Of a stretch of DNA of 64,000 nucleotides, positions 1 to 64,000 are shown piece by piece. The position numbers and the translations under genes were made by a program. Position 1 is the stretch's first letter. The number at the start of each line of letters is the position of its first letter. The stretch is from Lachnospiraceae bacterium (GTDB lineage Bacteria > Bacillota > Clostridia > Lachnospirales > Lachnospiraceae), in contig JAFQCK010000015.1 of assembly GCA_017416465.1 (NCBI GenBank), positions 94,825 through 158,824 on the forward strand, read 5' to 3'. The notes below the pieces were generated by a model that did no database searches, was not told where the DNA came from, and was given only the letters and a program-made list of their open reading frames with translations.

Positions 1-441
1 CCTGAAAGATATTCTTATAATGTGATAAAAGAAACAAAAGAATTTGTTGTGAACCTTGTTACAAAGGATTTGGTTTATGCAGCAGATTTTTGTGGAGTGA
101 AGTCCGGAAGAGATGTAGATAAATTTGAATTTTTAAAATTACATCAGTCAAATTCGGTTAATGTGAAGGCTCCGGGAATAGAGGAAAGTCCTGTGAATAT
201 TGAATGTAAAGTAAGAAAAATAGATGAACTCGGAAGCCATCATATGTTTATAGCTGATGTTGTGTCAGTGAATATAGATGACAAGTATATGGATAAAACA
301 GGAAAGTTCAATTTAAATAAATCGGATTTGGCAGTATATTCGCATGGTGAGTATTTTGCGTTAGGTGAAAAACAGGGAAGCTTTGGATATTCAATATCAA
401 AGAAGAAGGTATCAGGTAAATCGAAAAAAAGAAAGAGTTAG
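1..441 (+). CDS. Flavin reductase-like FMN-binding protein (5' end missing)
   Basis: The reading frame is open from base 1 and ends at TAG 439-441, so the start lies upstream of the window; the GTG at 22 is internal. The 146 visible residues fit the C-terminal part of the flavin reductase-like split-barrel family (FMN-binding, often NAD(P)H:FMN oxidoreductases). The visible signs are the conserved stretch ending in VVNLVTKDL, then AADFCGVKSGRDVDKF, then a strand-rich region with IECKVRKIDELGSHHMFIADV, typical of the barrel near the flavin site. The C-terminus is short and lysine-rich (SKKKVSGKSKKRKS), which is common in small clostridial members. The substrate cannot be told. It ends 35 bp before the ATPase gene, so cotranscription is possible. 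Confidence 0.75.
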   Translation, partial: PERYSYNVIKETKEFVVNLVTKDLVYAADFCGVKSGRDVDKFEFLKLHQSNSVNVKAPGIEESPVNIECKVRKIDELGSHHMFIADVVSVNIDDKYMDKTGKFNLNKSDLAVYSHGEYFALGEKQGSFGYSISKKKVSGKSKKRKS

Positions 442-476
442 TGCTTTGACTCTATAAGGAAGGGTGTGTCGAAACT

Positions 477-2402
477 ATGAAAATAAGTGCATTAACTATT
501 GATAATTTTAAATCGGTAAGGCATTTGGAAATTGAGGAAATTGATAATGCTTGTATTTTGGTGGGTAAAAACAGTACAGGTAAAACAGTGGTGCTGGATG
601 CAATCAGGGCAGTTGCAGGCTTGTATCAGATAAAACCAGAGAATTTCGTTGAAAGCGGTAAAAATATTGAAATCGGAATTACGTTAGATATTGATGAAAA
701 TGATTTACATATGTTAAAAGAGCAGGGGATAATTTCAAAATACAGAAAATATGAAGTGTGGTATAAGGATTTTTGTAATAAACTGCCAACATATTCAAAT
801 GGAAAACTCAAGTTTACTTATATCGTAAATAAAGAAAAAGGTGGTCGATATTCTGATGGTGTTAAGAAAAATAATCCGTACATAAAAGATGTTTTTCCGA
901 AAATTTATTTTATTGATAATCAGAGAAATATAGGAGAATATCAAAAAGACCTTATAAGACAGCAAGGAAATAAGGATTTATTAACACTTGCGGAAGACAG
1001 ATGTATGTTTGACAGAGGAAGAATATGTAATCAGTGTTTTGAATGTATTGGCAAGATACGTTACAAATCAGTTGATGAGCTTACAGCATATGAAACTGCG
1101 AAGATGTTGGAATATAAATTATTTAACAATAATTTGGATAAATTTGCGAGTCAGGTTAACAAATATTTCTCGAAGAATGGGGCAAACTCTCAATATGTAA
1201 AATTCATAGCAAAGTGTGATTACGATAAAATATTTGAAATTAAAACAATGCTTGGAAATAAAGACAGAGGAACGGCAAGCGATATAAGTGCGATGAGTGG
1301 CGGTATGAAAAGTATATATCTATTATCTCTTATTGAGGCTTATGTTGCAGAACAAAGCACAATGCCATGCATAATTATGATAGAGGATCCTGAGATATAT
1401 CTTCATCCCCAGTTGCAAAAATCTGCTAGTGAGATTTTGTATCGATTATCGAAAAAAAATCAGGTTATGTTTGCTACGCACTCTCCTAATATGATATTTA
1501 ATTTTTCAAGCAGACAGATAAAACAGGTGGTTTTAGATGAGGAATTTTACACAACAGTAAATGAAAATACAGATATAGATGTAATCTTGGATGATTTAGG
1601 ATATACTGCAAATGACTTGATGAATGTTAGCTTTGTATTTATTGTAGAAGGTAAACAGGATAGCAGCAGATTGCCTCTTCTTCTTGAAAAGTATTATTCA
1701 GAGATATATGATGAAGACGGAATGTTGCAGAGAATTTCAATTATAACTACTAACAGTTGTACTAATATTAAGACATATGCTAATCTTAAATATATTAATA
1801 AACTATATTTGAAAGACCAGTTCTTGATGATAAGAGATAGCGATGGAAAAAATCCTAAATATCTTGTGAAGCAGCTCTGCGGTTATTATGCACAGCGACA
1901 AAAGGAAGAAACAGAAAAGCTTCCAAGAGTAACACCTAAGAATGTATTGGTATTAAAATATTATTCGTTTGAGAATTATTTTTTAGATCCAAAAGTAATG
2001 GCGAAAATTGGTGTTATAAAAAACGAAGAAGAATTTTATAATATTTTATGGCAAAAATATAGGGACTATCTTTATAAGCTTCCGAGTATGAAGAGAATGT
2101 GCAGAACATTGAATATAAGAATTAATAATAAGCAGGATATAAAGAATAATATGGAAAATATTCGTATTTATGTAAGAGGACATAATTTATATGATATTTT
2201 CTATGGTCGTTACAGGAATGATGCTGAAACGGAGATATTAAAGCGATATATTGATATTGCTCCAAGAGAAAATTTTGCTAATATCCTTGATGCGATTGAC
2301 AGATTTGTATATTTTGAAAATCGTAAAAAAACTGATGATGACATAAGATACGAAGAAAGATACGAAGAAAGCTACGATGAAGGAATGACAGATGAAGAAT
2401 AA
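477..2402 (+). CDS. OLD-family ATPase with Toprim nuclease domain
   Basis: 641 aa. The N-terminal half is an ABC/SMC-like ATPase: Walker A GKNSTGKT at residues 30-37, signature-like MSGGMKS near residue 278, Walker B IIMIEDPEIYLHP near 305, and a switch histidine in ATHSPN near 339. The C-terminal half has a Toprim metal-binding pattern: VEGKQD with Glu near 391 and RDSDG near 454. This architecture is that of OLD-family nucleases (P2 OLD and the GajA subunit of Gabija), which cut DNA and often act in phage defence. No UvrD-like GajB gene follows, so this would be a solitary class 1 OLD protein. A cysteine-rich insert (CxxCxxC within ICNQCFECIG, plus an upstream Cys) lies near residues 177-190 and could bind metal. 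The stop overlaps the shikimate kinase start by 11 bp, implying cotranscription. Defence is a family-based guess. Confidence 0.85.
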   Translation: MKISALTIDNFKSVRHLEIEEIDNACILVGKNSTGKTVVLDAIRAVAGLYQIKPENFVESGKNIEIGITLDIDENDLHMLKEQGIISKYRKYEVWYKDFCNKLPTYSNGKLKFTYIVNKEKGGRYSDGVKKNNPYIKDVFPKIYFIDNQRNIGEYQKDLIRQQGNKDLLTLAEDRCMFDRGRICNQCFECIGKIRYKSVDELTAYETAKMLEYKLFNNNLDKFASQVNKYFSKNGANSQYVKFIAKCDYDKIFEIKTMLGNKDRGTASDISAMSGGMKSIYLLSLIEAYVAEQSTMPCIIMIEDPEIYLHPQLQKSASEILYRLSKKNQVMFATHSPNMIFNFSSRQIKQVVLDEEFYTTVNENTDIDVILDDLGYTANDLMNVSFVFIVEGKQDSSRLPLLLEKYYSEIYDEDGMLQRISIITTNSCTNIKTYANLKYINKLYLKDQFLMIRDSDGKNPKYLVKQLCGYYAQRQKEETEKLPRVTPKNVLVLKYYSFENYFLDPKVMAKIGVIKNEEEFYNILWQKYRDYLYKLPSMKRMCRTLNIRINNKQDIKNNMENIRIYVRGHNLYDIFYGRYRNDAETEILKRYIDIAPRENFANILDAIDRFVYFENRKKTDDDIRYEERYEESYDEGMTDEE

Positions 2403-2886
2403 TATAGTATTAATCGGTATGCCCGGAGTTGGAAAAAGTACAGTAGGAGTTGTACTTGCGAAGATTCTTGGATATCAGTTTATAGATGCTGATATAGTTA
2501 TTCAGCAGGAAACTAAAAAGCTATTAAAAGATATAATTAGTGAAGAAGGGGTTGAAGGTTTTATTGAGATAGAGAATAGAATAAATGCATCCATCAATGT
2601 GGCGAACGCTGTAATTGCTACAGGTGGAAGTGCTGTATATGGTAAGGAAGCGATGGAACACTATAAAGAGATAGGGACTATTGTATATCTTAGATTAGGA
2701 TATGAGGAGATAAATAAAAGACTTAGTGATATTAAGAATCGTGGAGTGGTGTTAAAAAAAGGTCAGAATCTTTTTGATATTTATGAAGAAAGATGTGTTT
2801 TATATGAAAAATACGCAGATATAATAATTGATGAAGCCGGATTAGATGTAGAAGAGACGATAGAAAGAATAGTTTCTTCCATATAG
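2392..2886 (+). CDS. aroK: Shikimate kinase
   Basis: 164 aa, the usual length. It phosphorylates shikimate at the 3-hydroxyl with ATP in the cytoplasmic pathway to chorismate and aromatic amino acids. Visible motifs are Walker A GMPGVGKST (residues 8-16), the substrate Asp in DADIVI, and the glycine pair in ATGGSAVY. The LID is the clostridial form: RGVVLKKGQNLFDIYEERC in place of the RPLL-type lid of enterobacterial enzymes. The start ATG lies inside the 3' end of the upstream ATPase gene, overlapping by 11 bp, so translation is probably coupled. No other aro gene is in the window, which makes this an isolated pathway gene. Confidence in the family is high. Small metabolite kinases can drift in substrate, but the shikimate motifs look intact. 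Confidence 0.88.
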   Translation: MKNNIVLIGMPGVGKSTVGVVLAKILGYQFIDADIVIQQETKKLLKDIISEEGVEGFIEIENRINASINVANAVIATGGSAVYGKEAMEHYKEIGTIVYLRLGYEEINKRLSDIKNRGVVLKKGQNLFDIYEERCVLYEKYADIIIDEAGLDVEETIERIVSSI

Positions 2887-2938
2887 GATAAGTAAAAATG
2901 GAAAATTGTTACAAAAATAATAATATTTAAAAAAATAA

Positions 2939-2966
2939 TTTACAAATATAATCTTTGTGCTATAAT
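2939..2966 (+). promoter_or_regulatory. Predicted sigma-A-type promoter of murA
   Basis: TTTACA (2939-2944), a 16-bp spacer and a perfect TATAAT (2961-2966), 50 bp upstream of the murA start. It follows a 50-bp A/T-rich stretch after the shikimate kinase stop. Confidence 0.6.
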
Positions 2967-3016
2967 CTGTTTAATTGACTAAAAAACCAAGTTGAATTTA
3001 AGGAGCATGTATATAG

Positions 3017-4309
3017 ATGGAACAATATATTATAAAAGGAGGAACTCCTCTTAACGGTGAAGTTGAGATAAGCGGTGCGAAGAATGCAGCGTTGGCAATT
3101 CTTGCGGCAGCTATTATGACTGATGAGACAGTTACTATAGATAATCTTCCGGATGTAAGAGACATCAACGTATTGTTGAAGGCTATTGAGGAAATTGGTG
3201 CTGTAGTAAATCGAGTTGACAGACATTGTGTTAAGATAAATGGTGGAACTATTAATTCGGTAGTAGTGGATTATGAACATATAAAGAAAATTAGAGCTTC
3301 TTATTATTTGCTTGGAGCGCTTCTTGGCAGATTTAAGAAGGCAGAGGTTGCCCTTCCGGGTGGTTGTGAAATAGGAACAAGACCTATTGACCAACATATT
3401 AAAGGATTTAAGGCATTAGGTGCTGATGTATTGATTGAGCATGGAATGATTAAAACTAATGCAGATGAATTAGAAGGCAATCATATATATATGGATGTGG
3501 TTTCTGTTGGAGCTACGATTAATGTGATGCTTGCAGCGACATTGGCGACAGGAAAGACAATTATTGAAAATGCAGCGAAAGAACCTCATATCGTTGATGT
3601 GGCTAACATGTTAAACAGTATGGGTGCTAATATAAAAGGTGCGGGAACTGATGTGATTAGGATTAGAGGTGTTGAGAAACTTCATAAGACAGAGTATTCA
3701 GTTATTCCGGATCAGATAGAGGCGGGAACATTTATGTTTGCAGCAGCCGCAACAAATGGAAATGTTTTGGTTAAGAATGTAATACCTAAGCATTTGGAGG
3801 CTATTACAGCTAAACTTCTTGAGATAGGATGTGCTATTGAAGAATATGATGATGCGGTAAGAGTAATTGGAGTAGAGAAACTTAATAATACTCAGGTTAA
3901 GACTCTTCCATATCCGGGATATCCTACAGATATGCAACCACAGATAGTTGTGACATTAGCAATTGCTACAGGAACAAGTATTGTAACTGAAAGTATTTTT
4001 GAAAACAGATTTAAATATGTTGCAGAGTTGGCAAGAATGGGTGCAAATATTAAGGTTGAAGGAAATACAGCGATAATTGATGGTGTTAATCAGCTTACGG
4101 GTGCACAGATTAGTGCTCCGGATTTAAGAGCCGGTGCAGCACTTGTAATAGCAGGTCTTGTAGCCAAAGGATTTACAACAATTGATGACATAAAATATAT
4201 TCACAGAGGTTATGAGAACTTCGAAGTGAAGTTAAGAGCGTTAGGCGCTAATATAGAAAAAGTAAATTCTGAAAAAGAAGCTATGACTTTTAAATTAAAA
4301 ATTGGTTAA
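3017..4309 (+). CDS. murA: UDP-N-acetylglucosamine 1-carboxyvinyltransferase
   Basis: 430 aa, full length. It transfers enolpyruvate from PEP to UDP-GlcNAc, the first committed step of peptidoglycan synthesis, in the cytoplasm. The N-terminus has the family hallmark [16 protein letters not shown]. The catalytic cysteine targeted by fosfomycin is visible as Cys117 in [14 protein letters not shown], so the protein has the fosfomycin-sensitive Cys rather than the Asp variant. The two inside-out alpha/beta domains are recognisable by repeats such as [13 protein letters not shown] near the C-terminus. The ribosome-binding site AAGGAG lies at 3000-3005. Many Gram-positives have two copies (murA and murAB/murZ); which one this is cannot be decided here. 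It has its own promoter and is followed by a metK regulatory region. Confidence 0.95.
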
Positions 4310-4315
4310 AATATA

Positions 4316-4344
4316 TTGACTTATTAAATAAATTTTGTTATTGT
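4316..4344 (+). promoter_or_regulatory. Candidate promoter of the metK transcript
   Basis: TTGACT (4316-4321), a 17-bp spacer and TATTGT (4339-4344). It starts just after the murA stop and would transcribe the palindromic element, the SAM riboswitch and metK. The -10 box is imperfect. Confidence 0.45.
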
Positions 4345-4372
4345 AAGTCGTGATAAAATTTAATATATATTC

Positions 4373-4522
4373 TTGTAACTGTTCAGAGCCAAGCTCGAAA
4401 ACACTATGTGTTTCCTCGCTGTGGCGTATTCGCCAAATAGATTTGAATTAAAAAGTATTTATGAATACTTATATTCATGAATATTTTTTAATTCAAATCT
4501 GCGTGGCTCTGAACAGTTACAA
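4373..4522 (+). mobile_element. MITE-like palindromic element upstream of the SAM riboswitch
   Basis: The element is 150 bp with perfect 18-bp terminal inverted repeats, TTGTAACTGTTCAGAGCC at 4373-4390 and its reverse complement at 4505-4522. Both sides are flanked by ATTC (4369-4372 and 4523-4526), which could be a 4-bp target-site duplication. Inside are smaller hairpins (4422-4435, TGGCG/CGCCA; 4397-4414, roughly GAAAACAC/GTGTTTCC) and a long near-perfect palindrome from 4439 to 4500. There is no open reading frame. The layout fits a miniature inverted-repeat transposable element mobilised in trans. A structured leader RNA is the alternative. Confidence 0.6.
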
Positions 4523-4525
4523 ATT

Positions 4526-4625
4526 CTCTTATTAAGAGTGGTGGAGATACAAGGGTCTATGAAGCCACAGCAACCCCCTATATGAGGAAGGTGCTTTCCT
4601 AAGCGAGAAATCGAACAATAAGCGG
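4526..4625 (+). promoter_or_regulatory. SAM-I (S-box) riboswitch
   Basis: The sequence carries the S-box core: CTCTTATTAAGAGTGGTGGAGA at the 5' side, then ATGAAGCCACAGCAACC, a variable hairpin, AAGGTGCT, CCTAAGCGAGA and the closing ATAAGCG that pairs with the opening CTCTTAT to form P1. It sits in the metK leader and is followed by a Rho-independent terminator, the classic arrangement in which bound S-adenosylmethionine frees the terminator and shuts off the gene. Because the downstream gene makes SAM, this is direct product feedback. Confidence 0.93.
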
Positions 4626-4642
4626 AAATGATTTTGAAATTT

Positions 4643-4674
4643 AGTCCACTCCGTTTATGGAGTGGGCTTTTTTG
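4643..4674 (+). terminator. Riboswitch-controlled transcription terminator
   Basis: AGTCCACTCC (4643-4652) pairs with GGAGTGGGCT (4659-4668), with one G-U pair and a 6-nt loop, followed by TTTTTT. It lies between the S-box and metK and is the expression platform. Confidence 0.88.
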
Positions 4675-4767
4675 ATGCAAAAGCCCGACAAGCGAAAGAG
4701 TGGTAAAAGTTGTTGTTAAGCGGGAGTTATAATCAATTATATTGTATAAAAAGAAAGGAAAATACAA

Positions 4768-5955
4768 ATGGAAAAATTATTATTTACTTCAGAATCAGTT
4801 ACAGAAGGTCATCCTGATAAAATCTGTGACCAAATATCAGACGCCGTATTAGATGCATTACTAGCGCAGGACCCAATGAGTCGTGTTGCTTGTGAAACAG
4901 CTATTACAACAGGTTTAGTACTTGTTATGGGCGAAATTACAACAAAAGCAGAAATCAATATTCAGAAAATTGTAAGAGATACGATTAGAGAAATTGGTTA
5001 TGATGATTCTAAAAAAGGATTTGATGCAAATACTTGTGGTGTAATTGTTGCTTTAGATGAACAGTCAGCTGATATTGCTATGGGTGTTGATAAGGCACTT
5101 GAAGCTAAAGAAAACACTATGACAGATGAGCAGATTGAAGCAATCGGTGCAGGAGATCAGGGTATGATGTTTGGTTTCGCTTCTAATGAAACAGAAGAAT
5201 TAATGCCATATCCAATAGCACTTGCTCATAAGCTTTCAAGAAGACTTACAGAGGTTCGTAAGAATGGAACTCTTAACTATTTAAGAGCAGATGGAAAGAC
5301 ACAGGTAACAGTTGAATATGATGAAAATGGAAAGCCTGTACATCTTGATGCGGTTGTATTATCTACACAGCATGATGAAGAAGTTACTCAGGAGCAGATT
5401 CATGCAGATATTAAGAAACATGTATTTGAGCCGATTCTTCCAACTGAGTTAATTGATGAGAATACAAAGTTCTTTATCAATCCTACAGGAAGATTTGTTA
5501 TCGGTGGACCAAATGGTGACAGTGGTGTAACAGGAAGAAAGATTATTGTTGATACTTATGGCGGATATGCTCGTCATGGTGGTGGCGCATTCTCAGGTAA
5601 GGATTGCACAAAGGTAGACCGTTCAGCAGCTTACGCTGCAAGATACGTTGCAAAGAATATTGTAGCAGCAGGACTTGCAGATAAATGTGAAATCCAGCTT
5701 TCATATGCAATCGGTGTTGCACATCCAACATCTGTTATGGTGGATACATTTGGAACAGGTAAATTATCTGATGAAAAGATTGTAGAAATTATCAGAGAAA
5801 ACTTTGATTTACGTCCTGCGGGAATTATTAAGATGCTTGATTTACGTCGTCCTATTTACAAACAGACAGCAGCATATGGTCATTTTGGTAGAAATGATTT
5901 AGATTTACCATGGGAAAAGACTGATAAGGCAGAAGAACTTAAGAAATATTTATAA
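4768..5955 (+). CDS. metK: S-adenosylmethionine synthetase
   Basis: 395 aa, the usual length. It makes SAM from methionine and ATP in the cytoplasm. Visible signature parts are [20 protein letters not shown] at the N-terminus with the ATP-binding His and metal-binding Asp, [10 protein letters not shown] in the middle, and the P-loop-like [20 protein letters not shown] towards the C-terminus. The ribosome-binding site AAAGGAAA precedes the ATG by about 8 bases. The gene is monocistronic, between an S-box leader and a strong terminator. Expression should fall when SAM is plentiful. Confidence 0.97.
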
Positions 5956-5990
5956 TATTGATGACAGTAAAGTGATTTAAAAAATTATAA

Positions 5991-6033
5991 AAATACAGAC
6001 AGAAATTTATAAAAGTTTTGTCTGTATTTTTTT
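5991..6033 (+). terminator. Rho-independent terminator after metK
   Basis: AAATACAGACA (5991-6001) and TGTCTGTATTT (6019-6029) form an 11-bp perfect stem followed by a T-run. Confidence 0.88.
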
Positions 6034-6148
6034 GTCTGAGTATATATTTTTATTAAAAGTTTATAATTAAAATTAATTCTTTATTAGTATAAGTTATGTC
6101 AGTGTGATAAAATGATAGAATGAAAATGTAAAGGATTGGATTTTAGTT

Positions 6149-7675
6149 ATGAAATTTAAGACAAAAATTAAAATATCTTTTGCAATAATTGCAATTTGCC
6201 CAATTGTGATAATGTTATTGCTATTTATATCAGTTTTTATGCTTCAGGTTAAAAGAGTTGAATGGCAGTATGATATTGATGATGTTGGAATTGATGCAAT
6301 TGTTAATCAGACAAAGTTTTATAATAAATTAACGAATGAGTTTTATGATGAGCTTATGAGGGTTGCAGGTAATGAGCCCGATAGATTTAAGGATACGGAT
6401 TATCTGAAAAAAGTTAATCAAAAATTACAGGACAGACATTCTTTTATTTTAGTCGAAATAAATTCTCAGATGCAATTTGACGGTTCAAGTAAAGAGAATA
6501 AAGAGTTTTTGGAAACTCTTCCAAGTTATAGAGGGGAAAATGAACATATAGTATATTATGATGGTAATTCGTATATATATGGCGATTATAAATATCTTAT
6601 AAAGGAAATTGGATTTGAACTTTCTGATAATAAAAGTGGTTGTGTTTATATAGTAACTGCAATGGAGAAAGTTATACTGCAAGTAAGAGAAATGGTTTTG
6701 GAAATGTTTATTTCGATTATTATAGTCGTTATTCTAACTTGTATTGTTTTGGGAATTTGGATTCAACGCAGTGTAATGAGACCGGTTACCAGATTGACTG
6801 ATGCGACTAAAAAAATTGCAGAAGGAGATTTGGACTTTGTATTAGAACGTACAAGTAAAGATGAATTTGGGGATTTATGTGAAGATTTCGAATATATGAG
6901 AAAAAGATTAAAAGAATCAGCTGAAGAAAATATACGTAATGAAGAAGAAAGTAAGGAACTTATAAGTAATATTTCGCATGATTTAAAAACACCAATAACA
7001 GCAATTAAAGGATATGTTGAAGGAATTATGGATGGAGTTGCTGATACTCCTGAAAAGAAGGATAAGTATATAAGAACTATTTATAATAAAGCTAATGATA
7101 TGGATAAGCTTATAGGGGAACTTACATTGTATTCTAAGATTGATACGAACAGGATACCATACAATTTCAATAAAGTTAATGTGGACGAATATTTTTCGGA
7201 TTGCGTAGAAGAAATTGTGGTAGAGCTTGAAGCGAAAAATATAACACTAAACTATTTTAATTATGTAGATAAGGATACATTGATTATTGCAGATCCTGAA
7301 CAGTTAAAGAGAGTTATTAATAATATAATTAGTAATTCTGTTAAATATATTGGTAATAAAAAAGGGGCTGTTAATATCAGGGTTAATGATGAAGCAGATT
7401 TTATTCATGTTGAGATTGAAGATAATGGTAAGGGAATAAGCCAAAAAGATTTACCATATATTTTTGACAGATTTTATAGGACAGATATCTCAAGAAATTC
7501 TAATCAGGGTGGAAGTGGCATAGGACTTGCGATTGTTAAAAAGATTATTGAAGTACATGGTGGAAGAATCTGGGCAAACAGTAAAGAAAATACTGGAACT
7601 ATAATGCATTTTATATTAAGAAAATATTATGAACCGGAGGTTAATGCGGATTATGAGCAAAATATTGATAATTGA
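6149..7675 (+). CDS. Sensor histidine kinase
   Basis: 508 aa membrane sensor kinase. Transmembrane helix 1 spans about residues 8-31, an extracellular sensor loop about 32-180, and helix 2 about 182-206. A HAMP linker follows (about 206-258, with MRPVTRLTDATKKIAEGDLD). The HisKA domain carries phospho-accepting His277 in SNISHDLKTPITAIKGY. The HATPase domain shows the N box (IISNSVKY), G1 (DNGKGIS), F box (FDRFYR) and G2 (GGSGIGLAIVKKI). The gene overlaps the response regulator gene, so they form one two-component system. The loop has no recognisable ligand domain, so the stimulus is unknown. Nothing here ties it to the starch locus. Confidence 0.93.
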   Translation: MKFKTKIKISFAIIAICPIVIMLLLFISVFMLQVKRVEWQYDIDDVGIDAIVNQTKFYNKLTNEFYDELMRVAGNEPDRFKDTDYLKKVNQKLQDRHSFILVEINSQMQFDGSSKENKEFLETLPSYRGENEHIVYYDGNSYIYGDYKYLIKEIGFELSDNKSGCVYIVTAMEKVILQVREMVLEMFISIIIVVILTCIVLGIWIQRSVMRPVTRLTDATKKIAEGDLDFVLERTSKDEFGDLCEDFEYMRKRLKESAEENIRNEEESKELISNISHDLKTPITAIKGYVEGIMDGVADTPEKKDKYIRTIYNKANDMDKLIGELTLYSKIDTNRIPYNFNKVNVDEYFSDCVEEIVVELEAKNITLNYFNYVDKDTLIIADPEQLKRVINNIISNSVKYIGNKKGAVNIRVNDEADFIHVEIEDNGKGISQKDLPYIFDRFYRTDISRNSNQGGSGIGLAIVKKIIEVHGGRIWANSKENTGTIMHFILRKYYEPEVNADYEQNIDN

Positions 7676-8342
7676 AGATGAAGAAAGTATAGCAGAATTA
7701 GAAAAAGATTATCTTGAGATTAACGGATATGAGGTAGTTATTGAAAATTCAGGAAAAGATGGGCTTGATAATGCTTTGGAAAATGACTATGACTTGATTT
7801 TGTTAGATATAATGTTGCCGGAAATAGATGGATTTGAAATATGTCGTCAGGTAAGAAATAAGAAGAATACGCCTATACTACTTGTATCTGCAAAAAAAGA
7901 TGATATTGATAAGATAAGAGGATTGGGACTTGGTGCTGATGATTATATAACAAAACCGTTTAGTCCGAGTGAACTTGTTGCAAGAGTTAAAGCACACATG
8001 GCAAGATATGAAAGATTAATCGGAGCAGGAGTAAGTGAAAATGAGATAATAGAAATTCGTGGATTAAAAATTGATAAAACTGCAAGAAGAGTATTTATTA
8101 ATGATGAGGAAAAGATATTTACTACGAAGGAATTTGACTTGCTCACATTTCTTGCACAGAATCCTAACAGAGTATTTTCTAAGGAAGAATTATTTAATAA
8201 GATTTGGGATATGGAATCTGTAGGCGAAATTGCGACAGTTACGGTTCATATCAAAAAAATAAGGGAAAAGATTGAGTTTTCAACATCTAAGCCACAATAT
8301 ATAGAGACTATTTGGGGTGTAGGATACCGCTTTAAGATGTAA
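7653..8342 (+). CDS. OmpR/PhoB-family response regulator
   Basis: 229 aa from the chosen start. It has an N-terminal receiver domain with the acidic pair in IIEDEES, phospho-accepting Asp52 in LLDIMLPEIDG, and the conserved Lys in DDYITKPFSPSE. A C-terminal winged-helix DNA-binding domain (about residues 128-229) has FTTKEFDLLTFLAQNPNRVFSKEEL and ends in ETIWGVGYRFKM. In-frame ATGs also exist at 7629 and 7644. GGAGG at 7636-7640 is 12 bp before 7653 and only 3 bp before 7644. The protein MSKILIIEDEES is the canonical N-terminus, so 7653 is preferred. It overlaps the kinase gene and should be its partner. Confidence 0.93.
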   Translation: MSKILIIEDEESIAELEKDYLEINGYEVVIENSGKDGLDNALENDYDLILLDIMLPEIDGFEICRQVRNKKNTPILLVSAKKDDIDKIRGLGLGADDYITKPFSPSELVARVKAHMARYERLIGAGVSENEIIEIRGLKIDKTARRVFINDEEKIFTTKEFDLLTFLAQNPNRVFSKEELFNKIWDMESVGEIATVTVHIKKIREKIEFSTSKPQYIETIWGVGYRFKM

Positions 8343-8466
8343 AAATTTAATTGAATTTAAAATGATAATATGTTATTCATTTGCAGGAAAAGGTTTGTAT
8401 GGATTGTTGTATAAATTTTTATAAACTGAACATAATATTTCCATAAAATATAAAGTGAGGGATATA

Positions 8467-9546
8467 ATGGAAACAACAAACAATGACAAGGGAAAATATC
8501 TTCTTAAGTTGGTATTAGTAATAACAGCAGTATACATAGGTGCAAAGTATCTGCTGTTTATTTTTTTACCATTTTTGATTGCATATATTTTAAAACTAAT
8601 ACTTAAGCCTATCGTTGATTATTGTGAAAATAGATTTAAGATTAATAGAAAAATATTCTCAATATTTTTGCTTATAGTTATTCTTGCTGTTTTGATTACG
8701 GTGTTTGTGTTGGGTATAGGTATTCTTACGAAACAGGTAAGGAAGCTTGTTACGAATAGTGGTTATTATGTGGAAAAGGTGGAAAATATTACTGACAAAT
8801 GCTGTAGGACTGTGGAAAAGTATTCAGGAATAGAAAGTAGAGATGTGAAATTATATATAGAAAAAGGTCGGGATGAATTAATACAAAAAACAAAAGAATC
8901 AGGTATTGCATATACAGTTATGAACAAATCAGTAAATATAATAATAATTATTATTAACGGAGGAATTGCCATATTCACTTCTGTTTTAGCGGCTTATTAT
9001 ATGATTAATAAGCATAAAAAGGATATGTATAATGATGTTAGTGTTAATGAAAAAAATAATGATAAGAATAATGATAATAAGCAGGCATTGTTAACAGATG
9101 CAAGAAAAATAGTAAAAAAAGTTACGAAGGTATGTGTGGCTTATCTCAAAACGGAGTTAATAATAATGTTTGTAACTTTTTTGATATGCTTTATAGCATT
9201 TCATATAATAAAAAATGAATATTCATTTTTATTTGCAGTAATTGTTGGTATATTAGATTCATTACCGTTAATTGGAGTTGGAACTGTTCTTATTCCATAT
9301 GCTTTAATTAAACTGCTTATGGAAGAATATTTAAGTGCACTTATAATTGTTTTTACATTCATATTATGCTATGTGTTTAGAGAAATAACAGAACCAAAAC
9401 TTATGGGAGCAGGCGTAGGAATATCACCACTGGCAACAATAGTATCAATATACACAGGACTTAAAGTATTCGGAATAATCGGTGTGCTGCTAGGACCGGT
9501 ATTCTATATAGTTGTAATAGAAATAATGGATATGATAAAAACATAA
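8467..9546 (+). CDS. AI-2E family (YdiK/YtvI/PerM-type) membrane transporter
   Basis: 359 aa from ATG 8467, which has GAGG at 8457-8460 with 6-bp spacing; a GTG at 8455 is in frame but overlaps that site. The protein is polytopic, with hydrophobic pairs near the N-terminus (LVLVITAVYIGAKYLLF, IFLPFLIAYILKLILKPIVD), in the middle, and at the C-terminus. It carries the family hallmark FAVIVGILDSLPLIGVGTVLIPYAL and the late GVLLGPVFYIVVIEIMD. Members include exporters of AI-2, Na+(Li+)/H+ antiporters and sporulation-linked YtvI, so the substrate is not predictable. A lysine/asparagine-rich cytoplasmic loop (about residues 180-210) is low-complexity. Confidence 0.85.
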   Translation: METTNNDKGKYLLKLVLVITAVYIGAKYLLFIFLPFLIAYILKLILKPIVDYCENRFKINRKIFSIFLLIVILAVLITVFVLGIGILTKQVRKLVTNSGYYVEKVENITDKCCRTVEKYSGIESRDVKLYIEKGRDELIQKTKESGIAYTVMNKSVNIIIIIINGGIAIFTSVLAAYYMINKHKKDMYNDVSVNEKNNDKNNDNKQALLTDARKIVKKVTKVCVAYLKTELIIMFVTFLICFIAFHIIKNEYSFLFAVIVGILDSLPLIGVGTVLIPYALIKLLMEEYLSALIIVFTFILCYVFREITEPKLMGAGVGISPLATIVSIYTGLKVFGIIGVLLGPVFYIVVIEIMDMIKT

Positions 9547-9609
9547 TAAAGACGATTGAGAAAATTTATGCTATACTTCTAATAGTATTTAGAACTTATG
9601 GAGGCAACA

Positions 9610-10842
9610 ATGCTTAAAATAAATGTACCTAAGAATGTAAAACTTATTATTAATATATTAGAAAAAAACGGATATGAAGCCTATGCTGTTGGTGGTTGTG
9701 TAAGAGATGCAATTCTTTTAAAAGAGCCTAACGATTGGGATATAACCACATCTGCTATGCCGGAAGATGTAAAGAATATATTTAACAAAACTATTGATAC
9801 CGGCATTAAGCATGGAACTGTAACTGTTTTGATAGAGAGAACAGGATATGAAGTTACAACTTATCGAATTGATGGGGAATACGAAGATGGAAGGCATCCG
9901 AAATCTGTTGAGTTTACATCTAATCTTATAGAGGACCTTAAAAGAAGGGATTTTACAATCAATGCGATGGCGTATTCAGATAAGAAAGGTATTGTAGACG
10001 CATTTGACGGTATTGGCGATTTGGAGAGAAAGGTTATTAAGTGTGTAGGTAATCCGGAGGACAGATTTAATGAAGATGCTCTTAGAATTTTAAGAGCTGT
10101 AAGATTTTCAGCAGTGCTTGATTTTGATATAGAGGAAAATACAAAAAAGGCAATAATAAAATTAGCAGAAAATCTTAATAAAATCAGTAAAGAAAGAATA
10201 CAGGTAGAATTAGAAAAGTTATTAATGTCGAATCACCCTGAAAAGTTAAAGACAGCATATGAAACAGGAATTACAAAGGTAATCTTAGACGAGGTTGATA
10301 AGATAAATAGCCTTGGGAAATTAGATGAAACTTTAAATTTAATTAGAAAAATGCCTGTTAATCATTATTTGCGGTGGTCTGCACTTCTTAATCATTGTGA
10401 TAAATCTACAGTTGCAAATATTCTTAGGGGACTTAAGTTTGATAATAAAACAATTAATATTGTTTCGAGAATTGTGGATGCGACAAATAATGAGCTTCCG
10501 CATGATAGGGCAGGAGTAAGAAAATTAATTTATCTGATAGGAGAAGATATTTTTAGGGAATATATTGAGTTTATGGAGATATATATTTCGTATATACACA
10601 AGGAAAATTTGGAAATTCAAAAGCTGATTACTTTTGTTAAGAATGAATATTTTGATATTTTGGACAAGAAAGAATGTATATCACTTAAAATGTTAGCTAT
10701 AAATGGAAGAGATTTGATTGAACTGGGTGCAGGCAGAGGGGCAGAAGTTGGGGAAGGTCTGAATATGCTTCTTAATAAGGTTCTTGAAGACAGTTCATTA
10801 AATACAAAGGAAAAACTAATAGACATTTATAAAAACAGATAA
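9610..10842 (+). CDS. cca: CCA tRNA nucleotidyltransferase
   Basis: 410 aa from ATG 9610. The GGAGG at 9600-9604 is 5 bp upstream of it and overlaps the alternative ATG at 9598, so the later start is preferred. It adds or repairs the 3' CCA of tRNAs. Class II pol-beta-type features are the head motif AVGGCVRDAIL, metal-binding Asp pair in DWDITT, basic patch RRDFTINAMAY, and the neck motif EDALRILRAVRFSAVLDF that templates nucleotide choice. The C-terminal body and tail domains are divergent, as usual, and show no HD phosphohydrolase signature. Which CCA/C/A specificity it has cannot be read reliably, although in Clostridia one enzyme usually does all. Confidence 0.92.
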   Translation: MLKINVPKNVKLIINILEKNGYEAYAVGGCVRDAILLKEPNDWDITTSAMPEDVKNIFNKTIDTGIKHGTVTVLIERTGYEVTTYRIDGEYEDGRHPKSVEFTSNLIEDLKRRDFTINAMAYSDKKGIVDAFDGIGDLERKVIKCVGNPEDRFNEDALRILRAVRFSAVLDFDIEENTKKAIIKLAENLNKISKERIQVELEKLLMSNHPEKLKTAYETGITKVILDEVDKINSLGKLDETLNLIRKMPVNHYLRWSALLNHCDKSTVANILRGLKFDNKTINIVSRIVDATNNELPHDRAGVRKLIYLIGEDIFREYIEFMEIYISYIHKENLEIQKLITFVKNEYFDILDKKECISLKMLAINGRDLIELGAGRGAEVGEGLNMLLNKVLEDSSLNTKEKLIDIYKNR

Positions 10843-10928
10843 GATTTTGATGCTTATATAATTTTGATTATGTCGTACAAACATATTTATCCAATGTTTC
10901 TCATAAGATAAGCATATGGAGGTGGAGT

Positions 10929-11939
10929 ATGTTTGAAAAAGAAAATGAAATCATAAACAGATATAGTTTAAAAGTAGTGTCAATAGGAAGATGCAAAGGT
11001 GCAATGATGATATTTACAGGTAGTGAGTACTATCTTCTGAAAGAATATAACGGCACGGTTAAACATTTAGAATTTGAAGAAAATTTGTTGAATAGTATTT
11101 CTGATGCAGGCGGGATAAGTGTAGATAATATATTAAGAGATGTTGATGGAAATATTATAAATGAAGATGAGACTGGAAAAAAATACATTCTTAGGAAATG
11201 GTATGATGCAAGAGATTGTGATTCTAAAAATGATGTGCAGATAATTGATTCGGTAAAAGAACTTGCAAAATTGCATAATATAATGAATAAAATTTCATAT
11301 AGTAATATCTATTTAAATGAACATTTTGATTTAAAAAAAATTGGAGAGAATATTTATAAAGAATTTGATAAACATAATAAAGAACTTAAAAGGACAAGAA
11401 ATTTTATAAGAAAGAAAAGAAATAAAAATGAATTTGAACTTTTGGTGTTATCTGAATTTGACAGATATTATGAAGATGGAATTAATGTAAATACGATGGC
11501 ATCTGAACAGAAATTTATGAATTTTATTAAATCGGCAGTTGAAAGTGGAAGATTGGTACATGGAGCTTTTAATTATCATAATGTAATGTTTGATAAAAAC
11601 AATTGTATTATAACAAATTTTGAAAAGACAAAATGTGGTATTCAGATAAGGGATTTATATGATTTTATGAGAAAGGTTTTGGAAAAACATAGTTTCAATA
11701 TTTGTTTGGGAAGTAAAATGATAGAGGCATATGATAAGATAAGACCAATTAGTGAAGAAGAAAGAAAATATCTTATGCTTAAATTCAAATATCCTGAAAA
11801 ATATTGGAAGCTTCTTAATCACTATAATAATAACAATAAAGCATGGATTCCGGATAAGGATATTAATAAGCTTAAAAATATTACCAAACAGTACGAAGAA
11901 CAAGTGAATTTTGTTAAAAGTATGTTAAATTTTAACTAA
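10929..11939 (+). CDS. CotS-family kinase-fold protein, probably catalytically dead
   Basis: 336 aa. It resembles the CotS/YsxE/YutH spore-coat family, which has the aminoglycoside phosphotransferase/choline-kinase fold. The N-lobe shows YYLLKEYNG with a possible ATP-binding Lys and KYILRKWYDARDCD. Where active APH kinases have HGDxxxxN, this protein has HGAFNYHN, so the catalytic Asp is Ala. The DFG-like position reads TNFEKTKCG rather than IDFE/IDWE. Both changes argue for a pseudokinase. The C-terminus has the family's FKYPEKYWKLLNHYNNNNKAWIP. GGAGGTGG lies just before the ATG. In spore formers such proteins are part of the coat. Whether this organism sporulates is not shown by this one gene. 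Confidence 0.75.
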   Translation: MFEKENEIINRYSLKVVSIGRCKGAMMIFTGSEYYLLKEYNGTVKHLEFEENLLNSISDAGGISVDNILRDVDGNIINEDETGKKYILRKWYDARDCDSKNDVQIIDSVKELAKLHNIMNKISYSNIYLNEHFDLKKIGENIYKEFDKHNKELKRTRNFIRKKRNKNEFELLVLSEFDRYYEDGINVNTMASEQKFMNFIKSAVESGRLVHGAFNYHNVMFDKNNCIITNFEKTKCGIQIRDLYDFMRKVLEKHSFNICLGSKMIEAYDKIRPISEEERKYLMLKFKYPEKYWKLLNHYNNNNKAWIPDKDINKLKNITKQYEEQVNFVKSMLNFN

Positions 11940-11953
11940 AAAAACAGAACGTT

Positions 11954-11982
11954 TTGACTTTGTTGGATTATTATTATATAAT
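11954..11982 (+). promoter_or_regulatory. Sigma-A-type promoter of the PEGA lipoprotein gene
   Basis: TTGACT (11954-11959), a 17-bp spacer and a perfect TATAAT (11977-11982), 51 bp before the chosen start codon. There is a T-rich stretch just downstream. Confidence 0.75.
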
Positions 11983-12032
11983 AGAATCGATTATTGTTGT
12001 TTTTTGAAAAAAGCTAAGGAATGAGGTATACG

Positions 12033-13235
12033 ATGAAACAAATTACTATACTGTTATGTACTATATGTATAGCTGTTATTCTGATTTCCTGTGCGGGAGA
12101 AGATAACAGTAATAAATCTTCGATTTCTAATGGAGTGGATGTTCCTGTTATGCCTAATAAGGATAAGACTGAAAATGAGACGTCTGAGGAGTATTCTGAT
12201 ACTGTATTTAAGGCAGTTGTTTTAGAAATAAATCTTGAAGATAAGACAATGATATTTCAGAGAACTTCTTCTACAAACAGAGTGAAGTATTCGTATACCG
12301 GTGGAACAGATATTACGAACAGATATGGTGAGATAATGTCTGCAGAGCAATTAAGTCCGGGAGAAATTGTTGAGGTTGAAGTATCATCTGAAAATGGTAA
12401 GATTACATATGTTAACATATGTAAAGAAAATTTTGACTATCCGGGAGTTACTAATTTTAAAGTAGATAAAGAAAAAAAGATAATCTGGGTTGGAAGTGAA
12501 AAGTACATTTATACTGATAATACAGTATTTATTAATGCAGGAAAGATAATCACACCGGATAACCTTGAAGATATAGACGTTATTACTTTGAAAGGGTATG
12601 ACAGGCAGGTTGAGTCTGTTGTTGTAACGAATGGTCACGGCTATTTAAGACTGGATACAACAGAGTTTTTCTTAGGAGGCTATGTTGAAATTGGTGATAA
12701 GATTGTGGAATCGATTACAGAAAATATGGTATTAGCAGTTCCGATAGGACAATATACAATGACTGTAACAAAGGATAAAACACAGGGGTCAAAGGATATT
12801 ATTATTAATAGTAATGAAGAGGTAAGAGTCAATCTTATAGAATTTCAAAATGAGGCTGTAAGACTTGGAACGTTATCATTTAAGATAAATCCGAGTGGGG
12901 CAAAGCTTACTATTGATGGAGTAGAAAAAGATTATTCGAAGATAATAGATGTTGCTTTTGGAACACATAAAGTAGTAGTGACTATGAAAGGTTATGAACC
13001 TTATGCACAGATGATTACGGTTGAGGATATTTTTAAGGAGTATACGATTGAACTTAAAGAGTCTGTAGCTGAGAGTTCGGGTGATGAAACAACTACTAAA
13101 GATAAAGAGAAAGAAGCAGAGAATAAAGAAACAGAAACAACGACTAAAGAAGTTGTTACGACTAAAAAGGAAAAGGAAACAACGACTGCACAGACGATTG
13201 ATTATGCAGGATTGATAGGTTCTTTATTTGAATAA
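12033..13235 (+). CDS. Lipoprotein with PEGA domain
   Basis: 400 aa from ATG 12033, which has GAGG at 12023-12026 with 6-bp spacing. The alternative ATG 12021 touches its own AAGGA and is less likely. The N-terminus is a type II signal peptide ending in a lipobox, LISCAG, with Cys20 as the lipid anchor. The body (about residues 50-270) is beta-rich and unfamiliar. A PEGA domain follows (about 285-350, GTLSFKINPSGAKLTIDG through GYEPYAQMITVE), a fold found in surface proteins of unclear role. The C-terminal tail is Thr/Lys/Glu-rich low complexity (about 350-385) before a short hydrophobic end. Function is unknown, and location on the outer face of the membrane is likely. Confidence 0.82.
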   Translation: MKQITILLCTICIAVILISCAGEDNSNKSSISNGVDVPVMPNKDKTENETSEEYSDTVFKAVVLEINLEDKTMIFQRTSSTNRVKYSYTGGTDITNRYGEIMSAEQLSPGEIVEVEVSSENGKITYVNICKENFDYPGVTNFKVDKEKKIIWVGSEKYIYTDNTVFINAGKIITPDNLEDIDVITLKGYDRQVESVVVTNGHGYLRLDTTEFFLGGYVEIGDKIVESITENMVLAVPIGQYTMTVTKDKTQGSKDIIINSNEEVRVNLIEFQNEAVRLGTLSFKINPSGAKLTIDGVEKDYSKIIDVAFGTHKVVVTMKGYEPYAQMITVEDIFKEYTIELKESVAESSGDETTTKDKEKEAENKETETTTKEVVTTKKEKETTTAQTIDYAGLIGSLFE

Positions 13236-13305
13236 GTGTGTATAATGCTAAATGCATTTTAAAATATTTATAAAAAATATCCATTTATTTACAGGAGGTA
13301 AAAGG

Positions 13306-15042
13306 ATGAGCTACAAAAAACTTTACGAGGAATGGATTACAAATCCTTGTTTTGATGAGGAGACAAAAGCGGAGCTTAAGTCTATCAGTGAGGATGAAAA
13401 AGAGATTAAAGAAAGATTCTATAAAGAATTGGAATTTGGGACAGCAGGTCTTAGAGGTGTTATAGGAGCAGGAATTAACAGAATGAATATTTATACTGTT
13501 CGTAAGGCTACACAGGGACTTGCAAACTATATATTAAAAGTAGGTGGAGCAGAGAAAGGTGTTGTAATTGCTTTTGATTCAAGAAGAATGTCACCTGAAT
13601 TTGCTGATGTTGCAGCATTATGTCTTGCAGCTAACGGGATTAAAGCATATAGATTTGAATCATTAAGACCAACACCTGAGCTTTCATTTGCTGTGAGAGA
13701 ATTAGGATGTATAGCAGGTATTAATATAACAGCAAGTCATAATCCGCCTGAATATAATGGATATAAGGTATACTGGGAAGATGGTGCTCAGATTACACCA
13801 CCTCATGATACAGGAATAATGGCAGAAGTAAAGGCAGTAACAGATTTTGCTACACTTAAGACAATGGATATGGATGAAGCAAAAGCTAAAGGCTTATATG
13901 TTGTTATAGGTTCAGAAGTTGATGACAGATATATGGAAGAGCTTAAAAAACAGGTTAAGCGTCAGGATGCAATTGATAAAGTTAAGAGTGAGCTTAAGAT
14001 TGTGTATACACCTCTTCATGGAACAGGTAATATTCCAGCGAGAAGAATTCTTAACGAACTTGGTTTTGAGAATGTATATGTTGTAAAAGAACAGGAGCTT
14101 CCTGATGGAGAATTCCCAACAGTAAGTTATCCTAATCCTGAAGCAGAGGAAGCATTTGAACTTGCACTTAAGCTTGCTAAAGAAAAAGATGCTGACCTTG
14201 TGTTAGCTACTGACCCTGATGCAGACAGACTTGGTGTGTATGTAAAAGATTCTAAGACAGGAGAATATATTACTCTTACAGGTAATATGTCAGGATGTCT
14301 TCTTGCAGATTATGAGATTAGTCAGATTAAAGAGTTAAATGGCGAGCTTCCAAGTGATGGAGCGCTTATTAAAACTATTGTTTCAACTAATATGGCTGAT
14401 GCAATTGCAAAATATTACGGAATAGAACTTATTGAGGTTCTTACAGGATTTAAATATATCGGACAGCAGATACTTGGATTTGAACAAAAAGGTAAAGGTT
14501 CATATTTGTTTGGATTTGAAGAAAGCTATGGATGTCTTATAGGTACACATGCAAGAGATAAAGATGCTATTGTTGCTACAATGGCACTTTGTGAGGCAGC
14601 TGCTTATTATAAGACTAAGAATATGACACTTTGGGACGCAATGGTAGCTATGTATGATAAATATGGCTATTATAAAGATGGAATTACATCTATTACATTA
14701 AAGGGTATTGAAGGGCTTGATAAGATTCAGGAGATACTTAATACACTTAGAGATAATACACCTGAAAAAATAGGCAAATATAAAGTAGTATCAGCTAGAG
14801 ACTACAAATTAGATACAATTAAGGACATGGCTAGCGGCGAGGTTAAACCTACAGGTCTTCCAAGTTCCAATGTATTGTATTATGACCTTGAAGATGATGC
14901 ATGGATTTGTGTAAGACCATCAGGAACAGAGCCAAAGGTTAAGTTCTATTACGGAGTGAAAGGTTCTTCATTAGAAGATGCAAATGAATTATCTGATGAA
15001 CTTGGTAAAGAAGTAATGGATATGATTAACGGCATGTTATAA
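13306..15042 (+). CDS. pgcA: Phosphoglucomutase/phosphomannomutase
   Basis: 578 aa from ATG 13306, with AGGAGG at 13293-13298; an in-frame ATG at 13252 lacks a ribosome-binding site. It is an alpha-D-phosphohexomutase that interconverts glucose 1-phosphate and glucose 6-phosphate, and possibly the mannose phosphates. Visible motifs are the active-site phosphoserine Ser144 in TASHNPPEYNG, the metal-binding loop DPDADRLG, the sugar-binding FGFEESYG, and the phosphate-binding RPSGTEPKVKFY. The length fits the PgcA/YhxB type. It could link starch-derived glucose to glycolysis and sugar-nucleotide synthesis for the surface polysaccharide, which is inference. It is followed 26 bp later by the PH-domain gene. 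Confidence 0.93.
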   Translation: MSYKKLYEEWITNPCFDEETKAELKSISEDEKEIKERFYKELEFGTAGLRGVIGAGINRMNIYTVRKATQGLANYILKVGGAEKGVVIAFDSRRMSPEFADVAALCLAANGIKAYRFESLRPTPELSFAVRELGCIAGINITASHNPPEYNGYKVYWEDGAQITPPHDTGIMAEVKAVTDFATLKTMDMDEAKAKGLYVVIGSEVDDRYMEELKKQVKRQDAIDKVKSELKIVYTPLHGTGNIPARRILNELGFENVYVVKEQELPDGEFPTVSYPNPEAEEAFELALKLAKEKDADLVLATDPDADRLGVYVKDSKTGEYITLTGNMSGCLLADYEISQIKELNGELPSDGALIKTIVSTNMADAIAKYYGIELIEVLTGFKYIGQQILGFEQKGKGSYLFGFEESYGCLIGTHARDKDAIVATMALCEAAAYYKTKNMTLWDAMVAMYDKYGYYKDGITSITLKGIEGLDKIQEILNTLRDNTPEKIGKYKVVSARDYKLDTIKDMASGEVKPTGLPSSNVLYYDLEDDAWICVRPSGTEPKVKFYYGVKGSSLEDANELSDELGKEVMDMINGML

Positions 15043-15068
15043 TACTTAATATCAAGGAGAGATTTATT

Positions 15069-15452
15069 ATGGCTGAATCAAAGATAATATGGCAGGATAG
15101 GAAGAGGATAATTTTTGGATTACCTTGGACTTTCACTAAGTATAAATTGTATGAAGATAAAATACAGATATGTACAGGGTTTCTTAATAAAAAAGAAGAA
15201 GAAATAAGATTGTACAGGATAATGGATACTACACTTGAAAAACCATTAGGACAAAGAATTTTTGGACTTGGAAGTATTAAAGTTAATTCGGCGGACAAAA
15301 CAACACCGCAGTTTTATATACTCAGAGTTAAGAATTCAGATAAGGTTAGAGATATGCTTTCTGAGCAGGTTGAGAGTGAAAGAGAGAGAAGAAGAGTATC
15401 CGGAAGAGAATTCATGAATAGTGATTATGATGATGAGATGGATATAGAGTAA
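15069..15452 (+). CDS. Bacterial PH-domain protein
   Basis: 127 aa. It matches the bacterial pleckstrin-homology (bPH2/YdbS-like) pattern: RKRIIFGLPWTFTKYKLYED, then EEEIRLYRIMDTTLEKPLGQRIFGLGSIKV, then FYILRVKNSDKVRDMLSEQ. Charged C-terminal residues follow (ESERERRRV and a short acidic tail). It lacks a transmembrane segment, unlike many YdbS relatives, so it is probably cytosolic or peripheral. AAGGAG at 15055-15060 precedes the ATG. It lies 26 bp after the phosphoglucomutase gene and before a strong terminator, so the two form a small operon. Function is unknown. Confidence 0.78.
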   Translation: MAESKIIWQDRKRIIFGLPWTFTKYKLYEDKIQICTGFLNKKEEEIRLYRIMDTTLEKPLGQRIFGLGSIKVNSADKTTPQFYILRVKNSDKVRDMLSEQVESERERRRVSGREFMNSDYDDEMDIE

Positions 15453-15482
15453 AGAGAAGATACTTGTGAGATTTTAGAAAAG

Positions 15483-15533
15483 AAAGATGCCTTTTGTGAT
15501 TAAGTTAATCTGATTACAAAAGGCATCTTTTTT
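15483..15533 (+). terminator. Rho-independent terminator
   Basis: A perfect 15-bp stem, AAAGATGCCTTTTGT (15483-15497) with its complement at 15516-15530, then a T-run. It separates the core gene block from the starch locus. Confidence 0.92.
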
Positions 15534-15593
15534 GTACAATTAGAAAAAATATATAGTGTAATAATAAGTATATTTAAAGTGAAAGAAATTTGG

Positions 15594-15610
15594 TTGTGCA
15601 TAATGCACAA
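15594..15610. promoter_or_regulatory. Perfect 17-bp palindrome, possible operator
   Basis: TTGTGCATAATGCACAA is a perfect 7-3-7 inverted repeat. It lies about 113 bp upstream of the -35 box of the first amylase gene, in the 380-bp intergenic region 15453-15833. It could bind a dimeric regulator. No regulator gene lies in the starch locus, and I saw no second copy upstream of the other starch genes. Confidence 0.4.
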
Positions 15611-15722
15611 AAACATATTCTGAAATTGTTAAAATATCACAAAATCGCTATTAAGATTATAAAAAGGAGAAAAATAGGCAAAAAAGTAAATAATAAAATA
15701 TTAAAAAAATATTAAATGATTG

Positions 15723-15751
15723 TTGAAATTAATTAAAATATACTATATAAT
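15723..15751 (+). promoter_or_regulatory. Promoter of the first amylase gene
   Basis: TTGAAA (15723-15728), a 17-bp spacer and a perfect TATAAT (15746-15751), giving a leader of about 75 nt. The leader has a small possible hairpin (CGCCC at 15763 with GGGTG at about 15781) before AGGAGG. Confidence 0.8.
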
Positions 15752-15833
15752 ACAATTAACTCTCGCCCATTAAAAGTAAAAGGGTGCGTGTGAAGCAACT
15801 ATAAGCTATATAAAATAAAAGGAGGTAGAAAAA

Positions 15834-18800
15834 ATGAATTTCAACAAAAAACTGAGAAAAGTACTCAGTATGTTTTTGGCGTTTTTAATGTTTTGTTCTG
15901 TGACATTAACAGATATGGCATTAATGACATCAAAGACTAAGGCTGAAGCTGCAATGAACCAATATGGTTTATTGGATAAAGCATGTGACGGCCTTATACT
16001 TCACTGCTGGAATTGGTCATATTCTAATATTAAGAGTAGTATGGCTGATATTGCAGCAGCAGGATACACATCTTTACAGACATCGCCTGTACAGATGCCA
16101 AAAGACGCAGGTAATGACACACAGGGAAATTGGTGGAAGGTATATCAGCCTACAACACTTAGTATGGTTGAGAATCATCCATGGTTTGGATCAAAAGCTG
16201 AATTTAAGGCTATGTGTGATGAAGCAGAGAAATATGGAATTAAAGTTATCGTAGATATTGTAGCTAACCATATGGCTAACAATACAGGTTCTCAAGGAAA
16301 CTGTAGAGGAGATATCTGCAGTCAGAACGATGCTACATTCAGAGATGATGATTCATGTTGGCATTTAAATGGTTCTACGTATATTGATTATGGTAATCAG
16401 CATCGTAATGGAGATACAACAAGTTTAACACATGGATTTGGTGGTTGGCCTGATCTTAATACAGGAAATACAAAGGTTCAGAACGCAATTATTTCTTTAT
16501 TAAAAGAATGTGTTGACCTTGGAGCAGATGGTTTCAGATTTGATGCTGCTAAGCATATCGAACTTCCAACTGATCCGGGTGGAGCTTCAGACTTCTGGCC
16601 AAATGTTACAAGTGCAATCCGAGCATACAAGTCAGATGTATACCTTTATGGAGAAATTCTTGATGATTCAGCAACAAGTATCTCTAACTATACAAAATAT
16701 CTTGCGGTAACTGATAACAGAGCAGGTAACTCAACAAGATATGGTGTAAGAGAAAATAATATTGGTAAAGCAGCTAATTCTGCATTAACATATGATGGAC
16801 AGCTTGGAGATAATATTGTTCTTTGGTCTGAATCGCATGATACATATGCAAATGATAACTTTACAGGTGAGTCAGCTAAATTTTCACAGGATCAGATTAA
16901 CAGAGCATGGTGTATCATAGCAGCACGTGATTTTGCAGCACTTTATTATATTCGTCCGGGCAGTACAAGTGCAGCAATGGGTTCTAAGAGTACAAATACA
17001 GCATGGAAAGATACAGAAATAGTAGCTGTTAATAAATTCCACAATTACTTCAATGGAACATCTGAATATATGTCATCTTGTGATAATTCAGTAGTTCTTG
17101 TTGAGAGAGGTTCTAAGACAGCAACTGGTGGTGTAGTACTTGTTAATATTGGTGGAGGCTCTAAATCAGTAAGTGGAGCAACTACACATTTATTAGCAGA
17201 TGGTACATACAAAGATCAGGTATCAGGTAGTACATTTACTGTATCAGGCGGAAAGATTTCTGGACAGATTGGAAACACAGGTGTTGCAGTTGTTTATAAT
17301 GCAGAGCCTATCGTGTTAACACCAACACCAACTATTTCTAAAGAAGGTGGAGAATTCTCTACTGATACATTGTCATTAACAATCGGATTATCTAATGCTA
17401 CAAGTGGTACATATAAGATTGGTAGTGGTTCAGCTACAACATATACATCATCTAAATCAATTACTATTGGTTCAGATATGTCAATTGGTGATAGTGTAAC
17501 TATTACACTTACAGCTACAGATGGTTCAAAGACAACAACAAAGACATATACATTTACAAAGACAGAGTACATAGAACCAGAGGGAAATATTGCATATCTT
17601 AAACTTCCTTCAGGATGGTCAACACCTGTTAAATGTTATGCATATGATTCTGCTACAGAAACAGTTAACAACGGAGTATGGCCAGGTCAGGAAATGACAT
17701 TGGATTCAGAAACAGGATACTATAAGTATGAGGTTCCTTCAAGTATTGAAAAACCAAGAGTAATTTTCTATAGCTCAGATGTAAACAGATATCCTGCAGA
17801 TATGGAAAAAGGTTTATTGTTTGAAGAAGAATGCCCATATCTTTATAAAGATGGAAGTTGGTCAAAATATAGCCCAACACCAACAACAGGTACAGTTGTA
17901 GTTAAGTATGTAGATGGGTCAAATAATGAAATCGCTACATCTAAGACTACAAAGGGAACAATTGGTTCGTCTTATACAACAACAGCAGCAACTGTTGATG
18001 GATATACACTTAAGACGACACCGTCTAATGCAACAGGTAAATATACAGCTGGAACAATTACTGTTACATATGTATATGAAGAAATACCGGACACAGATCC
18101 TAAAGTTACAACTTCTCTTGCTTCAGGATCAACATTTAAAACAGAAACACAGACAATTACACTTACTTTAGCAAATGCTACAAGTGGTACATATTCAGTT
18201 GATGATGGTCCTGTTAAAACATTTACAAGCACAGCAAGTGTTGTACTTGGACAGGGTAAAGTGGCAGATTCAACAGTAACAGTTAAAGCAACAGCTAAAG
18301 GAACAGACGGAACAACAAAGAGCTTTACATTTACTTATAATAAACAGTTCAATGGAACAATTAATGAAGAAACAAGTGTTTCAACAGCTAGTTTAGCAAC
18401 AGCTAAAGCGTCGTCATTAGCATCATACTATTCAACAAATGAAAATGGTGTTGGTGTTAAGAAGACAATTACAGTTGACGGTAGCTTATCAGATTGGGAT
18501 AGCTCAATGTTAATTGCACAGGGTACAGCTAATGATGACCCACGTGTATATCGTCCAAACTCAATGTACGAGGTACCAATTGATTTATATGCACTTTATG
18601 GAGCGTATGATGATAGTAACCTTTATCTCATGTGGGAAATGACAAATGTTCAGGACGTAGTTGCACCAAATGATGATTATCCATTATCACAGGGTGTACT
18701 TTATCAGACAATGAACGTACCATTCTTTATTGCAATTGATACAAAAGATTCTAAAACTGCAATTGGTAATAAAGGACAGCTTCAAACAACTGGAACAATT

Positions 18801-20582
18801 TGGGATTCAGGAATTACATTCGAAAATAGCTTTAACAGATTAATTGCTATTTCTACAAATGGTGCAAACGGACCATTCTTATATGAAGGAGATAGCACAG
18901 GACTTAATCCTGTGGAAATTGCAGCAAGAGCAGAAACAGGAATTGAATTCGATTATGGTCTAGGAATTCTTAGCAAAAATGTATACGGTATTGATAAAGC
19001 TTATGGTGAATACAATAACCGTGTTGTTGGAGATATGTGTAATGAAAATGCAGCTTGGGTAGACTTTAATACAAAGGGACATAGCAGTTCAACAATGGAC
19101 TTCCATTATGAAATGGCAATTCCATTTGAATCATTAGGCGTAAGTGCAAGTGATGTAGCAAGTAATGGATTAGGTGTATTACTTATAGCTACAATGGGTA
19201 AATCAGGTATGGACTGCTTACCATATGACTTATCTATGAACGATCAGGCTGATTTAGATGATGCAGCAGGTTCGCAGGAATTCAACAGTTTTGAAAAGAG
19301 TGATGAAGATCACATTACAACAGCATTTGCAGGTGTTGGTAAAATAGGTGAAATTGTACCTCCAACTCCGGATGAGTTAGAACTTAACTTTGGTGCAGAT
19401 AAGTCTTCACCACAGGCTACAGGAACAGCTCTTACATTAAATGGTATTGCAGAAGGTGGAACAGCACCTTACACATATAAATACTATGTAAATGGTTCAT
19501 TAGTAGGTACAAAATCAGGAAGTGGTGAAACATCAGTAGCATGGACACCATCTACAAGTGGCAAATACTTAATTAAGTGTATCGTTACAGATGCAGATGG
19601 TAACAGTAAAACAAGTGCTAAGTATTACAATATTGAAGGAAACTCAGGGTATGATGATGGCTGGGTAAAAGTAAGTAACAATTGGTATTATTATGTCAAT
19701 GGAAAGAAAGCAACAGGTTGGAAATTAATTAATACTAAATATTACTATTTTGATGCATCAGGTGTAATGCAGGCATCTAAGTGGGTTGGTAACTACTATT
19801 TGAAATCTGATGGTGTTATGGCAACATCAGAATTCGTAGGAGATTACTACGTAGATGAAAATGGTGTTTGGGTAACAGGTTCTAAATGGTTACAGATTGA
19901 TGGTAAGTATTATTATCTTGCAAAAGGTGTTGTACAGAAATCAAAATGGGCAAAAGTAGGTTCATACTATTATTACTTCGATGCATCAGGTGTAATGCAG
20001 GCAAATAAGTGGATTAGTAATAAATACTATGTAAAATCTAATGGTGTTATGGCAACATCAGAGTTTGTAGGAAATTACTATGTAGATGCAAATGGTGTTT
20101 GGGTAACAGGAACAAAATGGGTTAAGGTAGGAGATGACTACTATTATCTTGTAAAAGGTGTTGCACAGAAATCAAAATGGGTAAAAGTAGGAACAAAATA
20201 CTATTACTTCGATGCATCAGGTGTAATGCAGGCAAATAAATGGATTTCTAACAAATATTATGTAAAAGCTGACGGTTCAATGGCAACATCAGAATTTGTA
20301 GGCAACTACTATGTGAATGCAAGTGGTGCTTGGGTAACAGGTACACAGTGGGCTAAGGTAGGAGATGACTACTATTATCTTGTAAAAGGTGTTGTGCAGA
20401 AGTCAAAATGGGTAAAAGTAGGAACAAAATACTATTACTTTAACGAAACTGGTGTAATGCAGTCATCTAAGTGGATAGGAAACTATTATGTAAAAGCAGA
20501 TGGCTCTATGGCAGTATCAGAATGGGTTGATAATGGTAAATATTATGTAGGTGCTGATGGACTATGGGTAAAGAATCCATAA
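15834..20582 (+). CDS. Secreted multidomain alpha-amylase (GH13_28, CBM26, CBM74-like, CW-binding repeats)
   Basis: 1582 aa. The signal peptide covers residues 1-39 (cut near AEA-A). The catalytic domain (about 43-490) resembles AmyE-type GH13_28, with GLILHCWNWSYSNIKSSM and AAGYTSLQTSPVQ. Nucleophile Asp237 (DGFRFDAAKH), acid/base Glu274 (LYGEI) and Asp336 (WSESHD) are present, so it should cut alpha-1,4 bonds of starch. After a beta domain (about 495-578) comes a CBM26-like module (about 584-680, with GVWPGQEM), a MucBP-like domain (about 686-750) and another beta domain. A region of about 320 residues (about 852-1172, DGSLSDWDSSMLIAQG, MWEMTNVQDVV) fits CBM74, a granular-starch binder. An Ig-like domain precedes CW-binding repeats (about 1275-1582). 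AGGAGG precedes the ATG. It forms its own transcription unit. Confidence 0.92.
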   Translation: MNFNKKLRKVLSMFLAFLMFCSVTLTDMALMTSKTKAEAAMNQYGLLDKACDGLILHCWNWSYSNIKSSMADIAAAGYTSLQTSPVQMPKDAGNDTQGNWWKVYQPTTLSMVENHPWFGSKAEFKAMCDEAEKYGIKVIVDIVANHMANNTGSQGNCRGDICSQNDATFRDDDSCWHLNGSTYIDYGNQHRNGDTTSLTHGFGGWPDLNTGNTKVQNAIISLLKECVDLGADGFRFDAAKHIELPTDPGGASDFWPNVTSAIRAYKSDVYLYGEILDDSATSISNYTKYLAVTDNRAGNSTRYGVRENNIGKAANSALTYDGQLGDNIVLWSESHDTYANDNFTGESAKFSQDQINRAWCIIAARDFAALYYIRPGSTSAAMGSKSTNTAWKDTEIVAVNKFHNYFNGTSEYMSSCDNSVVLVERGSKTATGGVVLVNIGGGSKSVSGATTHLLADGTYKDQVSGSTFTVSGGKISGQIGNTGVAVVYNAEPIVLTPTPTISKEGGEFSTDTLSLTIGLSNATSGTYKIGSGSATTYTSSKSITIGSDMSIGDSVTITLTATDGSKTTTKTYTFTKTEYIEPEGNIAYLKLPSGWSTPVKCYAYDSATETVNNGVWPGQEMTLDSETGYYKYEVPSSIEKPRVIFYSSDVNRYPADMEKGLLFEEECPYLYKDGSWSKYSPTPTTGTVVVKYVDGSNNEIATSKTTKGTIGSSYTTTAATVDGYTLKTTPSNATGKYTAGTITVTYVYEEIPDTDPKVTTSLASGSTFKTETQTITLTLANATSGTYSVDDGPVKTFTSTASVVLGQGKVADSTVTVKATAKGTDGTTKSFTFTYNKQFNGTINEETSVSTASLATAKASSLASYYSTNENGVGVKKTITVDGSLSDWDSSMLIAQGTANDDPRVYRPNSMYEVPIDLYALYGAYDDSNLYLMWEMTNVQDVVAPNDDYPLSQGVLYQTMNVPFFIAIDTKDSKTAIGNKGQLQTTGTIWDSGITFENSFNRLIAISTNGANGPFLYEGDSTGLNPVEIAARAETGIEFDYGLGILSKNVYGIDKAYGEYNNRVVGDMCNENAAWVDFNTKGHSSSTMDFHYEMAIPFESLGVSASDVASNGLGVLLIATMGKSGMDCLPYDLSMNDQADLDDAAGSQEFNSFEKSDEDHITTAFAGVGKIGEIVPPTPDELELNFGADKSSPQATGTALTLNGIAEGGTAPYTYKYYVNGSLVGTKSGSGETSVAWTPSTSGKYLIKCIVTDADGNSKTSAKYYNIEGNSGYDDGWVKVSNNWYYYVNGKKATGWKLINTKYYYFDASGVMQASKWVGNYYLKSDGVMATSEFVGDYYVDENGVWVTGSKWLQIDGKYYYLAKGVVQKSKWAKVGSYYYYFDASGVMQANKWISNKYYVKSNGVMATSEFVGNYYVDANGVWVTGTKWVKVGDDYYYLVKGVAQKSKWVKVGTKYYYFDASGVMQANKWISNKYYVKADGSMATSEFVGNYYVNASGAWVTGTQWAKVGDDYYYLVKGVVQKSKWVKVGTKYYYFNETGVMQSSKWIGNYYVKADGSMAVSEWVDNGKYYVGADGLWVKNP
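20223..20275 (+). repeat. 53-bp block identical to 24373-24425
   Basis: A CW-repeat coding block in amylase 1. It is identical over 53 bases to 24373-24425 in amylase 2, including third codon positions. Confidence 0.9.
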
Positions 20583-20629
20583 GAAGTTACTAAATATATA
20601 TTGAATTATTAACTAAAAAATATAAAAGG

Positions 20630-20700
20630 TTGTACAAATCAACAGGCTATTAATGTATATGATTAAATATAGAGACATAGTTTTGTTGGTTTGTACAACA
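20630..20700. repeat. 71-bp inverted repeat between amylase 1 and 2
   Basis: GTTGTACAAATCAACA (20630-20645) pairs with TGTTGGTTTGTACAAC (20685-20700), with one mismatch. No T-run follows, so it is not a simple terminator. It may be a 3'-UTR hairpin, a binding site or a remnant of a small palindromic element. Confidence 0.6.
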
Positions 20701-20769
20701 TAAATAAAATACTATTAATACAACTTAAGTAGAATAGTAGCTTAAAATAAATATATGATGCAATAAGTT

Positions 20770-20798
20770 CAGTACATATCAGAGTGTGCTGTTTTTTT
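20770..20798 (+). terminator. Rho-independent terminator after amylase 1
   Basis: CAGTACA (20770-20776) and TGTGCTG (20785-20791) form a 7-bp stem with one G-U pair, followed by seven T. It closes the first amylase transcript 74 bp before amylase 2. Confidence 0.7.
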
Positions 20799-20871
20799 CT
20801 AGAATGAAGGAATTGTATTTATATATTTATTATTTGTTTATGAGAAAAATAAATATGAAAGGAATGTAAAA

Positions 20872-23800
20872 ATGAAAGCAAGAAAAAAGTTTTTTATGTT
20901 AGGTAAAAAAACTTTAGCTACAGTTTTGGCAATGACTACAGTTGCTGTAGGTGCGTTTAGCGGAATGACATTCGCACAAAAAGAAACAGAAGTAACTGTT
21001 CAGGCTTCAAGCTCAATTTTGTCTAATGAAGACAGAGGCGTAATTTATGCTAATTCGCGTACGGATTTCCGAGATGAGACAATTTATTTTGTAATTACTA
21101 CAAGATTCTTTGACGGAGATTCAAGTAACAACACTAAAACATCAGAGGATACAAAAGCACAGAACCCTGATAGTGACCCATCATGGAGAGGTGATTTTGC
21201 GGGACTTATTGAAAAGCTTGATTATATCAAGGCTTTAGGTTTTACAGCTATTTGGATTACACCGGTAGTTGAGAATGATTCAGGATATGATTACCATGGT
21301 TATCATGCATATAATTTTAGTGCAGTTGATACAAGATATGAATCTAATGGTATTACATATCAGGATTTAATTAATGCAGTTCATGAAAAGGGAATGAAGA
21401 TAATTCAGGACGTGGTTTTGAATCATACATGTAACTGGGGTGAAGAAAATCTTCTTCAGATTACAAGTGATGTATATTCTACAAGAAATCAGGTAGTTAT
21501 GAATGGTACAGGTGACCCTGATAATATTTATCATCACAATGGTTTCTGTGGCGGTGGTGACTGGGATAACTACGAAGCACAGAGAAAGACAATCGCAGAT
21601 GACTGTTTCGACTTAGAGACGGAGAATCCAACTGTTTACAATTATCTTGTAGATTGTTATACAGATTATATCGAAATGGGTGTAGACGGTTTCCGTATTG
21701 ATACAGTTAAGCATATTTCAAGACTTACATTTAACACAGTATTCCTTCCTGCATTTAAAAAAGCAGGTGGAGATGATTTCTACATGTTTGGCGAGGTTTG
21801 TACAAAGGGACATGATGTATGGTATCGTGGAGCACCACCTATCTCAACATGTTTCTATACATGGGCAGATTCCTCAACATGGACTTCAAAATGGAGTACA
21901 GATACTGCATCTAACGAAGCATTAGTAGAAGCTCATTACAATGCTAATATGGATTGTGGTAGTCAGCCAACAAGTGATAATGCTTTCCTTAAAGGAAATG
22001 AGTATCATACACCTGACTATAGTCAGAAATCAGGAATGGACGTTATTGACTTCCAGATGCATTGGAGTTTCAATGATGCAAACAGTGCATTTAATACAGC
22101 AAAAGGTGAAGACCAGTATTTTAATGATTCAACATGGAACGTTGTATATGTAGATTCGCATGACTATGCTCCGGATCAGTGTCAGACACAGAGATATACA
22201 GGTGGTACAACTAAGTGGGCAGAAAATCTTTCACTTATGTTTACTTTTAGAGGAATTCCTTGTCTCTACTATGGTAGTGAAATTGAGTTCCAGGCAGGAA
22301 AACCTATTGACGTAGGTCCTAACTCGCCATTATCACAGACAGGTAGAGCATACTTTGGTGACCATATAGAAGGAACTGTAGAAGCAACAGGATTTACAGT
22401 ATTTGATAACCTAAGTGGTGAAGTAGAGAATACTCTTGATTCTACACTTTCACAGCATATTATGAGACTTAACAGAATTCGTCAGGCAATACCTGCTCTT
22501 AGAAAAGGTCAGTATTCAACAGACGGATGTAACGGAAATATCGCATTCAAGAGAAGATATACAGATGCTACAACAGACAGTTTTGCTTTAGTAGCAATCT
22601 CAGGTGGTGCTACATTCTCAGGTATTCCGAATGGAAAATATGTGGATGCAGTAACAGGTGATGTTCAGAATGTAACAAATGGAACACTTACAGCTTCTGT
22701 ATCAGGACAGGCGAATATGAAAGTATATGTTCTTGATACAGCTAAAACACCGGCTCCGGGAAGAGTAATTCCAAATGGTGATTACCTTACAGATGGTGGT
22801 TCAGCAACTTTAATTAAGAATGAAAGAGTTGATGATAATACTGTTAAACCAACAAGCATAACAGTAAGTCCTACATCAGTTTCTGTTTTAGAAGGAAATA
22901 CAACTACAGTAACAGCAACAGTTTTACCAACAGATGCGTCAAACAAAAAAGTAACATGGACATCAAGTAATGATTCTGTTGCAACAGTTTCAGGTGGAAC
23001 AATTACAGGTGTTTCAGTAGGTACAGCAACGATTACAGCGAAGACAAGTAATGGATTGACAGCAACAGTTTCAGTAACAGTAAAAGAAAATCCTAATATA
23101 GTTAAGCCAACAGGTGTAACAGTAAGTCCTACAACACTTACATTAACAGAAGGAGATGCCAGCAAAGTAACAGCAACAGTTGCACCTTCAAATGCAACAA
23201 ATAAGACAGTTACATGGACATCGGCTGATACATCAGTAGCAACAGTAGATAGTACAGGTCTTGTAACCGCTGTAGGAGAAGGTTCGACAACAATTACAGC
23301 AAAAACAAGTAATGGATTGACAGCAACAGTTTCAGTAACAGTTGAGGGTAAAACGTTTACTACCTTAGAAAATGGTGTATATTTTGAAAAACCATCAAGT
23401 TGGGGCTCAGACGTATATGTATATATGTGGAAAAAGAGCAATAGCGAAAAGTTAACGGGTGAATGGCCTGGTACAAAGATTCAAAACTTAGAAGACAATA
23501 TCTATGGATTCTCATGTAATGTAGATACATCAGATGCGATGATTATATTTAATGCAGGTTTGAATCAGCCTCAGACAGATGACCTTACATTCGAAGGCTT
23601 AGGGCTTTATGATACCTCAGGATGGGTAAAAGAGATAACAGAAAAAGGTAAAGTTTCAATTCAATATGTAGATGAAGATGGAAATGTTCTATCTACAAAG
23701 TCAATGTCAGGAGATGTAGGTGCATCTTATTCTACAGTAGCAATTACAATTGACGGATATAAATTAAAAACAACACCATCTAATGCAAATGGTACATATA

Positions 23801-24906
23801 CTGCAGGAACAACAACAGTAACTTATGTATATGAAAAAGAGATAATTGATGACATTTTAAATGGATGGAATGAGATTAATGGTAAGTGGTATTATTATGA
23901 AGCTGGTGTAATGCAGACATCTAAGTGGATAGATAATAGATATTATGTGAAAGCAGATGGTTCAAGAGCTGAATCTGAATTTGTATCAAATGGTAATTAC
24001 TATATTGGTTCAGATGGTGTATGGGTAACAGGTTCCAAATGGTTACAGGTAAGTGGAAAATACTACTACTTAAAATCGGGTACAGTTCAGAAATCAAAAT
24101 GGGTAAAAGTAGGAACAAAATACTATTACTTCGATGCGTCAGGTGTAATGCAGTCTTCTAAGTGGATTGGTAATTATTATGTAAAAGCAGATGGTTCAAT
24201 GGCGGTATCAGAATTTGTTGGAAGTTATTATGTGGATGCAAATGGCGCATGGGTAACAGGAACAAAATGGGTACAGTCAAATAATAATTATTATTACCTT
24301 GTATCAGGTGTTGCTCAGAAGAACAAATGGGTAAAAGTAGGAACAAAATACTATTACTTTAATGCATCAGGAGTAATGCAGGCAAATAAATGGATTTCTA
24401 ACAAATATTATGTAAAAGCTGACGGCTCAATGGCAGCAAATGAATTTGTAGGAAATTACTATGTAGATGCAAGCGGTGCATGGGTAACAGGAACAAAATG
24501 GGTACAGACAGACGGTAAGTACTACTATCTTGTAAAAGGTGTTGCTCAGAAAGCTAAATGGGTGAAAGTAGGTTCGTACTACTTTTATTTCGATGCATCA
24601 GGAGTAATGCAGGCAAATAAATGGATTAGTAATAAGTATTATGTAAAATCTAACGGTGCTATGGCAGCAAATGAATTTGTATGTGACGGTAAATACTACG
24701 TAGACGCAAATGGTGTTTGGGTAACTACAACAGGATGGAAAAAGGTAGGAGATAAATGGTACTACTTAGTAAAAGGTGTAGTTCAGATGAATAAGTGGAT
24801 TAATAATGTTTACTATGTAAAAGCAGATGGCTCAATGGCAGTAAACGAATGGATTGGTGGAAAATATTATTTTGATTCTGACGGAAAATGGGTACAGGAT
24901 AAATAA
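20872..24906 (+). CDS. Secreted GH13 alpha-amylase with Big_2, CBM26 and CW-binding repeats
   Basis: 1344 aa. A signal peptide covers about residues 1-45. The GH13 domain (about 55-630) has WRGDFAGLIEKLDYIKALGFTAIWITPV, the His region VVLNHTCNW, nucleophile Asp277 (DGFRIDTVKHI), acid/base Glu308 (MFGEVCT) and Asp431 (VDSHD). It should hydrolyse alpha-1,4-glucan. Two Big_2 Ig-like domains follow (about 657-737 and 743-823), then a CBM26 starch-binding module (about 828-922, FEKPSSWGSDVYVYMW, GEWPGTKI), a MucBP-like domain (about 925-988) and CW-binding repeats (about 997-1344). It is closely related to the next gene. The C-terminal cap reads WVQDK instead of the WVKNP found in most of its neighbours. 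GAAAGGA lies 8 bases before the ATG. Confidence 0.93.
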   Translation: MKARKKFFMLGKKTLATVLAMTTVAVGAFSGMTFAQKETEVTVQASSSILSNEDRGVIYANSRTDFRDETIYFVITTRFFDGDSSNNTKTSEDTKAQNPDSDPSWRGDFAGLIEKLDYIKALGFTAIWITPVVENDSGYDYHGYHAYNFSAVDTRYESNGITYQDLINAVHEKGMKIIQDVVLNHTCNWGEENLLQITSDVYSTRNQVVMNGTGDPDNIYHHNGFCGGGDWDNYEAQRKTIADDCFDLETENPTVYNYLVDCYTDYIEMGVDGFRIDTVKHISRLTFNTVFLPAFKKAGGDDFYMFGEVCTKGHDVWYRGAPPISTCFYTWADSSTWTSKWSTDTASNEALVEAHYNANMDCGSQPTSDNAFLKGNEYHTPDYSQKSGMDVIDFQMHWSFNDANSAFNTAKGEDQYFNDSTWNVVYVDSHDYAPDQCQTQRYTGGTTKWAENLSLMFTFRGIPCLYYGSEIEFQAGKPIDVGPNSPLSQTGRAYFGDHIEGTVEATGFTVFDNLSGEVENTLDSTLSQHIMRLNRIRQAIPALRKGQYSTDGCNGNIAFKRRYTDATTDSFALVAISGGATFSGIPNGKYVDAVTGDVQNVTNGTLTASVSGQANMKVYVLDTAKTPAPGRVIPNGDYLTDGGSATLIKNERVDDNTVKPTSITVSPTSVSVLEGNTTTVTATVLPTDASNKKVTWTSSNDSVATVSGGTITGVSVGTATITAKTSNGLTATVSVTVKENPNIVKPTGVTVSPTTLTLTEGDASKVTATVAPSNATNKTVTWTSADTSVATVDSTGLVTAVGEGSTTITAKTSNGLTATVSVTVEGKTFTTLENGVYFEKPSSWGSDVYVYMWKKSNSEKLTGEWPGTKIQNLEDNIYGFSCNVDTSDAMIIFNAGLNQPQTDDLTFEGLGLYDTSGWVKEITEKGKVSIQYVDEDGNVLSTKSMSGDVGASYSTVAITIDGYKLKTTPSNANGTYTAGTTTVTYVYEKEIIDDILNGWNEINGKWYYYEAGVMQTSKWIDNRYYVKADGSRAESEFVSNGNYYIGSDGVWVTGSKWLQVSGKYYYLKSGTVQKSKWVKVGTKYYYFDASGVMQSSKWIGNYYVKADGSMAVSEFVGSYYVDANGAWVTGTKWVQSNNNYYYLVSGVAQKNKWVKVGTKYYYFNASGVMQANKWISNKYYVKADGSMAANEFVGNYYVDASGAWVTGTKWVQTDGKYYYLVKGVAQKAKWVKVGSYYFYFDASGVMQANKWISNKYYVKSNGAMAANEFVCDGKYYVDANGVWVTTTGWKKVGDKWYYLVKGVVQMNKWINNVYYVKADGSMAVNEWIGGKYYFDSDGKWVQDK
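24373..24425 (+). repeat. 53-bp block identical to 20223-20275
   Basis: The partner of the block in amylase 1. The identity at third codon positions points to recent recombination or gene conversion between CW-repeat regions. Confidence 0.9.
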
Positions 24907-24932
24907 TATTAGAACTACATAGGTAAAAATGT

Positions 24933-24985
24933 AAAAGGGGTTGTTAATAATATTAAATAATAATATTTGCAAACAGCCTCTTTTT
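24933..24985 (+). terminator. Probable terminator after amylase 2
   Basis: AAAAGGGGTTGTT (24933-24945) can pair with AACAGCCTCTTTT (24972-24984) using G-U pairs, with an inner AATAATATTA/TAATATT stem, and is followed by T residues. A TTGCAA-17-TATAGT pair (24967-24995) overlaps its right arm and might be the promoter of amylase 3. Confidence 0.6.
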
Positions 24986-25065
24986 ATGTTATAGTCAAAT
25001 GGGTGTTAAGCATAAACAAATTTATTGATTACGCTAATCAACAAAAAAGAAAAGGAGAAGGAAAA

Positions 25066-28000
25066 ATGAAGAAAAACAGAGTTTTGCGTACTGCAAAGAA
25101 ATGTTTAGCTCTCACACTTGCCACATTTACGATGGTAGTAGGAGCAATGGGTGGGATGACATTTTCTAATGTTACAAAAGAAGTTGAAGCAGAAGCAGCA
25201 ACTTCAGTTCTTTCAGGTGAAGACAGAAATGTAATCTTTGCTAATAGTAGAACAGACTTTAGAGATGAATCAATCTACTTTGTAATGGTCACAAGATATT
25301 ACAATGGTGATGAGAGTAATGACGTACAGTGCTGGGATGGAACACAGTATAATTTGAATGACCCGGCATGGAGAGGTGATTTTAAGGGATTAATTGAGAA
25401 ACTTGATTATATCAAGGCATTAGGATTTACTGCAATCTGGATTACACCGGTTGTAGAAAACTGTAGTGGTTATGATTATCATGGCTACCATGCAAAAGAC
25501 TTTACTGAAGTTGATGAAAGATATGAATCAGATGACTGTACATATCAGGATTTAATTGATGCAGTTCATGCTAAAGATATGAAGATTATTCAGGACGTAG
25601 TTTATAATCATACAGGTAACTTTGGTGAAGATAATTTAATGCCAATGTTTGATAAGGTAGGAGATTTAAGTTCGCCGGATTGCTTGCAGCTTTCAGAAGG
25701 AACAGAACTTCCTTCAAACTATTTTGATTTATTACCGGCAGCTCAGTATCAGGCAAGACTTGCTCTTATGAAAAATACTGATGGTGTAAATCATGATGTT
25801 AATAATTTATATCATCACTATGGAAACTTTAACTGGGATGATTATACATGTCAGATTGCACAGATTGCAGGTGACTGTGTAGATTTAAATACAGAGAATC
25901 CATTAGTATATAATTATTTAGTAGATGCTTATACTAAATATATTGATATGGGTGTAGATGGTTTCCGTGTGGATACAGTTAGACATATCAGTCGTTTAAC
26001 ACTTAACAAAGTATTTAATCAGGCTTTTAAAGAGGCTGGAAAGAAAAATGGAAAAGACTTCTTCATGTTCGGTGAAGTTTGTACAAGAGATAATGGAAAT
26101 TATTGGTACCGACAGTCTCCATCAATGTCAACACCTTTCTATACATGGAAAGAGTCAGTTGATTATCCATGGAGTGATACAGATTGGGAAGTAAACTATG
26201 ACTCTGCTATTCAATGTACACTTGATAATGCGGATGCAAGTACAATCGCTAACCAACCAACAAGTACTAATGCACACCTCAATGGTAATGAATATCACAC
26301 TCCTGATTACAGTGAGTTCTCAGGATTAAATGTTATTGACTTCCCAATGCATTGGTCATTTAAGACAGCAGAAAATGCATTTAATGTAGCTAAAAATGGT
26401 GATAAATACTATAATGATGCTACATGGAATGTAACATATGTAGATTCACATGACTATGCTCCTGATGGTGCTCCTGAAGGAGAAAGATTTAATCAGGATC
26501 AGAGTGTATGGGCTGAAAACCTTTCTTTAATGTTCACATTTAGAGGAATTCCATGTATTTACTATGGTTCTGAAACAGAATTCCAGAAAGGTGCTGTAAT
26601 TGATAAAGGTCCAAACATCGCACTTGCAGAAACAGGTCGTGCATATTATGGTGATAATATTGAAGGAACAATTACTGCAGTTGATTTTGGTGAATATGGT
26701 AATGTAAGCGGAGCTGTTGGAGAAACACTTAAACATCAGTTATCTCAGCACATTCAGAGACTTAACAGACTTCGTCAGGCAATTCCTGCACTTAGAAAAG
26801 GTCAGTACTCTACAGAAGGTGTATCAGGAAATCTTGCATTCAAGAGACGTTATACAGATGCTAATACAGATAGCTTTGTATGTGTATCTATCTCAGGAAA
26901 TGCTACATTTACAGGTATTCCAAATGGAACATATGTAGATGCAGTAACAGGTGATACTAAGACAGTAACAAATGGTACACTTTCAGTTTCAGTTTCAGGA
27001 AAAGGTAACTTAAAAGCGTATGTATTAAATACAACAAAGACACCTGCTCCTGGTAGAGTAATTACAAATGGTCTTTACTTAACAGATGGTGGTGCAATTC
27101 AGGATATCGAGCCAATCGAAATTGAAGAAGTAGCAGTAACAGGTATTTCATTAGATAAATCTTCAGTATCTGTATTAGAAGGAGAAAATATTAAAGTAAC
27201 AGCTACAATTACACCATCAGATGCAACATATAAAACAATAAAATGGACATCAAGTAATACATCAGTTGCTACAGTTGCAGGCGGAAATATTACAGGTATA
27301 GCTCCTGGAACCGCAACAATTACGGCGACTACAAAAAATGGTAAGACAGCAACTGTTAAAGTGACAGTTTCTACTAATCCAAATATTATTAAGCCAATGG
27401 GTGTAAGTTTAAGCCCTTCAACATTAACTATTACAGTAGGAAATACAGGTAAGCTTACAGCAACAGTATCACCTGAAAATACAACAGATAAATCACTTAC
27501 ATGGACATCAAGTGATACATCAGTTGCTACAGTAAATAAGAGTGGTGTTGTAACAGCAGTTGCAGAAGGAACAGCAACAATAACCGCAACAACATTCAAT
27601 GGATATAAGGCAACAGCAACGGTAACAGTAGAACCTAAAGAAGTTCCAACCTTAGAAAATGGTGTATACTTTGAAAAACCTTCAGGTTGGGGCGACACAA
27701 TTAATGTATATATGTGGTCTGATAGTACAGGTCAAAAATATATGGGTGCATGGCCTGGAACAGCGATTGAAAACTTAGGAGATAATCTTTACGGATTCTC
27801 ATATAAGTCAGATGTTAGCGATATGAAGATTATCTTTAATGATGGTAGTAATCAGACAGCAAATTTAGAATTTGTTAATAATGGTTATTATAATCAGAGT
27901 GGTTTGGTATATGTAGTCGACACAACTGATAGTGGAAAAGTAATTGTAAAATATGTTGATGAATCAGGAAATGTTCTTTCAAGTAAAACACTTAGTGGTA

Positions 28001-29037
28001 CAGTAGGTTCAGCATATACTACAGAGGCGATTACAATTGATGGATATACATTAAAGACTAGTCCTTCAAATGCGACAGGAACATATACATCATCAAGTAT
28101 TACAGTAACATATGTATACAAAAAAATTAAAATTGACGACGGCGGAGACGAAACACAAAATCAAGGTTGGGTACAGCAGAATGGTAAGTGGTATTATTAT
28201 GATAACAGTGGTGTAATGCAGACATCTAAGTGGATTGATAATAAATACTATGTAAAGGCTGACGGTTCAATGGCTGTATCAGAATTTGTAGGAAATTATT
28301 ATCTGGATGAAAATGGTGTATGGGTAACAGGCTCTAAGTGGCTAAACCTTAATGGAACATATTACTACATTAAATCAGGAATTGTACAGAAGTCAAAATG
28401 GGTAAAAGTAGGTTCGTATTATTATTACTTTAATGCGAGTGGTGTAATGCAGGCAAATAAGTGGATAAATAATACATACTATGTAAAATCTAATGGTGTT
28501 ATGGCAACATCTGAGTTTGTAGGCAATTACTACGTAGACGAAAATGGTGTATGGATAACAGGAACAAAATGGGTTAAGGTAGGAAGTGACTACTATTATC
28601 TCGTAAAAGGTGTTGCTCAAAAATCGAAATGGTTAAAAGTAGGTTCATATTACTATTACTTTAATGCAAACGGAGTAATGCAGGCAAACAAATGGATTAA
28701 TAATAAATATTATGTAAAATCCAGTGGTGCGATGGCAGTAAATGAATTTGTAGGAAATTACTACGTGGATGCAAATGGTGCATGGGTAACAGGTTCGCAA
28801 TGGTTAAAAGTAAATGACGAATGGTATTACATAAAATCAGGAATTGTACAGAAATCAAAATGGGTAAAAGTAGGTTCATACTATTATTACTTTGATGCAT
28901 CAGGCGTAATGCAGACTTCTAAATGGATTAATGGTACTTACTACGTAAAAGCTAATGGTGCAATGGCAGTATCAGAGTGGGTAGATGGTGGAAAGTATTA
29001 TGTAGATGCAAACGGAAAATGGGTTAAAAATCCATAA
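25066..29037 (+). CDS. Secreted GH13 alpha-amylase with Big_2, CBM26 and CW-binding repeats
   Basis: 1323 aa from ATG 25066, which has AAAGGAGAAGG just upstream; the frame stays open to an ATG at 24967 in the terminator, which is not credible. A signal peptide covers about residues 1-45 (cut near EAEA-A). The GH13 domain (about 50-650) has the same core as amylase 2, with nucleophile Asp303 (DGFRVDTVRHI), acid/base Glu337 (MFGEVCT) and Asp463 (VDSHD). It has a 40-residue insertion (about 190-245) after the NHTGNFGEDN region that amylase 2 lacks, which may change the active-site cleft. Two Big_2 domains (about 689-855), CBM26 (about 864-955, with AWPGTAI), MucBP-like (about 957-1022) and CW-binding repeats (about 1033-1323, ending WVKNP) follow. 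It is probably a paralog of amylase 2. Confidence 0.93.
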   Translation: MKKNRVLRTAKKCLALTLATFTMVVGAMGGMTFSNVTKEVEAEAATSVLSGEDRNVIFANSRTDFRDESIYFVMVTRYYNGDESNDVQCWDGTQYNLNDPAWRGDFKGLIEKLDYIKALGFTAIWITPVVENCSGYDYHGYHAKDFTEVDERYESDDCTYQDLIDAVHAKDMKIIQDVVYNHTGNFGEDNLMPMFDKVGDLSSPDCLQLSEGTELPSNYFDLLPAAQYQARLALMKNTDGVNHDVNNLYHHYGNFNWDDYTCQIAQIAGDCVDLNTENPLVYNYLVDAYTKYIDMGVDGFRVDTVRHISRLTLNKVFNQAFKEAGKKNGKDFFMFGEVCTRDNGNYWYRQSPSMSTPFYTWKESVDYPWSDTDWEVNYDSAIQCTLDNADASTIANQPTSTNAHLNGNEYHTPDYSEFSGLNVIDFPMHWSFKTAENAFNVAKNGDKYYNDATWNVTYVDSHDYAPDGAPEGERFNQDQSVWAENLSLMFTFRGIPCIYYGSETEFQKGAVIDKGPNIALAETGRAYYGDNIEGTITAVDFGEYGNVSGAVGETLKHQLSQHIQRLNRLRQAIPALRKGQYSTEGVSGNLAFKRRYTDANTDSFVCVSISGNATFTGIPNGTYVDAVTGDTKTVTNGTLSVSVSGKGNLKAYVLNTTKTPAPGRVITNGLYLTDGGAIQDIEPIEIEEVAVTGISLDKSSVSVLEGENIKVTATITPSDATYKTIKWTSSNTSVATVAGGNITGIAPGTATITATTKNGKTATVKVTVSTNPNIIKPMGVSLSPSTLTITVGNTGKLTATVSPENTTDKSLTWTSSDTSVATVNKSGVVTAVAEGTATITATTFNGYKATATVTVEPKEVPTLENGVYFEKPSGWGDTINVYMWSDSTGQKYMGAWPGTAIENLGDNLYGFSYKSDVSDMKIIFNDGSNQTANLEFVNNGYYNQSGLVYVVDTTDSGKVIVKYVDESGNVLSSKTLSGTVGSAYTTEAITIDGYTLKTSPSNATGTYTSSSITVTYVYKKIKIDDGGDETQNQGWVQQNGKWYYYDNSGVMQTSKWIDNKYYVKADGSMAVSEFVGNYYLDENGVWVTGSKWLNLNGTYYYIKSGIVQKSKWVKVGSYYYYFNASGVMQANKWINNTYYVKSNGVMATSEFVGNYYVDENGVWITGTKWVKVGSDYYYLVKGVAQKSKWLKVGSYYYYFNANGVMQANKWINNKYYVKSSGAMAVNEFVGNYYVDANGAWVTGSQWLKVNDEWYYIKSGIVQKSKWVKVGSYYYYFDASGVMQTSKWINGTYYVKANGAMAVSEWVDGGKYYVDANGKWVKNP

Positions 29038-29083
29038 TATACTTATTTATCTATAATTAATACAAAAGATAAAAATTAATATT

Positions 29084-29134
29084 AAAGACTTTCGTAAGTT
29101 GGAATTTGTATCCAACTTATGGAAGTCTTTTTTT
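29084..29134 (+). terminator. Rho-independent terminator after amylase 3
   Basis: A 20-bp stem (29084-29103 with 29111-29130, two wobble positions) carries a 7-nt loop and a long T-run. Confidence 0.92.
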
Positions 29135-29184
29135 AAATATATTTATTTTATTTACATAAATTTTGTGGAAAATGCTATAATTTA

Positions 29185-29214
29185 TTGAATCTAAAATACA
29201 AACTATGGTATAAT
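29185..29214 (+). promoter_or_regulatory. Promoter of the protease-pullulanase operon
   Basis: TTGAAT (29185-29190), an 18-bp spacer, and TATAAT (29209-29214) preceded by TGG, an extended -10. A second TATAAT at 29176-29181, after TGC, has a poorer -35. Confidence 0.6.
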
Positions 29215-29304
29215 ATTACAAATATTGTCGATATATGAATTATAATAATGGGGAAAAGTGTACAAAATATTTATTAATTTATAAATTTAAGGAGAATGAA
29301 CTCT

Positions 29305-32300
29305 ATGAAAAAGAATATGAAAAGAGTAGTTTCAGGAATAACATCTTTGGCAATGTGTTTTTCTGTATTATCAGGTTTGAATTTCAATATATATGCATCG
29401 TATCAGGTGTCGGACAGACCATATGATGTAGGCAAAGTTTTGGAGGATAATCAGGACTTAACAGAGGGAATGATTGATACAAAAGAGTTTGATTATCTGG
29501 CATTGAATGAGAGTATAGAGAAAGAGGCAAATAATCAGCAATTAGATACAATCGGACTTTTTGAAGCAGATAAGGTGTTAAATACAAGTGATACTGAAGA
29601 GAAAGCAAACTTGCCGTCAAGTATAGATATAAGTGAAAGTGAATATTTTCCGGAAGTAGGAGATCAGGGCTCATCAGGCAGTTGTTGGCATTATGGAACA
29701 TCATATGCATGCCTTACTTATGCCAATAATAAAGCAAGAGGTATAAAAACTACACCTGAGAATACGATTAATCCGATGTTTTGCTATAACTATGCAGCAG
29801 GGACTAAAAATTCTTCATTAGAAGGTCTTTTAATGCAAATTGGTTATCCGTCAGTTGGTGTTCTTCCGATTGATACAAAGAATACAGTATCATTATATCC
29901 TATAAAAGAAGTATGGGAAAGTGCAGTGAGAAATCGTGGTGGACAGTATATTTCATACAAATGTTTTGGAGATGAAGATGAGGTCGTAACATCACCGGAT
30001 GATTCAAGTATATATATGTTAAAGAAGAACTTAAGTGAAGGTAAACCGGCTGCGCTTGGTTCTCTTGCATATAACTGGAATTTTTCTGTTGTGGCCTCAG
30101 GTGAACATAAAGGTGAAGTTGCTATTGACAGATGTGATTTGAATAAAACCGGTGGACACATAATTGCTTTTGTAGGATATGATGATAATATATGGATTGA
30201 TATAAATTATGATGGTAAAGTTCAGGAAGCTGAGATGGGAGCTTTTAAGATGATAAATTCATGGGGAAAAGATTGGGGAAATGATGGTTATGTATGGGTT
30301 GCATATGATTCACTTAACAAAACCTCGCAGATTCTTACAACAGAAGAAGCGACAAGAATTAATAACGCAATTAATGCAGGAACAATTAAAGCGAATAAAG
30401 TAAATAATAGTGTACGTAAGTCATTTTTTATGTTTGAAACATATAGTAACCCTGTTGTAAGAGATAGAATATCATCGGAATGTCTTGTATATATGACTGT
30501 TAATACAGGTTCAAGAAGAGAAATGACAATGTCAGTTACAGCTACTAATAAAAAAGATGGTACGGTTACAGAATATGTAATGCCTAACTATGCAGGAGAG
30601 GCAGGAGGTAAGAATCTTGCGTGGGATGGAACAGCATTTTCAAAAGATGCAACAATGGTGTTTGACTTAGATAATGTAATATTTGATATTACGCCAGAGA
30701 CCATGGAAGATTATGATTGGGAAGTTATATTTGATGACAATACTTTAGACGAATATTCAATTACAGTAAAAGATGTATATTTTACTGTGGAAGGCGTAAA
30801 AAAATATACAACAGGTATATCAAAGCTTCCATTAAACGGAACATCTAAAACATATAAGATGACACTTGGTGGTGGAACAGATGCTTCTATTACAGAAGAA
30901 AATAATAAAAATGTAATTATCTACTATAACAATTCCGGTTATAGTGATGTAAATATCCATTACAAAGATGGAAGCGGAACATGGACTACTGCACCGGGGA
31001 TGCAGATGAATGTAAGTGATACACAGGACGGATATCGATTTAGATATGTAATTAATATGGGAAGTGCTTCATCGGTTACAATGTGTTTTAATGACAGAGA
31101 TGGTTCGTGGGATAATAATGGAGAGAAAAACTATGTAATTACTAAACCGGGATGTTATGGAATAAAGAGCGGTGCCATTGTAGAACTTGAAGAAGTAGAA
31201 GATATACCTGCAGAATGTTTAATTCTTGATAAAGAAAATATAGAGATGTTTGAAGAAGAACAATCTATTGTGACAGCCACAATTACACCAATAGAAGCAA
31301 CAGATAAAACAGTAATCTGGAAGTCAAGTGATGAATCAGTTGCGACAGTAAGTAATGGGGTAATTACAGGTAATAAAGAAGGAAGTGCAACAATTACAGC
31401 AACAACATCTAACGGATTATCAAAGGAAGTAAAGGTTACAGTAAAAGTTAATCCAAATGTAGTAAAGCCAACAGGTGTGTCAGTTCTTCCTATTGAACTT
31501 TCATTAATTAAAGCTGATACATATACATTAACGGCAACTGTTATACCGGAAAATGCAACAAACAAGAGTGTAAAATGGTCATCAGCGAATGAAAATGTAG
31601 CAACAGTAACAGATGCTGGTGTTGTAACAGCGGTAGGAAATGGAAGTACAGAGATAACAGCAACAACATCTAACGGATTGAGTTCAAAAGTTAAAATAAC
31701 AGTAGAAGAGGTTGTGGAAGAATTTCCGGCAATAGAAAATGGTGTATATTTTGAAAAGCCGTCAGGTTGGGGAAGCACAATATATGCATATATGTGGATA
31801 GAAAAGAATGGTACATCAGATAAGTTGTTAGGTACTTGGCCGGGAACAAAGATTGATAAGATTGAAGGTAGCATATATGGATTTTCTTCAACAGCTGTTG
31901 AAGGAGAGACAATGATAATTTTTAATGATGGTAATAACCAGACAGCAGACTTAAAGTTCTATGAAAATGGTTATTATGATGAAGATGGATTTGTTAAAAA
32001 AGTGGTATCAAAAGGAAAAGTATACATAAAATGTGTGGACGAGGATGGAAATGTTTTAGCAATAAAATGTATGATAGGAGAAGTTGGAACACGATATAAA
32101 GTAGAGTTACCGGAAATAGAAGGATATACGCTCATAACCGGAAATACTACTACTGAAATAAAAAATTATACAAAAGAAGATATAACTGAAACCTATGTAT
32201 ATAAAGCAAATCAGGCGATAAAGACAGGTTGGCAGGAAAATGACGGAAACTGGTATTACTATGATAGTGAAGGAGTAATGCAGTCATCAAAATGGATAAA

Positions 32301-32880
32301 TAATAAATATTATGTAAAATCAAATGGAGTAATGGCGACATCAGAGTTTGTAGATGGTGGAAAGTACTATGTAAACGAAAAAGGAGTATGGGTAACAGGC
32401 ACAAAATGGTTACAAAAAGATAATAAATGGTATTATCTGAAGTTAGGAGTAGTGCAAAAATCAAAATGGGTAAAAGTAGGTTCATATTATTATTACTTTG
32501 ATGGAAAAGGAGTAATGCAGTCATCAAAGTGGATAAACAATAAGTATTATGTAAAATCAAATGGAGTAATGGCGACATCAGAGTTTGTAGATAGTGGCAG
32601 ATATTACGTAGATGAAAACGGAGTATGGATATCAGGAACAAAGTGGCTTAAGAAAGATAACAAATGGTACTACATAAAATCCGGAGTAGTACAGACTTCA
32701 AGATGGGTAAAAGTAGGAACAAAGTATTACTATTTTGATGGGGAAGGAGTAATGCAGACATCAAAATGGATATCAGGAAAGTATTATGTAAAGGCTGATG
32801 GAAGTATGGCAGTATCAGAGTGGGTTGATAATGGGAAATATTATGTAGATTCTAATGGATTATGGGTTAAAAATCCTTAG
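29305..32880 (+). CDS. Secreted papain-like protease with CBM25, CBM26 and CW-binding repeats
   Basis: 1191 aa from ATG 29305; AAGGAG at 29289-29294 is too close to the ATG at 29296. The signal peptide is about residues 1-31. A propeptide-like region precedes a C1 papain-like peptidase (about 105-400) with oxyanion Gln121, nucleophile Cys127 (GSCWHYGTSYA), His285 (GGHIIAFVGYDD) and Asn318 (INSWGKDWG). Next come a beta region, a CBM25-like starch-binding module (about 537-625, VNIHYKDGSGTWT), two Big_2 domains (about 637-800), a CBM26 (about 811-900, FEKPSGWGSTIYAYMW, GTWPGTKI), a MucBP-like domain and CW repeats (about 975-1191). It is thus a protease aimed at starch and the cell wall. It ends 29 bp before the pullulanase gene. 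Confidence 0.9.
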   Translation: MKKNMKRVVSGITSLAMCFSVLSGLNFNIYASYQVSDRPYDVGKVLEDNQDLTEGMIDTKEFDYLALNESIEKEANNQQLDTIGLFEADKVLNTSDTEEKANLPSSIDISESEYFPEVGDQGSSGSCWHYGTSYACLTYANNKARGIKTTPENTINPMFCYNYAAGTKNSSLEGLLMQIGYPSVGVLPIDTKNTVSLYPIKEVWESAVRNRGGQYISYKCFGDEDEVVTSPDDSSIYMLKKNLSEGKPAALGSLAYNWNFSVVASGEHKGEVAIDRCDLNKTGGHIIAFVGYDDNIWIDINYDGKVQEAEMGAFKMINSWGKDWGNDGYVWVAYDSLNKTSQILTTEEATRINNAINAGTIKANKVNNSVRKSFFMFETYSNPVVRDRISSECLVYMTVNTGSRREMTMSVTATNKKDGTVTEYVMPNYAGEAGGKNLAWDGTAFSKDATMVFDLDNVIFDITPETMEDYDWEVIFDDNTLDEYSITVKDVYFTVEGVKKYTTGISKLPLNGTSKTYKMTLGGGTDASITEENNKNVIIYYNNSGYSDVNIHYKDGSGTWTTAPGMQMNVSDTQDGYRFRYVINMGSASSVTMCFNDRDGSWDNNGEKNYVITKPGCYGIKSGAIVELEEVEDIPAECLILDKENIEMFEEEQSIVTATITPIEATDKTVIWKSSDESVATVSNGVITGNKEGSATITATTSNGLSKEVKVTVKVNPNVVKPTGVSVLPIELSLIKADTYTLTATVIPENATNKSVKWSSANENVATVTDAGVVTAVGNGSTEITATTSNGLSSKVKITVEEVVEEFPAIENGVYFEKPSGWGSTIYAYMWIEKNGTSDKLLGTWPGTKIDKIEGSIYGFSSTAVEGETMIIFNDGNNQTADLKFYENGYYDEDGFVKKVVSKGKVYIKCVDEDGNVLAIKCMIGEVGTRYKVELPEIEGYTLITGNTTTEIKNYTKEDITETYVYKANQAIKTGWQENDGNWYYYDSEGVMQSSKWINNKYYVKSNGVMATSEFVDGGKYYVNEKGVWVTGTKWLQKDNKWYYLKLGVVQKSKWVKVGSYYYYFDGKGVMQSSKWINNKYYVKSNGVMATSEFVDSGRYYVDENGVWISGTKWLKKDNKWYYIKSGVVQTSRWVKVGTKYYYFDGEGVMQTSKWISGKYYVKADGSMAVSEWVDNGKYYVDSNGLWVKNP

Positions 32881-32909
32881 TTCATAAAAATAAAAAAGGA
32901 GGAAAAAGG

Positions 32910-35900
32910 ATGGATTCGAAAAACAAATCTTATGGAAAAAAGCTTAGAAATAAAAGAATTCTAAGTGTATTTCTAACACTTTTAATGGTAGTATCAATGT
33001 TGCCGATATCCGCATTTCAGGTTACAGCGAATGCAGCAGACGATATAACTGTTAAAGTACATTTTAGAAACACGAGTAACTGGGGTCAAGTGTATGTATA
33101 TGCGGGGGATGGTGCAAGTTGGACACCACTTCTTACATCAACCTGGCCGGGGGATCAAATTGAAAAAGACGCCTTAGGCTATTACACATTTGAGACTACT
33201 AAGAGTTCAGCAACAGTGTTAAATCTTGTGTTTAGTGATGGAACTAGTAATGATGCTTACAAGACACCAAACCTTACTGTTAAAGCGGGTGCTACTGAAG
33301 CTTGGATTAGTGATAATACTGTATCATATTCGGTTCCTTCAGGCGGACCAACTGTAAGTGGTAATAAAGTTACATTTACTTATTCAAATAGTTCAGCTTC
33401 TACAGTATATGTGGCTGGAACGATGAATGGTTGGAGTACAACTGCTAATCAGATGACAAAATCAGGTTCAAACTTTACATGTACAATGGAACTTCCTACA
33501 GGCATGTATGAGTACAAATTTGTAGTAAATGGAAGTACTTGGATAGCAGACCCTACTAATGGGAATACTATTGGAAATAATGGAAATAGTGTTCTTGTAG
33601 TTCCGGGTATTCTTGCAACTAACATTAGTGTGAAAAAGGGAAGTACTACAGTTCAGTTACCTGGTGAACTTACATATATAACTGCTTCGGGTGAAAGTAC
33701 AAAACCGGTTACATATACAGAGTCTGTTGATGGAGTTAGCATTAATGGTAATGTTCTTACTTTATCAGAAGGATTTTCTAAAACTGAATTTGAAATAACC
33801 GCAAAAACAACTGATAACCAGACTGCTACAGTTAAGGTATATATTTACGAGCCTGCGGCTATAACAGTTAAGATTCATTATGACAGGAGTGATAATGCGG
33901 AAAAAGATTGGAATGCGTGGATTTGGTCGGATCAGATTGGTGGAAGTGGTAATGAATTAAAATTAGAAGGTGGAGAATATGTTGCTACATATACAATTAG
34001 TGCAGAAGATGCAATTTATATTAATTCATTAAACTATATCATCAGAAAAGGTGAATGGGTAGCACAGGAAGCTACAAGAACTATCGACCTTACAAGCGTA
34101 CTTTCAGGTACAGTTCACTCTTATGTAAATACAGACGGAAGTTATAGCAATGATACATCAGAGGCAGTTTTAGGGACAAAACTTAATTCAGTTAAGTATA
34201 ATCGTGGAACTAATAAAATTACTATAAAAGCCTCTGGCACTGTAGTTAATCCTTCGTCAGCATTTGTGATTACAAAATCAGATGGCTCAACAATAAAGAT
34301 TACAAATGTTGCACAGTCAGGTTCAACATATACATTAACAATTTCAGAAGATTTAACATCTATTGAAAAAGTATGTGGAACATATATGCTTACATATGAT
34401 GGCAATAAATACAACGTTAATATGCCGAATGTATATAAGACAGATGAGTTTGAAAGCTTATATACTTATTCCGGTAATGATTTAGGTGCTACATGGACAG
34501 CTTCAAAAACTACATTTAAGGTTTGGGCACCTACTGCAAATGATGTAAAAGTTCAGCTTTATGCAACAGGTTCAGATAAAGAAGAGGGTAGTGCTAAGCT
34601 TGGCACATATTCTATGACAAAGGGAGAACAAGGTGTATGGACTGTTGAAGTTAAAGGTAATTTACATGGCGTTTATTATACATATCTTACAGATGTAAAC
34701 GGTCAGATTGAAGAATCATGTGACCCATACGCAAGAACAACAGGTGTAAATAGTGCGAGAGCAATGGTAATTAATTTGGATTCTACTGACCCTGAAGGAT
34801 GGGAAAATGATATTAGTCCTAATAAGGGTATGAGTTATACAGATTCAATTATTTATGAATTGCATGTAAGAGATTTATCTATAAACGAAGAATCAGGAAT
34901 TAAAGATGAGTGGAAAGGTAAATTCTTAGGTCTTACTCAGAAAGGAACAACAAATAATGACGGAATTCCAACAGGTTTAGACCACATCAAAGATTTGGGT
35001 GTAACACATATTCATTTATTACCGGTATATGATTTTGGTTCAATAGATGAAACAATGACAGAAGAAGATAAAGCTGCTAATACAGCTAAACAATTTAACT
35101 GGGGATACGACCCAATGAACTATAACGTTCCTGAAGGTTCTTACTCTACAAATCCATATGATGGTAACTCAAGAGTAAAAGAAATGAAGGAAATGGTTCA
35201 GACATTACATGAAAATAACATCAATGTAATTATGGACGTGGTTTATAACCATGTTTATGATGCAGGAAATTTTGGATTTAATGAGATAGTACCTAATTAT
35301 TTCTCAAGAACAAACGCAGATGGTACATATTCAAATGGTTCGGGATGTGGAAATGATACAGCATCTGAACGATCAATGGTTAGAAAATATATTGTTGATT
35401 CAGTAAAATATTGGGCAGACGAATATCATATTGATGGTTTCAGATTTGACTTGGTTGGTCTTTTGGATGCAGAAACAATTAATCAGGTTGTAGATGAGGT
35501 TCATAAAACACATCCTGATGTGGTATTTTATGGCGAAGGTTGGACAATGGGTACAGCAGTAGAACCTTCTGATACAGTAATGGCAACACAGCAGAATGCT
35601 TATGCAACACCAAACTTTGCATATTTTAGTGATACATTCAGAGATTTCTTAAAGGGAAAGAATGATGAAGTGACATGGGGATATGTTCAGGGTGCTACGG
35701 AAGGTGATCAGGAAGGTACACTTATAGATTGCTTTATGGCTAACACATCATGGATTCAGAATCCAACACAGGTAATTAACTATGCATCATGCCATGATAA
35801 TTATACATTGAAGGATAAGATTAATGCGACAAGAAGTGATACATCAGAGTCTAACCGTATTAAGATGAATAACTTGGCAGCGGCTATCTATATGATGGCG

Positions 35901-37379
35901 GAAGGTATTCCTTTAATTCATGCCGGTGAAGAAATGTTAAGAACAAAGGTTGATAATGAAGGAAATATTATTCATAACAGCTATAATTCACCAGATTATA
36001 TTAATAGCCTTAAGTGGGGAGATTTAGATTTAAAAGATTATCAGGAAGTAAGAGATTACTATAAAGGTTTAATTGAATTTAGAAAGAATCATGCTGCATT
36101 AAGATTAACTACAAAAGCGGAAGTTAAGGCAAATGTTGAAAGTATTTATTTTTCAGATAATGTGGTTGGATTTAGATTTAATGGAAAAAACAGTGTTGCA
36201 AAGGAAGTTGCAGATGAAATCGTAGTTATCTTTAATGCAACAAGTTCATTAAAAGTAATTAATTTATCTAATCATGGATTTGGTTCAGGAACCTGGAAGA
36301 TTTGTGTGGATGGAGACAATGCAGGCACAGATGTTTTGGCTACAGTTTCAGATAATACTGTATCTGTATCAGCATATTCAGCAATGGTTCTTGTAAAAGG
36401 TGAAACAGTAGATAATAATTCTGTTTATAAAGCAAATGAAGTTGAAGAAACAGGTAGAGTAAATATTGAATATGTTGACGAAGACGGAAATGTATTGGAA
36501 ACAAGTTCAATTTCAGGTGCAATTGGAGCAGCATATCAGGCAGATGCGATTGAAATTGAAGGATATACAGTAAAGACTACACCTTCAAATGCAAATGGAA
36601 AGTATACCTCAAAAGATATATTTGTAACATATGTTTATGAGAAAAATACAGTGGTTTTAAAAGGTTGGCAAAGTGTAGACGGAAAATGGTATTATTATGA
36701 TGCTAATGGAGTAATGCAGAAATCAAAATGGGCTAAGATAGGTTCATATTATTATTACTTTGATGCTAATGGAGTAATGCAGGCAAATAAATGGATTAAT
36801 AATAAGTACTATGTTAAGTCAAATGGTGTGATGGCAGTATCTGAGTTTGTAGATGGTGCAAGATACTATGTAGATGAAAATGGTGTATGGGTAACCGGTA
36901 CAAAATGGTTACAGATATCCGGAAAATGGTATTATTTAAAATCTGGAGTTGTTCAGAAATCAAAATGGACTAAGATAGGTACATCATATTATTATTTTGA
37001 TGCTAATGGCGTAATGCAGTCTTCAAGATGGGTTAGCAATAAGTACTATGTTAAATCTAATGGAGTAATGGCAACATCAGAATTTGTAGATGGCGGAAAA
37101 TACTATGTAGACGAGAACGGTGCATGGGTAACAGGTACAAAATGGTTACAGGTATCCGGAAAATGGTATTACTTAACATCAGGAGTAGTACAGACATCAA
37201 GATGGGTTAAAGTAGGAACTAAATGGTACTACTTTGATGCTAAAGGTGTAATGCAGACATCAAGATGGATTAGTAATACCTATTATGTAAAAGCTGACGG
37301 AAGCATGGCTGTATCAGAATGGGTAGATAATGGTAGATATTATGTAGATGAAAATGGAAAGTGGGTTAAAAATCCATAA
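32910..37379 (+). CDS. pulA: Secreted type I pullulanase with starch-binding domains and CW-binding repeats
   Basis: 1489 aa. The signal peptide is about residues 1-42 (cut near ANA-A). An N-terminal CBM26-like domain (about 46-140), an AMPK/CBM48-like E-set domain (about 149-230), an Ig-like stretch and a CBM41-like pullulanase domain (about 316-410) come first. A CBM48 (about 515-610) and the GH13 catalytic domain (about 640-1110) follow. Nucleophile Asp847 (DGFRFDLVG), acid/base Glu876 (YGEGW) and Asp963 (SCHDN) are visible. The type I pullulanase hallmark is FNWGYDP, with Phe for the usual first Tyr. It should debranch alpha-1,6 bonds in amylopectin and pullulan. A MucBP-like domain and CW repeats (about 1251-1489, ending WVKNP) finish it. 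AAAGGAGG precedes the ATG. It is likely cotranscribed with the upstream protease. Confidence 0.93.
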   Translation: MDSKNKSYGKKLRNKRILSVFLTLLMVVSMLPISAFQVTANAADDITVKVHFRNTSNWGQVYVYAGDGASWTPLLTSTWPGDQIEKDALGYYTFETTKSSATVLNLVFSDGTSNDAYKTPNLTVKAGATEAWISDNTVSYSVPSGGPTVSGNKVTFTYSNSSASTVYVAGTMNGWSTTANQMTKSGSNFTCTMELPTGMYEYKFVVNGSTWIADPTNGNTIGNNGNSVLVVPGILATNISVKKGSTTVQLPGELTYITASGESTKPVTYTESVDGVSINGNVLTLSEGFSKTEFEITAKTTDNQTATVKVYIYEPAAITVKIHYDRSDNAEKDWNAWIWSDQIGGSGNELKLEGGEYVATYTISAEDAIYINSLNYIIRKGEWVAQEATRTIDLTSVLSGTVHSYVNTDGSYSNDTSEAVLGTKLNSVKYNRGTNKITIKASGTVVNPSSAFVITKSDGSTIKITNVAQSGSTYTLTISEDLTSIEKVCGTYMLTYDGNKYNVNMPNVYKTDEFESLYTYSGNDLGATWTASKTTFKVWAPTANDVKVQLYATGSDKEEGSAKLGTYSMTKGEQGVWTVEVKGNLHGVYYTYLTDVNGQIEESCDPYARTTGVNSARAMVINLDSTDPEGWENDISPNKGMSYTDSIIYELHVRDLSINEESGIKDEWKGKFLGLTQKGTTNNDGIPTGLDHIKDLGVTHIHLLPVYDFGSIDETMTEEDKAANTAKQFNWGYDPMNYNVPEGSYSTNPYDGNSRVKEMKEMVQTLHENNINVIMDVVYNHVYDAGNFGFNEIVPNYFSRTNADGTYSNGSGCGNDTASERSMVRKYIVDSVKYWADEYHIDGFRFDLVGLLDAETINQVVDEVHKTHPDVVFYGEGWTMGTAVEPSDTVMATQQNAYATPNFAYFSDTFRDFLKGKNDEVTWGYVQGATEGDQEGTLIDCFMANTSWIQNPTQVINYASCHDNYTLKDKINATRSDTSESNRIKMNNLAAAIYMMAEGIPLIHAGEEMLRTKVDNEGNIIHNSYNSPDYINSLKWGDLDLKDYQEVRDYYKGLIEFRKNHAALRLTTKAEVKANVESIYFSDNVVGFRFNGKNSVAKEVADEIVVIFNATSSLKVINLSNHGFGSGTWKICVDGDNAGTDVLATVSDNTVSVSAYSAMVLVKGETVDNNSVYKANEVEETGRVNIEYVDEDGNVLETSSISGAIGAAYQADAIEIEGYTVKTTPSNANGKYTSKDIFVTYVYEKNTVVLKGWQSVDGKWYYYDANGVMQKSKWAKIGSYYYYFDANGVMQANKWINNKYYVKSNGVMAVSEFVDGARYYVDENGVWVTGTKWLQISGKWYYLKSGVVQKSKWTKIGTSYYYFDANGVMQSSRWVSNKYYVKSNGVMATSEFVDGGKYYVDENGAWVTGTKWLQVSGKWYYLTSGVVQTSRWVKVGTKWYYFDAKGVMQTSRWISNTYYVKADGSMAVSEWVDNGRYYVDENGKWVKNP

Positions 37380-37409
37380 TTTTATAAGTAGTCAGATATA
37401 ATGATAAAG

Positions 37410-37455
37410 AGACTTTGGTAAAATTGTAAAAACAGTTTTATCAAAGTCTTTTTTA
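37410..37455 (+). terminator. Rho-independent terminator after pullulanase
   Basis: AGACTTTGGTAAAA (37410-37423) pairs with TTTTATCAAAGTCT (37436-37449), with one wobble, followed by a T-run. Confidence 0.9.
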
Positions 37456-37515
37456 TTCTTATTATTAATAGTGCAAAAAAATATTTTTGTATCAATGTAA
37501 AAATTGTTTAATAAG

Positions 37516-37544
37516 TTGAAATTACATAATAAAACATATATAAT
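37516..37544 (+). promoter_or_regulatory. Promoter of protease 2
   Basis: TTGAAA (37516-37521), a 17-bp spacer and a perfect TATAAT (37539-37544). This is the same box pair and spacing as the amylase 1 promoter. Confidence 0.78.
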
Positions 37545-37607
37545 AAAAGTCAGAGTAAAAAGAAAAATTTAAACAAATAACAATGAAAATAAGAATGGAG
37601 GAAAAGT

Positions 37608-40600
37608 ATGAGAAGAAGTAAAAAATGGTTGGCACTTTTTTTATCAACTGCTATGTTAGCTGCAGGCTTTTCGAACTTGCAAGTAACAGCTTATGCAACT
37701 GAAAACACAGCGACAATTCAATTTTCAGATACGGAAAGTAATGTACAAAAGGTATATACAATTAATGATGAACTTCCTAAAGCAGTTGATATAAGTGCTG
37801 ACGAGTATTTTCCTGAAGTAGGAGATCAAAGCTTTAATGGCAATTGTGGTTACTGGTCAAGTTATTATCATAATTTTACATACGCGTATAATAAGAAACA
37901 TGGTATAAAAACAACTACAGAAACAAGTCATAATCCGATATTTGGTTTTGCATTTTATGGACGCTCATTGGAGAGTGATCAGTTTATAGCCATGCAGATT
38001 GGATATCCAACTTTTGGCACATTGCCATTAGACCATTATGGAACAAATTGTTTTTCTCCTACAAAAGAAGTGTGGGAAGACGCAATCAAGCATCGAACTG
38101 CAGGATTTGATGATTATAAGAGATTTGGTGAAGAAGATGCAATAATAACCGGACCTGATGATTCAAGCTTGAAACAGATTAAAATGCTTTTAGCTAATGA
38201 CTTAATAGTTGGTATTGGTACGTTATCAGGTAAATGGAATATTGCAGAAGTAGGTGATGGACAATACAAAGGTGAAGCTATTATTGACAGATGTGATATA
38301 TCCGGACTTGGTGGTCATGGTATCAGTTTTGTTGGATATGATGATGATATATGGGTAGATATCAATCATGATGGTCAGAAGCAGAATGCAGAATTTGGTG
38401 CATTTAAAATGGTTAATTCATGGGGACCAAATTGGCAAAATGGTGGATTTATATGGGTAGCTTATGATGCGCTGAATTCTGTTTCGCAGGTTATAACATC
38501 AGCTGATGAGACAAGAATTAATAATGCTATAGCAGCGGGTACACTTAAATGTAAGAAAGTAAATAACAGTGACCGTATGTCATTTATTTGGTTTGAGACA
38601 GTTTCTACTTTAAAACTTAGAGAGAAAGATACATCAGGATGTATCTGCTATCTTACAGTGAATACAGGTTCGAGAACAGAGATGAGAATGTCACTTACTG
38701 CTATAAGCAAAGCAGATGGAACTCATACAACATGGAACTTCCCAAGTTTGGTATATGATGATGACGATTATGCGTGGGATGGTACAAAAAAAGCTACTGA
38801 TGCTACGATGGCATTTGATTTGGATAATTTATTTGAGGATATTTCGGCAGACAAACTAGATAACTATACTTGGCAGGCAACGTTTGGAGATACAACAAAT
38901 GATGACCATGCACTTGTTGTTAAAGATGTATATATTGCTACTGATGGTGTAAAGAGATATGTGACAAACGTATCACAGATACCATTAAACGGTAACGAAA
39001 GAACATATGATTTGAAGTCAATATCATCGGGAAATACATCAGATTTAGTAATCGAGGAAGAAAATAAAAAGAATGTAATAATTTACTATGATAATTCAAG
39101 CTTTAAAGATGTAAATGTTCATTACAAAGATGGTAGTGGAACGTGGACTACTTCTCCGGGAGTGCAGATGAATGTAAGTGATGCACAGGTTGGATATGGA
39201 TACAGATATGTTGTAAATATGGGAAGTGCTTCATCAGTAACGTTATGTTTCAATAACGGAAATGGTTCATGGGATAATAATGGCGAGAAAAACTATGTAA
39301 TTACAAAACCAGGATGTTATGGAATAAAGAATGGTTCAATTGCAGAGCTTAAAGAAGCAGAAGATATACCGGTAGAAGATATAACACTTGATAAGGATAG
39401 TGTAGAATTATATGAGGAAGAACAGTCTAAGGTAACACCTACAATTACACCAATGGATGCAACGGATATGACAGTTATCTGGAAGTCGAGTGATGAGAGT
39501 GTCGCAACTGTAGATAATGGAGTAATCACAGGTGTTAAAGAAGGTAGTGCAACAATTACAGCAACAACATCTAACGGATTATCGAAAGAAGTAAAAGTAA
39601 CAGTAAAGGTTAATCCAAACGTGGTAAAACCAACAAAGGTGTCAGTTCTTCCAATGGAATTATCTTTAATTAAAGGAGATACATATACATTAAATGCGAC
39701 AGTTGAACCATCCAACGCAACAAATAAAAGTGTAAAATGGTCATCATCTAATGAAAAGGTAGTGACAGTAACATCAGCAGGTGTTGTAACGGCAGTAGCA
39801 AAAGGAAGTGCAGAGATTACAGCAACAACATCTAATGGATTAAGTGCAAAAGTTGCAATAACAGTAGAAGAGATTTCACAAGATTTTCCTGCAATAGAAA
39901 ATGGAGTATATTTTGAGAAACCATCAGGATGGGGAAGCACAATATATGCGTATATGTGGATAGAAAAGAATGGTACATCAGAGAAGTTAATGGGTACTTG
40001 GCCGGGAACAAAGATTGATAAGATAGAAGGAAGTATATATGGATTTTCTACAACAGCCACTGAAGGAGATGTAATGATAATCTTTAATGATGGAACTAAT
40101 CAAACGGCAGATTTAAAGTTCTATGAAAATGGTTATTATGATAAAAATGGATTTGTAAAGAAAGTAGTGTTAAACGGTAAAGTATATGTTAAATGTGTAG
40201 ATGAAGAAGGAAATGTATTATCGATAAAATGCATGACTGGAGAAGTCGGAACACGTTACGAGGTTCAACTATCGGAAATAGAAGGATATACTCTTGTAAC
40301 AACAAATACTACTACTGAAATAAAATACTATACAAAGGAAGATATAACAGAAACTTTTGTATACAAATCAAATAAAGTAAAACTTACCGGCTGGCAAGAA
40401 GAAGACGGAAAATGGTATTACTATGATAATGATGGAGTAGTGGCTAAGTCACAGTGGAAAAAAGTAGGAAATAAATACTACTATTTCGATACAGAAGGAG
40501 TAATGCAGTCTTCAAAATGGATAAATAATAAATATTATGTAAAATCAAACGGAGTAATGGCAGTATCTGAGTTTGTAGATAATGGAAGATACTATGTAGA

Positions 40601-41105
40601 TGCCAACGGAGTATGGGTAACCGGTTCAAAATGGTTGCAAGTAGATAGCAAGTGGTACTACATTAAGTCTGGTTCAGTTCAGAAGTCAAAATGGTTAAAA
40701 ATAGGTTCGTATTATTACTATTTTGATGCAAGCGGAGTAATGCAGTCTTCAAAATGGATAAGCAATAAATATTATGTAAAATCAAATGGTACAATGGCAA
40801 CTTCAGAATTTGTAGCAAATGGAAGATACTATGTAGATGAAACAGGCGCATGGGTAACAGGAACAAAATGGCTTAAAGTAGATAATAAATGGTATTATCT
40901 AAAGAACGGAGTAGTGCAGGTATCATGCTGGGTAAAAGTAGGAACAAAGTATTACTATTTTGACGCAAGTGGAGTAATGCAGACATCAAGATGGATATCC
41001 GGAAAGTACTATGTAAAAGCTGATGGAAGTATGGCAGTATCAGAGTGGGTAGATAATGGAAAATATTATGTAGGTTCTGATGGTGCCTGGGTTAAGAATC
41101 CATAA
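37608..41105 (+). CDS. Secreted papain-like protease paralog with CBM25, CBM26 and CW-binding repeats
   Basis: 1165 aa. The signal peptide is about residues 1-30 (AYA-TE). It is a close paralog of the protease at 29305 with the same order: papain-like domain (about 58-370), CBM25-like (about 490-575), two Big_2, CBM26 (about 765-850), MucBP-like, then CW repeats (about 927-1165, ending WVKNP). Catalytic Cys80, His237 (LGGHGISFVGYDD) and Asn270 (VNSWGPNW) and oxyanion Gln74 align. Around the cysteine it reads GNCGYWSS where the paralog has GSCWHYGT, so the almost invariant Trp after Cys is Gly, which could lower or alter activity. The long N-terminal acidic region of its paralog is mostly missing. 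GGAGG lies before the ATG. It has its own promoter. Confidence 0.88.
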   Translation: MRRSKKWLALFLSTAMLAAGFSNLQVTAYATENTATIQFSDTESNVQKVYTINDELPKAVDISADEYFPEVGDQSFNGNCGYWSSYYHNFTYAYNKKHGIKTTTETSHNPIFGFAFYGRSLESDQFIAMQIGYPTFGTLPLDHYGTNCFSPTKEVWEDAIKHRTAGFDDYKRFGEEDAIITGPDDSSLKQIKMLLANDLIVGIGTLSGKWNIAEVGDGQYKGEAIIDRCDISGLGGHGISFVGYDDDIWVDINHDGQKQNAEFGAFKMVNSWGPNWQNGGFIWVAYDALNSVSQVITSADETRINNAIAAGTLKCKKVNNSDRMSFIWFETVSTLKLREKDTSGCICYLTVNTGSRTEMRMSLTAISKADGTHTTWNFPSLVYDDDDYAWDGTKKATDATMAFDLDNLFEDISADKLDNYTWQATFGDTTNDDHALVVKDVYIATDGVKRYVTNVSQIPLNGNERTYDLKSISSGNTSDLVIEEENKKNVIIYYDNSSFKDVNVHYKDGSGTWTTSPGVQMNVSDAQVGYGYRYVVNMGSASSVTLCFNNGNGSWDNNGEKNYVITKPGCYGIKNGSIAELKEAEDIPVEDITLDKDSVELYEEEQSKVTPTITPMDATDMTVIWKSSDESVATVDNGVITGVKEGSATITATTSNGLSKEVKVTVKVNPNVVKPTKVSVLPMELSLIKGDTYTLNATVEPSNATNKSVKWSSSNEKVVTVTSAGVVTAVAKGSAEITATTSNGLSAKVAITVEEISQDFPAIENGVYFEKPSGWGSTIYAYMWIEKNGTSEKLMGTWPGTKIDKIEGSIYGFSTTATEGDVMIIFNDGTNQTADLKFYENGYYDKNGFVKKVVLNGKVYVKCVDEEGNVLSIKCMTGEVGTRYEVQLSEIEGYTLVTTNTTTEIKYYTKEDITETFVYKSNKVKLTGWQEEDGKWYYYDNDGVVAKSQWKKVGNKYYYFDTEGVMQSSKWINNKYYVKSNGVMAVSEFVDNGRYYVDANGVWVTGSKWLQVDSKWYYIKSGSVQKSKWLKIGSYYYYFDASGVMQSSKWISNKYYVKSNGTMATSEFVANGRYYVDETGAWVTGTKWLKVDNKWYYLKNGVVQVSCWVKVGTKYYYFDASGVMQTSRWISGKYYVKADGSMAVSEWVDNGKYYVGSDGAWVKNP

Positions 41106-41131
41106 AATAGTGATAAATGAAATTCTGTGGT

Positions 41132-41160
41132 TTGACATTGATAGATAAAAGTGTTATTTT
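41132..41160 (+). promoter_or_regulatory. Promoter of the acyltransferase gene
   Basis: A perfect TTGACA (41132-41137), a 17-bp spacer, and TATTTT (41155-41160) preceded by TGT (extended -10). There is no clear terminator after protease 2. Confidence 0.65.
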
Positions 41161-41224
41161 TATAAAAGTTTTATTAAGAAAAGAATATTTTAAACTATCT
41201 GCATAAAGGAGAATTTTACATAAA

Positions 41225-42358
41225 ATGATTTTAGAAAAAAAAGGTGAAGGAAAGAAAAGAGATGTCGTGGTAGATATAATTAAAGGTATTGGAATCTTTT
41301 GTATGGTTGCCGGTCACTGTGGTTCGCCTATAACAAAATTTGTTTATTTGTTTCATATGGCAATCTTTTTTATCGCATCAGGATATTGTTATAAAGATAG
41401 TAGTTCAGATAATAAGAACTCACTATTTGGGTTTATAAAAAGAAAGTTTGTGATGTTGTGGTTGCCATATGTTGTTTGGACGGCGATTTATTCATGCTTA
41501 CATAATTTTTTTCTAGATATTAATGTTTATACGGATAATCCACTAATATTGGAACAAGAATCTATACAGCATATGAGTTTAATTTATGCATGGAGTGTTA
41601 CTGATATTGTAAAAAATATAATTAAATCTTTTATGTTTCGAGGAATTACCAGAATAGGTGGAGCATTATGGTTTGTAGCTACATTAATGGAGATAACCGT
41701 ATTATATTGTATTATTGATTTTATAATAAAAAAGCTAATAAAAAAGGATAAAGTATTGTGTGTACAAGCTATCTTTTCAGTTTTGTTTTTGTGTTTAGGT
41801 TATTTGTGTTCTTTAAAAGGAATCTCTTTTATGGGGATAGAAAAGGTATTATCTTGTTATATATTGTTTTATGGAGGATATGTATTAAAGAAAAAGAATG
41901 TGTATATTAAGGAAAGAGAAAGTTATTTTCATATTGCAGTTTTAACAATTTGTTTTGCAATATTGCTAGTGCTTAATAGATTTGGCAGCGTTTCTCTTAA
42001 TATAAATAGTTACGAAAATCCGTTATTTTTTATGTTTGCTTCATTTGTTGGTTGGCAATTTTTGTATGAAATAGCGTTTTTGGTAAAGAGAATAGATATC
42101 TTGAAAAGATCATTAGTATGTATGGGCCAAAATACGATGTCAATTGTAATTTTTCATTTTCTTTGTTTTAAAATAGTTAGTTATATTGGCGTAGTAATTA
42201 AAGGTCAATCACGATTCCTAGTAGCAGCTCATCCGGTTTTATATCGTGATGGATATTGGTGGATGGCTTATATGTTTGTCGGATTAGTAATACCTATTAT
42301 GTTAAGTGTTATGTGGAAAAATGTAAAAGAAAAGATAGTGTCAATTTGCACGAATTAA
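41225..42358 (+). CDS. Acyltransferase 3 family membrane protein
   Basis: 377 aa with about ten transmembrane helices. The N-terminus carries the family pattern DVVVDIIKGIGIFCMVAGHCG with the conserved His, followed by FHMAIFFIASGYCYKD and the cytoplasmic KRKFVMLWLPYVVW. Such proteins O-acetylate or succinylate exopolysaccharide, peptidoglycan or other surface glycans (OafA, YrhL and ExoZ types). It lacks the extra SGNH domain of OafA-like fusions. It sits between the starch locus and the polysaccharide cluster, with its own promoter and terminator, so modification of the same surface polymer is plausible but inferred. AAAGGAG lies 13 bases before the ATG, a little far. Confidence 0.85.
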   Translation: MILEKKGEGKKRDVVVDIIKGIGIFCMVAGHCGSPITKFVYLFHMAIFFIASGYCYKDSSSDNKNSLFGFIKRKFVMLWLPYVVWTAIYSCLHNFFLDINVYTDNPLILEQESIQHMSLIYAWSVTDIVKNIIKSFMFRGITRIGGALWFVATLMEITVLYCIIDFIIKKLIKKDKVLCVQAIFSVLFLCLGYLCSLKGISFMGIEKVLSCYILFYGGYVLKKKNVYIKERESYFHIAVLTICFAILLVLNRFGSVSLNINSYENPLFFMFASFVGWQFLYEIAFLVKRIDILKRSLVCMGQNTMSIVIFHFLCFKIVSYIGVVIKGQSRFLVAAHPVLYRDGYWWMAYMFVGLVIPIMLSVMWKNVKEKIVSICTN

Positions 42359-42371
42359 AAACTAAGTATAT

Positions 42372-42428
42372 ATGAACCATATCTTTACAGTTTAGTAATT
42401 AATCTGAAAAAGGTATGGTTCATTTTTA
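42372..42428 (+). terminator. Rho-independent terminator after the acyltransferase
   Basis: ATGAACCATATCTTT (42372-42386) pairs with AAAGGTATGGTTCAT (42409-42423), with one wobble, then TTTTT. Confidence 0.85.
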
Positions 42429-42433
42429 ATTCT

Positions 42434-42462
42434 TTGACAAACGCTTATATGCGTGATATAGT
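42434..42462 (+). promoter_or_regulatory. Promoter of the surface-polysaccharide cluster
   Basis: A perfect TTGACA (42434-42439), a 17-bp spacer, and TATAGT (42457-42462) preceded by TGA. All genes from 42540 to 59282 follow with small gaps and no strong terminator, so this could drive a 17-kb operon. Confidence 0.8.
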
Positions 42463-42539
42463 AAAATACGTAAAAAAATGCATAAAATTTGTTACAAGTA
42501 ATGTCTTATATATTGAGAATATGAAAGGAATTAAATAAG

Positions 42540-43745
42540 ATGAAACACATTTTCATAGTTGGTGCCAAATCAATTGGAGCATATGGTGGATATGAAACTT
42601 TTGTAAATAAATTAACTGAATATCATCAGAATAATAAACATTTAAAATATTATTTAGTATGCAAAGCAAATGGTGACGGATGTATTGATGAGACTATTTT
42701 ACATGGAATGAAGAATATATCAGATTCGGAGTTCACTTACCATAATGTGCATTGTAAAAAAATTAATGTTCCTAATATCGGACCGGCACAAGCTATATAT
42801 TATGATGTTGCAGGTTTAAATTGGTGTTGTAAATATATAAAGGAACATAATATAAAGAATCCGGTTATATATATATTAGCGTGTAGAATAGGACCGTTTA
42901 TGCCATATTTTAAAAAGAAAATTAAATCGCTTGGTGGAAGACTTTGTATTAATCCTGATGGTCATGAATGGCTTAGACAAAAATGGAGTAAGCCTATAAG
43001 AAAGTATTGGAAAATATCTGAACAGATGATGATAAAACAGGCAGATTTGGTTATCTGTGACAGTAAAAATATAGAAAAATATATACGAAGAGAGTATAAG
43101 AAATACAGACCTAAAACAACTTATGTATCATACGGTGCAGACATTAAGAAAAGTGTGTTGTCTGCTGATGATGAAAAAGTGTTATCATGGTATAAAGAAA
43201 AAGGTTTAAAGTTTAAAGAATATTATTTGGTTGTCGGAAGATTTGTTCCTGAAAATAATTATGAAGTAATGATAAAAGAATTTATGAAATCAGATTCTAA
43301 AAAAGATTTTGCTTTAATAACTAATGTATCTGATAAATTTATGGAAGAATTGAAGAATAGGACAGGGTTTCATAAAGATTCTCGAATAAAATTTGTTGGA
43401 ACAGTTTATGATGAGGAATTGCTTAAAAAGATAAGAGAAAATGCTTATGCATATTTTCATGGGCACGAAGTGGGTGGAACAAATCCTTCTTTATTAGAAG
43501 CACTTGGAAGTACAGATTTGAACTTACTATTGGATGTAGGTTTCAATAAAGAAGTTGCAGGAGATAGTGCATTATACTTTAGTAAAGATGAGGGAAATTT
43601 ATCTTCGTTGATAAATAAAGCTGAAAAGATGACTGATGAAGAAATAGCTGAATTGGGATTAAAAGCAAAAAACAGAATAACAGAGGCATATAGTTGGAAG
43701 TTTATTGCAGATGAATATGAAAAAGTGTTTACAAGTATAAAATAA
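42540..43745 (+). CDS. Glycosyltransferase, DUF1972/GT4 rhamnosyltransferase-like
   Basis: 401 aa, GT-B fold. The N-terminal half matches the DUF1972 region of Cps2T-type beta-1,4-rhamnosyltransferases, starting FIVGAKSIGAYGGYETFVNKL. The C-terminal half is a GT1/GT4 domain with VVGRFVPENNYEVMIKEF and the nucleotide-sugar binding region HGHEVGGTNPSLLEALG. It transfers a sugar, perhaps rhamnose, to a lipid-linked intermediate on the inner face of the membrane. The donor cannot be confirmed, as no dTDP-rhamnose (rml) genes lie in the window. It is the first gene after the cluster promoter. Confidence 0.85.
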   Translation: MKHIFIVGAKSIGAYGGYETFVNKLTEYHQNNKHLKYYLVCKANGDGCIDETILHGMKNISDSEFTYHNVHCKKINVPNIGPAQAIYYDVAGLNWCCKYIKEHNIKNPVIYILACRIGPFMPYFKKKIKSLGGRLCINPDGHEWLRQKWSKPIRKYWKISEQMMIKQADLVICDSKNIEKYIRREYKKYRPKTTYVSYGADIKKSVLSADDEKVLSWYKEKGLKFKEYYLVVGRFVPENNYEVMIKEFMKSDSKKDFALITNVSDKFMEELKNRTGFHKDSRIKFVGTVYDEELLKKIRENAYAYFHGHEVGGTNPSLLEALGSTDLNLLLDVGFNKEVAGDSALYFSKDEGNLSSLINKAEKMTDEEIAELGLKAKNRITEAYSWKFIADEYEKVFTSIK

Positions 43746-43782
43746 TAGAATACTTTGTCATATCGATAGGAAAAGGATATAT

Positions 43783-46392
43783 ATGAAAAAATTAGAGATG
43801 AAAAATATACAATGGATTTGCATAGTGATTTTGACATTTGTTTTAATGCTGTTAGTAGCAGTAACTCAAAATCTGGATAAAAGACGTGCTGATGAAATTG
43901 GGAAAAAAGCAGAAGCAGAATATGATAAAAGAAAAATAGAAGTAAATGATAATAAATGTGTAACTGAAGAAAATGAGGAATTTATTAGTGCCTCCAGTAT
44001 TGAATTAGGAAAAGCTGAGGGACATGTAATAATTAATCCTACGGAGTTTAAGAATAATGTATTATTAAGCTCAGAATATGCGTATTTAAAAACAAGCGGA
44101 TTAAATTGTTCGGAAAATGATATTGTAATATGCCAGTTTGAAGCATATACAAAAGGTGAAAGTGCTTCTCTAAAGGTTGAATATGGAGATTTTACTAATG
44201 TTATATATTTAACAAAGACTCCTACAACATATTATATTCCAATGGTTGGTTTGAATAATGCTGATAAGATAAGATTTGATATTACATCAGATTATGTAAA
44301 GACAGTAATTGATAAATTTTATTTAATAAATTATTTTGAAAACTATACAATAGATAAGTTAAAAACTGGATATTATGGTAGTTATGAAAATACGGAGGAT
44401 ATAGCTAGTGCCAGTAGTAGTTTGACAGGACGAAGTTCTGTTCAATGTCTTGTTAAGGATAATTATATGTTTTCTATTGATAATGCGGATGGTAATCTTT
44501 ATTCATTTGTAAAAAATGAAGATGGCTCATATTCGGAGATAGGAAAAATAAGTCATCTTGGTGCTACAAGAGATATGCAATTTGATAAGACTAAGAATGC
44601 ATTGATTATAACAGCAAGACAAAACGGAATGTATACAGTAGATATTACTAATCCGGCACAGATGAGTGTATTAGCACATTATGATACACTTGAAGCTACC
44701 ACAGGTGTATATGTGTATGGGGATTATGCCTTTTTATGTAGCAGATATTGTGGTGTCGAGATTGTCAATATTGCCGACCTTCGTAAACCATATTTAGTCA
44801 ATAAGATTTCAGATGATAGTGAATATCAGGATTGTTTTGTCGAGGGACAGTATCTGTATGTAGGAGTATATAAAGAAAAGAGAATAGACATATATGATAT
44901 AAGTGATTTGGGAAATGTTAAACGTATTTCAAAGATTAATCTTGACGGTTCAGGACAGGGATGTTTTGTAAAAAAAGGAATATTATATGTTTCTACAGGT
45001 TTAAATTCTTCAAATGTAAGTGAAGATAAAAACGACTTTGGAGCAGGAACAGGTAATGGAATGGAGATATATGATGTGTCTGAACCTGAATTCCCTGAAT
45101 TATTATCGATAGTTAAAATTGATGGAAGATACAATTTTTCAGGACGTGATATATGGGATATTCAGGTATCAGATAATTACGCATTTCTTACAAGTATGTA
45201 TAACGGATGTTATGTGTATGATGTATCAGATTTATCAGCGCCTAAATTAGTCAAAAGATACATTTTAAGTACTCCGATAAAAGATAATATTGAAGAAGAA
45301 AAAATATATTCTTGGAATGTTACTGAGAGTGGAAGAGGTGCCGCAAATCATGTGTTCCTTGGAGATGGTGAGCTTTATATTTCAATGACAGACGAAGGTG
45401 TATATAGAGTCGATTGTGAATTTGCCAAAAGAATTAGTGATGAAGAAAAGGTTGTACTATTTAAAGAAGGCACAAATGCAAATATTAATGTTACCATGAA
45501 TGATGAAAATGTAAAAATATACAATACGAATTCTTCGATATGGTCTTGTGTATCTAATGGAGAATATATCTATGTGGCGGCGGGGATGAATGGAATACAG
45601 GTGTTAGATAAAGAAATGAATCTGGTAAATACAGTAAGTACAAAAGATTCATGTAGAGATATAAAGTTATATGGTGAATATTTATATACTGCTGAAAGTA
45701 CAGCAGGAGTTGCAGTGTATAAGGTGGATGGAAGTAATGTAACCAAGTATTCTGAAAATAATTTTGAAGAATCTAATTATTTTATATCTCAAATAGAGTT
45801 GACCGGAGATTATAACTATATTATTGCTCAGGCTTCTAATTATGAACATATTGTAATAAATATAAAAAATAAGAAGAGATTAAGACAGGTTGCTACAACT
45901 TATACTGATAAAGGTTCATTGTATTATAGAAATATCTGTACCGGATTAGTGGCCGGCAAATATGTAGGAATATTTGGAAGTGAAAAAATTGGTTGGTATT
46001 CATCTGAAAATGAAGAATTGGTTGAAAATACATTATTAGAGAATGTATTCTATAGAGAAAAAGGTGGAATGTGTGCGATAGGAGATAAGTGCGTAGCAAT
46101 ATTAAGTGGTGGTTATATGTATTTTGATATCTTTACTAATGAAAGTTCAGATGTAATAAAAGCTAAGGGTGCGAGTCTTGAAGGAAAAGTAAGCAGTAAC
46201 GGTAAATATATGGTCGTATCAAATACAGGCGAGGGAAATGTTGTCATCCTTGATGTTAGCGATATAAATAATCCTATATTAGTATCTAAATATGAAGTAG
46301 GTAAAGGCAACCCGGATATAGCATATGTTTCAAATGATATGATATTAATACCATTAAGATATGGTGGATTGATGCAAGTGAAACTCGCTTAA
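43783..46392 (+). CDS. Membrane-anchored beta-propeller (LVIVD-type repeat) protein
   Basis: 869 aa. One N-terminal transmembrane helix (about residues 10-29, no clear cleavage site) is followed by a large extracellular part. A beta-sandwich-like region (about 60-190) comes first. Then there are many degenerate beta-propeller blades of the LVIVD type, such as GVYVYGDYAFLCSRYCGVEIVNIADLRKPYLV and YAFLTSMYNGCYVYDVSDLSAPKLV. Each blade has an aromatic-rich strand followed by an Asp/Ile/Ser turn and a Pro-Lys-Leu ending. Two propellers seem likely (about 195-560 and 590-869). Such proteins bind partners or glycans but have no known reaction. Being inside the polysaccharide operon, it may act in export, attachment or length control, which is a guess. 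Confidence 0.75.
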   Translation: MKKLEMKNIQWICIVILTFVLMLLVAVTQNLDKRRADEIGKKAEAEYDKRKIEVNDNKCVTEENEEFISASSIELGKAEGHVIINPTEFKNNVLLSSEYAYLKTSGLNCSENDIVICQFEAYTKGESASLKVEYGDFTNVIYLTKTPTTYYIPMVGLNNADKIRFDITSDYVKTVIDKFYLINYFENYTIDKLKTGYYGSYENTEDIASASSSLTGRSSVQCLVKDNYMFSIDNADGNLYSFVKNEDGSYSEIGKISHLGATRDMQFDKTKNALIITARQNGMYTVDITNPAQMSVLAHYDTLEATTGVYVYGDYAFLCSRYCGVEIVNIADLRKPYLVNKISDDSEYQDCFVEGQYLYVGVYKEKRIDIYDISDLGNVKRISKINLDGSGQGCFVKKGILYVSTGLNSSNVSEDKNDFGAGTGNGMEIYDVSEPEFPELLSIVKIDGRYNFSGRDIWDIQVSDNYAFLTSMYNGCYVYDVSDLSAPKLVKRYILSTPIKDNIEEEKIYSWNVTESGRGAANHVFLGDGELYISMTDEGVYRVDCEFAKRISDEEKVVLFKEGTNANINVTMNDENVKIYNTNSSIWSCVSNGEYIYVAAGMNGIQVLDKEMNLVNTVSTKDSCRDIKLYGEYLYTAESTAGVAVYKVDGSNVTKYSENNFEESNYFISQIELTGDYNYIIAQASNYEHIVINIKNKKRLRQVATTYTDKGSLYYRNICTGLVAGKYVGIFGSEKIGWYSSENEELVENTLLENVFYREKGGMCAIGDKCVAILSGGYMYFDIFTNESSDVIKAKGASLEGKVSSNGKYMVVSNTGEGNVVILDVSDINNPILVSKYEVGKGNPDIAYVSNDMILIPLRYGGLMQVKLA

Positions 46393-46415
46393 TATTTGTT
46401 GATGTAAGAGGTGTA

Positions 46416-46949
46416 ATGATTGTGAATATAAAGAAATTAAAAAGACTTTGGATGATGTTTAGACTTACTATATCAAGTGACGGATTAAAAAAAGCTAAAA
46501 TTGTTAAAAAATCTAATATGTTCAAAGCGTATGGCGAGAATAATTACTGGTTTCCTCGCATCTTACCGGCAGAACCTCATTTGGTGAAGATACACAATAA
46601 TGTACATGTTGCGACAGATGTGTATTTTTGTACACACGATGTTATGCAGAGAATGTTTAATAACGTACCTGAGTATTATGATTTGCTTTCAGAGAAGGAT
46701 AAAGCGAGTGGAGGTTTTAAATACAATAAAGGTGAAATAGAGATTTATGATAACGTCTTTATAGGTGCAAAAAGTATTATTATGTATGATGTTAAAATCG
46801 GACCTAATGCTATAGTTGCAGCAGGTAGTGTTGTAACAAAGGATGTTCCGGAGGGAATGGTTGTTGGAGGAAATCCGGCAAGAGTTATTTCAACAGTAGC
46901 AGATGTGGCCAAAAAGAGAGCAGATAAGTTGAGAGATGCTGATACTTGA
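46416..46949 (+). CDS. Hexapeptide-repeat O-acyltransferase
   Basis: 177 aa. A left-handed beta-helix acyltransferase of the maa/WbbJ kind. The signs are the acceptor-side HDVMQRMF region and the hexapeptide stretch IEIYDNVFIGAKSIIMYDV, KIGPNAIVAAGSVVTKDVP and VVGGNPARVIS. It uses acetyl-CoA to acetylate a sugar or amino-sugar during polysaccharide synthesis. An internal ~30-residue insert (RMFNNVPEYYDLLSEKDKASGG) between the early and late coils is unlike the shortest family members. The start is ATG 46416 or the nearby GTG 46422. Confidence 0.85.
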   Translation: MIVNIKKLKRLWMMFRLTISSDGLKKAKIVKKSNMFKAYGENNYWFPRILPAEPHLVKIHNNVHVATDVYFCTHDVMQRMFNNVPEYYDLLSEKDKASGGFKYNKGEIEIYDNVFIGAKSIIMYDVKIGPNAIVAAGSVVTKDVPEGMVVGGNPARVISTVADVAKKRADKLRDADT

Positions 46950-47024
46950 CATGTAAAATAGATTATGATAAAACCATTTATATTAGGGGCTTTATGCCCC
47001 TATTAAAGTAGTGAGGAATCAGAA

Positions 47025-47972
47025 ATGAAGAAATTTATTAAGCTATTTAATAAAGTTGGCGGAAAAGAAATATTAAAACAGTATTGCAGGGCACATGTGC
47101 TCTTTTTTTCAGTTATTATTACAATGTTAGTTGGTTTTTCGAAAAAATCACTTGAAATTGTAAGACTCGCAGTAAGTAATAAAATTCTTAATAAACTTAG
47201 AAAAAAATATAAGAAATTTATTACGGATTATATGAAGCAAAGTAAAGAGATTGTGCAAAAAGAAGAAAAAAGACGAGTATGGGTATGTTGGTTCCAGGGA
47301 ATGGAGAGTGCCCCTTTACTTGTTAAAAAATGCTATGAGTCATTACATAAGAATATTACTGACAGAGAGATAGTATTGATTACAAATGATAATTATTCTG
47401 AGTATGTACAATTTCCTGAATATATACAGGAAAAGATTGATAAAGGAATAATACCACCGGCACATAAGTCTGATTTATTACGCTTGGAATTATTATATAG
47501 ATATGGTGGAACATGGATAGATGCTACAGTGTTGTGTACAGGAAAATGTCCTGAATATATGCTTGATTCAGAGTTGTTTTTGTTTCAGGATTTGAAACCG
47601 GGATTAGATGGACATTGTACAAGTATTTCTAATTGGTTTATGACAGCAAAGGCGGGGAATAAGTTAATAGATTTAACGTTGGCTTTGCTTTATGAGTATT
47701 GGAGAAAAAATAATAAGCTTATTGATTATTTTATTTTCCATTATTTCTTTCAGTTAGTAATAGAAAATTATGCAGAAGAATGGAATAAAGTTGTACCATT
47801 TAGCAATGCGACACCACATATATTATTATTAAGAATGTTTGAAAAATATGATGAAAATATGTGGGATAGTATATGTAATCAAACACCTATCCATAAATTA
47901 TCTTATAAGTTTACAAAAGAAGATGAATTGTTAGAAGACACATATTACAAGAGAATATATGAAAAGGTATAA
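47025..47972 (+). CDS. Capsular polysaccharide glycosyltransferase (GT32-like)
   Basis: 315 aa, GT-A fold. The family hallmark runs RVWVCWFQGMESAPLLVKKC, then IPPAHKSDLLRLELLYRYGGTWIDATVLC with the metal-binding DxD-like WIDAT. This matches the Caps_synth/Gly_transf_sug group that adds sugars to capsule or LPS-type glycans. There is a short basic N-terminal region of about 70 residues with one hydrophobic segment (VLFFSVIITMLVGFS), which suggests membrane association. The donor sugar is unknown. GAGG lies about 8 bases before the ATG. A 6-bp hairpin (46985-47001) precedes it but lacks a T-run. Confidence 0.87.
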   Translation: MKKFIKLFNKVGGKEILKQYCRAHVLFFSVIITMLVGFSKKSLEIVRLAVSNKILNKLRKKYKKFITDYMKQSKEIVQKEEKRRVWVCWFQGMESAPLLVKKCYESLHKNITDREIVLITNDNYSEYVQFPEYIQEKIDKGIIPPAHKSDLLRLELLYRYGGTWIDATVLCTGKCPEYMLDSELFLFQDLKPGLDGHCTSISNWFMTAKAGNKLIDLTLALLYEYWRKNNKLIDYFIFHYFFQLVIENYAEEWNKVVPFSNATPHILLLRMFEKYDENMWDSICNQTPIHKLSYKFTKEDELLEDTYYKRIYEKV

Positions 47973-47993
47973 AAGTAGAAGAGAGAGTTTGAA

Positions 47994-48674
47994 ATGGTAA
48001 TTGAATTTTATGGTATGCCGGGAAGTGGAAAAACAACATTTGCAAATGATTTTGCTAAAAAAAAATACGGAGATGTATCGTTGATAAATATTACCGATAA
48101 GAGTAGAACTTCCTTCTGGTATAAAGTATATTTTAAAATTTTAAGAACATTGGTGAAAAAGAATAAAGAGTATTTAAAATACAGGGATGAATTAATTGAT
48201 ATTGTAAGAGAATATAGGAGTATTTCTGCTAAGTATAATGAAAATAATGTTTTCATAGATGATTATGTTATGGAAATGGCATATGATATATGGACGTATA
48301 AGAAATTGTATGAAAAAAAGAAGATATATATATTTGATGAGGGCATTGTTCAGCAGATTATTAATATGTGCGTTAATTATGATGTGGATATAAAAACGGT
48401 AGAAAAATTAGTTGACTATATAAAAAAGGGTAAAGAGTACAGATGTTATTATACTAATTCGATAGAAAGTACCATTAATTCTATAGAGCAAAGAAACAGA
48501 CATGTATGTTTTATAGATGAGTTAAAGGGTAAAGAATTAGAAGATTATCTTAATAAATATAATCAAAGCTGTAGTACTCTTTTGGGGCTTACAGATAGTA
48601 TTAAAATAAATAGAGAAGATGACTTTGATTATAAATCAGATGTTATATGTAAAGCGATTGGATTGGAGAGATAA
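47994..48674 (+). CDS. P-loop nucleotide kinase-like protein
   Basis: 226 aa. The N-terminus has a Walker A motif, GMPGSGKTT (residues 7-15), in a thymidylate/adenylate kinase-like arrangement. A mid-protein acidic motif IYIFDEGIVQQ resembles Walker B. No signature identifies the substrate. It sits inside the polysaccharide operon with 21 and 2 bp on its two sides, so it is very likely cotranscribed. It may phosphorylate a sugar, polyol or nucleotide used in the polymer. I did not recognise a named family. Confidence 0.7.
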   Translation: MVIEFYGMPGSGKTTFANDFAKKKYGDVSLINITDKSRTSFWYKVYFKILRTLVKKNKEYLKYRDELIDIVREYRSISAKYNENNVFIDDYVMEMAYDIWTYKKLYEKKKIYIFDEGIVQQIINMCVNYDVDIKTVEKLVDYIKKGKEYRCYYTNSIESTINSIEQRNRHVCFIDELKGKELEDYLNKYNQSCSTLLGLTDSIKINREDDFDYKSDVICKAIGLER

Positions 48675-48676
48675 AA

Positions 48677-49555
48677 ATGGTTTGCTTTGTTATTTTACAT
48701 TATATGGCTGTAGATGAAACTAAATTATGTGTAAATTCTATATTGAATAATGTGAATGGTGAAAAGAAAATTATAGTAGTTGATAATGCGTCACCTAACA
48801 AAACATTTAATGATTTACAAAAGGAGTACAAAGATACATCTGATGTTGTAGTTATAGAAAGTAAGGAAAATCTTGGCTTTGCAAAAGGTAATAATTTAGG
48901 CTATAAGTATGCAGTGGAATATTTTAATCCTGAATTTATTGTTGTTATGAATAATGACATGGAGATTAAACAACAGGATTTTATAGAAGAGATAGATAAG
49001 AGTTTTAGTGAATACAACTACTATATTATGGGACCGGATATTTATTCAACAAAGAAAAAATATCATCAGAATCCTCAGACGAGGAAAGTACCTAATAAAG
49101 AAGAACTCAAAAAGTTATATCGTAAATTTTGGATTAAGGATAAACTTAGATTTGTAATTGCATTAAAATGGAAATTAAATGAGTTACGTGGAAAAACAGA
49201 AGAAGATGATGATAGAAGTAATGTTGAATATGTTGAGGAAGTAAGGGTTAATCCGTTACTTCATGGCTCATGTTATGTGTTTTCTAAATTGTTTATTGAA
49301 AAATATAAAGATAAATGTTTCTATGATAAAACATTTATGTATATGGAAGCCGAAATATTATATTATCAGGCATTAAGAAATAACGAAAAAATGATTTATT
49401 ATCCTAACTTAAAGATAGAACATCACGAAGATGTTTCGACAGATGCAACGTTTAAAAAGCAATATAAAAAATCTATATTTTCAGTAAAATGTTTGTTACA
49501 GTCGTATAAAGCTTTTTTGGAACTTATAGAACTGAATGAGCATAATGAAAAATAA
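48677..49555 (+). CDS. Family 2 glycosyltransferase
   Basis: 292 aa, GT-A. It begins with VCFVILHYMAVDETKLCVNSIL and has VVDNASPN, NLGFAKGNNLGYKYA and metal-binding VVMNNDME, which is the WcaE/rhamnosyltransferase-like GT2 form. A later PLLHGSCYVFSKLF and acidic MYMEAEILYYQALR complete the acceptor side. There is no transmembrane helix. It should add a sugar to the repeat unit; the specific sugar is not predictable. It starts 2 bp after the P-loop gene. Confidence 0.87.
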   Translation: MVCFVILHYMAVDETKLCVNSILNNVNGEKKIIVVDNASPNKTFNDLQKEYKDTSDVVVIESKENLGFAKGNNLGYKYAVEYFNPEFIVVMNNDMEIKQQDFIEEIDKSFSEYNYYIMGPDIYSTKKKYHQNPQTRKVPNKEELKKLYRKFWIKDKLRFVIALKWKLNELRGKTEEDDDRSNVEYVEEVRVNPLLHGSCYVFSKLFIEKYKDKCFYDKTFMYMEAEILYYQALRNNEKMIYYPNLKIEHHEDVSTDATFKKQYKKSIFSVKCLLQSYKAFLELIELNEHNEK

Positions 49556-49576
49556 TAAAGTTAAAGGAGCCTACCT

Positions 49577-51601
49577 ATGGATTTACAAAATAACGATGTA
49601 GTGATATCAGTAGTAATACCGGCTTATAATAGAGCGAATATTATAAAAGAATGTTTAGATAGTGTTGTAGCACAGACATATAAAAATATTGAAGTTATAG
49701 TAGTTGATGACTGTTCAAAGGACAACACAGCCGATATAGTTGATGCATATGATGATGCCAGAGTGAGAAAGTGTATCAGACTTGATAAGAATAGTGGTGC
49801 ATGTAAGGCAAGAAATGTGGGAGCAGATGCTGCTATAGGAAAGTATATTGCTTTTCAAGATAGTGATGATATATGGTTTCCGGAAAAACTTGAAAAACAA
49901 CTTAAATATTTAGAAGAAGGAAATTTTGATTTTGTTTTTTGTGGAATGAAACGTATTGGTCAGAACACAGAATCGTATTATCCATATTTAGGGTTTGATG
50001 AAAATGCTGATGCACAGACACAGATATTAATGGAAAATAGATGTTCTACACAGTGCATGTTAATGACAAAGGAGCTATTTGAAAAGGTTAGATTTGATGA
50101 GTCGTTTAGAAGATATCAAGATTGGGATTTTAGTATAAGAGCATCAGCAATTGGAAAAATGGGTTATTTATCAGAACCATTGCTTTCTTCAGAAGTTCAG
50201 AGTAATAGTATTTCGAGTAATGTTTCAAGATTTGATAGTTTGAAAGTAATATATAATAAATATGAAAATATTATTAGCCAGAATGATATGTTAAAAGCTA
50301 ATTTTTATAGAAAATTAGGTGGGGAATTATGGAAAGTAGGAGATAGGGAAGGGGCCAGACATTATTATTTAAAATCATTAAAATGGGAATTACATTTCAA
50401 GAGTTTGGCAAAATGTATGATTTCTTTTGTAATTCCAGGTAAAAAAATAAATGTGCAAAAAAACAGTTCAAGAATAAAAGTAGGTATTTTAACTTATCAT
50501 AGGGCTAAAAATTATGGAGCTTTTTTGCAATCGTATGGCTTATGTAAAAGATTGAATTTAGAGTGGGACATCGATGCGGAAATTATCGATTTTTATATGA
50601 ATAAAGAAACTGTGCATTACAGAACAACCAGAAATCCTGCGAGATTGATAAAACATTTTAAATCCTATAATTTTAAAAGGAAAATGAACAATGAATTTAA
50701 AAAAGTCTATGATATTGCACCATTTTCAAAAGAAACATGTGAATCTGATAGTATAGAAGAATTCAATAAGTTTGTTGAAGGAAAGTATGATGTTATAATT
50801 GTAGGAAGTGATGAAGTATGGAAGGTGAATTCGTTTAGAGGTTTTCCAAGCCCTTATTGGTTGCCTGAAAAAATGGATTGTAGGAAATTGGCATATGCTA
50901 CATCATCAAGAAACGATATCTCTAAATTGAGTGATGACACATTGGTTCAAATGAAAGATATGTTGAGTGATTTTGATTATATTACAGTTAGAGATAATAA
51001 GACATATGATTTGGTCGATAATATTTTAGATAAGGAAAAAAAAATTGATATTATGCCGGACCCTTCTTTTATATATAATTACCCGGTTTCTAAAGAAAGA
51101 GGAAGAAATGTTTTGAGAAAGAAAGCCGGAATAAATAAGGAAGATAAGGTTGTTGTTGTAATGACAGAAAATAATGAACTTCAAAATGCAATTTCGAAGG
51201 AATTAGGAAATGAGTATAGACTTGTTTCTGTATTCGAGTATTCTAAGAGTATTAAAAATTTGTCAAATATATCTCCTTTTGAATGGATTGATGTTCTTGC
51301 ATGTGCAGATATAGTACTTGCTTCGTATTTTCATGCAGTATGTTTTTCGATTATTCTGGGTAAAAAGTTTTTGGCATTTGGTACAGAGATAAAGAAGGAT
51401 AAACTTATAGGAGTCTTATCCCAGATGAAGTTAGAAGACAGATATGTAAATATTAATACTGAGTTGTATAAGAATGGAGAAATTAAGAGACTTGTTAATG
51501 AGGTTTGTTTAAGTGATTACGATAGAACTGAAGAAATAGATGAGGTAAGAGAGAGTTTTAATGGATTTTTAGAGAAGATTCGTAAGAAAGACGAGAGGTA
51601 A
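49577..51601 (+). CDS. Fusion: GT2 glycosyltransferase and polysaccharide pyruvyl transferase
   Basis: 674 aa. Residues about 1-270 are a GT2 domain (VSVVIPAYNRA-like start; VVDDCSKDN; metal-binding DSDD at 95-98; a WD-type acceptor motif in RYQDWDFSIRASAIG). Residues about 295-674 are a pyruvyltransferase domain (GILTYHRAKNYGAFLQSYGL; VGSDEVWKVN; MPDPSFIYN; ASYFHAVCFSIILGKKF) that would add pyruvate from PEP as a ketal to a sugar. The fusion suggests that one enzyme adds the sugar and its pyruvyl group. No stop or frameshift lies between the halves. TAAAGGAG precedes the ATG. Confidence 0.88.
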   Translation: MDLQNNDVVISVVIPAYNRANIIKECLDSVVAQTYKNIEVIVVDDCSKDNTADIVDAYDDARVRKCIRLDKNSGACKARNVGADAAIGKYIAFQDSDDIWFPEKLEKQLKYLEEGNFDFVFCGMKRIGQNTESYYPYLGFDENADAQTQILMENRCSTQCMLMTKELFEKVRFDESFRRYQDWDFSIRASAIGKMGYLSEPLLSSEVQSNSISSNVSRFDSLKVIYNKYENIISQNDMLKANFYRKLGGELWKVGDREGARHYYLKSLKWELHFKSLAKCMISFVIPGKKINVQKNSSRIKVGILTYHRAKNYGAFLQSYGLCKRLNLEWDIDAEIIDFYMNKETVHYRTTRNPARLIKHFKSYNFKRKMNNEFKKVYDIAPFSKETCESDSIEEFNKFVEGKYDVIIVGSDEVWKVNSFRGFPSPYWLPEKMDCRKLAYATSSRNDISKLSDDTLVQMKDMLSDFDYITVRDNKTYDLVDNILDKEKKIDIMPDPSFIYNYPVSKERGRNVLRKKAGINKEDKVVVVMTENNELQNAISKELGNEYRLVSVFEYSKSIKNLSNISPFEWIDVLACADIVLASYFHAVCFSIILGKKFLAFGTEIKKDKLIGVLSQMKLEDRYVNINTELYKNGEIKRLVNEVCLSDYDRTEEIDEVRESFNGFLEKIRKKDER

Positions 51602-51604
51602 TAT

Positions 51605-52909
51605 ATGAAAGATTTTAAAATAGTTTTTCGTAGTAGCTATGGTGGATTTTTGCATTATTATATTGCGTGGGGATTGATTTTCTTTTCAACTATAGCATCA
51701 CTTTTTAATTTTATACCGGGAACCGTAACAAGAAATTTTATGGTTGGTATATTTATAGTTTTTTTATTTATTTGTAGTATGTTAAAGGGAATAAACAGAA
51801 ATATATTTTTGTGGATAGTTTTAATGATTGGTATAACCTTGATTAATGGGTATTATCTCAAGAATCCTAATATATATACAGTAAATTTTGTGCCATATCT
51901 GACATTTATTTGTGCACTGGTATTATGTTGGGTAGGAGAAATGCGAATTGACTGGGTAGATATTTATCTAAAAGGCGCTCTTATGGCTTATTGTATTTAT
52001 GCGGGTGTAACGGTTATAACAAGATTTTTACCAAGTTTATATATTAATCATATTGCGCCAATATTAGCGGGAAGTAATAGTCAATCATTAGTTGCATTTT
52101 ATAAATCGGGTTGTATGGCAGGATTGACATTGCATTATTCTATAAATGGAATGTTGATAACCGTAGGAGTGTTAATTATTTATTCTAAAATTTTATTATA
52201 TAAAAAAACAAAAAAAGATTATTTAATATTTGGGGTAATGATTTTGGCATTATTGTTTACCGGTAAAAGAGGACATTTAATATTTGCGTTGCTATCTATG
52301 TTAGTTGTATATTTTATAAATAGTGGAAAAAAAATTGGAACCAGATGGTGGAAGATTTTAAGAGCCATAGTGTTAATTATTTTTGCAGGTATTATTATAT
52401 ATAAATATGTACCTGCAGCAAGAGTGGTTTTTGACCGAATTGTAGAAATGTTTGAATCTGATGATATAACTAATAATAGAACCAGATGGTGGAATGTTGC
52501 TATAACATATTTTAAACAAAATATTTTGTTTGGAATTGGTTGGGGGAATTTTGCCGGGTTATGTGCAAGAGTGGAAGGATATTATGCACATTGTCATAAT
52601 GTATATCTCCAGCTATTATGTGAAACCGGAATAGTTGGATTTACTATATATATTTCATGGATGGTAAAATGTTTGTATTGTGCATTTAAAAATTTTATTT
52701 ATGCAAGAGATATAAAGATGCAGGATGAAAAAGATTATTATTTTATGGGATTTTCATTAGGATATCAGATTTTCTTTTTATTATATTGTTTTACAGGAAA
52801 TCCTCTGTATGATGAAGAGATGTTTATACCTTATTTTATCTCATGCGCGATAAGTTTATATTATAGAAAAAGAATATTACGTGGAGATATTAAAGCGATT
52901 CAAGAATAA
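51605..52909 (+). CDS. O-antigen ligase/Wzy-type polymerase
   Basis: 434 aa with about 11-12 transmembrane helices. It has the Wzy_C/WaaL pattern in the large extracellular loop (NRTRWWNVAITYFKQNILFGIGWGNF, then GYYAHCHNVYLQLLCETGI with the conserved HN). It would polymerise repeat units or ligate them outside the membrane. It begins 3 bp after the preceding stop and is followed by the flippase gene, the classic Wzy/Wzx pair. Polymerase and ligase roles cannot be distinguished by sequence. Confidence 0.85.
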   Translation: MKDFKIVFRSSYGGFLHYYIAWGLIFFSTIASLFNFIPGTVTRNFMVGIFIVFLFICSMLKGINRNIFLWIVLMIGITLINGYYLKNPNIYTVNFVPYLTFICALVLCWVGEMRIDWVDIYLKGALMAYCIYAGVTVITRFLPSLYINHIAPILAGSNSQSLVAFYKSGCMAGLTLHYSINGMLITVGVLIIYSKILLYKKTKKDYLIFGVMILALLFTGKRGHLIFALLSMLVVYFINSGKKIGTRWWKILRAIVLIIFAGIIIYKYVPAARVVFDRIVEMFESDDITNNRTRWWNVAITYFKQNILFGIGWGNFAGLCARVEGYYAHCHNVYLQLLCETGIVGFTIYISWMVKCLYCAFKNFIYARDIKMQDEKDYYFMGFSLGYQIFFLLYCFTGNPLYDEEMFIPYFISCAISLYYRKRILRGDIKAIQE

Positions 52910-52939
52910 TTTGTTAATAATAAAAGGCTGGATAGAAAG

Positions 52940-54343
52940 ATGAGTAGAGAAAAAGAATTTGCAAAGAATACCGTGGTGTTAGCGATTGGAAGATATTTAC
53001 CAAAGCTTTTTGCATTAATTACAATACCAATAGTGACGGCAACTTTAACTAAAGATGAATATGGAACATATGACCTTATATGTACTTTGGTTTCGTTGTT
53101 ATTACCTATTATTACACTTCAGATTCAGTCGGCTGCATTTAGGTTTTTAATAGATTGCAGAGGTGATAAGAAAGAATCAGGAAAGATTATTTCTAATATA
53201 TTCTTTTTTACATTGATTACGACTTTGATAACTATTGTAATATTTTTCTTTATATACAATAAGGTTTCAATTATTACTAGAGTGTTGATATGTATGTATT
53301 TTTGTACAGATATATTGTATCTTTTGTTAGGGCAGGTAGCCAGAGGATTAGGGAATAACTCTATATATTCAGTTAGTGCATTTGTTGTATCATTAACAAA
53401 TGCTTCGTTAGTAGTATTGACATTAAAGGTAGCGGATTTGGGTCTTAATGGAATATTGTTTTCATATCTTTTCGGACAATTGATAGCGTGTATATACATT
53501 GCTAAAAAGATTAATGTTTTATCATATATACATATTAAAGATTGCTCGAAAGACATGCTTAAGAAATTGTTATCATATTCATGGCCTATGGTGCCAAATA
53601 ATTTATCAAATTGGGTGCTTAAAATTTCGGATAGAATAATAATCACCTCAGTATGTGGTGTTGAAGCTAATGCGGTGTATGCAGTGGCTAATAAGATTCC
53701 GTATCTTCTTTCAGATGCACAAAGTGTAATGGTTATGGGATGGCAGGAGAATGCATCTATTGCAGCAAAGGATAAGGATTCAAGTGAATATTATTCGGAA
53801 ATGTTCAGAACTATGTTTAAAATGGTGATAAGTGTGACGGGAGCACTAGTGGCTGCTACACCTATAATGTTTGAATTGCTGATTAAAGGTGATTATGATG
53901 AAGCGTACTATGAGATGCCAATTCTCACAATAGGAATGTTCTTTTATTGTATGAGTGCATTTTTGGGAGGAATATATGTTGCCTATAAAAATACAAAAAA
54001 AGTTGCTTTGACTACTGTGATGGCTGCTGCGATTAATGTAGTGGTTAATTTGTTGTTAGTTAAACGCATTGGAATCAGAGCAGGGTCTGTTTCTACGTTA
54101 GTAGCTTATCTGGTTTTGTTTGGATATAGAATGTTTGATGTGAATAAGATAAAGAAGATTAAATATAATTATATTGAAATAATTGGTCTTACAATTATTT
54201 TGCTTGGAATGAACTATCTTACATTTCAGAGAAATCTGTATTTGGATATAATTAATGTTGTAATAGCTGTTATTTTAATGTTTACATGTAACAGAGCATT
54301 AATTAGCAAGATATGTAAACGAATATTTTGTAAATCAAAATAA
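52940..54343 (+). CDS. Polysaccharide flippase (Wzx/MATE-type)
   Basis: 467 aa with about 12-14 transmembrane helices. It has the Wzx N-terminus KEFAKNTVVLAIGRYLPKLFALITIPIVTATLTKDEYGTYDL (shown in two parts: KEFAKNTVVLAIGRY and LFALITIPIVTATLTKDEYG) and a mid-region YSWPMVPNNLSNWVLKISDR. It should flip undecaprenyl-linked repeat units to the outer face. Its neighbours Wzy and LicD support this. No initiating phosphoglycosyl transferase is in the window, so the first step is encoded elsewhere. Confidence 0.87.
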   Translation: MSREKEFAKNTVVLAIGRYLPKLFALITIPIVTATLTKDEYGTYDLICTLVSLLLPIITLQIQSAAFRFLIDCRGDKKESGKIISNIFFFTLITTLITIVIFFFIYNKVSIITRVLICMYFCTDILYLLLGQVARGLGNNSIYSVSAFVVSLTNASLVVLTLKVADLGLNGILFSYLFGQLIACIYIAKKINVLSYIHIKDCSKDMLKKLLSYSWPMVPNNLSNWVLKISDRIIITSVCGVEANAVYAVANKIPYLLSDAQSVMVMGWQENASIAAKDKDSSEYYSEMFRTMFKMVISVTGALVAATPIMFELLIKGDYDEAYYEMPILTIGMFFYCMSAFLGGIYVAYKNTKKVALTTVMAAAINVVVNLLLVKRIGIRAGSVSTLVAYLVLFGYRMFDVNKIKKIKYNYIEIIGLTIILLGMNYLTFQRNLYLDIINVVIAVILMFTCNRALISKICKRIFCKSK

Positions 54344-54355
54344 GGAGAAATTTTT

Positions 54356-55177
54356 ATGGTAGAAATAAAAATGAGCGAGACACAAGAAGTGTCGCTTGAG
54401 ATTTTAAAGGCAATTACTGATATTTGTGAAGAACAAAATTTGAGATATTCTTTGGTGTATGGAACATTAATTGGTGCGATTCGCCATAAGGATTATATTC
54501 CTTGGGATGATGATGTAGATATTATGATGCCACGTCCGGATTATGATAAATTGTTGCTTTATTTAAAAGACCATATAAAAGAATATCCGAATCTTAAAGT
54601 GTTTAATCGTGAGGAGTGTCCTGAATATCCTTACATGATTACTCGTATTAGTGATGACAGATATGTTATAAAAATGGAAAACGAAAAACCATATGGAATG
54701 GGAGTGTTTATAGACATTTATCCATATGATGGTTTAGGCAAGACTAAAGAAGAAGCAATTAAGTTTGGAATGAAGGGTGATAGAATTTCGTCTTTATGTT
54801 ATCAGGCAACAAGGGAACATTTTGCTATTGAAACTACTACGTCGGTGTTTAGAAAGATAATAAAATATCCTGTATATTTGTTCGCAAAGATGATAGGAAA
54901 AGATTATTTTCAAAATAAGCTTGAGAAATTAGCAAGAGTTAAAGATTATGATGATAGTGAATATGTTGGTTGTGTAATATGGCTTTCTTGGGGAGCAAAA
55001 GATATTTTTCCGAGAAAATGGTTTGACGAAACGATTAAAGTTCCTTTTGGGAAATATGAGTTTAGAGTTCCAAAGTATTATGATAAAGTGTTGAGACATG
55101 AATATGGAGATTATATGCAATTGCCACCTGAAAAGGATAGAATAGGACATCATTATTTTAAAGTTTATAAAAAATAG
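54356..55177 (+). CDS. licD: LicD-family phosphocholine transferase
   Basis: 273 aa. It has the LicD pattern: SLVYGTLIGAIRHKDYIPWDDDVDIMM (seen as SLVYGTLIGAIRH and IPWDDDVDIMMPR, with the metal-binding DDDVD at residues 51-55), VFIDIYPYDGL and GAKDIFPRKWFDE-type acceptor elements. LicD enzymes transfer phosphocholine from CDP-choline to a sugar of a surface polymer (teichoic acids in pneumococcus). Some relatives move other phosphodiesters. Cytoplasmic. The neighbours, LicC/LicA-like enzymes and a BCCT transporter, support choline. AAGGAG precedes the ATG. Confidence 0.88.
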   Translation: MVEIKMSETQEVSLEILKAITDICEEQNLRYSLVYGTLIGAIRHKDYIPWDDDVDIMMPRPDYDKLLLYLKDHIKEYPNLKVFNREECPEYPYMITRISDDRYVIKMENEKPYGMGVFIDIYPYDGLGKTKEEAIKFGMKGDRISSLCYQATREHFAIETTTSVFRKIIKYPVYLFAKMIGKDYFQNKLEKLARVKDYDDSEYVGCVIWLSWGAKDIFPRKWFDETIKVPFGKYEFRVPKYYDKVLRHEYGDYMQLPPEKDRIGHHYFKVYKK

Positions 55178-55244
55178 TAGACAAAGAAATAATGGTGTGA
55201 TATATTATGTCTAAATGTTCACGAAAGTTCAAAAGGAGAAGAAG

Positions 55245-57014
55245 ATGAACAAACAAAGTTTTGATGTACTAAAAATTATTGTAGAAGCCGGCTATTCTAA
55301 TCAAAGAATAATAGCAGAGGAAACCGGTTATTCTTTAGGAGTAGTTAATAAAGCTATAAAAGAATTGTCGGAAAACGAGTATTTGGATTCAGATATGTGC
55401 ATAACGAATAAGGCTAAGACTTGTATTAAAAATTGTAAACCTAACAATGCAATTATTCTTGCGGCAGGATTTGGAATGAGAATGGTTCCGATTAATATGG
55501 AAACTCCAAAAGGATTATTAGAGGTTAGGGGGGAAGTATTAATAGAAAGAACTATCAGACAGCTTCATGAAGCTGGGATTGAAGATATATCTATTGTTGT
55601 TGGGTTTATGAAAGAACGCTATGAGTATCTGGTAGATGAATATAATGTTAAGCTAATTGTAAATACTGAATATTCAACAAAGAATAATTTATATTCTGTT
55701 AATTTGATTAAGGATAAAATTAATAATTCTTACATAATCCCTTGTGATATTTGGTGTAAGAATAATCCTTATAGTAAGTATGAGCCTTATTCATGGTATA
55801 TGGTAAGTGATGAGGTAACGGAGTTTTCAGATGTAAGAGTTAATAGAAAGTTTGAACTTGTATCGGTTGATGATGATGAAAAAGGAAATGCGATGTTAGG
55901 GATTAGTTACATAACAAGTAGTGACTCGGATACATTAAGAGAAAGAATAACCGATATGTGTAAAAATGATAAGAATATAAATAAATTTTGGGAAGAAGCT
56001 TTATATAAAAACGGAAGCATGATTGTGTCTGCAAAGGTTGTTAACAGCTTGGATGCAGTTGAAATTAATACATATGAGCAGCTTAGGGAATTAGATAGTG
56101 ATTCTAATCATTTAAAGACAGAAGCAATTAGTATTATTAAAGATGTTTTGAATGTGGATTATGAAGATATTAAAAACATTAGTGTTCTAAAAAAAGGTAT
56201 GACTAATCGTTCATTTTTCTTTGAATGTCTAGGTAAAAAATATATAATGAGAATTCCGGGAGAAGGAACAGAACAGTTAATTAACAGAAAAGAAGAAGCT
56301 GATGTATATAAAACCATAAAAGGTAGGGGGATATGTGATAATATTTTGTATATTAATCCTGAAACAGGGTATAAGATAACAGAATATATTGAGGGAGCAA
56401 GAGTGTGTGACCAGTTAAATCCTAAAGATGTAAAAAAGTGTATGAAAAAATTAAAAGATTTTCATGACTTGAATTTAAAAGTTGGACATAGGGTTGATAT
56501 ATTTGGTCTGATAGAATTTTATGAATCTTTATGGAACGGAATACCATCAATTTATAAAGATTATGAAAAAACAAAACAATATGTATTTAGTTTGAAAGAA
56601 TATATTGAAAAAAATAAAAAAGAAGAAATAATTACACATATTGACGCTAATCATGATAATTTTTTGATTTATAATGATGACGAAGGAAACGAAGAAATCA
56701 GATTGATTGACTGGGAGTATGCAGGAATGCAGGACCCGGACGTTGATATAGCTATGTTTTGTATCTATGCAATGTATGATAGGGAACAGATAGATGAGAC
56801 CATATCTTTGTATTATGTCGACGGTTGTGATGAAACTACAAGAATTAAGATATATTGTTATGTTGCTGCGTGTGGATTGTTATGGAGTAATTGGTGCGAA
56901 TACAAAAGACAGCTGGGAATTGATTTTGGAGAGTATTCTATAAGGCAGTATAGATATGGAAAAGAGTTTTATAAAATTGTTCAGGAAGAACTGACGAAAA
57001 TAGGAGAGAAATAA
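55245..57014 (+). CDS. Fusion: HTH, phosphocholine cytidylyltransferase (LicC-like) and choline kinase (LicA-like)
   Basis: 589 aa from ATG 55245 (AAAAGGAG at 55231-55238). Residues about 1-60 form a winged-helix/MarR-like helix-turn-helix (QRIIAEETGYSLGVVNKAIKEL). About 68-290 is an NTP transferase with AAGFGMRM, ETPKGLLEV and PCDIW. About 300-575 is a choline/ethanolamine kinase fold with catalytic Brenner motif HIDANHDNFLI and LIDWEYAG. It should convert choline to CDP-choline in one polypeptide. The HTH may regulate the gene or only aid oligomerisation. It stops overlapping the next ATG by 1 base (TAATG), so the pair is translationally coupled. Confidence 0.87.
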   Translation: MNKQSFDVLKIIVEAGYSNQRIIAEETGYSLGVVNKAIKELSENEYLDSDMCITNKAKTCIKNCKPNNAIILAAGFGMRMVPINMETPKGLLEVRGEVLIERTIRQLHEAGIEDISIVVGFMKERYEYLVDEYNVKLIVNTEYSTKNNLYSVNLIKDKINNSYIIPCDIWCKNNPYSKYEPYSWYMVSDEVTEFSDVRVNRKFELVSVDDDEKGNAMLGISYITSSDSDTLRERITDMCKNDKNINKFWEEALYKNGSMIVSAKVVNSLDAVEINTYEQLRELDSDSNHLKTEAISIIKDVLNVDYEDIKNISVLKKGMTNRSFFFECLGKKYIMRIPGEGTEQLINRKEEADVYKTIKGRGICDNILYINPETGYKITEYIEGARVCDQLNPKDVKKCMKKLKDFHDLNLKVGHRVDIFGLIEFYESLWNGIPSIYKDYEKTKQYVFSLKEYIEKNKKEEIITHIDANHDNFLIYNDDEGNEEIRLIDWEYAGMQDPDVDIAMFCIYAMYDREQIDETISLYYVDGCDETTRIKIYCYVAACGLLWSNWCEYKRQLGIDFGEYSIRQYRYGKEFYKIVQEELTKIGEK

Positions 57015-57730
57015 TGAATACGGTAAAAAGAGCAATTATTATGGCGGCAGGGTTAGGTAACAGAATGAGACCAATAACTGATGAGATTCCAAAGCCATTA
57101 ATAGAAGTTAATGGGATTAGAATGATTGATACTGTTATAAATGGACTTAAACAAAATGGAATTAATGAGATATATGTGGTTGTTGGATATCTTAAAGAAA
57201 AGTTTAAAGTTTTGGAGGAAGAGTATGAGGGATTAAAGTTAATTGAGAATCCATATTATGACACTTGTAATAATATATCATCATTATATGTTGCCAAACA
57301 ATATTTGGGTGATTGTATAATTTTGGATGGTGATATGATGATTTATAATGAGGAGATATTGTCACCGGAGTTTGAATGTTCGGGTTATAATGCTATATGG
57401 ACTGACGAAGATACAGAGGAATGGTTAATGACTGTAGAAGATGAAAGAGTCGTATCATGTAGTAGGACAGGTGGAAATAAAGGCTACATATTATATAGTA
57501 TTTCCAGGTGGTCTATGGAAGATGGTGAAAGATTAAGACATCATTTAGAGATAGAATTTGAAAAGAATAAAAATACAGATATTTACTGGGATGATGTTGC
57601 TATGTTTGTTTATCCTGATGAATATGAACTGGGGATTAGAAGAATGCAAAAAGGTGATGTTATAGAAATTGATAGTTTTGAAGAACTTGTAAGAGTTGAT
57701 TCAAAGTATGAACAGTTTAAAAAAATATAA
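57014..57730 (+). CDS. licC: CTP:phosphocholine cytidylyltransferase (LicC-like)
   Basis: 238 aa. A sugar-nucleotidyltransferase-like LicC fold with AAGLGNRMRPITDEIPKPL (residues 11-29), a LicC-type VVVGYLKEKF, NNISSLYVA and ILDGDMMI with catalytic Asp. It makes CDP-choline from phosphocholine and CTP. The fusion gene just upstream already has such a domain, so the locus has two; this one may use a different alcohol phosphate or give more flux. It overlaps the upstream stop by 1 base. Confidence 0.87.
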   Translation: MNTVKRAIIMAAGLGNRMRPITDEIPKPLIEVNGIRMIDTVINGLKQNGINEIYVVVGYLKEKFKVLEEEYEGLKLIENPYYDTCNNISSLYVAKQYLGDCIILDGDMMIYNEEILSPEFECSGYNAIWTDEDTEEWLMTVEDERVVSCSRTGGNKGYILYSISRWSMEDGERLRHHLEIEFEKNKNTDIYWDDVAMFVYPDEYELGIRRMQKGDVIEIDSFEELVRVDSKYEQFKKI

Positions 57731-57752
57731 AATTATAGAATGGAGAATTATT

Positions 57753-59282
57753 GTGAAAGAAGAAATGAAGTTAAAAAAACAAATCGATTGGGTTGCTACA
57801 GTTGTACCGTTTGTTGGTGTTGCAATACTATGTGTATTATTTATGTTGTTTCCAACAGGTTCAGCAAATGTTTTGGCGGAGATAAGAGGATTTTTAGGTG
57901 ATGATTGTGGTATCTATTATGCAATTTTAGGACTTGGAATTTTTCTTTGTACATTGTATATAGCATTTTCTAAGTTTGGAAATATTAAACTTGGTAATAC
58001 TGAGAAGCCGGAGTATTCGTCATTTACTTGGGGAACTATGATTTTTACTTCTACTATGGCTGCTGATATTTTGTTTTATTCGTTATGTGAGTGGACGATG
58101 TATGCTAATGAAAGTCATATTGAAGATATGGGTGGTATACAGAAGTGGGCATCTACATATCCATTATTCCATTGGGGACCAATAGCGTGGTGTTTTTATA
58201 TTGTCCTTGCAGTAGCTTTTGGATTTATGCTTCATGTAAGAGGAAGAAATAAGCAGAAGTTTTCTGAAGCATGCAGACCAATCTTAAAAGATAAGGTAGA
58301 TGGTGTATGGGGTAAAGTTATTGATTTGATTGCTATTTTTGCTTTAATTGCAGGAACTGCTACTACATTTTCGTTAGCAACACCTCTTTTGTCAACAGCA
58401 ATTAGTAAAGTATTTGGTGTTGCATCCGGAACAGGTTTAACAATTATAATTTTATTAATTATAGCATTAGTATATACATTTACAGTTTTGTTTGGTATGA
58501 AAGGTATATCTAAATTAGCTTCATATTGTACATATTTATTCTTTGCATTATTGTTGTATGTATTAATAGGTGGTGGAGAGGCAAGATATATCCTTGAAAC
58601 AGGATTTTCTGCACTTGGTAATATGACTCAGAATTTTATTGGGATGTCTACTTGGATGGATCCGCTTAGAGAGAATTCATTCCCACAGAATTGGACAATA
58701 TATTATTGGGCATACTGGATGGTATGGTGTGTGGCAACTCCGTTCTTTATAGGTAAGATTAGTAAAGGCAGAACTATTAAGAATACTATTATTGGTGGCT
58801 ATGGCTGGGGTTTGGCAGGAACATTTACATCATTCATTATTCTAGGAAATTATGGTCTTGCACAACAGGTAAAACATGGAGTAGACGTTTCAGGATATGT
58901 TGCAGAAACAGGAGATTATTCACAGGCAATTATGAAAATATTTGATACATTACCGCTTACAAGTGTAGGTCTTATATTATTGGTAATTACAATGATAGCA
59001 TTTTACTCTACAACATTTGATGCTCTTACAATGGTAGTATCTTCGTATTCTTATAAGAAGCTTGATGTGGATGCAGAACCTGATAAGCGTATTAGAATTT
59101 TTTGGGCAATTATCTTTATTGTTTTACCAATTGGACTTATTTTTGCTGAAAATTCAATGTATAGTTTGCAATCGGTATCTATTATAGCTGCCTTTCCAAT
59201 AGGAATAATTGTTTTGCTTATAGTGTCAAGTTTTTTCAAAGATGCTAAAAAATATTTAGAAGAAAAAGAAAAGTCTAAGTAG
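57753..59282 (+). CDS. BCCT-family betaine/choline/carnitine transporter
   Basis: 509 aa from GTG 57753 (GGAG at 57742-57745, 7-bp spacing); ATG 57765 is an alternative. About 12 transmembrane helices. The BCCT signature is visible as NWTIYYWAYWMVWC with the aromatic ligand box, and FTSTMAADILFYSLCEW near TM3. It imports a trimethylammonium compound. Here, after licC, choline is the best guess, replacing the DMT permease LicB of other lic operons. Carnitine or glycine betaine are alternatives. The gene is last in the operon before a terminator. Confidence 0.9.
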   Translation: MKEEMKLKKQIDWVATVVPFVGVAILCVLFMLFPTGSANVLAEIRGFLGDDCGIYYAILGLGIFLCTLYIAFSKFGNIKLGNTEKPEYSSFTWGTMIFTSTMAADILFYSLCEWTMYANESHIEDMGGIQKWASTYPLFHWGPIAWCFYIVLAVAFGFMLHVRGRNKQKFSEACRPILKDKVDGVWGKVIDLIAIFALIAGTATTFSLATPLLSTAISKVFGVASGTGLTIIILLIIALVYTFTVLFGMKGISKLASYCTYLFFALLLYVLIGGGEARYILETGFSALGNMTQNFIGMSTWMDPLRENSFPQNWTIYYWAYWMVWCVATPFFIGKISKGRTIKNTIIGGYGWGLAGTFTSFIILGNYGLAQQVKHGVDVSGYVAETGDYSQAIMKIFDTLPLTSVGLILLVITMIAFYSTTFDALTMVVSSYSYKKLDVDAEPDKRIRIFWAIIFIVLPIGLIFAENSMYSLQSVSIIAAFPIGIIVLLIVSSFFKDAKKYLEEKEKSK

Positions 59283-59297
59283 GGTTTGTGTTGTATG

Positions 59298-59344
59298 AAA
59301 GTGCTAAATATGTTAGAATAAATCTAATATATTTAGCACTTTTT
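59298..59344 (+). terminator. Rho-independent terminator after the lic genes
   Basis: AAAGTGCTAAATATGTTAGA (59298-59317) pairs with TCTAATATATTTAGCACTTT (59323-59342), with one wobble, then T residues. It ends the polysaccharide/lic operon. Confidence 0.92.
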
Positions 59345-59392
59345 GCTATAAAAAGATAAATTAAAGAGCGAAAAAAGAGAAAGGAGAAGCTT

Positions 59393-61714
59393 ATGATGAA
59401 AAGAAAATGGACAAGGAGATTGTGTTCGGTATTTTTAGCAGTTACACTTAACTGTGTACCATTTGTGAATGTTTTAGGCGCGGAAAGTATGTATGAAGAT
59501 GTGGGATGTGAGTATGGCCAAGACATGAATGAATGTAATTTTGGTTATGGATATGTTGATAATGGATATAGGGCACCAAGTCTTAAGAAGGAAAATGTAG
59601 TAAATATGTTTTCAGATATGGCATTATCATCTACACTGCCGGATAGTTATGATTCAAGGGATTATGGATATGTAACGCCGGTTAGAAATCAAGGTAGCTG
59701 GGGAACCTGTTGGGCATTTTCTACAATTGCATCAATGGAATCCTATGCATTAAGACATGGTTTGGTAGCGGATGAGAATGAAATTGATTTATCTGAGTAT
59801 AACCTTGCCTATATGGCATATGACGATGCATCATTTACTGATGATATAGGTGGAACTACAGGTGACTATTCAACTACTGATGATATGGTATATGCGTTGA
59901 AGAATTTAGGAGGTAATACAGCGTATGCGTTTAAGGTTCTCAGTAAATGGGGAGGGATAGTAAATGAATGTGATGGTTTGTATCCGGAATTGTATGGTAG
60001 CGTGGCGAATGAATTTACATATGATAAGTCAAAATTATCATACGTTTTGACAGGTATGCATTGTATAAGTATGAGTGATGCTGATAATGTAAAACAGTCT
60101 ATAATTGATAATGGCGCATTGGTTGTATATTATTATGACGATTCTAATTATTCGAATAAACAATATTATTTTAATTATGAAATAGAGAATAGTATAAATC
60201 ATGGAGTAACACTCGTGGGATGGGATGATAATATTAGTAAAGAGTTGTTTTCGATAACTGATTATAATGGAGAAGTACATACGCCTGAGACGGATGGAGC
60301 ATGGTTAATTAAGAATAGCTGGGGAACGAATTATAGTCGTGGTGAAGAGGGATATATGTGGATATCTTATTGTGATAAATCAATAATCTCATCAGATGCG
60401 ACAGCATTTATGGTGGATAAGGCGGATAAATATGATTACAATTATCAGTACGATGGAAGTACACATTTTGGCGGAGGACTTATATATTCTGATGGTTCAT
60501 CTATTATGAATACTCAAAAGTGTGCGAATGTCTTTACCGTACCGGAAGGAACAGGAAGTCAGGCTCTTGAAGCGGTAGCATTTGCTACGAGAGATGCGTC
60601 AGTAGGATACTCTATTCAGATATACAAAAATCCTACATTGAATATTGAAAATTCGGATGGAACTTTTTCGGGAACTGATGCTCCGGAAAGTGGAACACCT
60701 TTATTAACGACACCTCTTACAGGTACTACAACATATGCAGGTTACTATACAATTGATTTAAAAGATAAGGTGATTTTGAAAGAAGGAGATACTTTTTCAA
60801 TAGTTATTACTTTTGATGAAAAGTCAAGTATAGAATATTCTTATAATGATTCTGTACATACACAATATTGTAATGAAAATGCGAATAATCAAAGCTATTA
60901 TTCAACAACAGGTACTGATTTGGTGGATTTATATGAGCATTATTTCTTTGGAACATATAAGATTAATTTGTGTATTAAGGCATTTACGGTAAAAGAAGAG
61001 ATAAAGACCGGTTGGACTATTGAAGATGATGTTTGGTATTTTTATGATTCCAATGGAGATAAAGTAACAGGATGGAAAAAAATCAACACCAGATGGTATT
61101 ATTTTAATAATGAAGGACAGATGCAAAGCTCAAGATGGATTAATAATAAGTATTATGTTAAATCTAATGGTGTAATGGCAACATCAGAGTTTGTAGATGG
61201 TGGAAGATATTATGTGGACGAGAACGGTAAATGGGTTACTTCTTCAAAATGGATACAATCGGGTGAAAAGTGGTATTATATAAAATCAGGAAGTGTTCAA
61301 ATGTCACGCTGGGTAAAAATAGGAACGAAATGGTATTATTTTGATTCTAACGGTGTGATGCAGTCGTCTAAATGGATAAACAATGTATATTATGTAAAAA
61401 GCAACGGAGTAATGGCGGTTTCTGAATTTGTAGCCGGTGGAAGATATTATGTGGATGAGAATGGTAAATGGGTATTATCCACAAAATGGCTTAAGGTTGG
61501 TAATAATTGGTATTATTTGAAATCGGGTAATGTTCAAATATCAAAATGGGTAAAAGTAGGTGCTAAGTATTATTATTTTGATTCTAATGGTGTAATGCAG
61601 ACTTCTAAATGGATAAATGGTTATTATGTAAAAGCAGATGGCTCAATGGCGGTATCCGAATATGTCGAAGATGGTAAATATTATGTTGGAGAAGACGGAA
61701 AAATAGTAGAATAA
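59393..61714 (+). CDS. Secreted papain-like protease with lectin-like domain and CW-binding repeats
   Basis: 773 aa. A signal peptide covers about residues 1-30. A C1A papain-like domain (about 80-345) has NQGSWGTCWAFS with nucleophile Cys106, His270 (NHGVTLVGWDD) and Asn308 (KNSWGTNY), all conserved in the classic form. A beta-sandwich (about 350-530, NVFTVPEGTGSQALEAVAF) fits the lectin-like domain that follows such peptidases in Clostridia. The CW repeats cover about 538-773 and end in KIVE instead of WVKNP. It has no CBM25/26, so unlike the two other proteases it is not obviously starch-directed. AAAGGAG lies before the ATG pair (59393 or 59396). Confidence 0.9.
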   Translation: MMKRKWTRRLCSVFLAVTLNCVPFVNVLGAESMYEDVGCEYGQDMNECNFGYGYVDNGYRAPSLKKENVVNMFSDMALSSTLPDSYDSRDYGYVTPVRNQGSWGTCWAFSTIASMESYALRHGLVADENEIDLSEYNLAYMAYDDASFTDDIGGTTGDYSTTDDMVYALKNLGGNTAYAFKVLSKWGGIVNECDGLYPELYGSVANEFTYDKSKLSYVLTGMHCISMSDADNVKQSIIDNGALVVYYYDDSNYSNKQYYFNYEIENSINHGVTLVGWDDNISKELFSITDYNGEVHTPETDGAWLIKNSWGTNYSRGEEGYMWISYCDKSIISSDATAFMVDKADKYDYNYQYDGSTHFGGGLIYSDGSSIMNTQKCANVFTVPEGTGSQALEAVAFATRDASVGYSIQIYKNPTLNIENSDGTFSGTDAPESGTPLLTTPLTGTTTYAGYYTIDLKDKVILKEGDTFSIVITFDEKSSIEYSYNDSVHTQYCNENANNQSYYSTTGTDLVDLYEHYFFGTYKINLCIKAFTVKEEIKTGWTIEDDVWYFYDSNGDKVTGWKKINTRWYYFNNEGQMQSSRWINNKYYVKSNGVMATSEFVDGGRYYVDENGKWVTSSKWIQSGEKWYYIKSGSVQMSRWVKIGTKWYYFDSNGVMQSSKWINNVYYVKSNGVMAVSEFVAGGRYYVDENGKWVLSTKWLKVGNNWYYLKSGNVQISKWVKVGAKYYYFDSNGVMQTSKWINGYYVKADGSMAVSEYVEDGKYYVGEDGKIVE

Positions 61715-61854
61715 GTTTAGAAGTATGTAGTTTTACTAAATATTAAATAATATATTAAGAAAAATGTGGTAATATTCGATAAATTAATATGGACTTTTTT
61801 ATACGGTATATGTTAATATGTATAAAAATGCAAAAATAAAAAAGGAGGATTTTT

Positions 61855-64000
61855 ATGAGAAAATTTAAAAAGCTTGCTTCTAAAGTAGTAGCTTTCTCTA
61901 TGGCAGCATTACTTACATGTTCAGGTTTTCTTGATGGACTTACAGTTGGTTCAAAGACTTTAACAGGTAATGTTTCGGGAAAGGTTAATGCTGAAGCGGC
62001 AACGGTTAGCGGAACGGTTAATGCAGATAAGTTCTCGTGGGATAACGCCACAGTTTATTTCATGCTTACAGACCGTTTTAGGAATGGTAATACATCTAAT
62101 GACCATTCTTATGGAAGAAATCTTGATGCTAATGGTAATGTTATCAATGTAAGTGATGACAGAGCAACTTTCCATGGTGGAGATTTCGCAGGTGTAACAC
62201 AGTCAATTAAGGAAGGTTATTTTAATGATTTGGGTGTTAATGCTATTTGGATTAGTGCTCCATATGAGCAGATTCATGGTTACATAGTAGGTGGAGATGG
62301 CAATCCAAGTTTTGCACATTATTCATATCATGGATATTATGTACTGGACTACACACAGACAGATGCTAACTTTGGTACAGAAGCAGAATTTAAAGAGATG
62401 GTAGATACAGCTCATGAACATGGAATCAGAATTGTACTCGATATTGTTTTGAATCATGCAGGATACAACAGTTTATATGATATGAACGAGTATGGATTCG
62501 GTGTTGTTAAAGATGGTTGGGATGATTATTATTTCTCTATGGCTAATGTAAATAACACTGATTATCATAGCTATATAGACTATGATGCAGATGCAGCTTT
62601 ATGGGGTAAATGGTGGGGACCTGATTGGATTAGAGCAGGTCTTCCGGGATATACTGAAGGCTCAGGTAATGAGATTACTCAGTCGTTAGCAGGTCTTCCT
62701 GACTTTAAGACAGAGTCAACAAAGACAGTTGGTATTCCTACTTTCCTTGAAACAAAATGGAAAAAAGAAGGAAGATATGACCAGGAAGTTAACGAATTAA
62801 AGAGTTACTTAAACTCTAAAGGATTACCAATGACAGTTAATAACACTATCTGTTACTGGTTATCTTGCTGGGTTAGAGAATATGGTGTAGACGGTTTCCG
62901 TTGTGATACAGCTAAGCATGTAGAGAAGTCAGAGTGGAGAGTACTTCACGATATGTGTACAGAGGCTTTAAAAGAATGGAAATCAAAGAATCCTGATAAG
63001 AAACTTGATGATCTTGAATTCTGGATGACAGGTGAGCATTGGGATCACGGTGTAGGATATGATGACTACTATTCAGTGTCTAAATTTGATTCAATGATTA
63101 ACTTTGATACTACAGGTGGCGGAGTACTTGCACAAGGTACTGTAGCAGGTAAGTATGAGTCTTATGCAGCAGCAATTAATTCAAAAGATGATTTTAATGT
63201 ACTTTCATATATGTCTTCTCATGATACTACATTAGCAAGAGGAGATATGAAGTATCTTGGTTCAGCACTTCTTATGTTACCGGGTGGAGTTCAGATTTTC
63301 TATGGTGACGAATTAGCAAGACCTAAGGTTGGTCCGGATGACAGTTTCGGAGCAGGTCACTGTCTTAGAAGTGATATGAACTGGGATAATTATGATGAGG
63401 ATGTATTAGCACACTGGCAGAAGGTTGGTTCATTTAGAAATAACCATATAGCAGTAGGTGCCGGTGACCATACTACAGTTTCAGCGACATCAGGTGTTGG
63501 TTTTGTAAGAACATATTCAAAGAATGGTGTTACTGATAGAATTGCAGCAGTTATTGGTGCATCAGCTAATTCTAACGTTACTATCGATGTAAGTGGTGCT
63601 TGGGATGACGGTTCAGTAGTAACTAACTATTATGATAATTCATCGGCAACAGTAACAGGAGGAAAAGTTACATTTAACTCAGGTGCAAATGGAACAATTC
63701 TTATTGGTGATCCGGATGGAAAACCACTTGTAACAGTAACAGGTAATGCTAAGTTCAAAGGAACACAGACAGTAACAATTAATATTAAAGAAGCAGATTA
63801 TGCTATTGTATCAGTTGATGGAGCTAAGAAATTCAAAGCTTATGATGGAGATACATTCAAAATTGGTGAAACAGCATATGAAGGTGATACAGTAGCAGTT
63901 TCATACAAAGCTACAAATGAAAAAGGAACAATTAACGGTAAATCTACATTCTACAAGATGTATAATGATGAAGTAGAAGAAGAGGAAGAAGAGGAAGAAG
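61855..64000 (+). CDS. Secreted MalS-like GH13_19 alpha-amylase (3' end beyond window)
   Basis: The frame runs open from ATG 61855 to the window end (715 codons visible). AAAGGAGG lies at 61841-61848. A signal peptide covers about residues 1-48 (cut near NAEA-A). The GH13 domain (about 60-600) matches periplasmic MalS of E. coli closely: GVNAIWISAPYEQIHGY, YHGYYVLDYTQTDANFGTEA, RIVLDIVLNH. Nucleophile Asp351 (DGFRCDTAKHVE), acid/base Glu394 (MTGEHWDHG) and Asp457 (SSHD) are present. A beta domain and a starting Ig-like/linker region with a run of Glu residues lie at the end. It should release maltooligosaccharides from starch. Whether CW repeats follow is unknown. Confidence 0.93.
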   Translation, partial: MRKFKKLASKVVAFSMAALLTCSGFLDGLTVGSKTLTGNVSGKVNAEAATVSGTVNADKFSWDNATVYFMLTDRFRNGNTSNDHSYGRNLDANGNVINVSDDRATFHGGDFAGVTQSIKEGYFNDLGVNAIWISAPYEQIHGYIVGGDGNPSFAHYSYHGYYVLDYTQTDANFGTEAEFKEMVDTAHEHGIRIVLDIVLNHAGYNSLYDMNEYGFGVVKDGWDDYYFSMANVNNTDYHSYIDYDADAALWGKWWGPDWIRAGLPGYTEGSGNEITQSLAGLPDFKTESTKTVGIPTFLETKWKKEGRYDQEVNELKSYLNSKGLPMTVNNTICYWLSCWVREYGVDGFRCDTAKHVEKSEWRVLHDMCTEALKEWKSKNPDKKLDDLEFWMTGEHWDHGVGYDDYYSVSKFDSMINFDTTGGGVLAQGTVAGKYESYAAAINSKDDFNVLSYMSSHDTTLARGDMKYLGSALLMLPGGVQIFYGDELARPKVGPDDSFGAGHCLRSDMNWDNYDEDVLAHWQKVGSFRNNHIAVGAGDHTTVSATSGVGFVRTYSKNGVTDRIAAVIGASANSNVTIDVSGAWDDGSVVTNYYDNSSATVTGGKVTFNSGANGTILIGDPDGKPLVTVTGNAKFKGTQTVTINIKEADYAIVSVDGAKKFKAYDGDTFKIGETAYEGDTVAVSYKATNEKGTINGKSTFYKMYNDEVEEEEEEEE

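What the first reader, a model, noticed from the sequence alone, without database searches (positions are those of the whole stretch)
15834..59282. Possible choline-anchored surface starch-degrading system
Seen: seven secreted proteins (three amylases, a pullulanase, three proteases) end in the same CW-binding repeat family. Eighteen kilobases on, the same strand carries LicD, a LicC-LicA fusion, LicC and a BCCT transporter behind polysaccharide assembly genes. Known: CW_binding_1 repeats include the pneumococcal choline-binding repeats, which hold proteins on phosphocholine-decorated teichoic acid, and lic genes make that decoration. Inference: the polysaccharide locus makes a phosphocholine-bearing polymer on which the enzymes are docked non-covalently, an amylosome-like arrangement without sortase or cohesin-dockerin. 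I saw no sortase LPXTG motif in these proteins.
Basis: partly seen in the sequence, partly recalled or inferred. Interest (0 to 1): 0.88.

Follow-up and report, generated by a model that had tools for sequence, protein, structure and literature searches.

The report
Choline-anchored starch enzymes beside lic genes
A gut-type bacterium appears to hold its starch- and protein-digesting enzymes on its surface by gripping phosphocholine tags that neighbouring genes would make, the pneumococcal way of anchoring proteins put to use for digestion; the anchoring is inferred from sequence and has not been shown in the laboratory.

Summary
Seven secreted proteins (three GH13 amylases, a type I pullulanase, three papain-type proteases) end in 11-17 choline-binding-type repeats and lack LPXTG. 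The same strand carries LicD, a wHTH-LicC-LicA fusion, LicC and a BCCT transporter behind polysaccharide genes.

Choline anchoring is well supported, not proven. Repeats match choline-binding modules best by sequence; fold does not discriminate. In the genus, repeats and LicCA occur in the same 3 of 9 genomes, and orthologous amylases carry the repeats only there. In the family 25 of 32 LicCA genomes are repeat-rich, against 13 of 148 others. In two other genomes a lic cassette lies beside a repeat-bearing amylase.

Corrections: the anchor is general (also on GH25, CHAP and RCC1 proteins); the genome has sortase genes; nothing shows a complex; the decorated polymer is unknown; LicD does not track; ten repeat-rich genomes lack LicCA. 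Repeat-bearing Butyrivibrio polysaccharidases were published in 2010, without choline.

Missed earlier: two proteases carry starch-binding CBM25 and CBM26.

The parts
15834..20582 (+). Amy1: GH13 amylase, MucBP, 16 parsed choline-binding-type repeats at the C-terminus
   Evidence: PF00128 8.8e-18, Choline_bind_2 3.6e-50; repeats
20872..24906 (+). Amy2: GH13 amylase, Big_2, CBM26, MucBP, 17 parsed repeats
   Evidence: PF00128 1.5e-43, CBM26 6.4e-16, Choline_bind_2 1.4e-70
25066..29037 (+). Amy3: GH13 amylase, Big_2, CBM26, MucBP, 15 parsed repeats; probable ATG start (mechanical ORF starts at TTG 24967)
   Evidence: PF00128 7.7e-43, CBM26 9.8e-18, Choline_bind_2 1e-48; module model pLDDT 95.3
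29296..32880 (+). Prt1: papain-family (C1) protease with CBM25, Big_2, CBM26, MucBP, 11 parsed repeats
   Evidence: PF00112 9.6e-10; CBM25 4.6e-15, CBM26 9e-16; Q/C/H/N invariant in three paralogues
32910..37379 (+). Type I pullulanase with CBM26, AMPK1_CBM, PUD, CBM48, MucBP, 12 parsed repeats
   Evidence: TIGR02104 675.1 bits against cut-off 504.5
37608..41105 (+). Prt2: C1-like protease with CBM25, Big_2, CBM26, MucBP, 12 parsed repeats
   Evidence: CBM25 5e-17, CBM26 2.7e-16; Peptidase_C1 below cut-off; residues conserved
41225..54343 (+). Polysaccharide cluster: acyltransferase, DUF1972 glycosyltransferase, LVIVD protein, hexapeptide transferase, Caps_synth, ATPase-like, GT2, GT2-pyruvyltransferase, Wzy_C protein, Polysacc_synt protein
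   Evidence: Pfam
54356..55177 (+). LicD-family phosphotransferase
   Evidence: PF04991 7.2e-45
55215..57014 (+). wHTH-LicC-LicA fusion: phosphocholine cytidylyltransferase and choline kinase
   Evidence: Best PDB matches 4r77 choline kinase 4.3e-30 and 1jyk CTP:phosphocholine cytidylyltransferase 1.3e-25; HTH_24 2e-07
57014..57730 (+). Stand-alone LicC-like cytidylyltransferase
   Evidence: 1jyk 8.9e-35, next hit 1.7e-10
57696..59282 (+). BCCT transporter, proposed choline importer (substrate not shown)
   Evidence: PF02028 4.4e-125; a BCCT near the LicC-LicA relative in 37 of 40 loci; NCBIfam specific models all below cut-off, the choline BetT model weakest
59393..61714 (+). Prt3: papain-family protease, Lectin_like, 11 parsed repeats
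   Evidence: PF00112 4.4e-21, PF18560 4.4e-21
61855..64000 (+). Fourth GH13 amylase, cut by the end of contig C72; an ORF with CBM26 and choline-binding repeats at the end of contig C99 may be its rest
   Evidence: PF00128 2.4e-28; L121; compared by eye, not joined

Best explanation
The C-terminal repeats are choline-binding modules that hold the starch enzymes and proteases non-covalently on a phosphocholine-bearing envelope polymer of the same cell. BCCT imports choline, LicA phosphorylates it, LicC makes CDP-choline, and LicD or an unidentified transferase puts phosphocholine on a surface glycan. Shown by sequence: domain content, lic enzyme identity, cosegregation of repeats with LicCA, and presence or absence of the module on orthologous amylases. 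Inferred: choline binding, phosphocholine on the polymer, which polymer it is, and the BCCT substrate. The module is a general surface anchor in this genome; the starch enzymes are one group of its users.
For: Lic enzymes: best PDB matches are a choline kinase (4r77) and CTP:phosphocholine cytidylyltransferase (1jyk) (that both are pneumococcal is recalled). Repeats: of 26 PDB sequences at E up to 1e-3, 20 are choline-binding proteins or lysins (some named so from recall) and 6 toxin entries; none is a glucansucrase. PspA or PspC models outscore the glucan-repeat model in 7 of 7 proteins, all below cut-off. 44 of 87 repeat interfaces hold Trp, Trp/Tyr, Met and the next Tyr, compare the canonical site in PMC5137146. 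Cosegregation: genus 3 of 3 LicCA genomes with repeats against 0 of 6 (p 0.012, without own genome 0.036); family 25 of 32 against 13 of 148, or with weaker relatives 28 of 45 against 10 of 135; class 5 of 21 against 1 of 321. Anchor: the Amy2 orthologue in LicCA+ G186 has repeats, amylase orthologues in LicCA- G180-G183 do not. In the one orthologue pair compared, Amy2 catalytic domains are 83% identical and the last 230 residues 42%, while those of five G000 proteins are 56-72% identical to each other. Linkage: lic cassette beside a repeat-bearing GH13 in G185 (L108) and L001. The module is also on a GH25 lysozyme and a CHAP protein.
Against: Only 6 of 94 repeats have the strict Trp, Trp, Tyr, Met set; the second aromatic is Tyr in 74, Trp in 19, Phe in 1. 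Ten of 38 repeat-rich family genomes have no LicC-LicA relative covering the kinase. LicCA genomes with fewer than five repeat matches: 7 of 32 in the family, 16 of 21 in the class sample. The three repeat-rich genomes outside the own family belong to one genus, with weak LicCA relatives (109-116 bits), and a fourth genome of it has such a relative without a repeat match. LicD is absent from LicCA+ G186 and present in four LicCA- genus mates. Among specific BCCT models the choline transporter BetT scores below the carnitine and betaine models, all below cut-off. Fold does not separate choline-binding from glucan-binding or toxin repeats; the highest listed TM-score, 0.61, is to S. mutans GtfD. 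A repeat-bearing protein lies near the lic cassette in only 6 of 40 loci. Associations are not corrected for phylogeny. No biochemistry.
Confidence: 0.75

Rival explanations
1. The repeats are glucan-binding (starch or a self-made glucan), like the related repeats of glucansucrases, and help the enzymes hold substrate rather than anchor them.
For: The same Pfam family includes glucan-binding repeats (PMC4929436 passages); TIGR04035 matches 7 of 7 proteins below its cut-off; fold resemblance to GtfD; few strict two-Trp sites.
Against: No glucansucrase among 34 PDB sequence hits up to E 10; the module is also on GH25, CHAP and RCC1 proteins; five of the seven proteins already have CBM25 or CBM26; modules follow the lineage, not the enzyme, in the one pair compared; cosegregation with LicCA.
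Confidence: 0.11
2. The repeats bind another wall component and the lic locus only decorates a capsule; the two are linked by shared lifestyle or descent, not function.
For: Ten repeat-rich genomes lack LicCA relatives and 7 of 15 genomes with window-type LicCA have fewer than five repeat matches; LicD does not track; associations not corrected for phylogeny.
Against: 3 of 3 against 0 of 6 within one genus; 17 of 17 family genomes with the more divergent LicCA type are repeat-rich; lic cassettes near repeat-bearing amylase, GH25, L,D-transpeptidase and CAP proteins.
Confidence: 0.11
3. The enzymes are released into the medium and the repeats have no anchoring role.
For: No covalent anchor motif was found.
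Against: 11-17 repeats per protein and strong homology to wall-anchoring modules.
Confidence: 0.03

Closest known systems
Pneumococcal choline-binding proteins (LytB, CbpL, LytC, CbpJ) and the lic pathway
   Same: Tandem aromatic repeats, with long and short ones in turn as in CbpL; LicA, LicC and LicD homologues
   Different: The effector domains here are amylases, a pullulanase and starch-binding proteases; LicC and LicA are fused behind a winged helix; BCCT in place of LicB (LicB recalled); polymer unknown
Butyrivibrio proteoclasticus B316 CW-repeat polysaccharidases (Kelly 2010, PMC2914790, passages)
   Same: Nine large cell-associated proteins including Amy13A with C-terminal PF01473 repeats; no dockerins
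   Different: Believed there to anchor to peptidoglycan; the main text has no occurrence of choline or teichoic; no lic link
Clostridium saccharoperbutylacetonicum choline-binding proteins (PMC3593318, whole text)
   Same: A clostridium with choline in its teichoic acids and 66 annotated choline-binding proteins
   Different: The paper names cell-wall lytic modules in at least nine and mentions no starch enzyme
Ruminococcus bromii amylosome and sortase-anchored amylases
   Same: Surface display of starch enzymes with starch-binding modules
   Different: No cohesin or dockerin family in the Pfam tables of the seven proteins and no LPXTG

Membership tests
Choline-binding proteins | Tandem choline-binding repeats of about 20 aa | tested here: met
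   7 of 7 proteins match PF01473, PF19085 and PF19127 over cut-off
Choline-binding proteins | Aromatic box: two Trp, the next repeat's Tyr, Met | tested here: inconclusive
   44 of 87 interfaces with W, W/Y, next Y and M; strict W,W,Y,M in 6 of 94 repeats
Choline-binding proteins | Beta-hairpin solenoid | tested here: met
   Model pLDDT 95.3; top Foldseek hit by E-value is the LytB module, but the fold is shared with GtfD and toxins
Choline-binding proteins | Binds choline; eluted by choline | not testable with these tools
   Needs a wet experiment
lic phosphocholine pathway | Choline kinase and CTP:phosphocholine cytidylyltransferase | tested here: met
   Best PDB matches 4r77 and 1jyk
lic phosphocholine pathway | LicD transferase, tracking with the repeats | tested here: not met
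   LicD is in the window, but none in G186, a fragment in G185, and full matches in four LicCA- genus mates
lic phosphocholine pathway | Choline uptake | tested here: inconclusive
   BCCT in 37 of 40 lic loci, but choline-specific BetT model far below cut-off
lic phosphocholine pathway | Phosphocholine on a surface polymer | not testable with these tools
   Needs antibody or NMR
Amylosome or cellulosome | Cohesin-dockerin pairs | tested here: not met
   None in the Pfam tables of the seven proteins; the rest of the genome was not searched for them
Sortase-anchored surface enzymes | LPXTG plus hydrophobic tail | tested here: not met
   0 of 8 proteins, although 4 sortase matches are in the genome
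Glucan-binding repeat proteins | Best match to glucansucrase repeats | tested here: not met
   By sequence 0 of 34 PDB hits are glucansucrases; by fold GtfD does match

The most novel reading that the evidence does not exclude
In many Lachnospiraceae and some other Clostridia, phosphocholine decoration is a general display platform for digestive enzymes, standing in for sortase and cohesin-dockerin. Because choline must be imported, dietary or host choline would set how much starch- and protein-digesting machinery is held on the cell, linking choline supply to polysaccharide use. Starch-binding papain-type proteases on the same platform would strip protein from starch granules.
Probability: 0.3. 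Interest if true: 0.78.

Novelty: new variant of a known kind. Interest (0 to 1): 0.57.

Why it matters
How gut Firmicutes without dockerins or LPXTG motifs keep starch enzymes at the surface is open: a Clostridium butyricum resistant-starch paper (PMC10826348, passages) says the mechanism of starch binding remains unclear and that no sortase motifs are predicted. If choline anchoring is general, choline elution becomes a simple test and a tool to strip and assay surface enzymes, and the 'cell wall binding' polysaccharidases of Butyrivibrio could be reread in the same way.

Tried and rejected
Fold comparison as a test of ligand: rejected, because choline-binding, glucan-binding and toxin repeats all match. 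LicD as a marker of the pathway: rejected, it does not track. Gene proximity as general proof: weak, a repeat-bearing protein lies near the lic cassette in 6 of 40 loci. Amylosome-type complex: no cohesin or dockerin family in the seven proteins. The single-sequence model of the pullulanase module was weak (pLDDT 73.2); the alignment-based model of the Amy3 module was used instead. Literature searches: judged by titles and abstract starts, no listed paper links lic genes to starch enzymes; the library holds open-licence papers only. Papers seen: PMC3593318 whole text; PMC2914790, PMC5137146, PMC4929436, PMC8008677, PMC5716241 and PMC10826348 as passages; all others as listings.

Limits of the counts. 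The repeat search scored at most 39 candidates per genome and 21. LicCA groups were drawn by me by eye, after seeing the listings: type 1 (53-64% identity, and the own genome), type 2 (36-46%), and in the family a third group of 13 weaker or unfused relatives, of which 3 are repeat-rich; with it the family count is 28 of 45 against 10 of 135. G156 and G169 (296 bits, no repeats) fall just below the type 2 line. In the class sample two weaker fused relatives (G318, G339; at most one repeat match) were left out. The family and class samples share some genomes. Of 11 repeat-bearing ORFs near lic cassettes, 10 were scanned. Regions L106, L107, L114, L115 (G185) and L110 (G186) were chosen partly for their repeat matches and are no independent test of anchor presence; L100 and L108 were reached through amylase or LicCA hits. 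L108 has Pfam repeat matches at the contig end but fell below my own repeat profile.
Full report
What is there. The window (G000:C72:94825-158824 of a 3.71 Mb, 172-contig assembly, 89.5% complete) holds seven proteins with choline-binding-type repeats at their C-termini: three GH13 amylases, a type I pullulanase (TIGR02104 over cut-off) and three papain-type proteases. All seven match Choline_bind_1, _2 and _3 over cut-off. A mechanical parse gave 94 repeats, 11-17 per protein. None of eight proteins, the cut fourth amylase included, has an LPxT[GAS] motif; all eight have a hydrophobic N-terminal segment. Behind them lie a polysaccharide cluster and LicD, a winged-helix LicC-LicA fusion, LicC and a BCCT transporter.

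More than first reported. Two proteases carry starch-binding CBM25 and CBM26. A third protein on contig C90, 56% identical to Prt1 over the part aligned, also has CBM25, CBM26 and the repeats, but no Peptidase_C1 match at 1e-3. Gln, Cys, His and Asn at papain-like positions are invariant in the three (their roles recalled from papain). A fourth GH13 starts at 61855 and runs into the contig end in a run of Glu. An ORF at the end of contig C99 starts with a run of Glu and goes on with CBM26 and choline-binding repeats.

Is it choline? The LicA part matches a solved choline kinase best (4r77, 4.3e-30) and both LicC parts match CTP:phosphocholine cytidylyltransferase best (1jyk); that these come from pneumococcus is recalled. 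The Amy3 repeat module matches 34 PDB sequences up to E 10: 20 choline-binding proteins or lysins, led by LytB and CbpL (some placed there from recall of the entry), 6 toxin entries, then flagellin and spike noise, and no glucansucrase. In 7 of 7 proteins a PspA or PspC model outscores the glucan-repeat model, though none reaches its cut-off and the models differ in length. The canonical site (two Trp of one hairpin, a Tyr of the next, a Met) and alternating long and short repeats are described for CbpL (PMC5137146 passages). Here 44 of 87 interfaces keep Trp, Trp/Tyr, Met and the next Tyr. The strict set with two Trp is in only 6 of 94 repeats; the second aromatic is Tyr in 74, Trp in 19, Phe in 1. 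So about half the sites look usable if Tyr can replace the second Trp. The predicted fold is a confident hairpin solenoid (pLDDT 95.3). Foldseek puts LytB first by E-value, but the highest listed TM-score (0.61) is to S. mutans GtfD, and toxins rank high; fold does not settle the ligand.

Cosegregation. In the genus, repeats (PF19085) were found in 3 of 9 genomes (G000, G185, G186) and the LicC-LicA fusion at 61% identity or more in exactly those three; Fisher p 0.012, or 0.036 without the own genome. In 180 family genomes from 179 genera, 38 have at least five repeat matches and 32 have LicCA of type 1 or 2; 25 have both, against 13 of 148 without (p 3.7e-15). With the 13 weaker relatives it is 28 of 45 against 10 of 135 (p 3.2e-13). 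Type 1, like the window, is repeat-rich in 8 of 15 (7 of 14 without the own genome, p 0.011); type 2 (36-46% identity) in 17 of 17 (all). In a class sample of 342 genomes, 5 of 21 LicCA genomes and 1 of 321 others are repeat-rich (p 3.1e-6); outside the own family 3 of 16 against 0 of 311. Those three are one genus with weak LicCA relatives (109-116 bits), so they count as about one event; a fourth genome of that genus has such a relative and no repeat match. Against the link: ten repeat-rich family genomes have no LicC-LicA relative covering the kinase (one of them, G096, has an unfused PF01633 match just over cut-off). LicCA genomes often have fewer than five repeat matches (7 of 32 family, 16 of 21 class). 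None of this is corrected for phylogeny.

Anchor presence. The Amy2 catalytic domain has orthologues at 77-83% identity in G186, G181, G182 and G183 (there on two contig pieces), and Amy3 one at 69% in G180. In LicCA+ G186 the orthologue carries the repeats. In LicCA- G180-G183 the orthologues have other tails, or end early, without repeats, and PF19085 has no match in those four genomes. Between G000 and G186 the Amy2 catalytic domains are 83% identical and the last 230 residues 42%, while those of five G000 proteins (two amylases, pullulanase, protease, lysozyme) are 56-72% identical to each other; modules of G185 and G186 are 60-80% alike across and within the two genomes. So the module follows the lineage rather than the enzyme, in the one orthologue pair compared. 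A starch-binding module would be expected to follow the enzyme; one that binds the cell's own envelope would follow the lineage. That last step is inference.

Linkage. Of 40 GTDB loci with a LicC-LicA relative, 37 have a BCCT in the fetched stretch; two of the other three are short contigs. This points to BCCT as the choline importer. Against it, the specific NCBIfam models are all below cut-off, and the choline transporter BetT (201.6 bits) scores below the carnitine (293.8) and betaine (280.5) models. Six of 40 loci have a repeat-bearing protein within the fetched flanks: in L001 a GH13 with two CBM26 stretches, elsewhere GH25, L,D-transpeptidase, CAP and transglutaminase-like proteins. In G185 the order is LicCA, BCCT, GH13 with repeats at the contig end (L108). 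In the window BCCT is followed by Prt3 and the fourth GH13.

What it is not. The module is not a starch device: elsewhere in the genome it is on a GH25 lysozyme, a CHAP-ricin-lectin protein, an RCC1-repeat protein and several proteins without another clear domain. The genome has 4 sortase matches and all nine genus genomes have some. No cohesin or dockerin family was listed for the seven proteins. LicD is absent from LicCA+ G186, a fragment in G185, and present in LicCA- G180, G167, G183 and G184, so the transferase and the polymer remain open.

Known before. Kelly 2010 (PMC2914790, passages) reported PF01473 repeats on nine large proteins of B. [quoted passage not shown] its main text has no occurrence of choline or teichoic. 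C. saccharoperbutylacetonicum has choline in its teichoic acids and 66 annotated choline-binding proteins (PMC3593318, whole text). Added here is the genomic tie between phosphocholine genes and repeat-anchored starch enzymes. I saw it in no listing, which cover open-licence papers only.

Verdict. Choline anchoring of these enzymes is likely (0.75) and unproven. It is a new variant of a known kind.

Noticed in passing
window 4526-4624 +: SAM riboswitch (RF00162, 65.3 bits) ahead of an ORF at 4768 that looks like S-adenosylmethionine synthetase (by eye, not scanned); ordinary.
   Followed up: no
window 29296-32880, 37608-41105; L123:2301-5177: Papain-like proteins with starch-binding CBM25 and CBM26, three in one genome; they may digest protein around starch granules.
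   Followed up: partly
window 55245-55382: A winged helix (HTH_24) precedes LicC-LicA; 26 of 40 GTDB relatives match the query from residue 11 or earlier, so this part is often kept. Role unknown, perhaps sensing.
   Followed up: partly
window 57014-57730: A second, stand-alone LicC next to the fused one; why two cytidylyltransferases are needed is not explained.
   Followed up: no
window 49577-51601: One ORF joins a GT2 glycosyltransferase and a polysaccharide pyruvyl transferase.
   Followed up: no
L116 and L117 (G000 contig C168): Five large ORFs in a row with choline-binding repeats and no clear catalytic domain; the fifth was scanned only in part.
   Followed up: no
L007 and L019: L,D-transpeptidases (YkuD) with choline-binding repeats within 10 kb of a lic cassette.
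   Followed up: no
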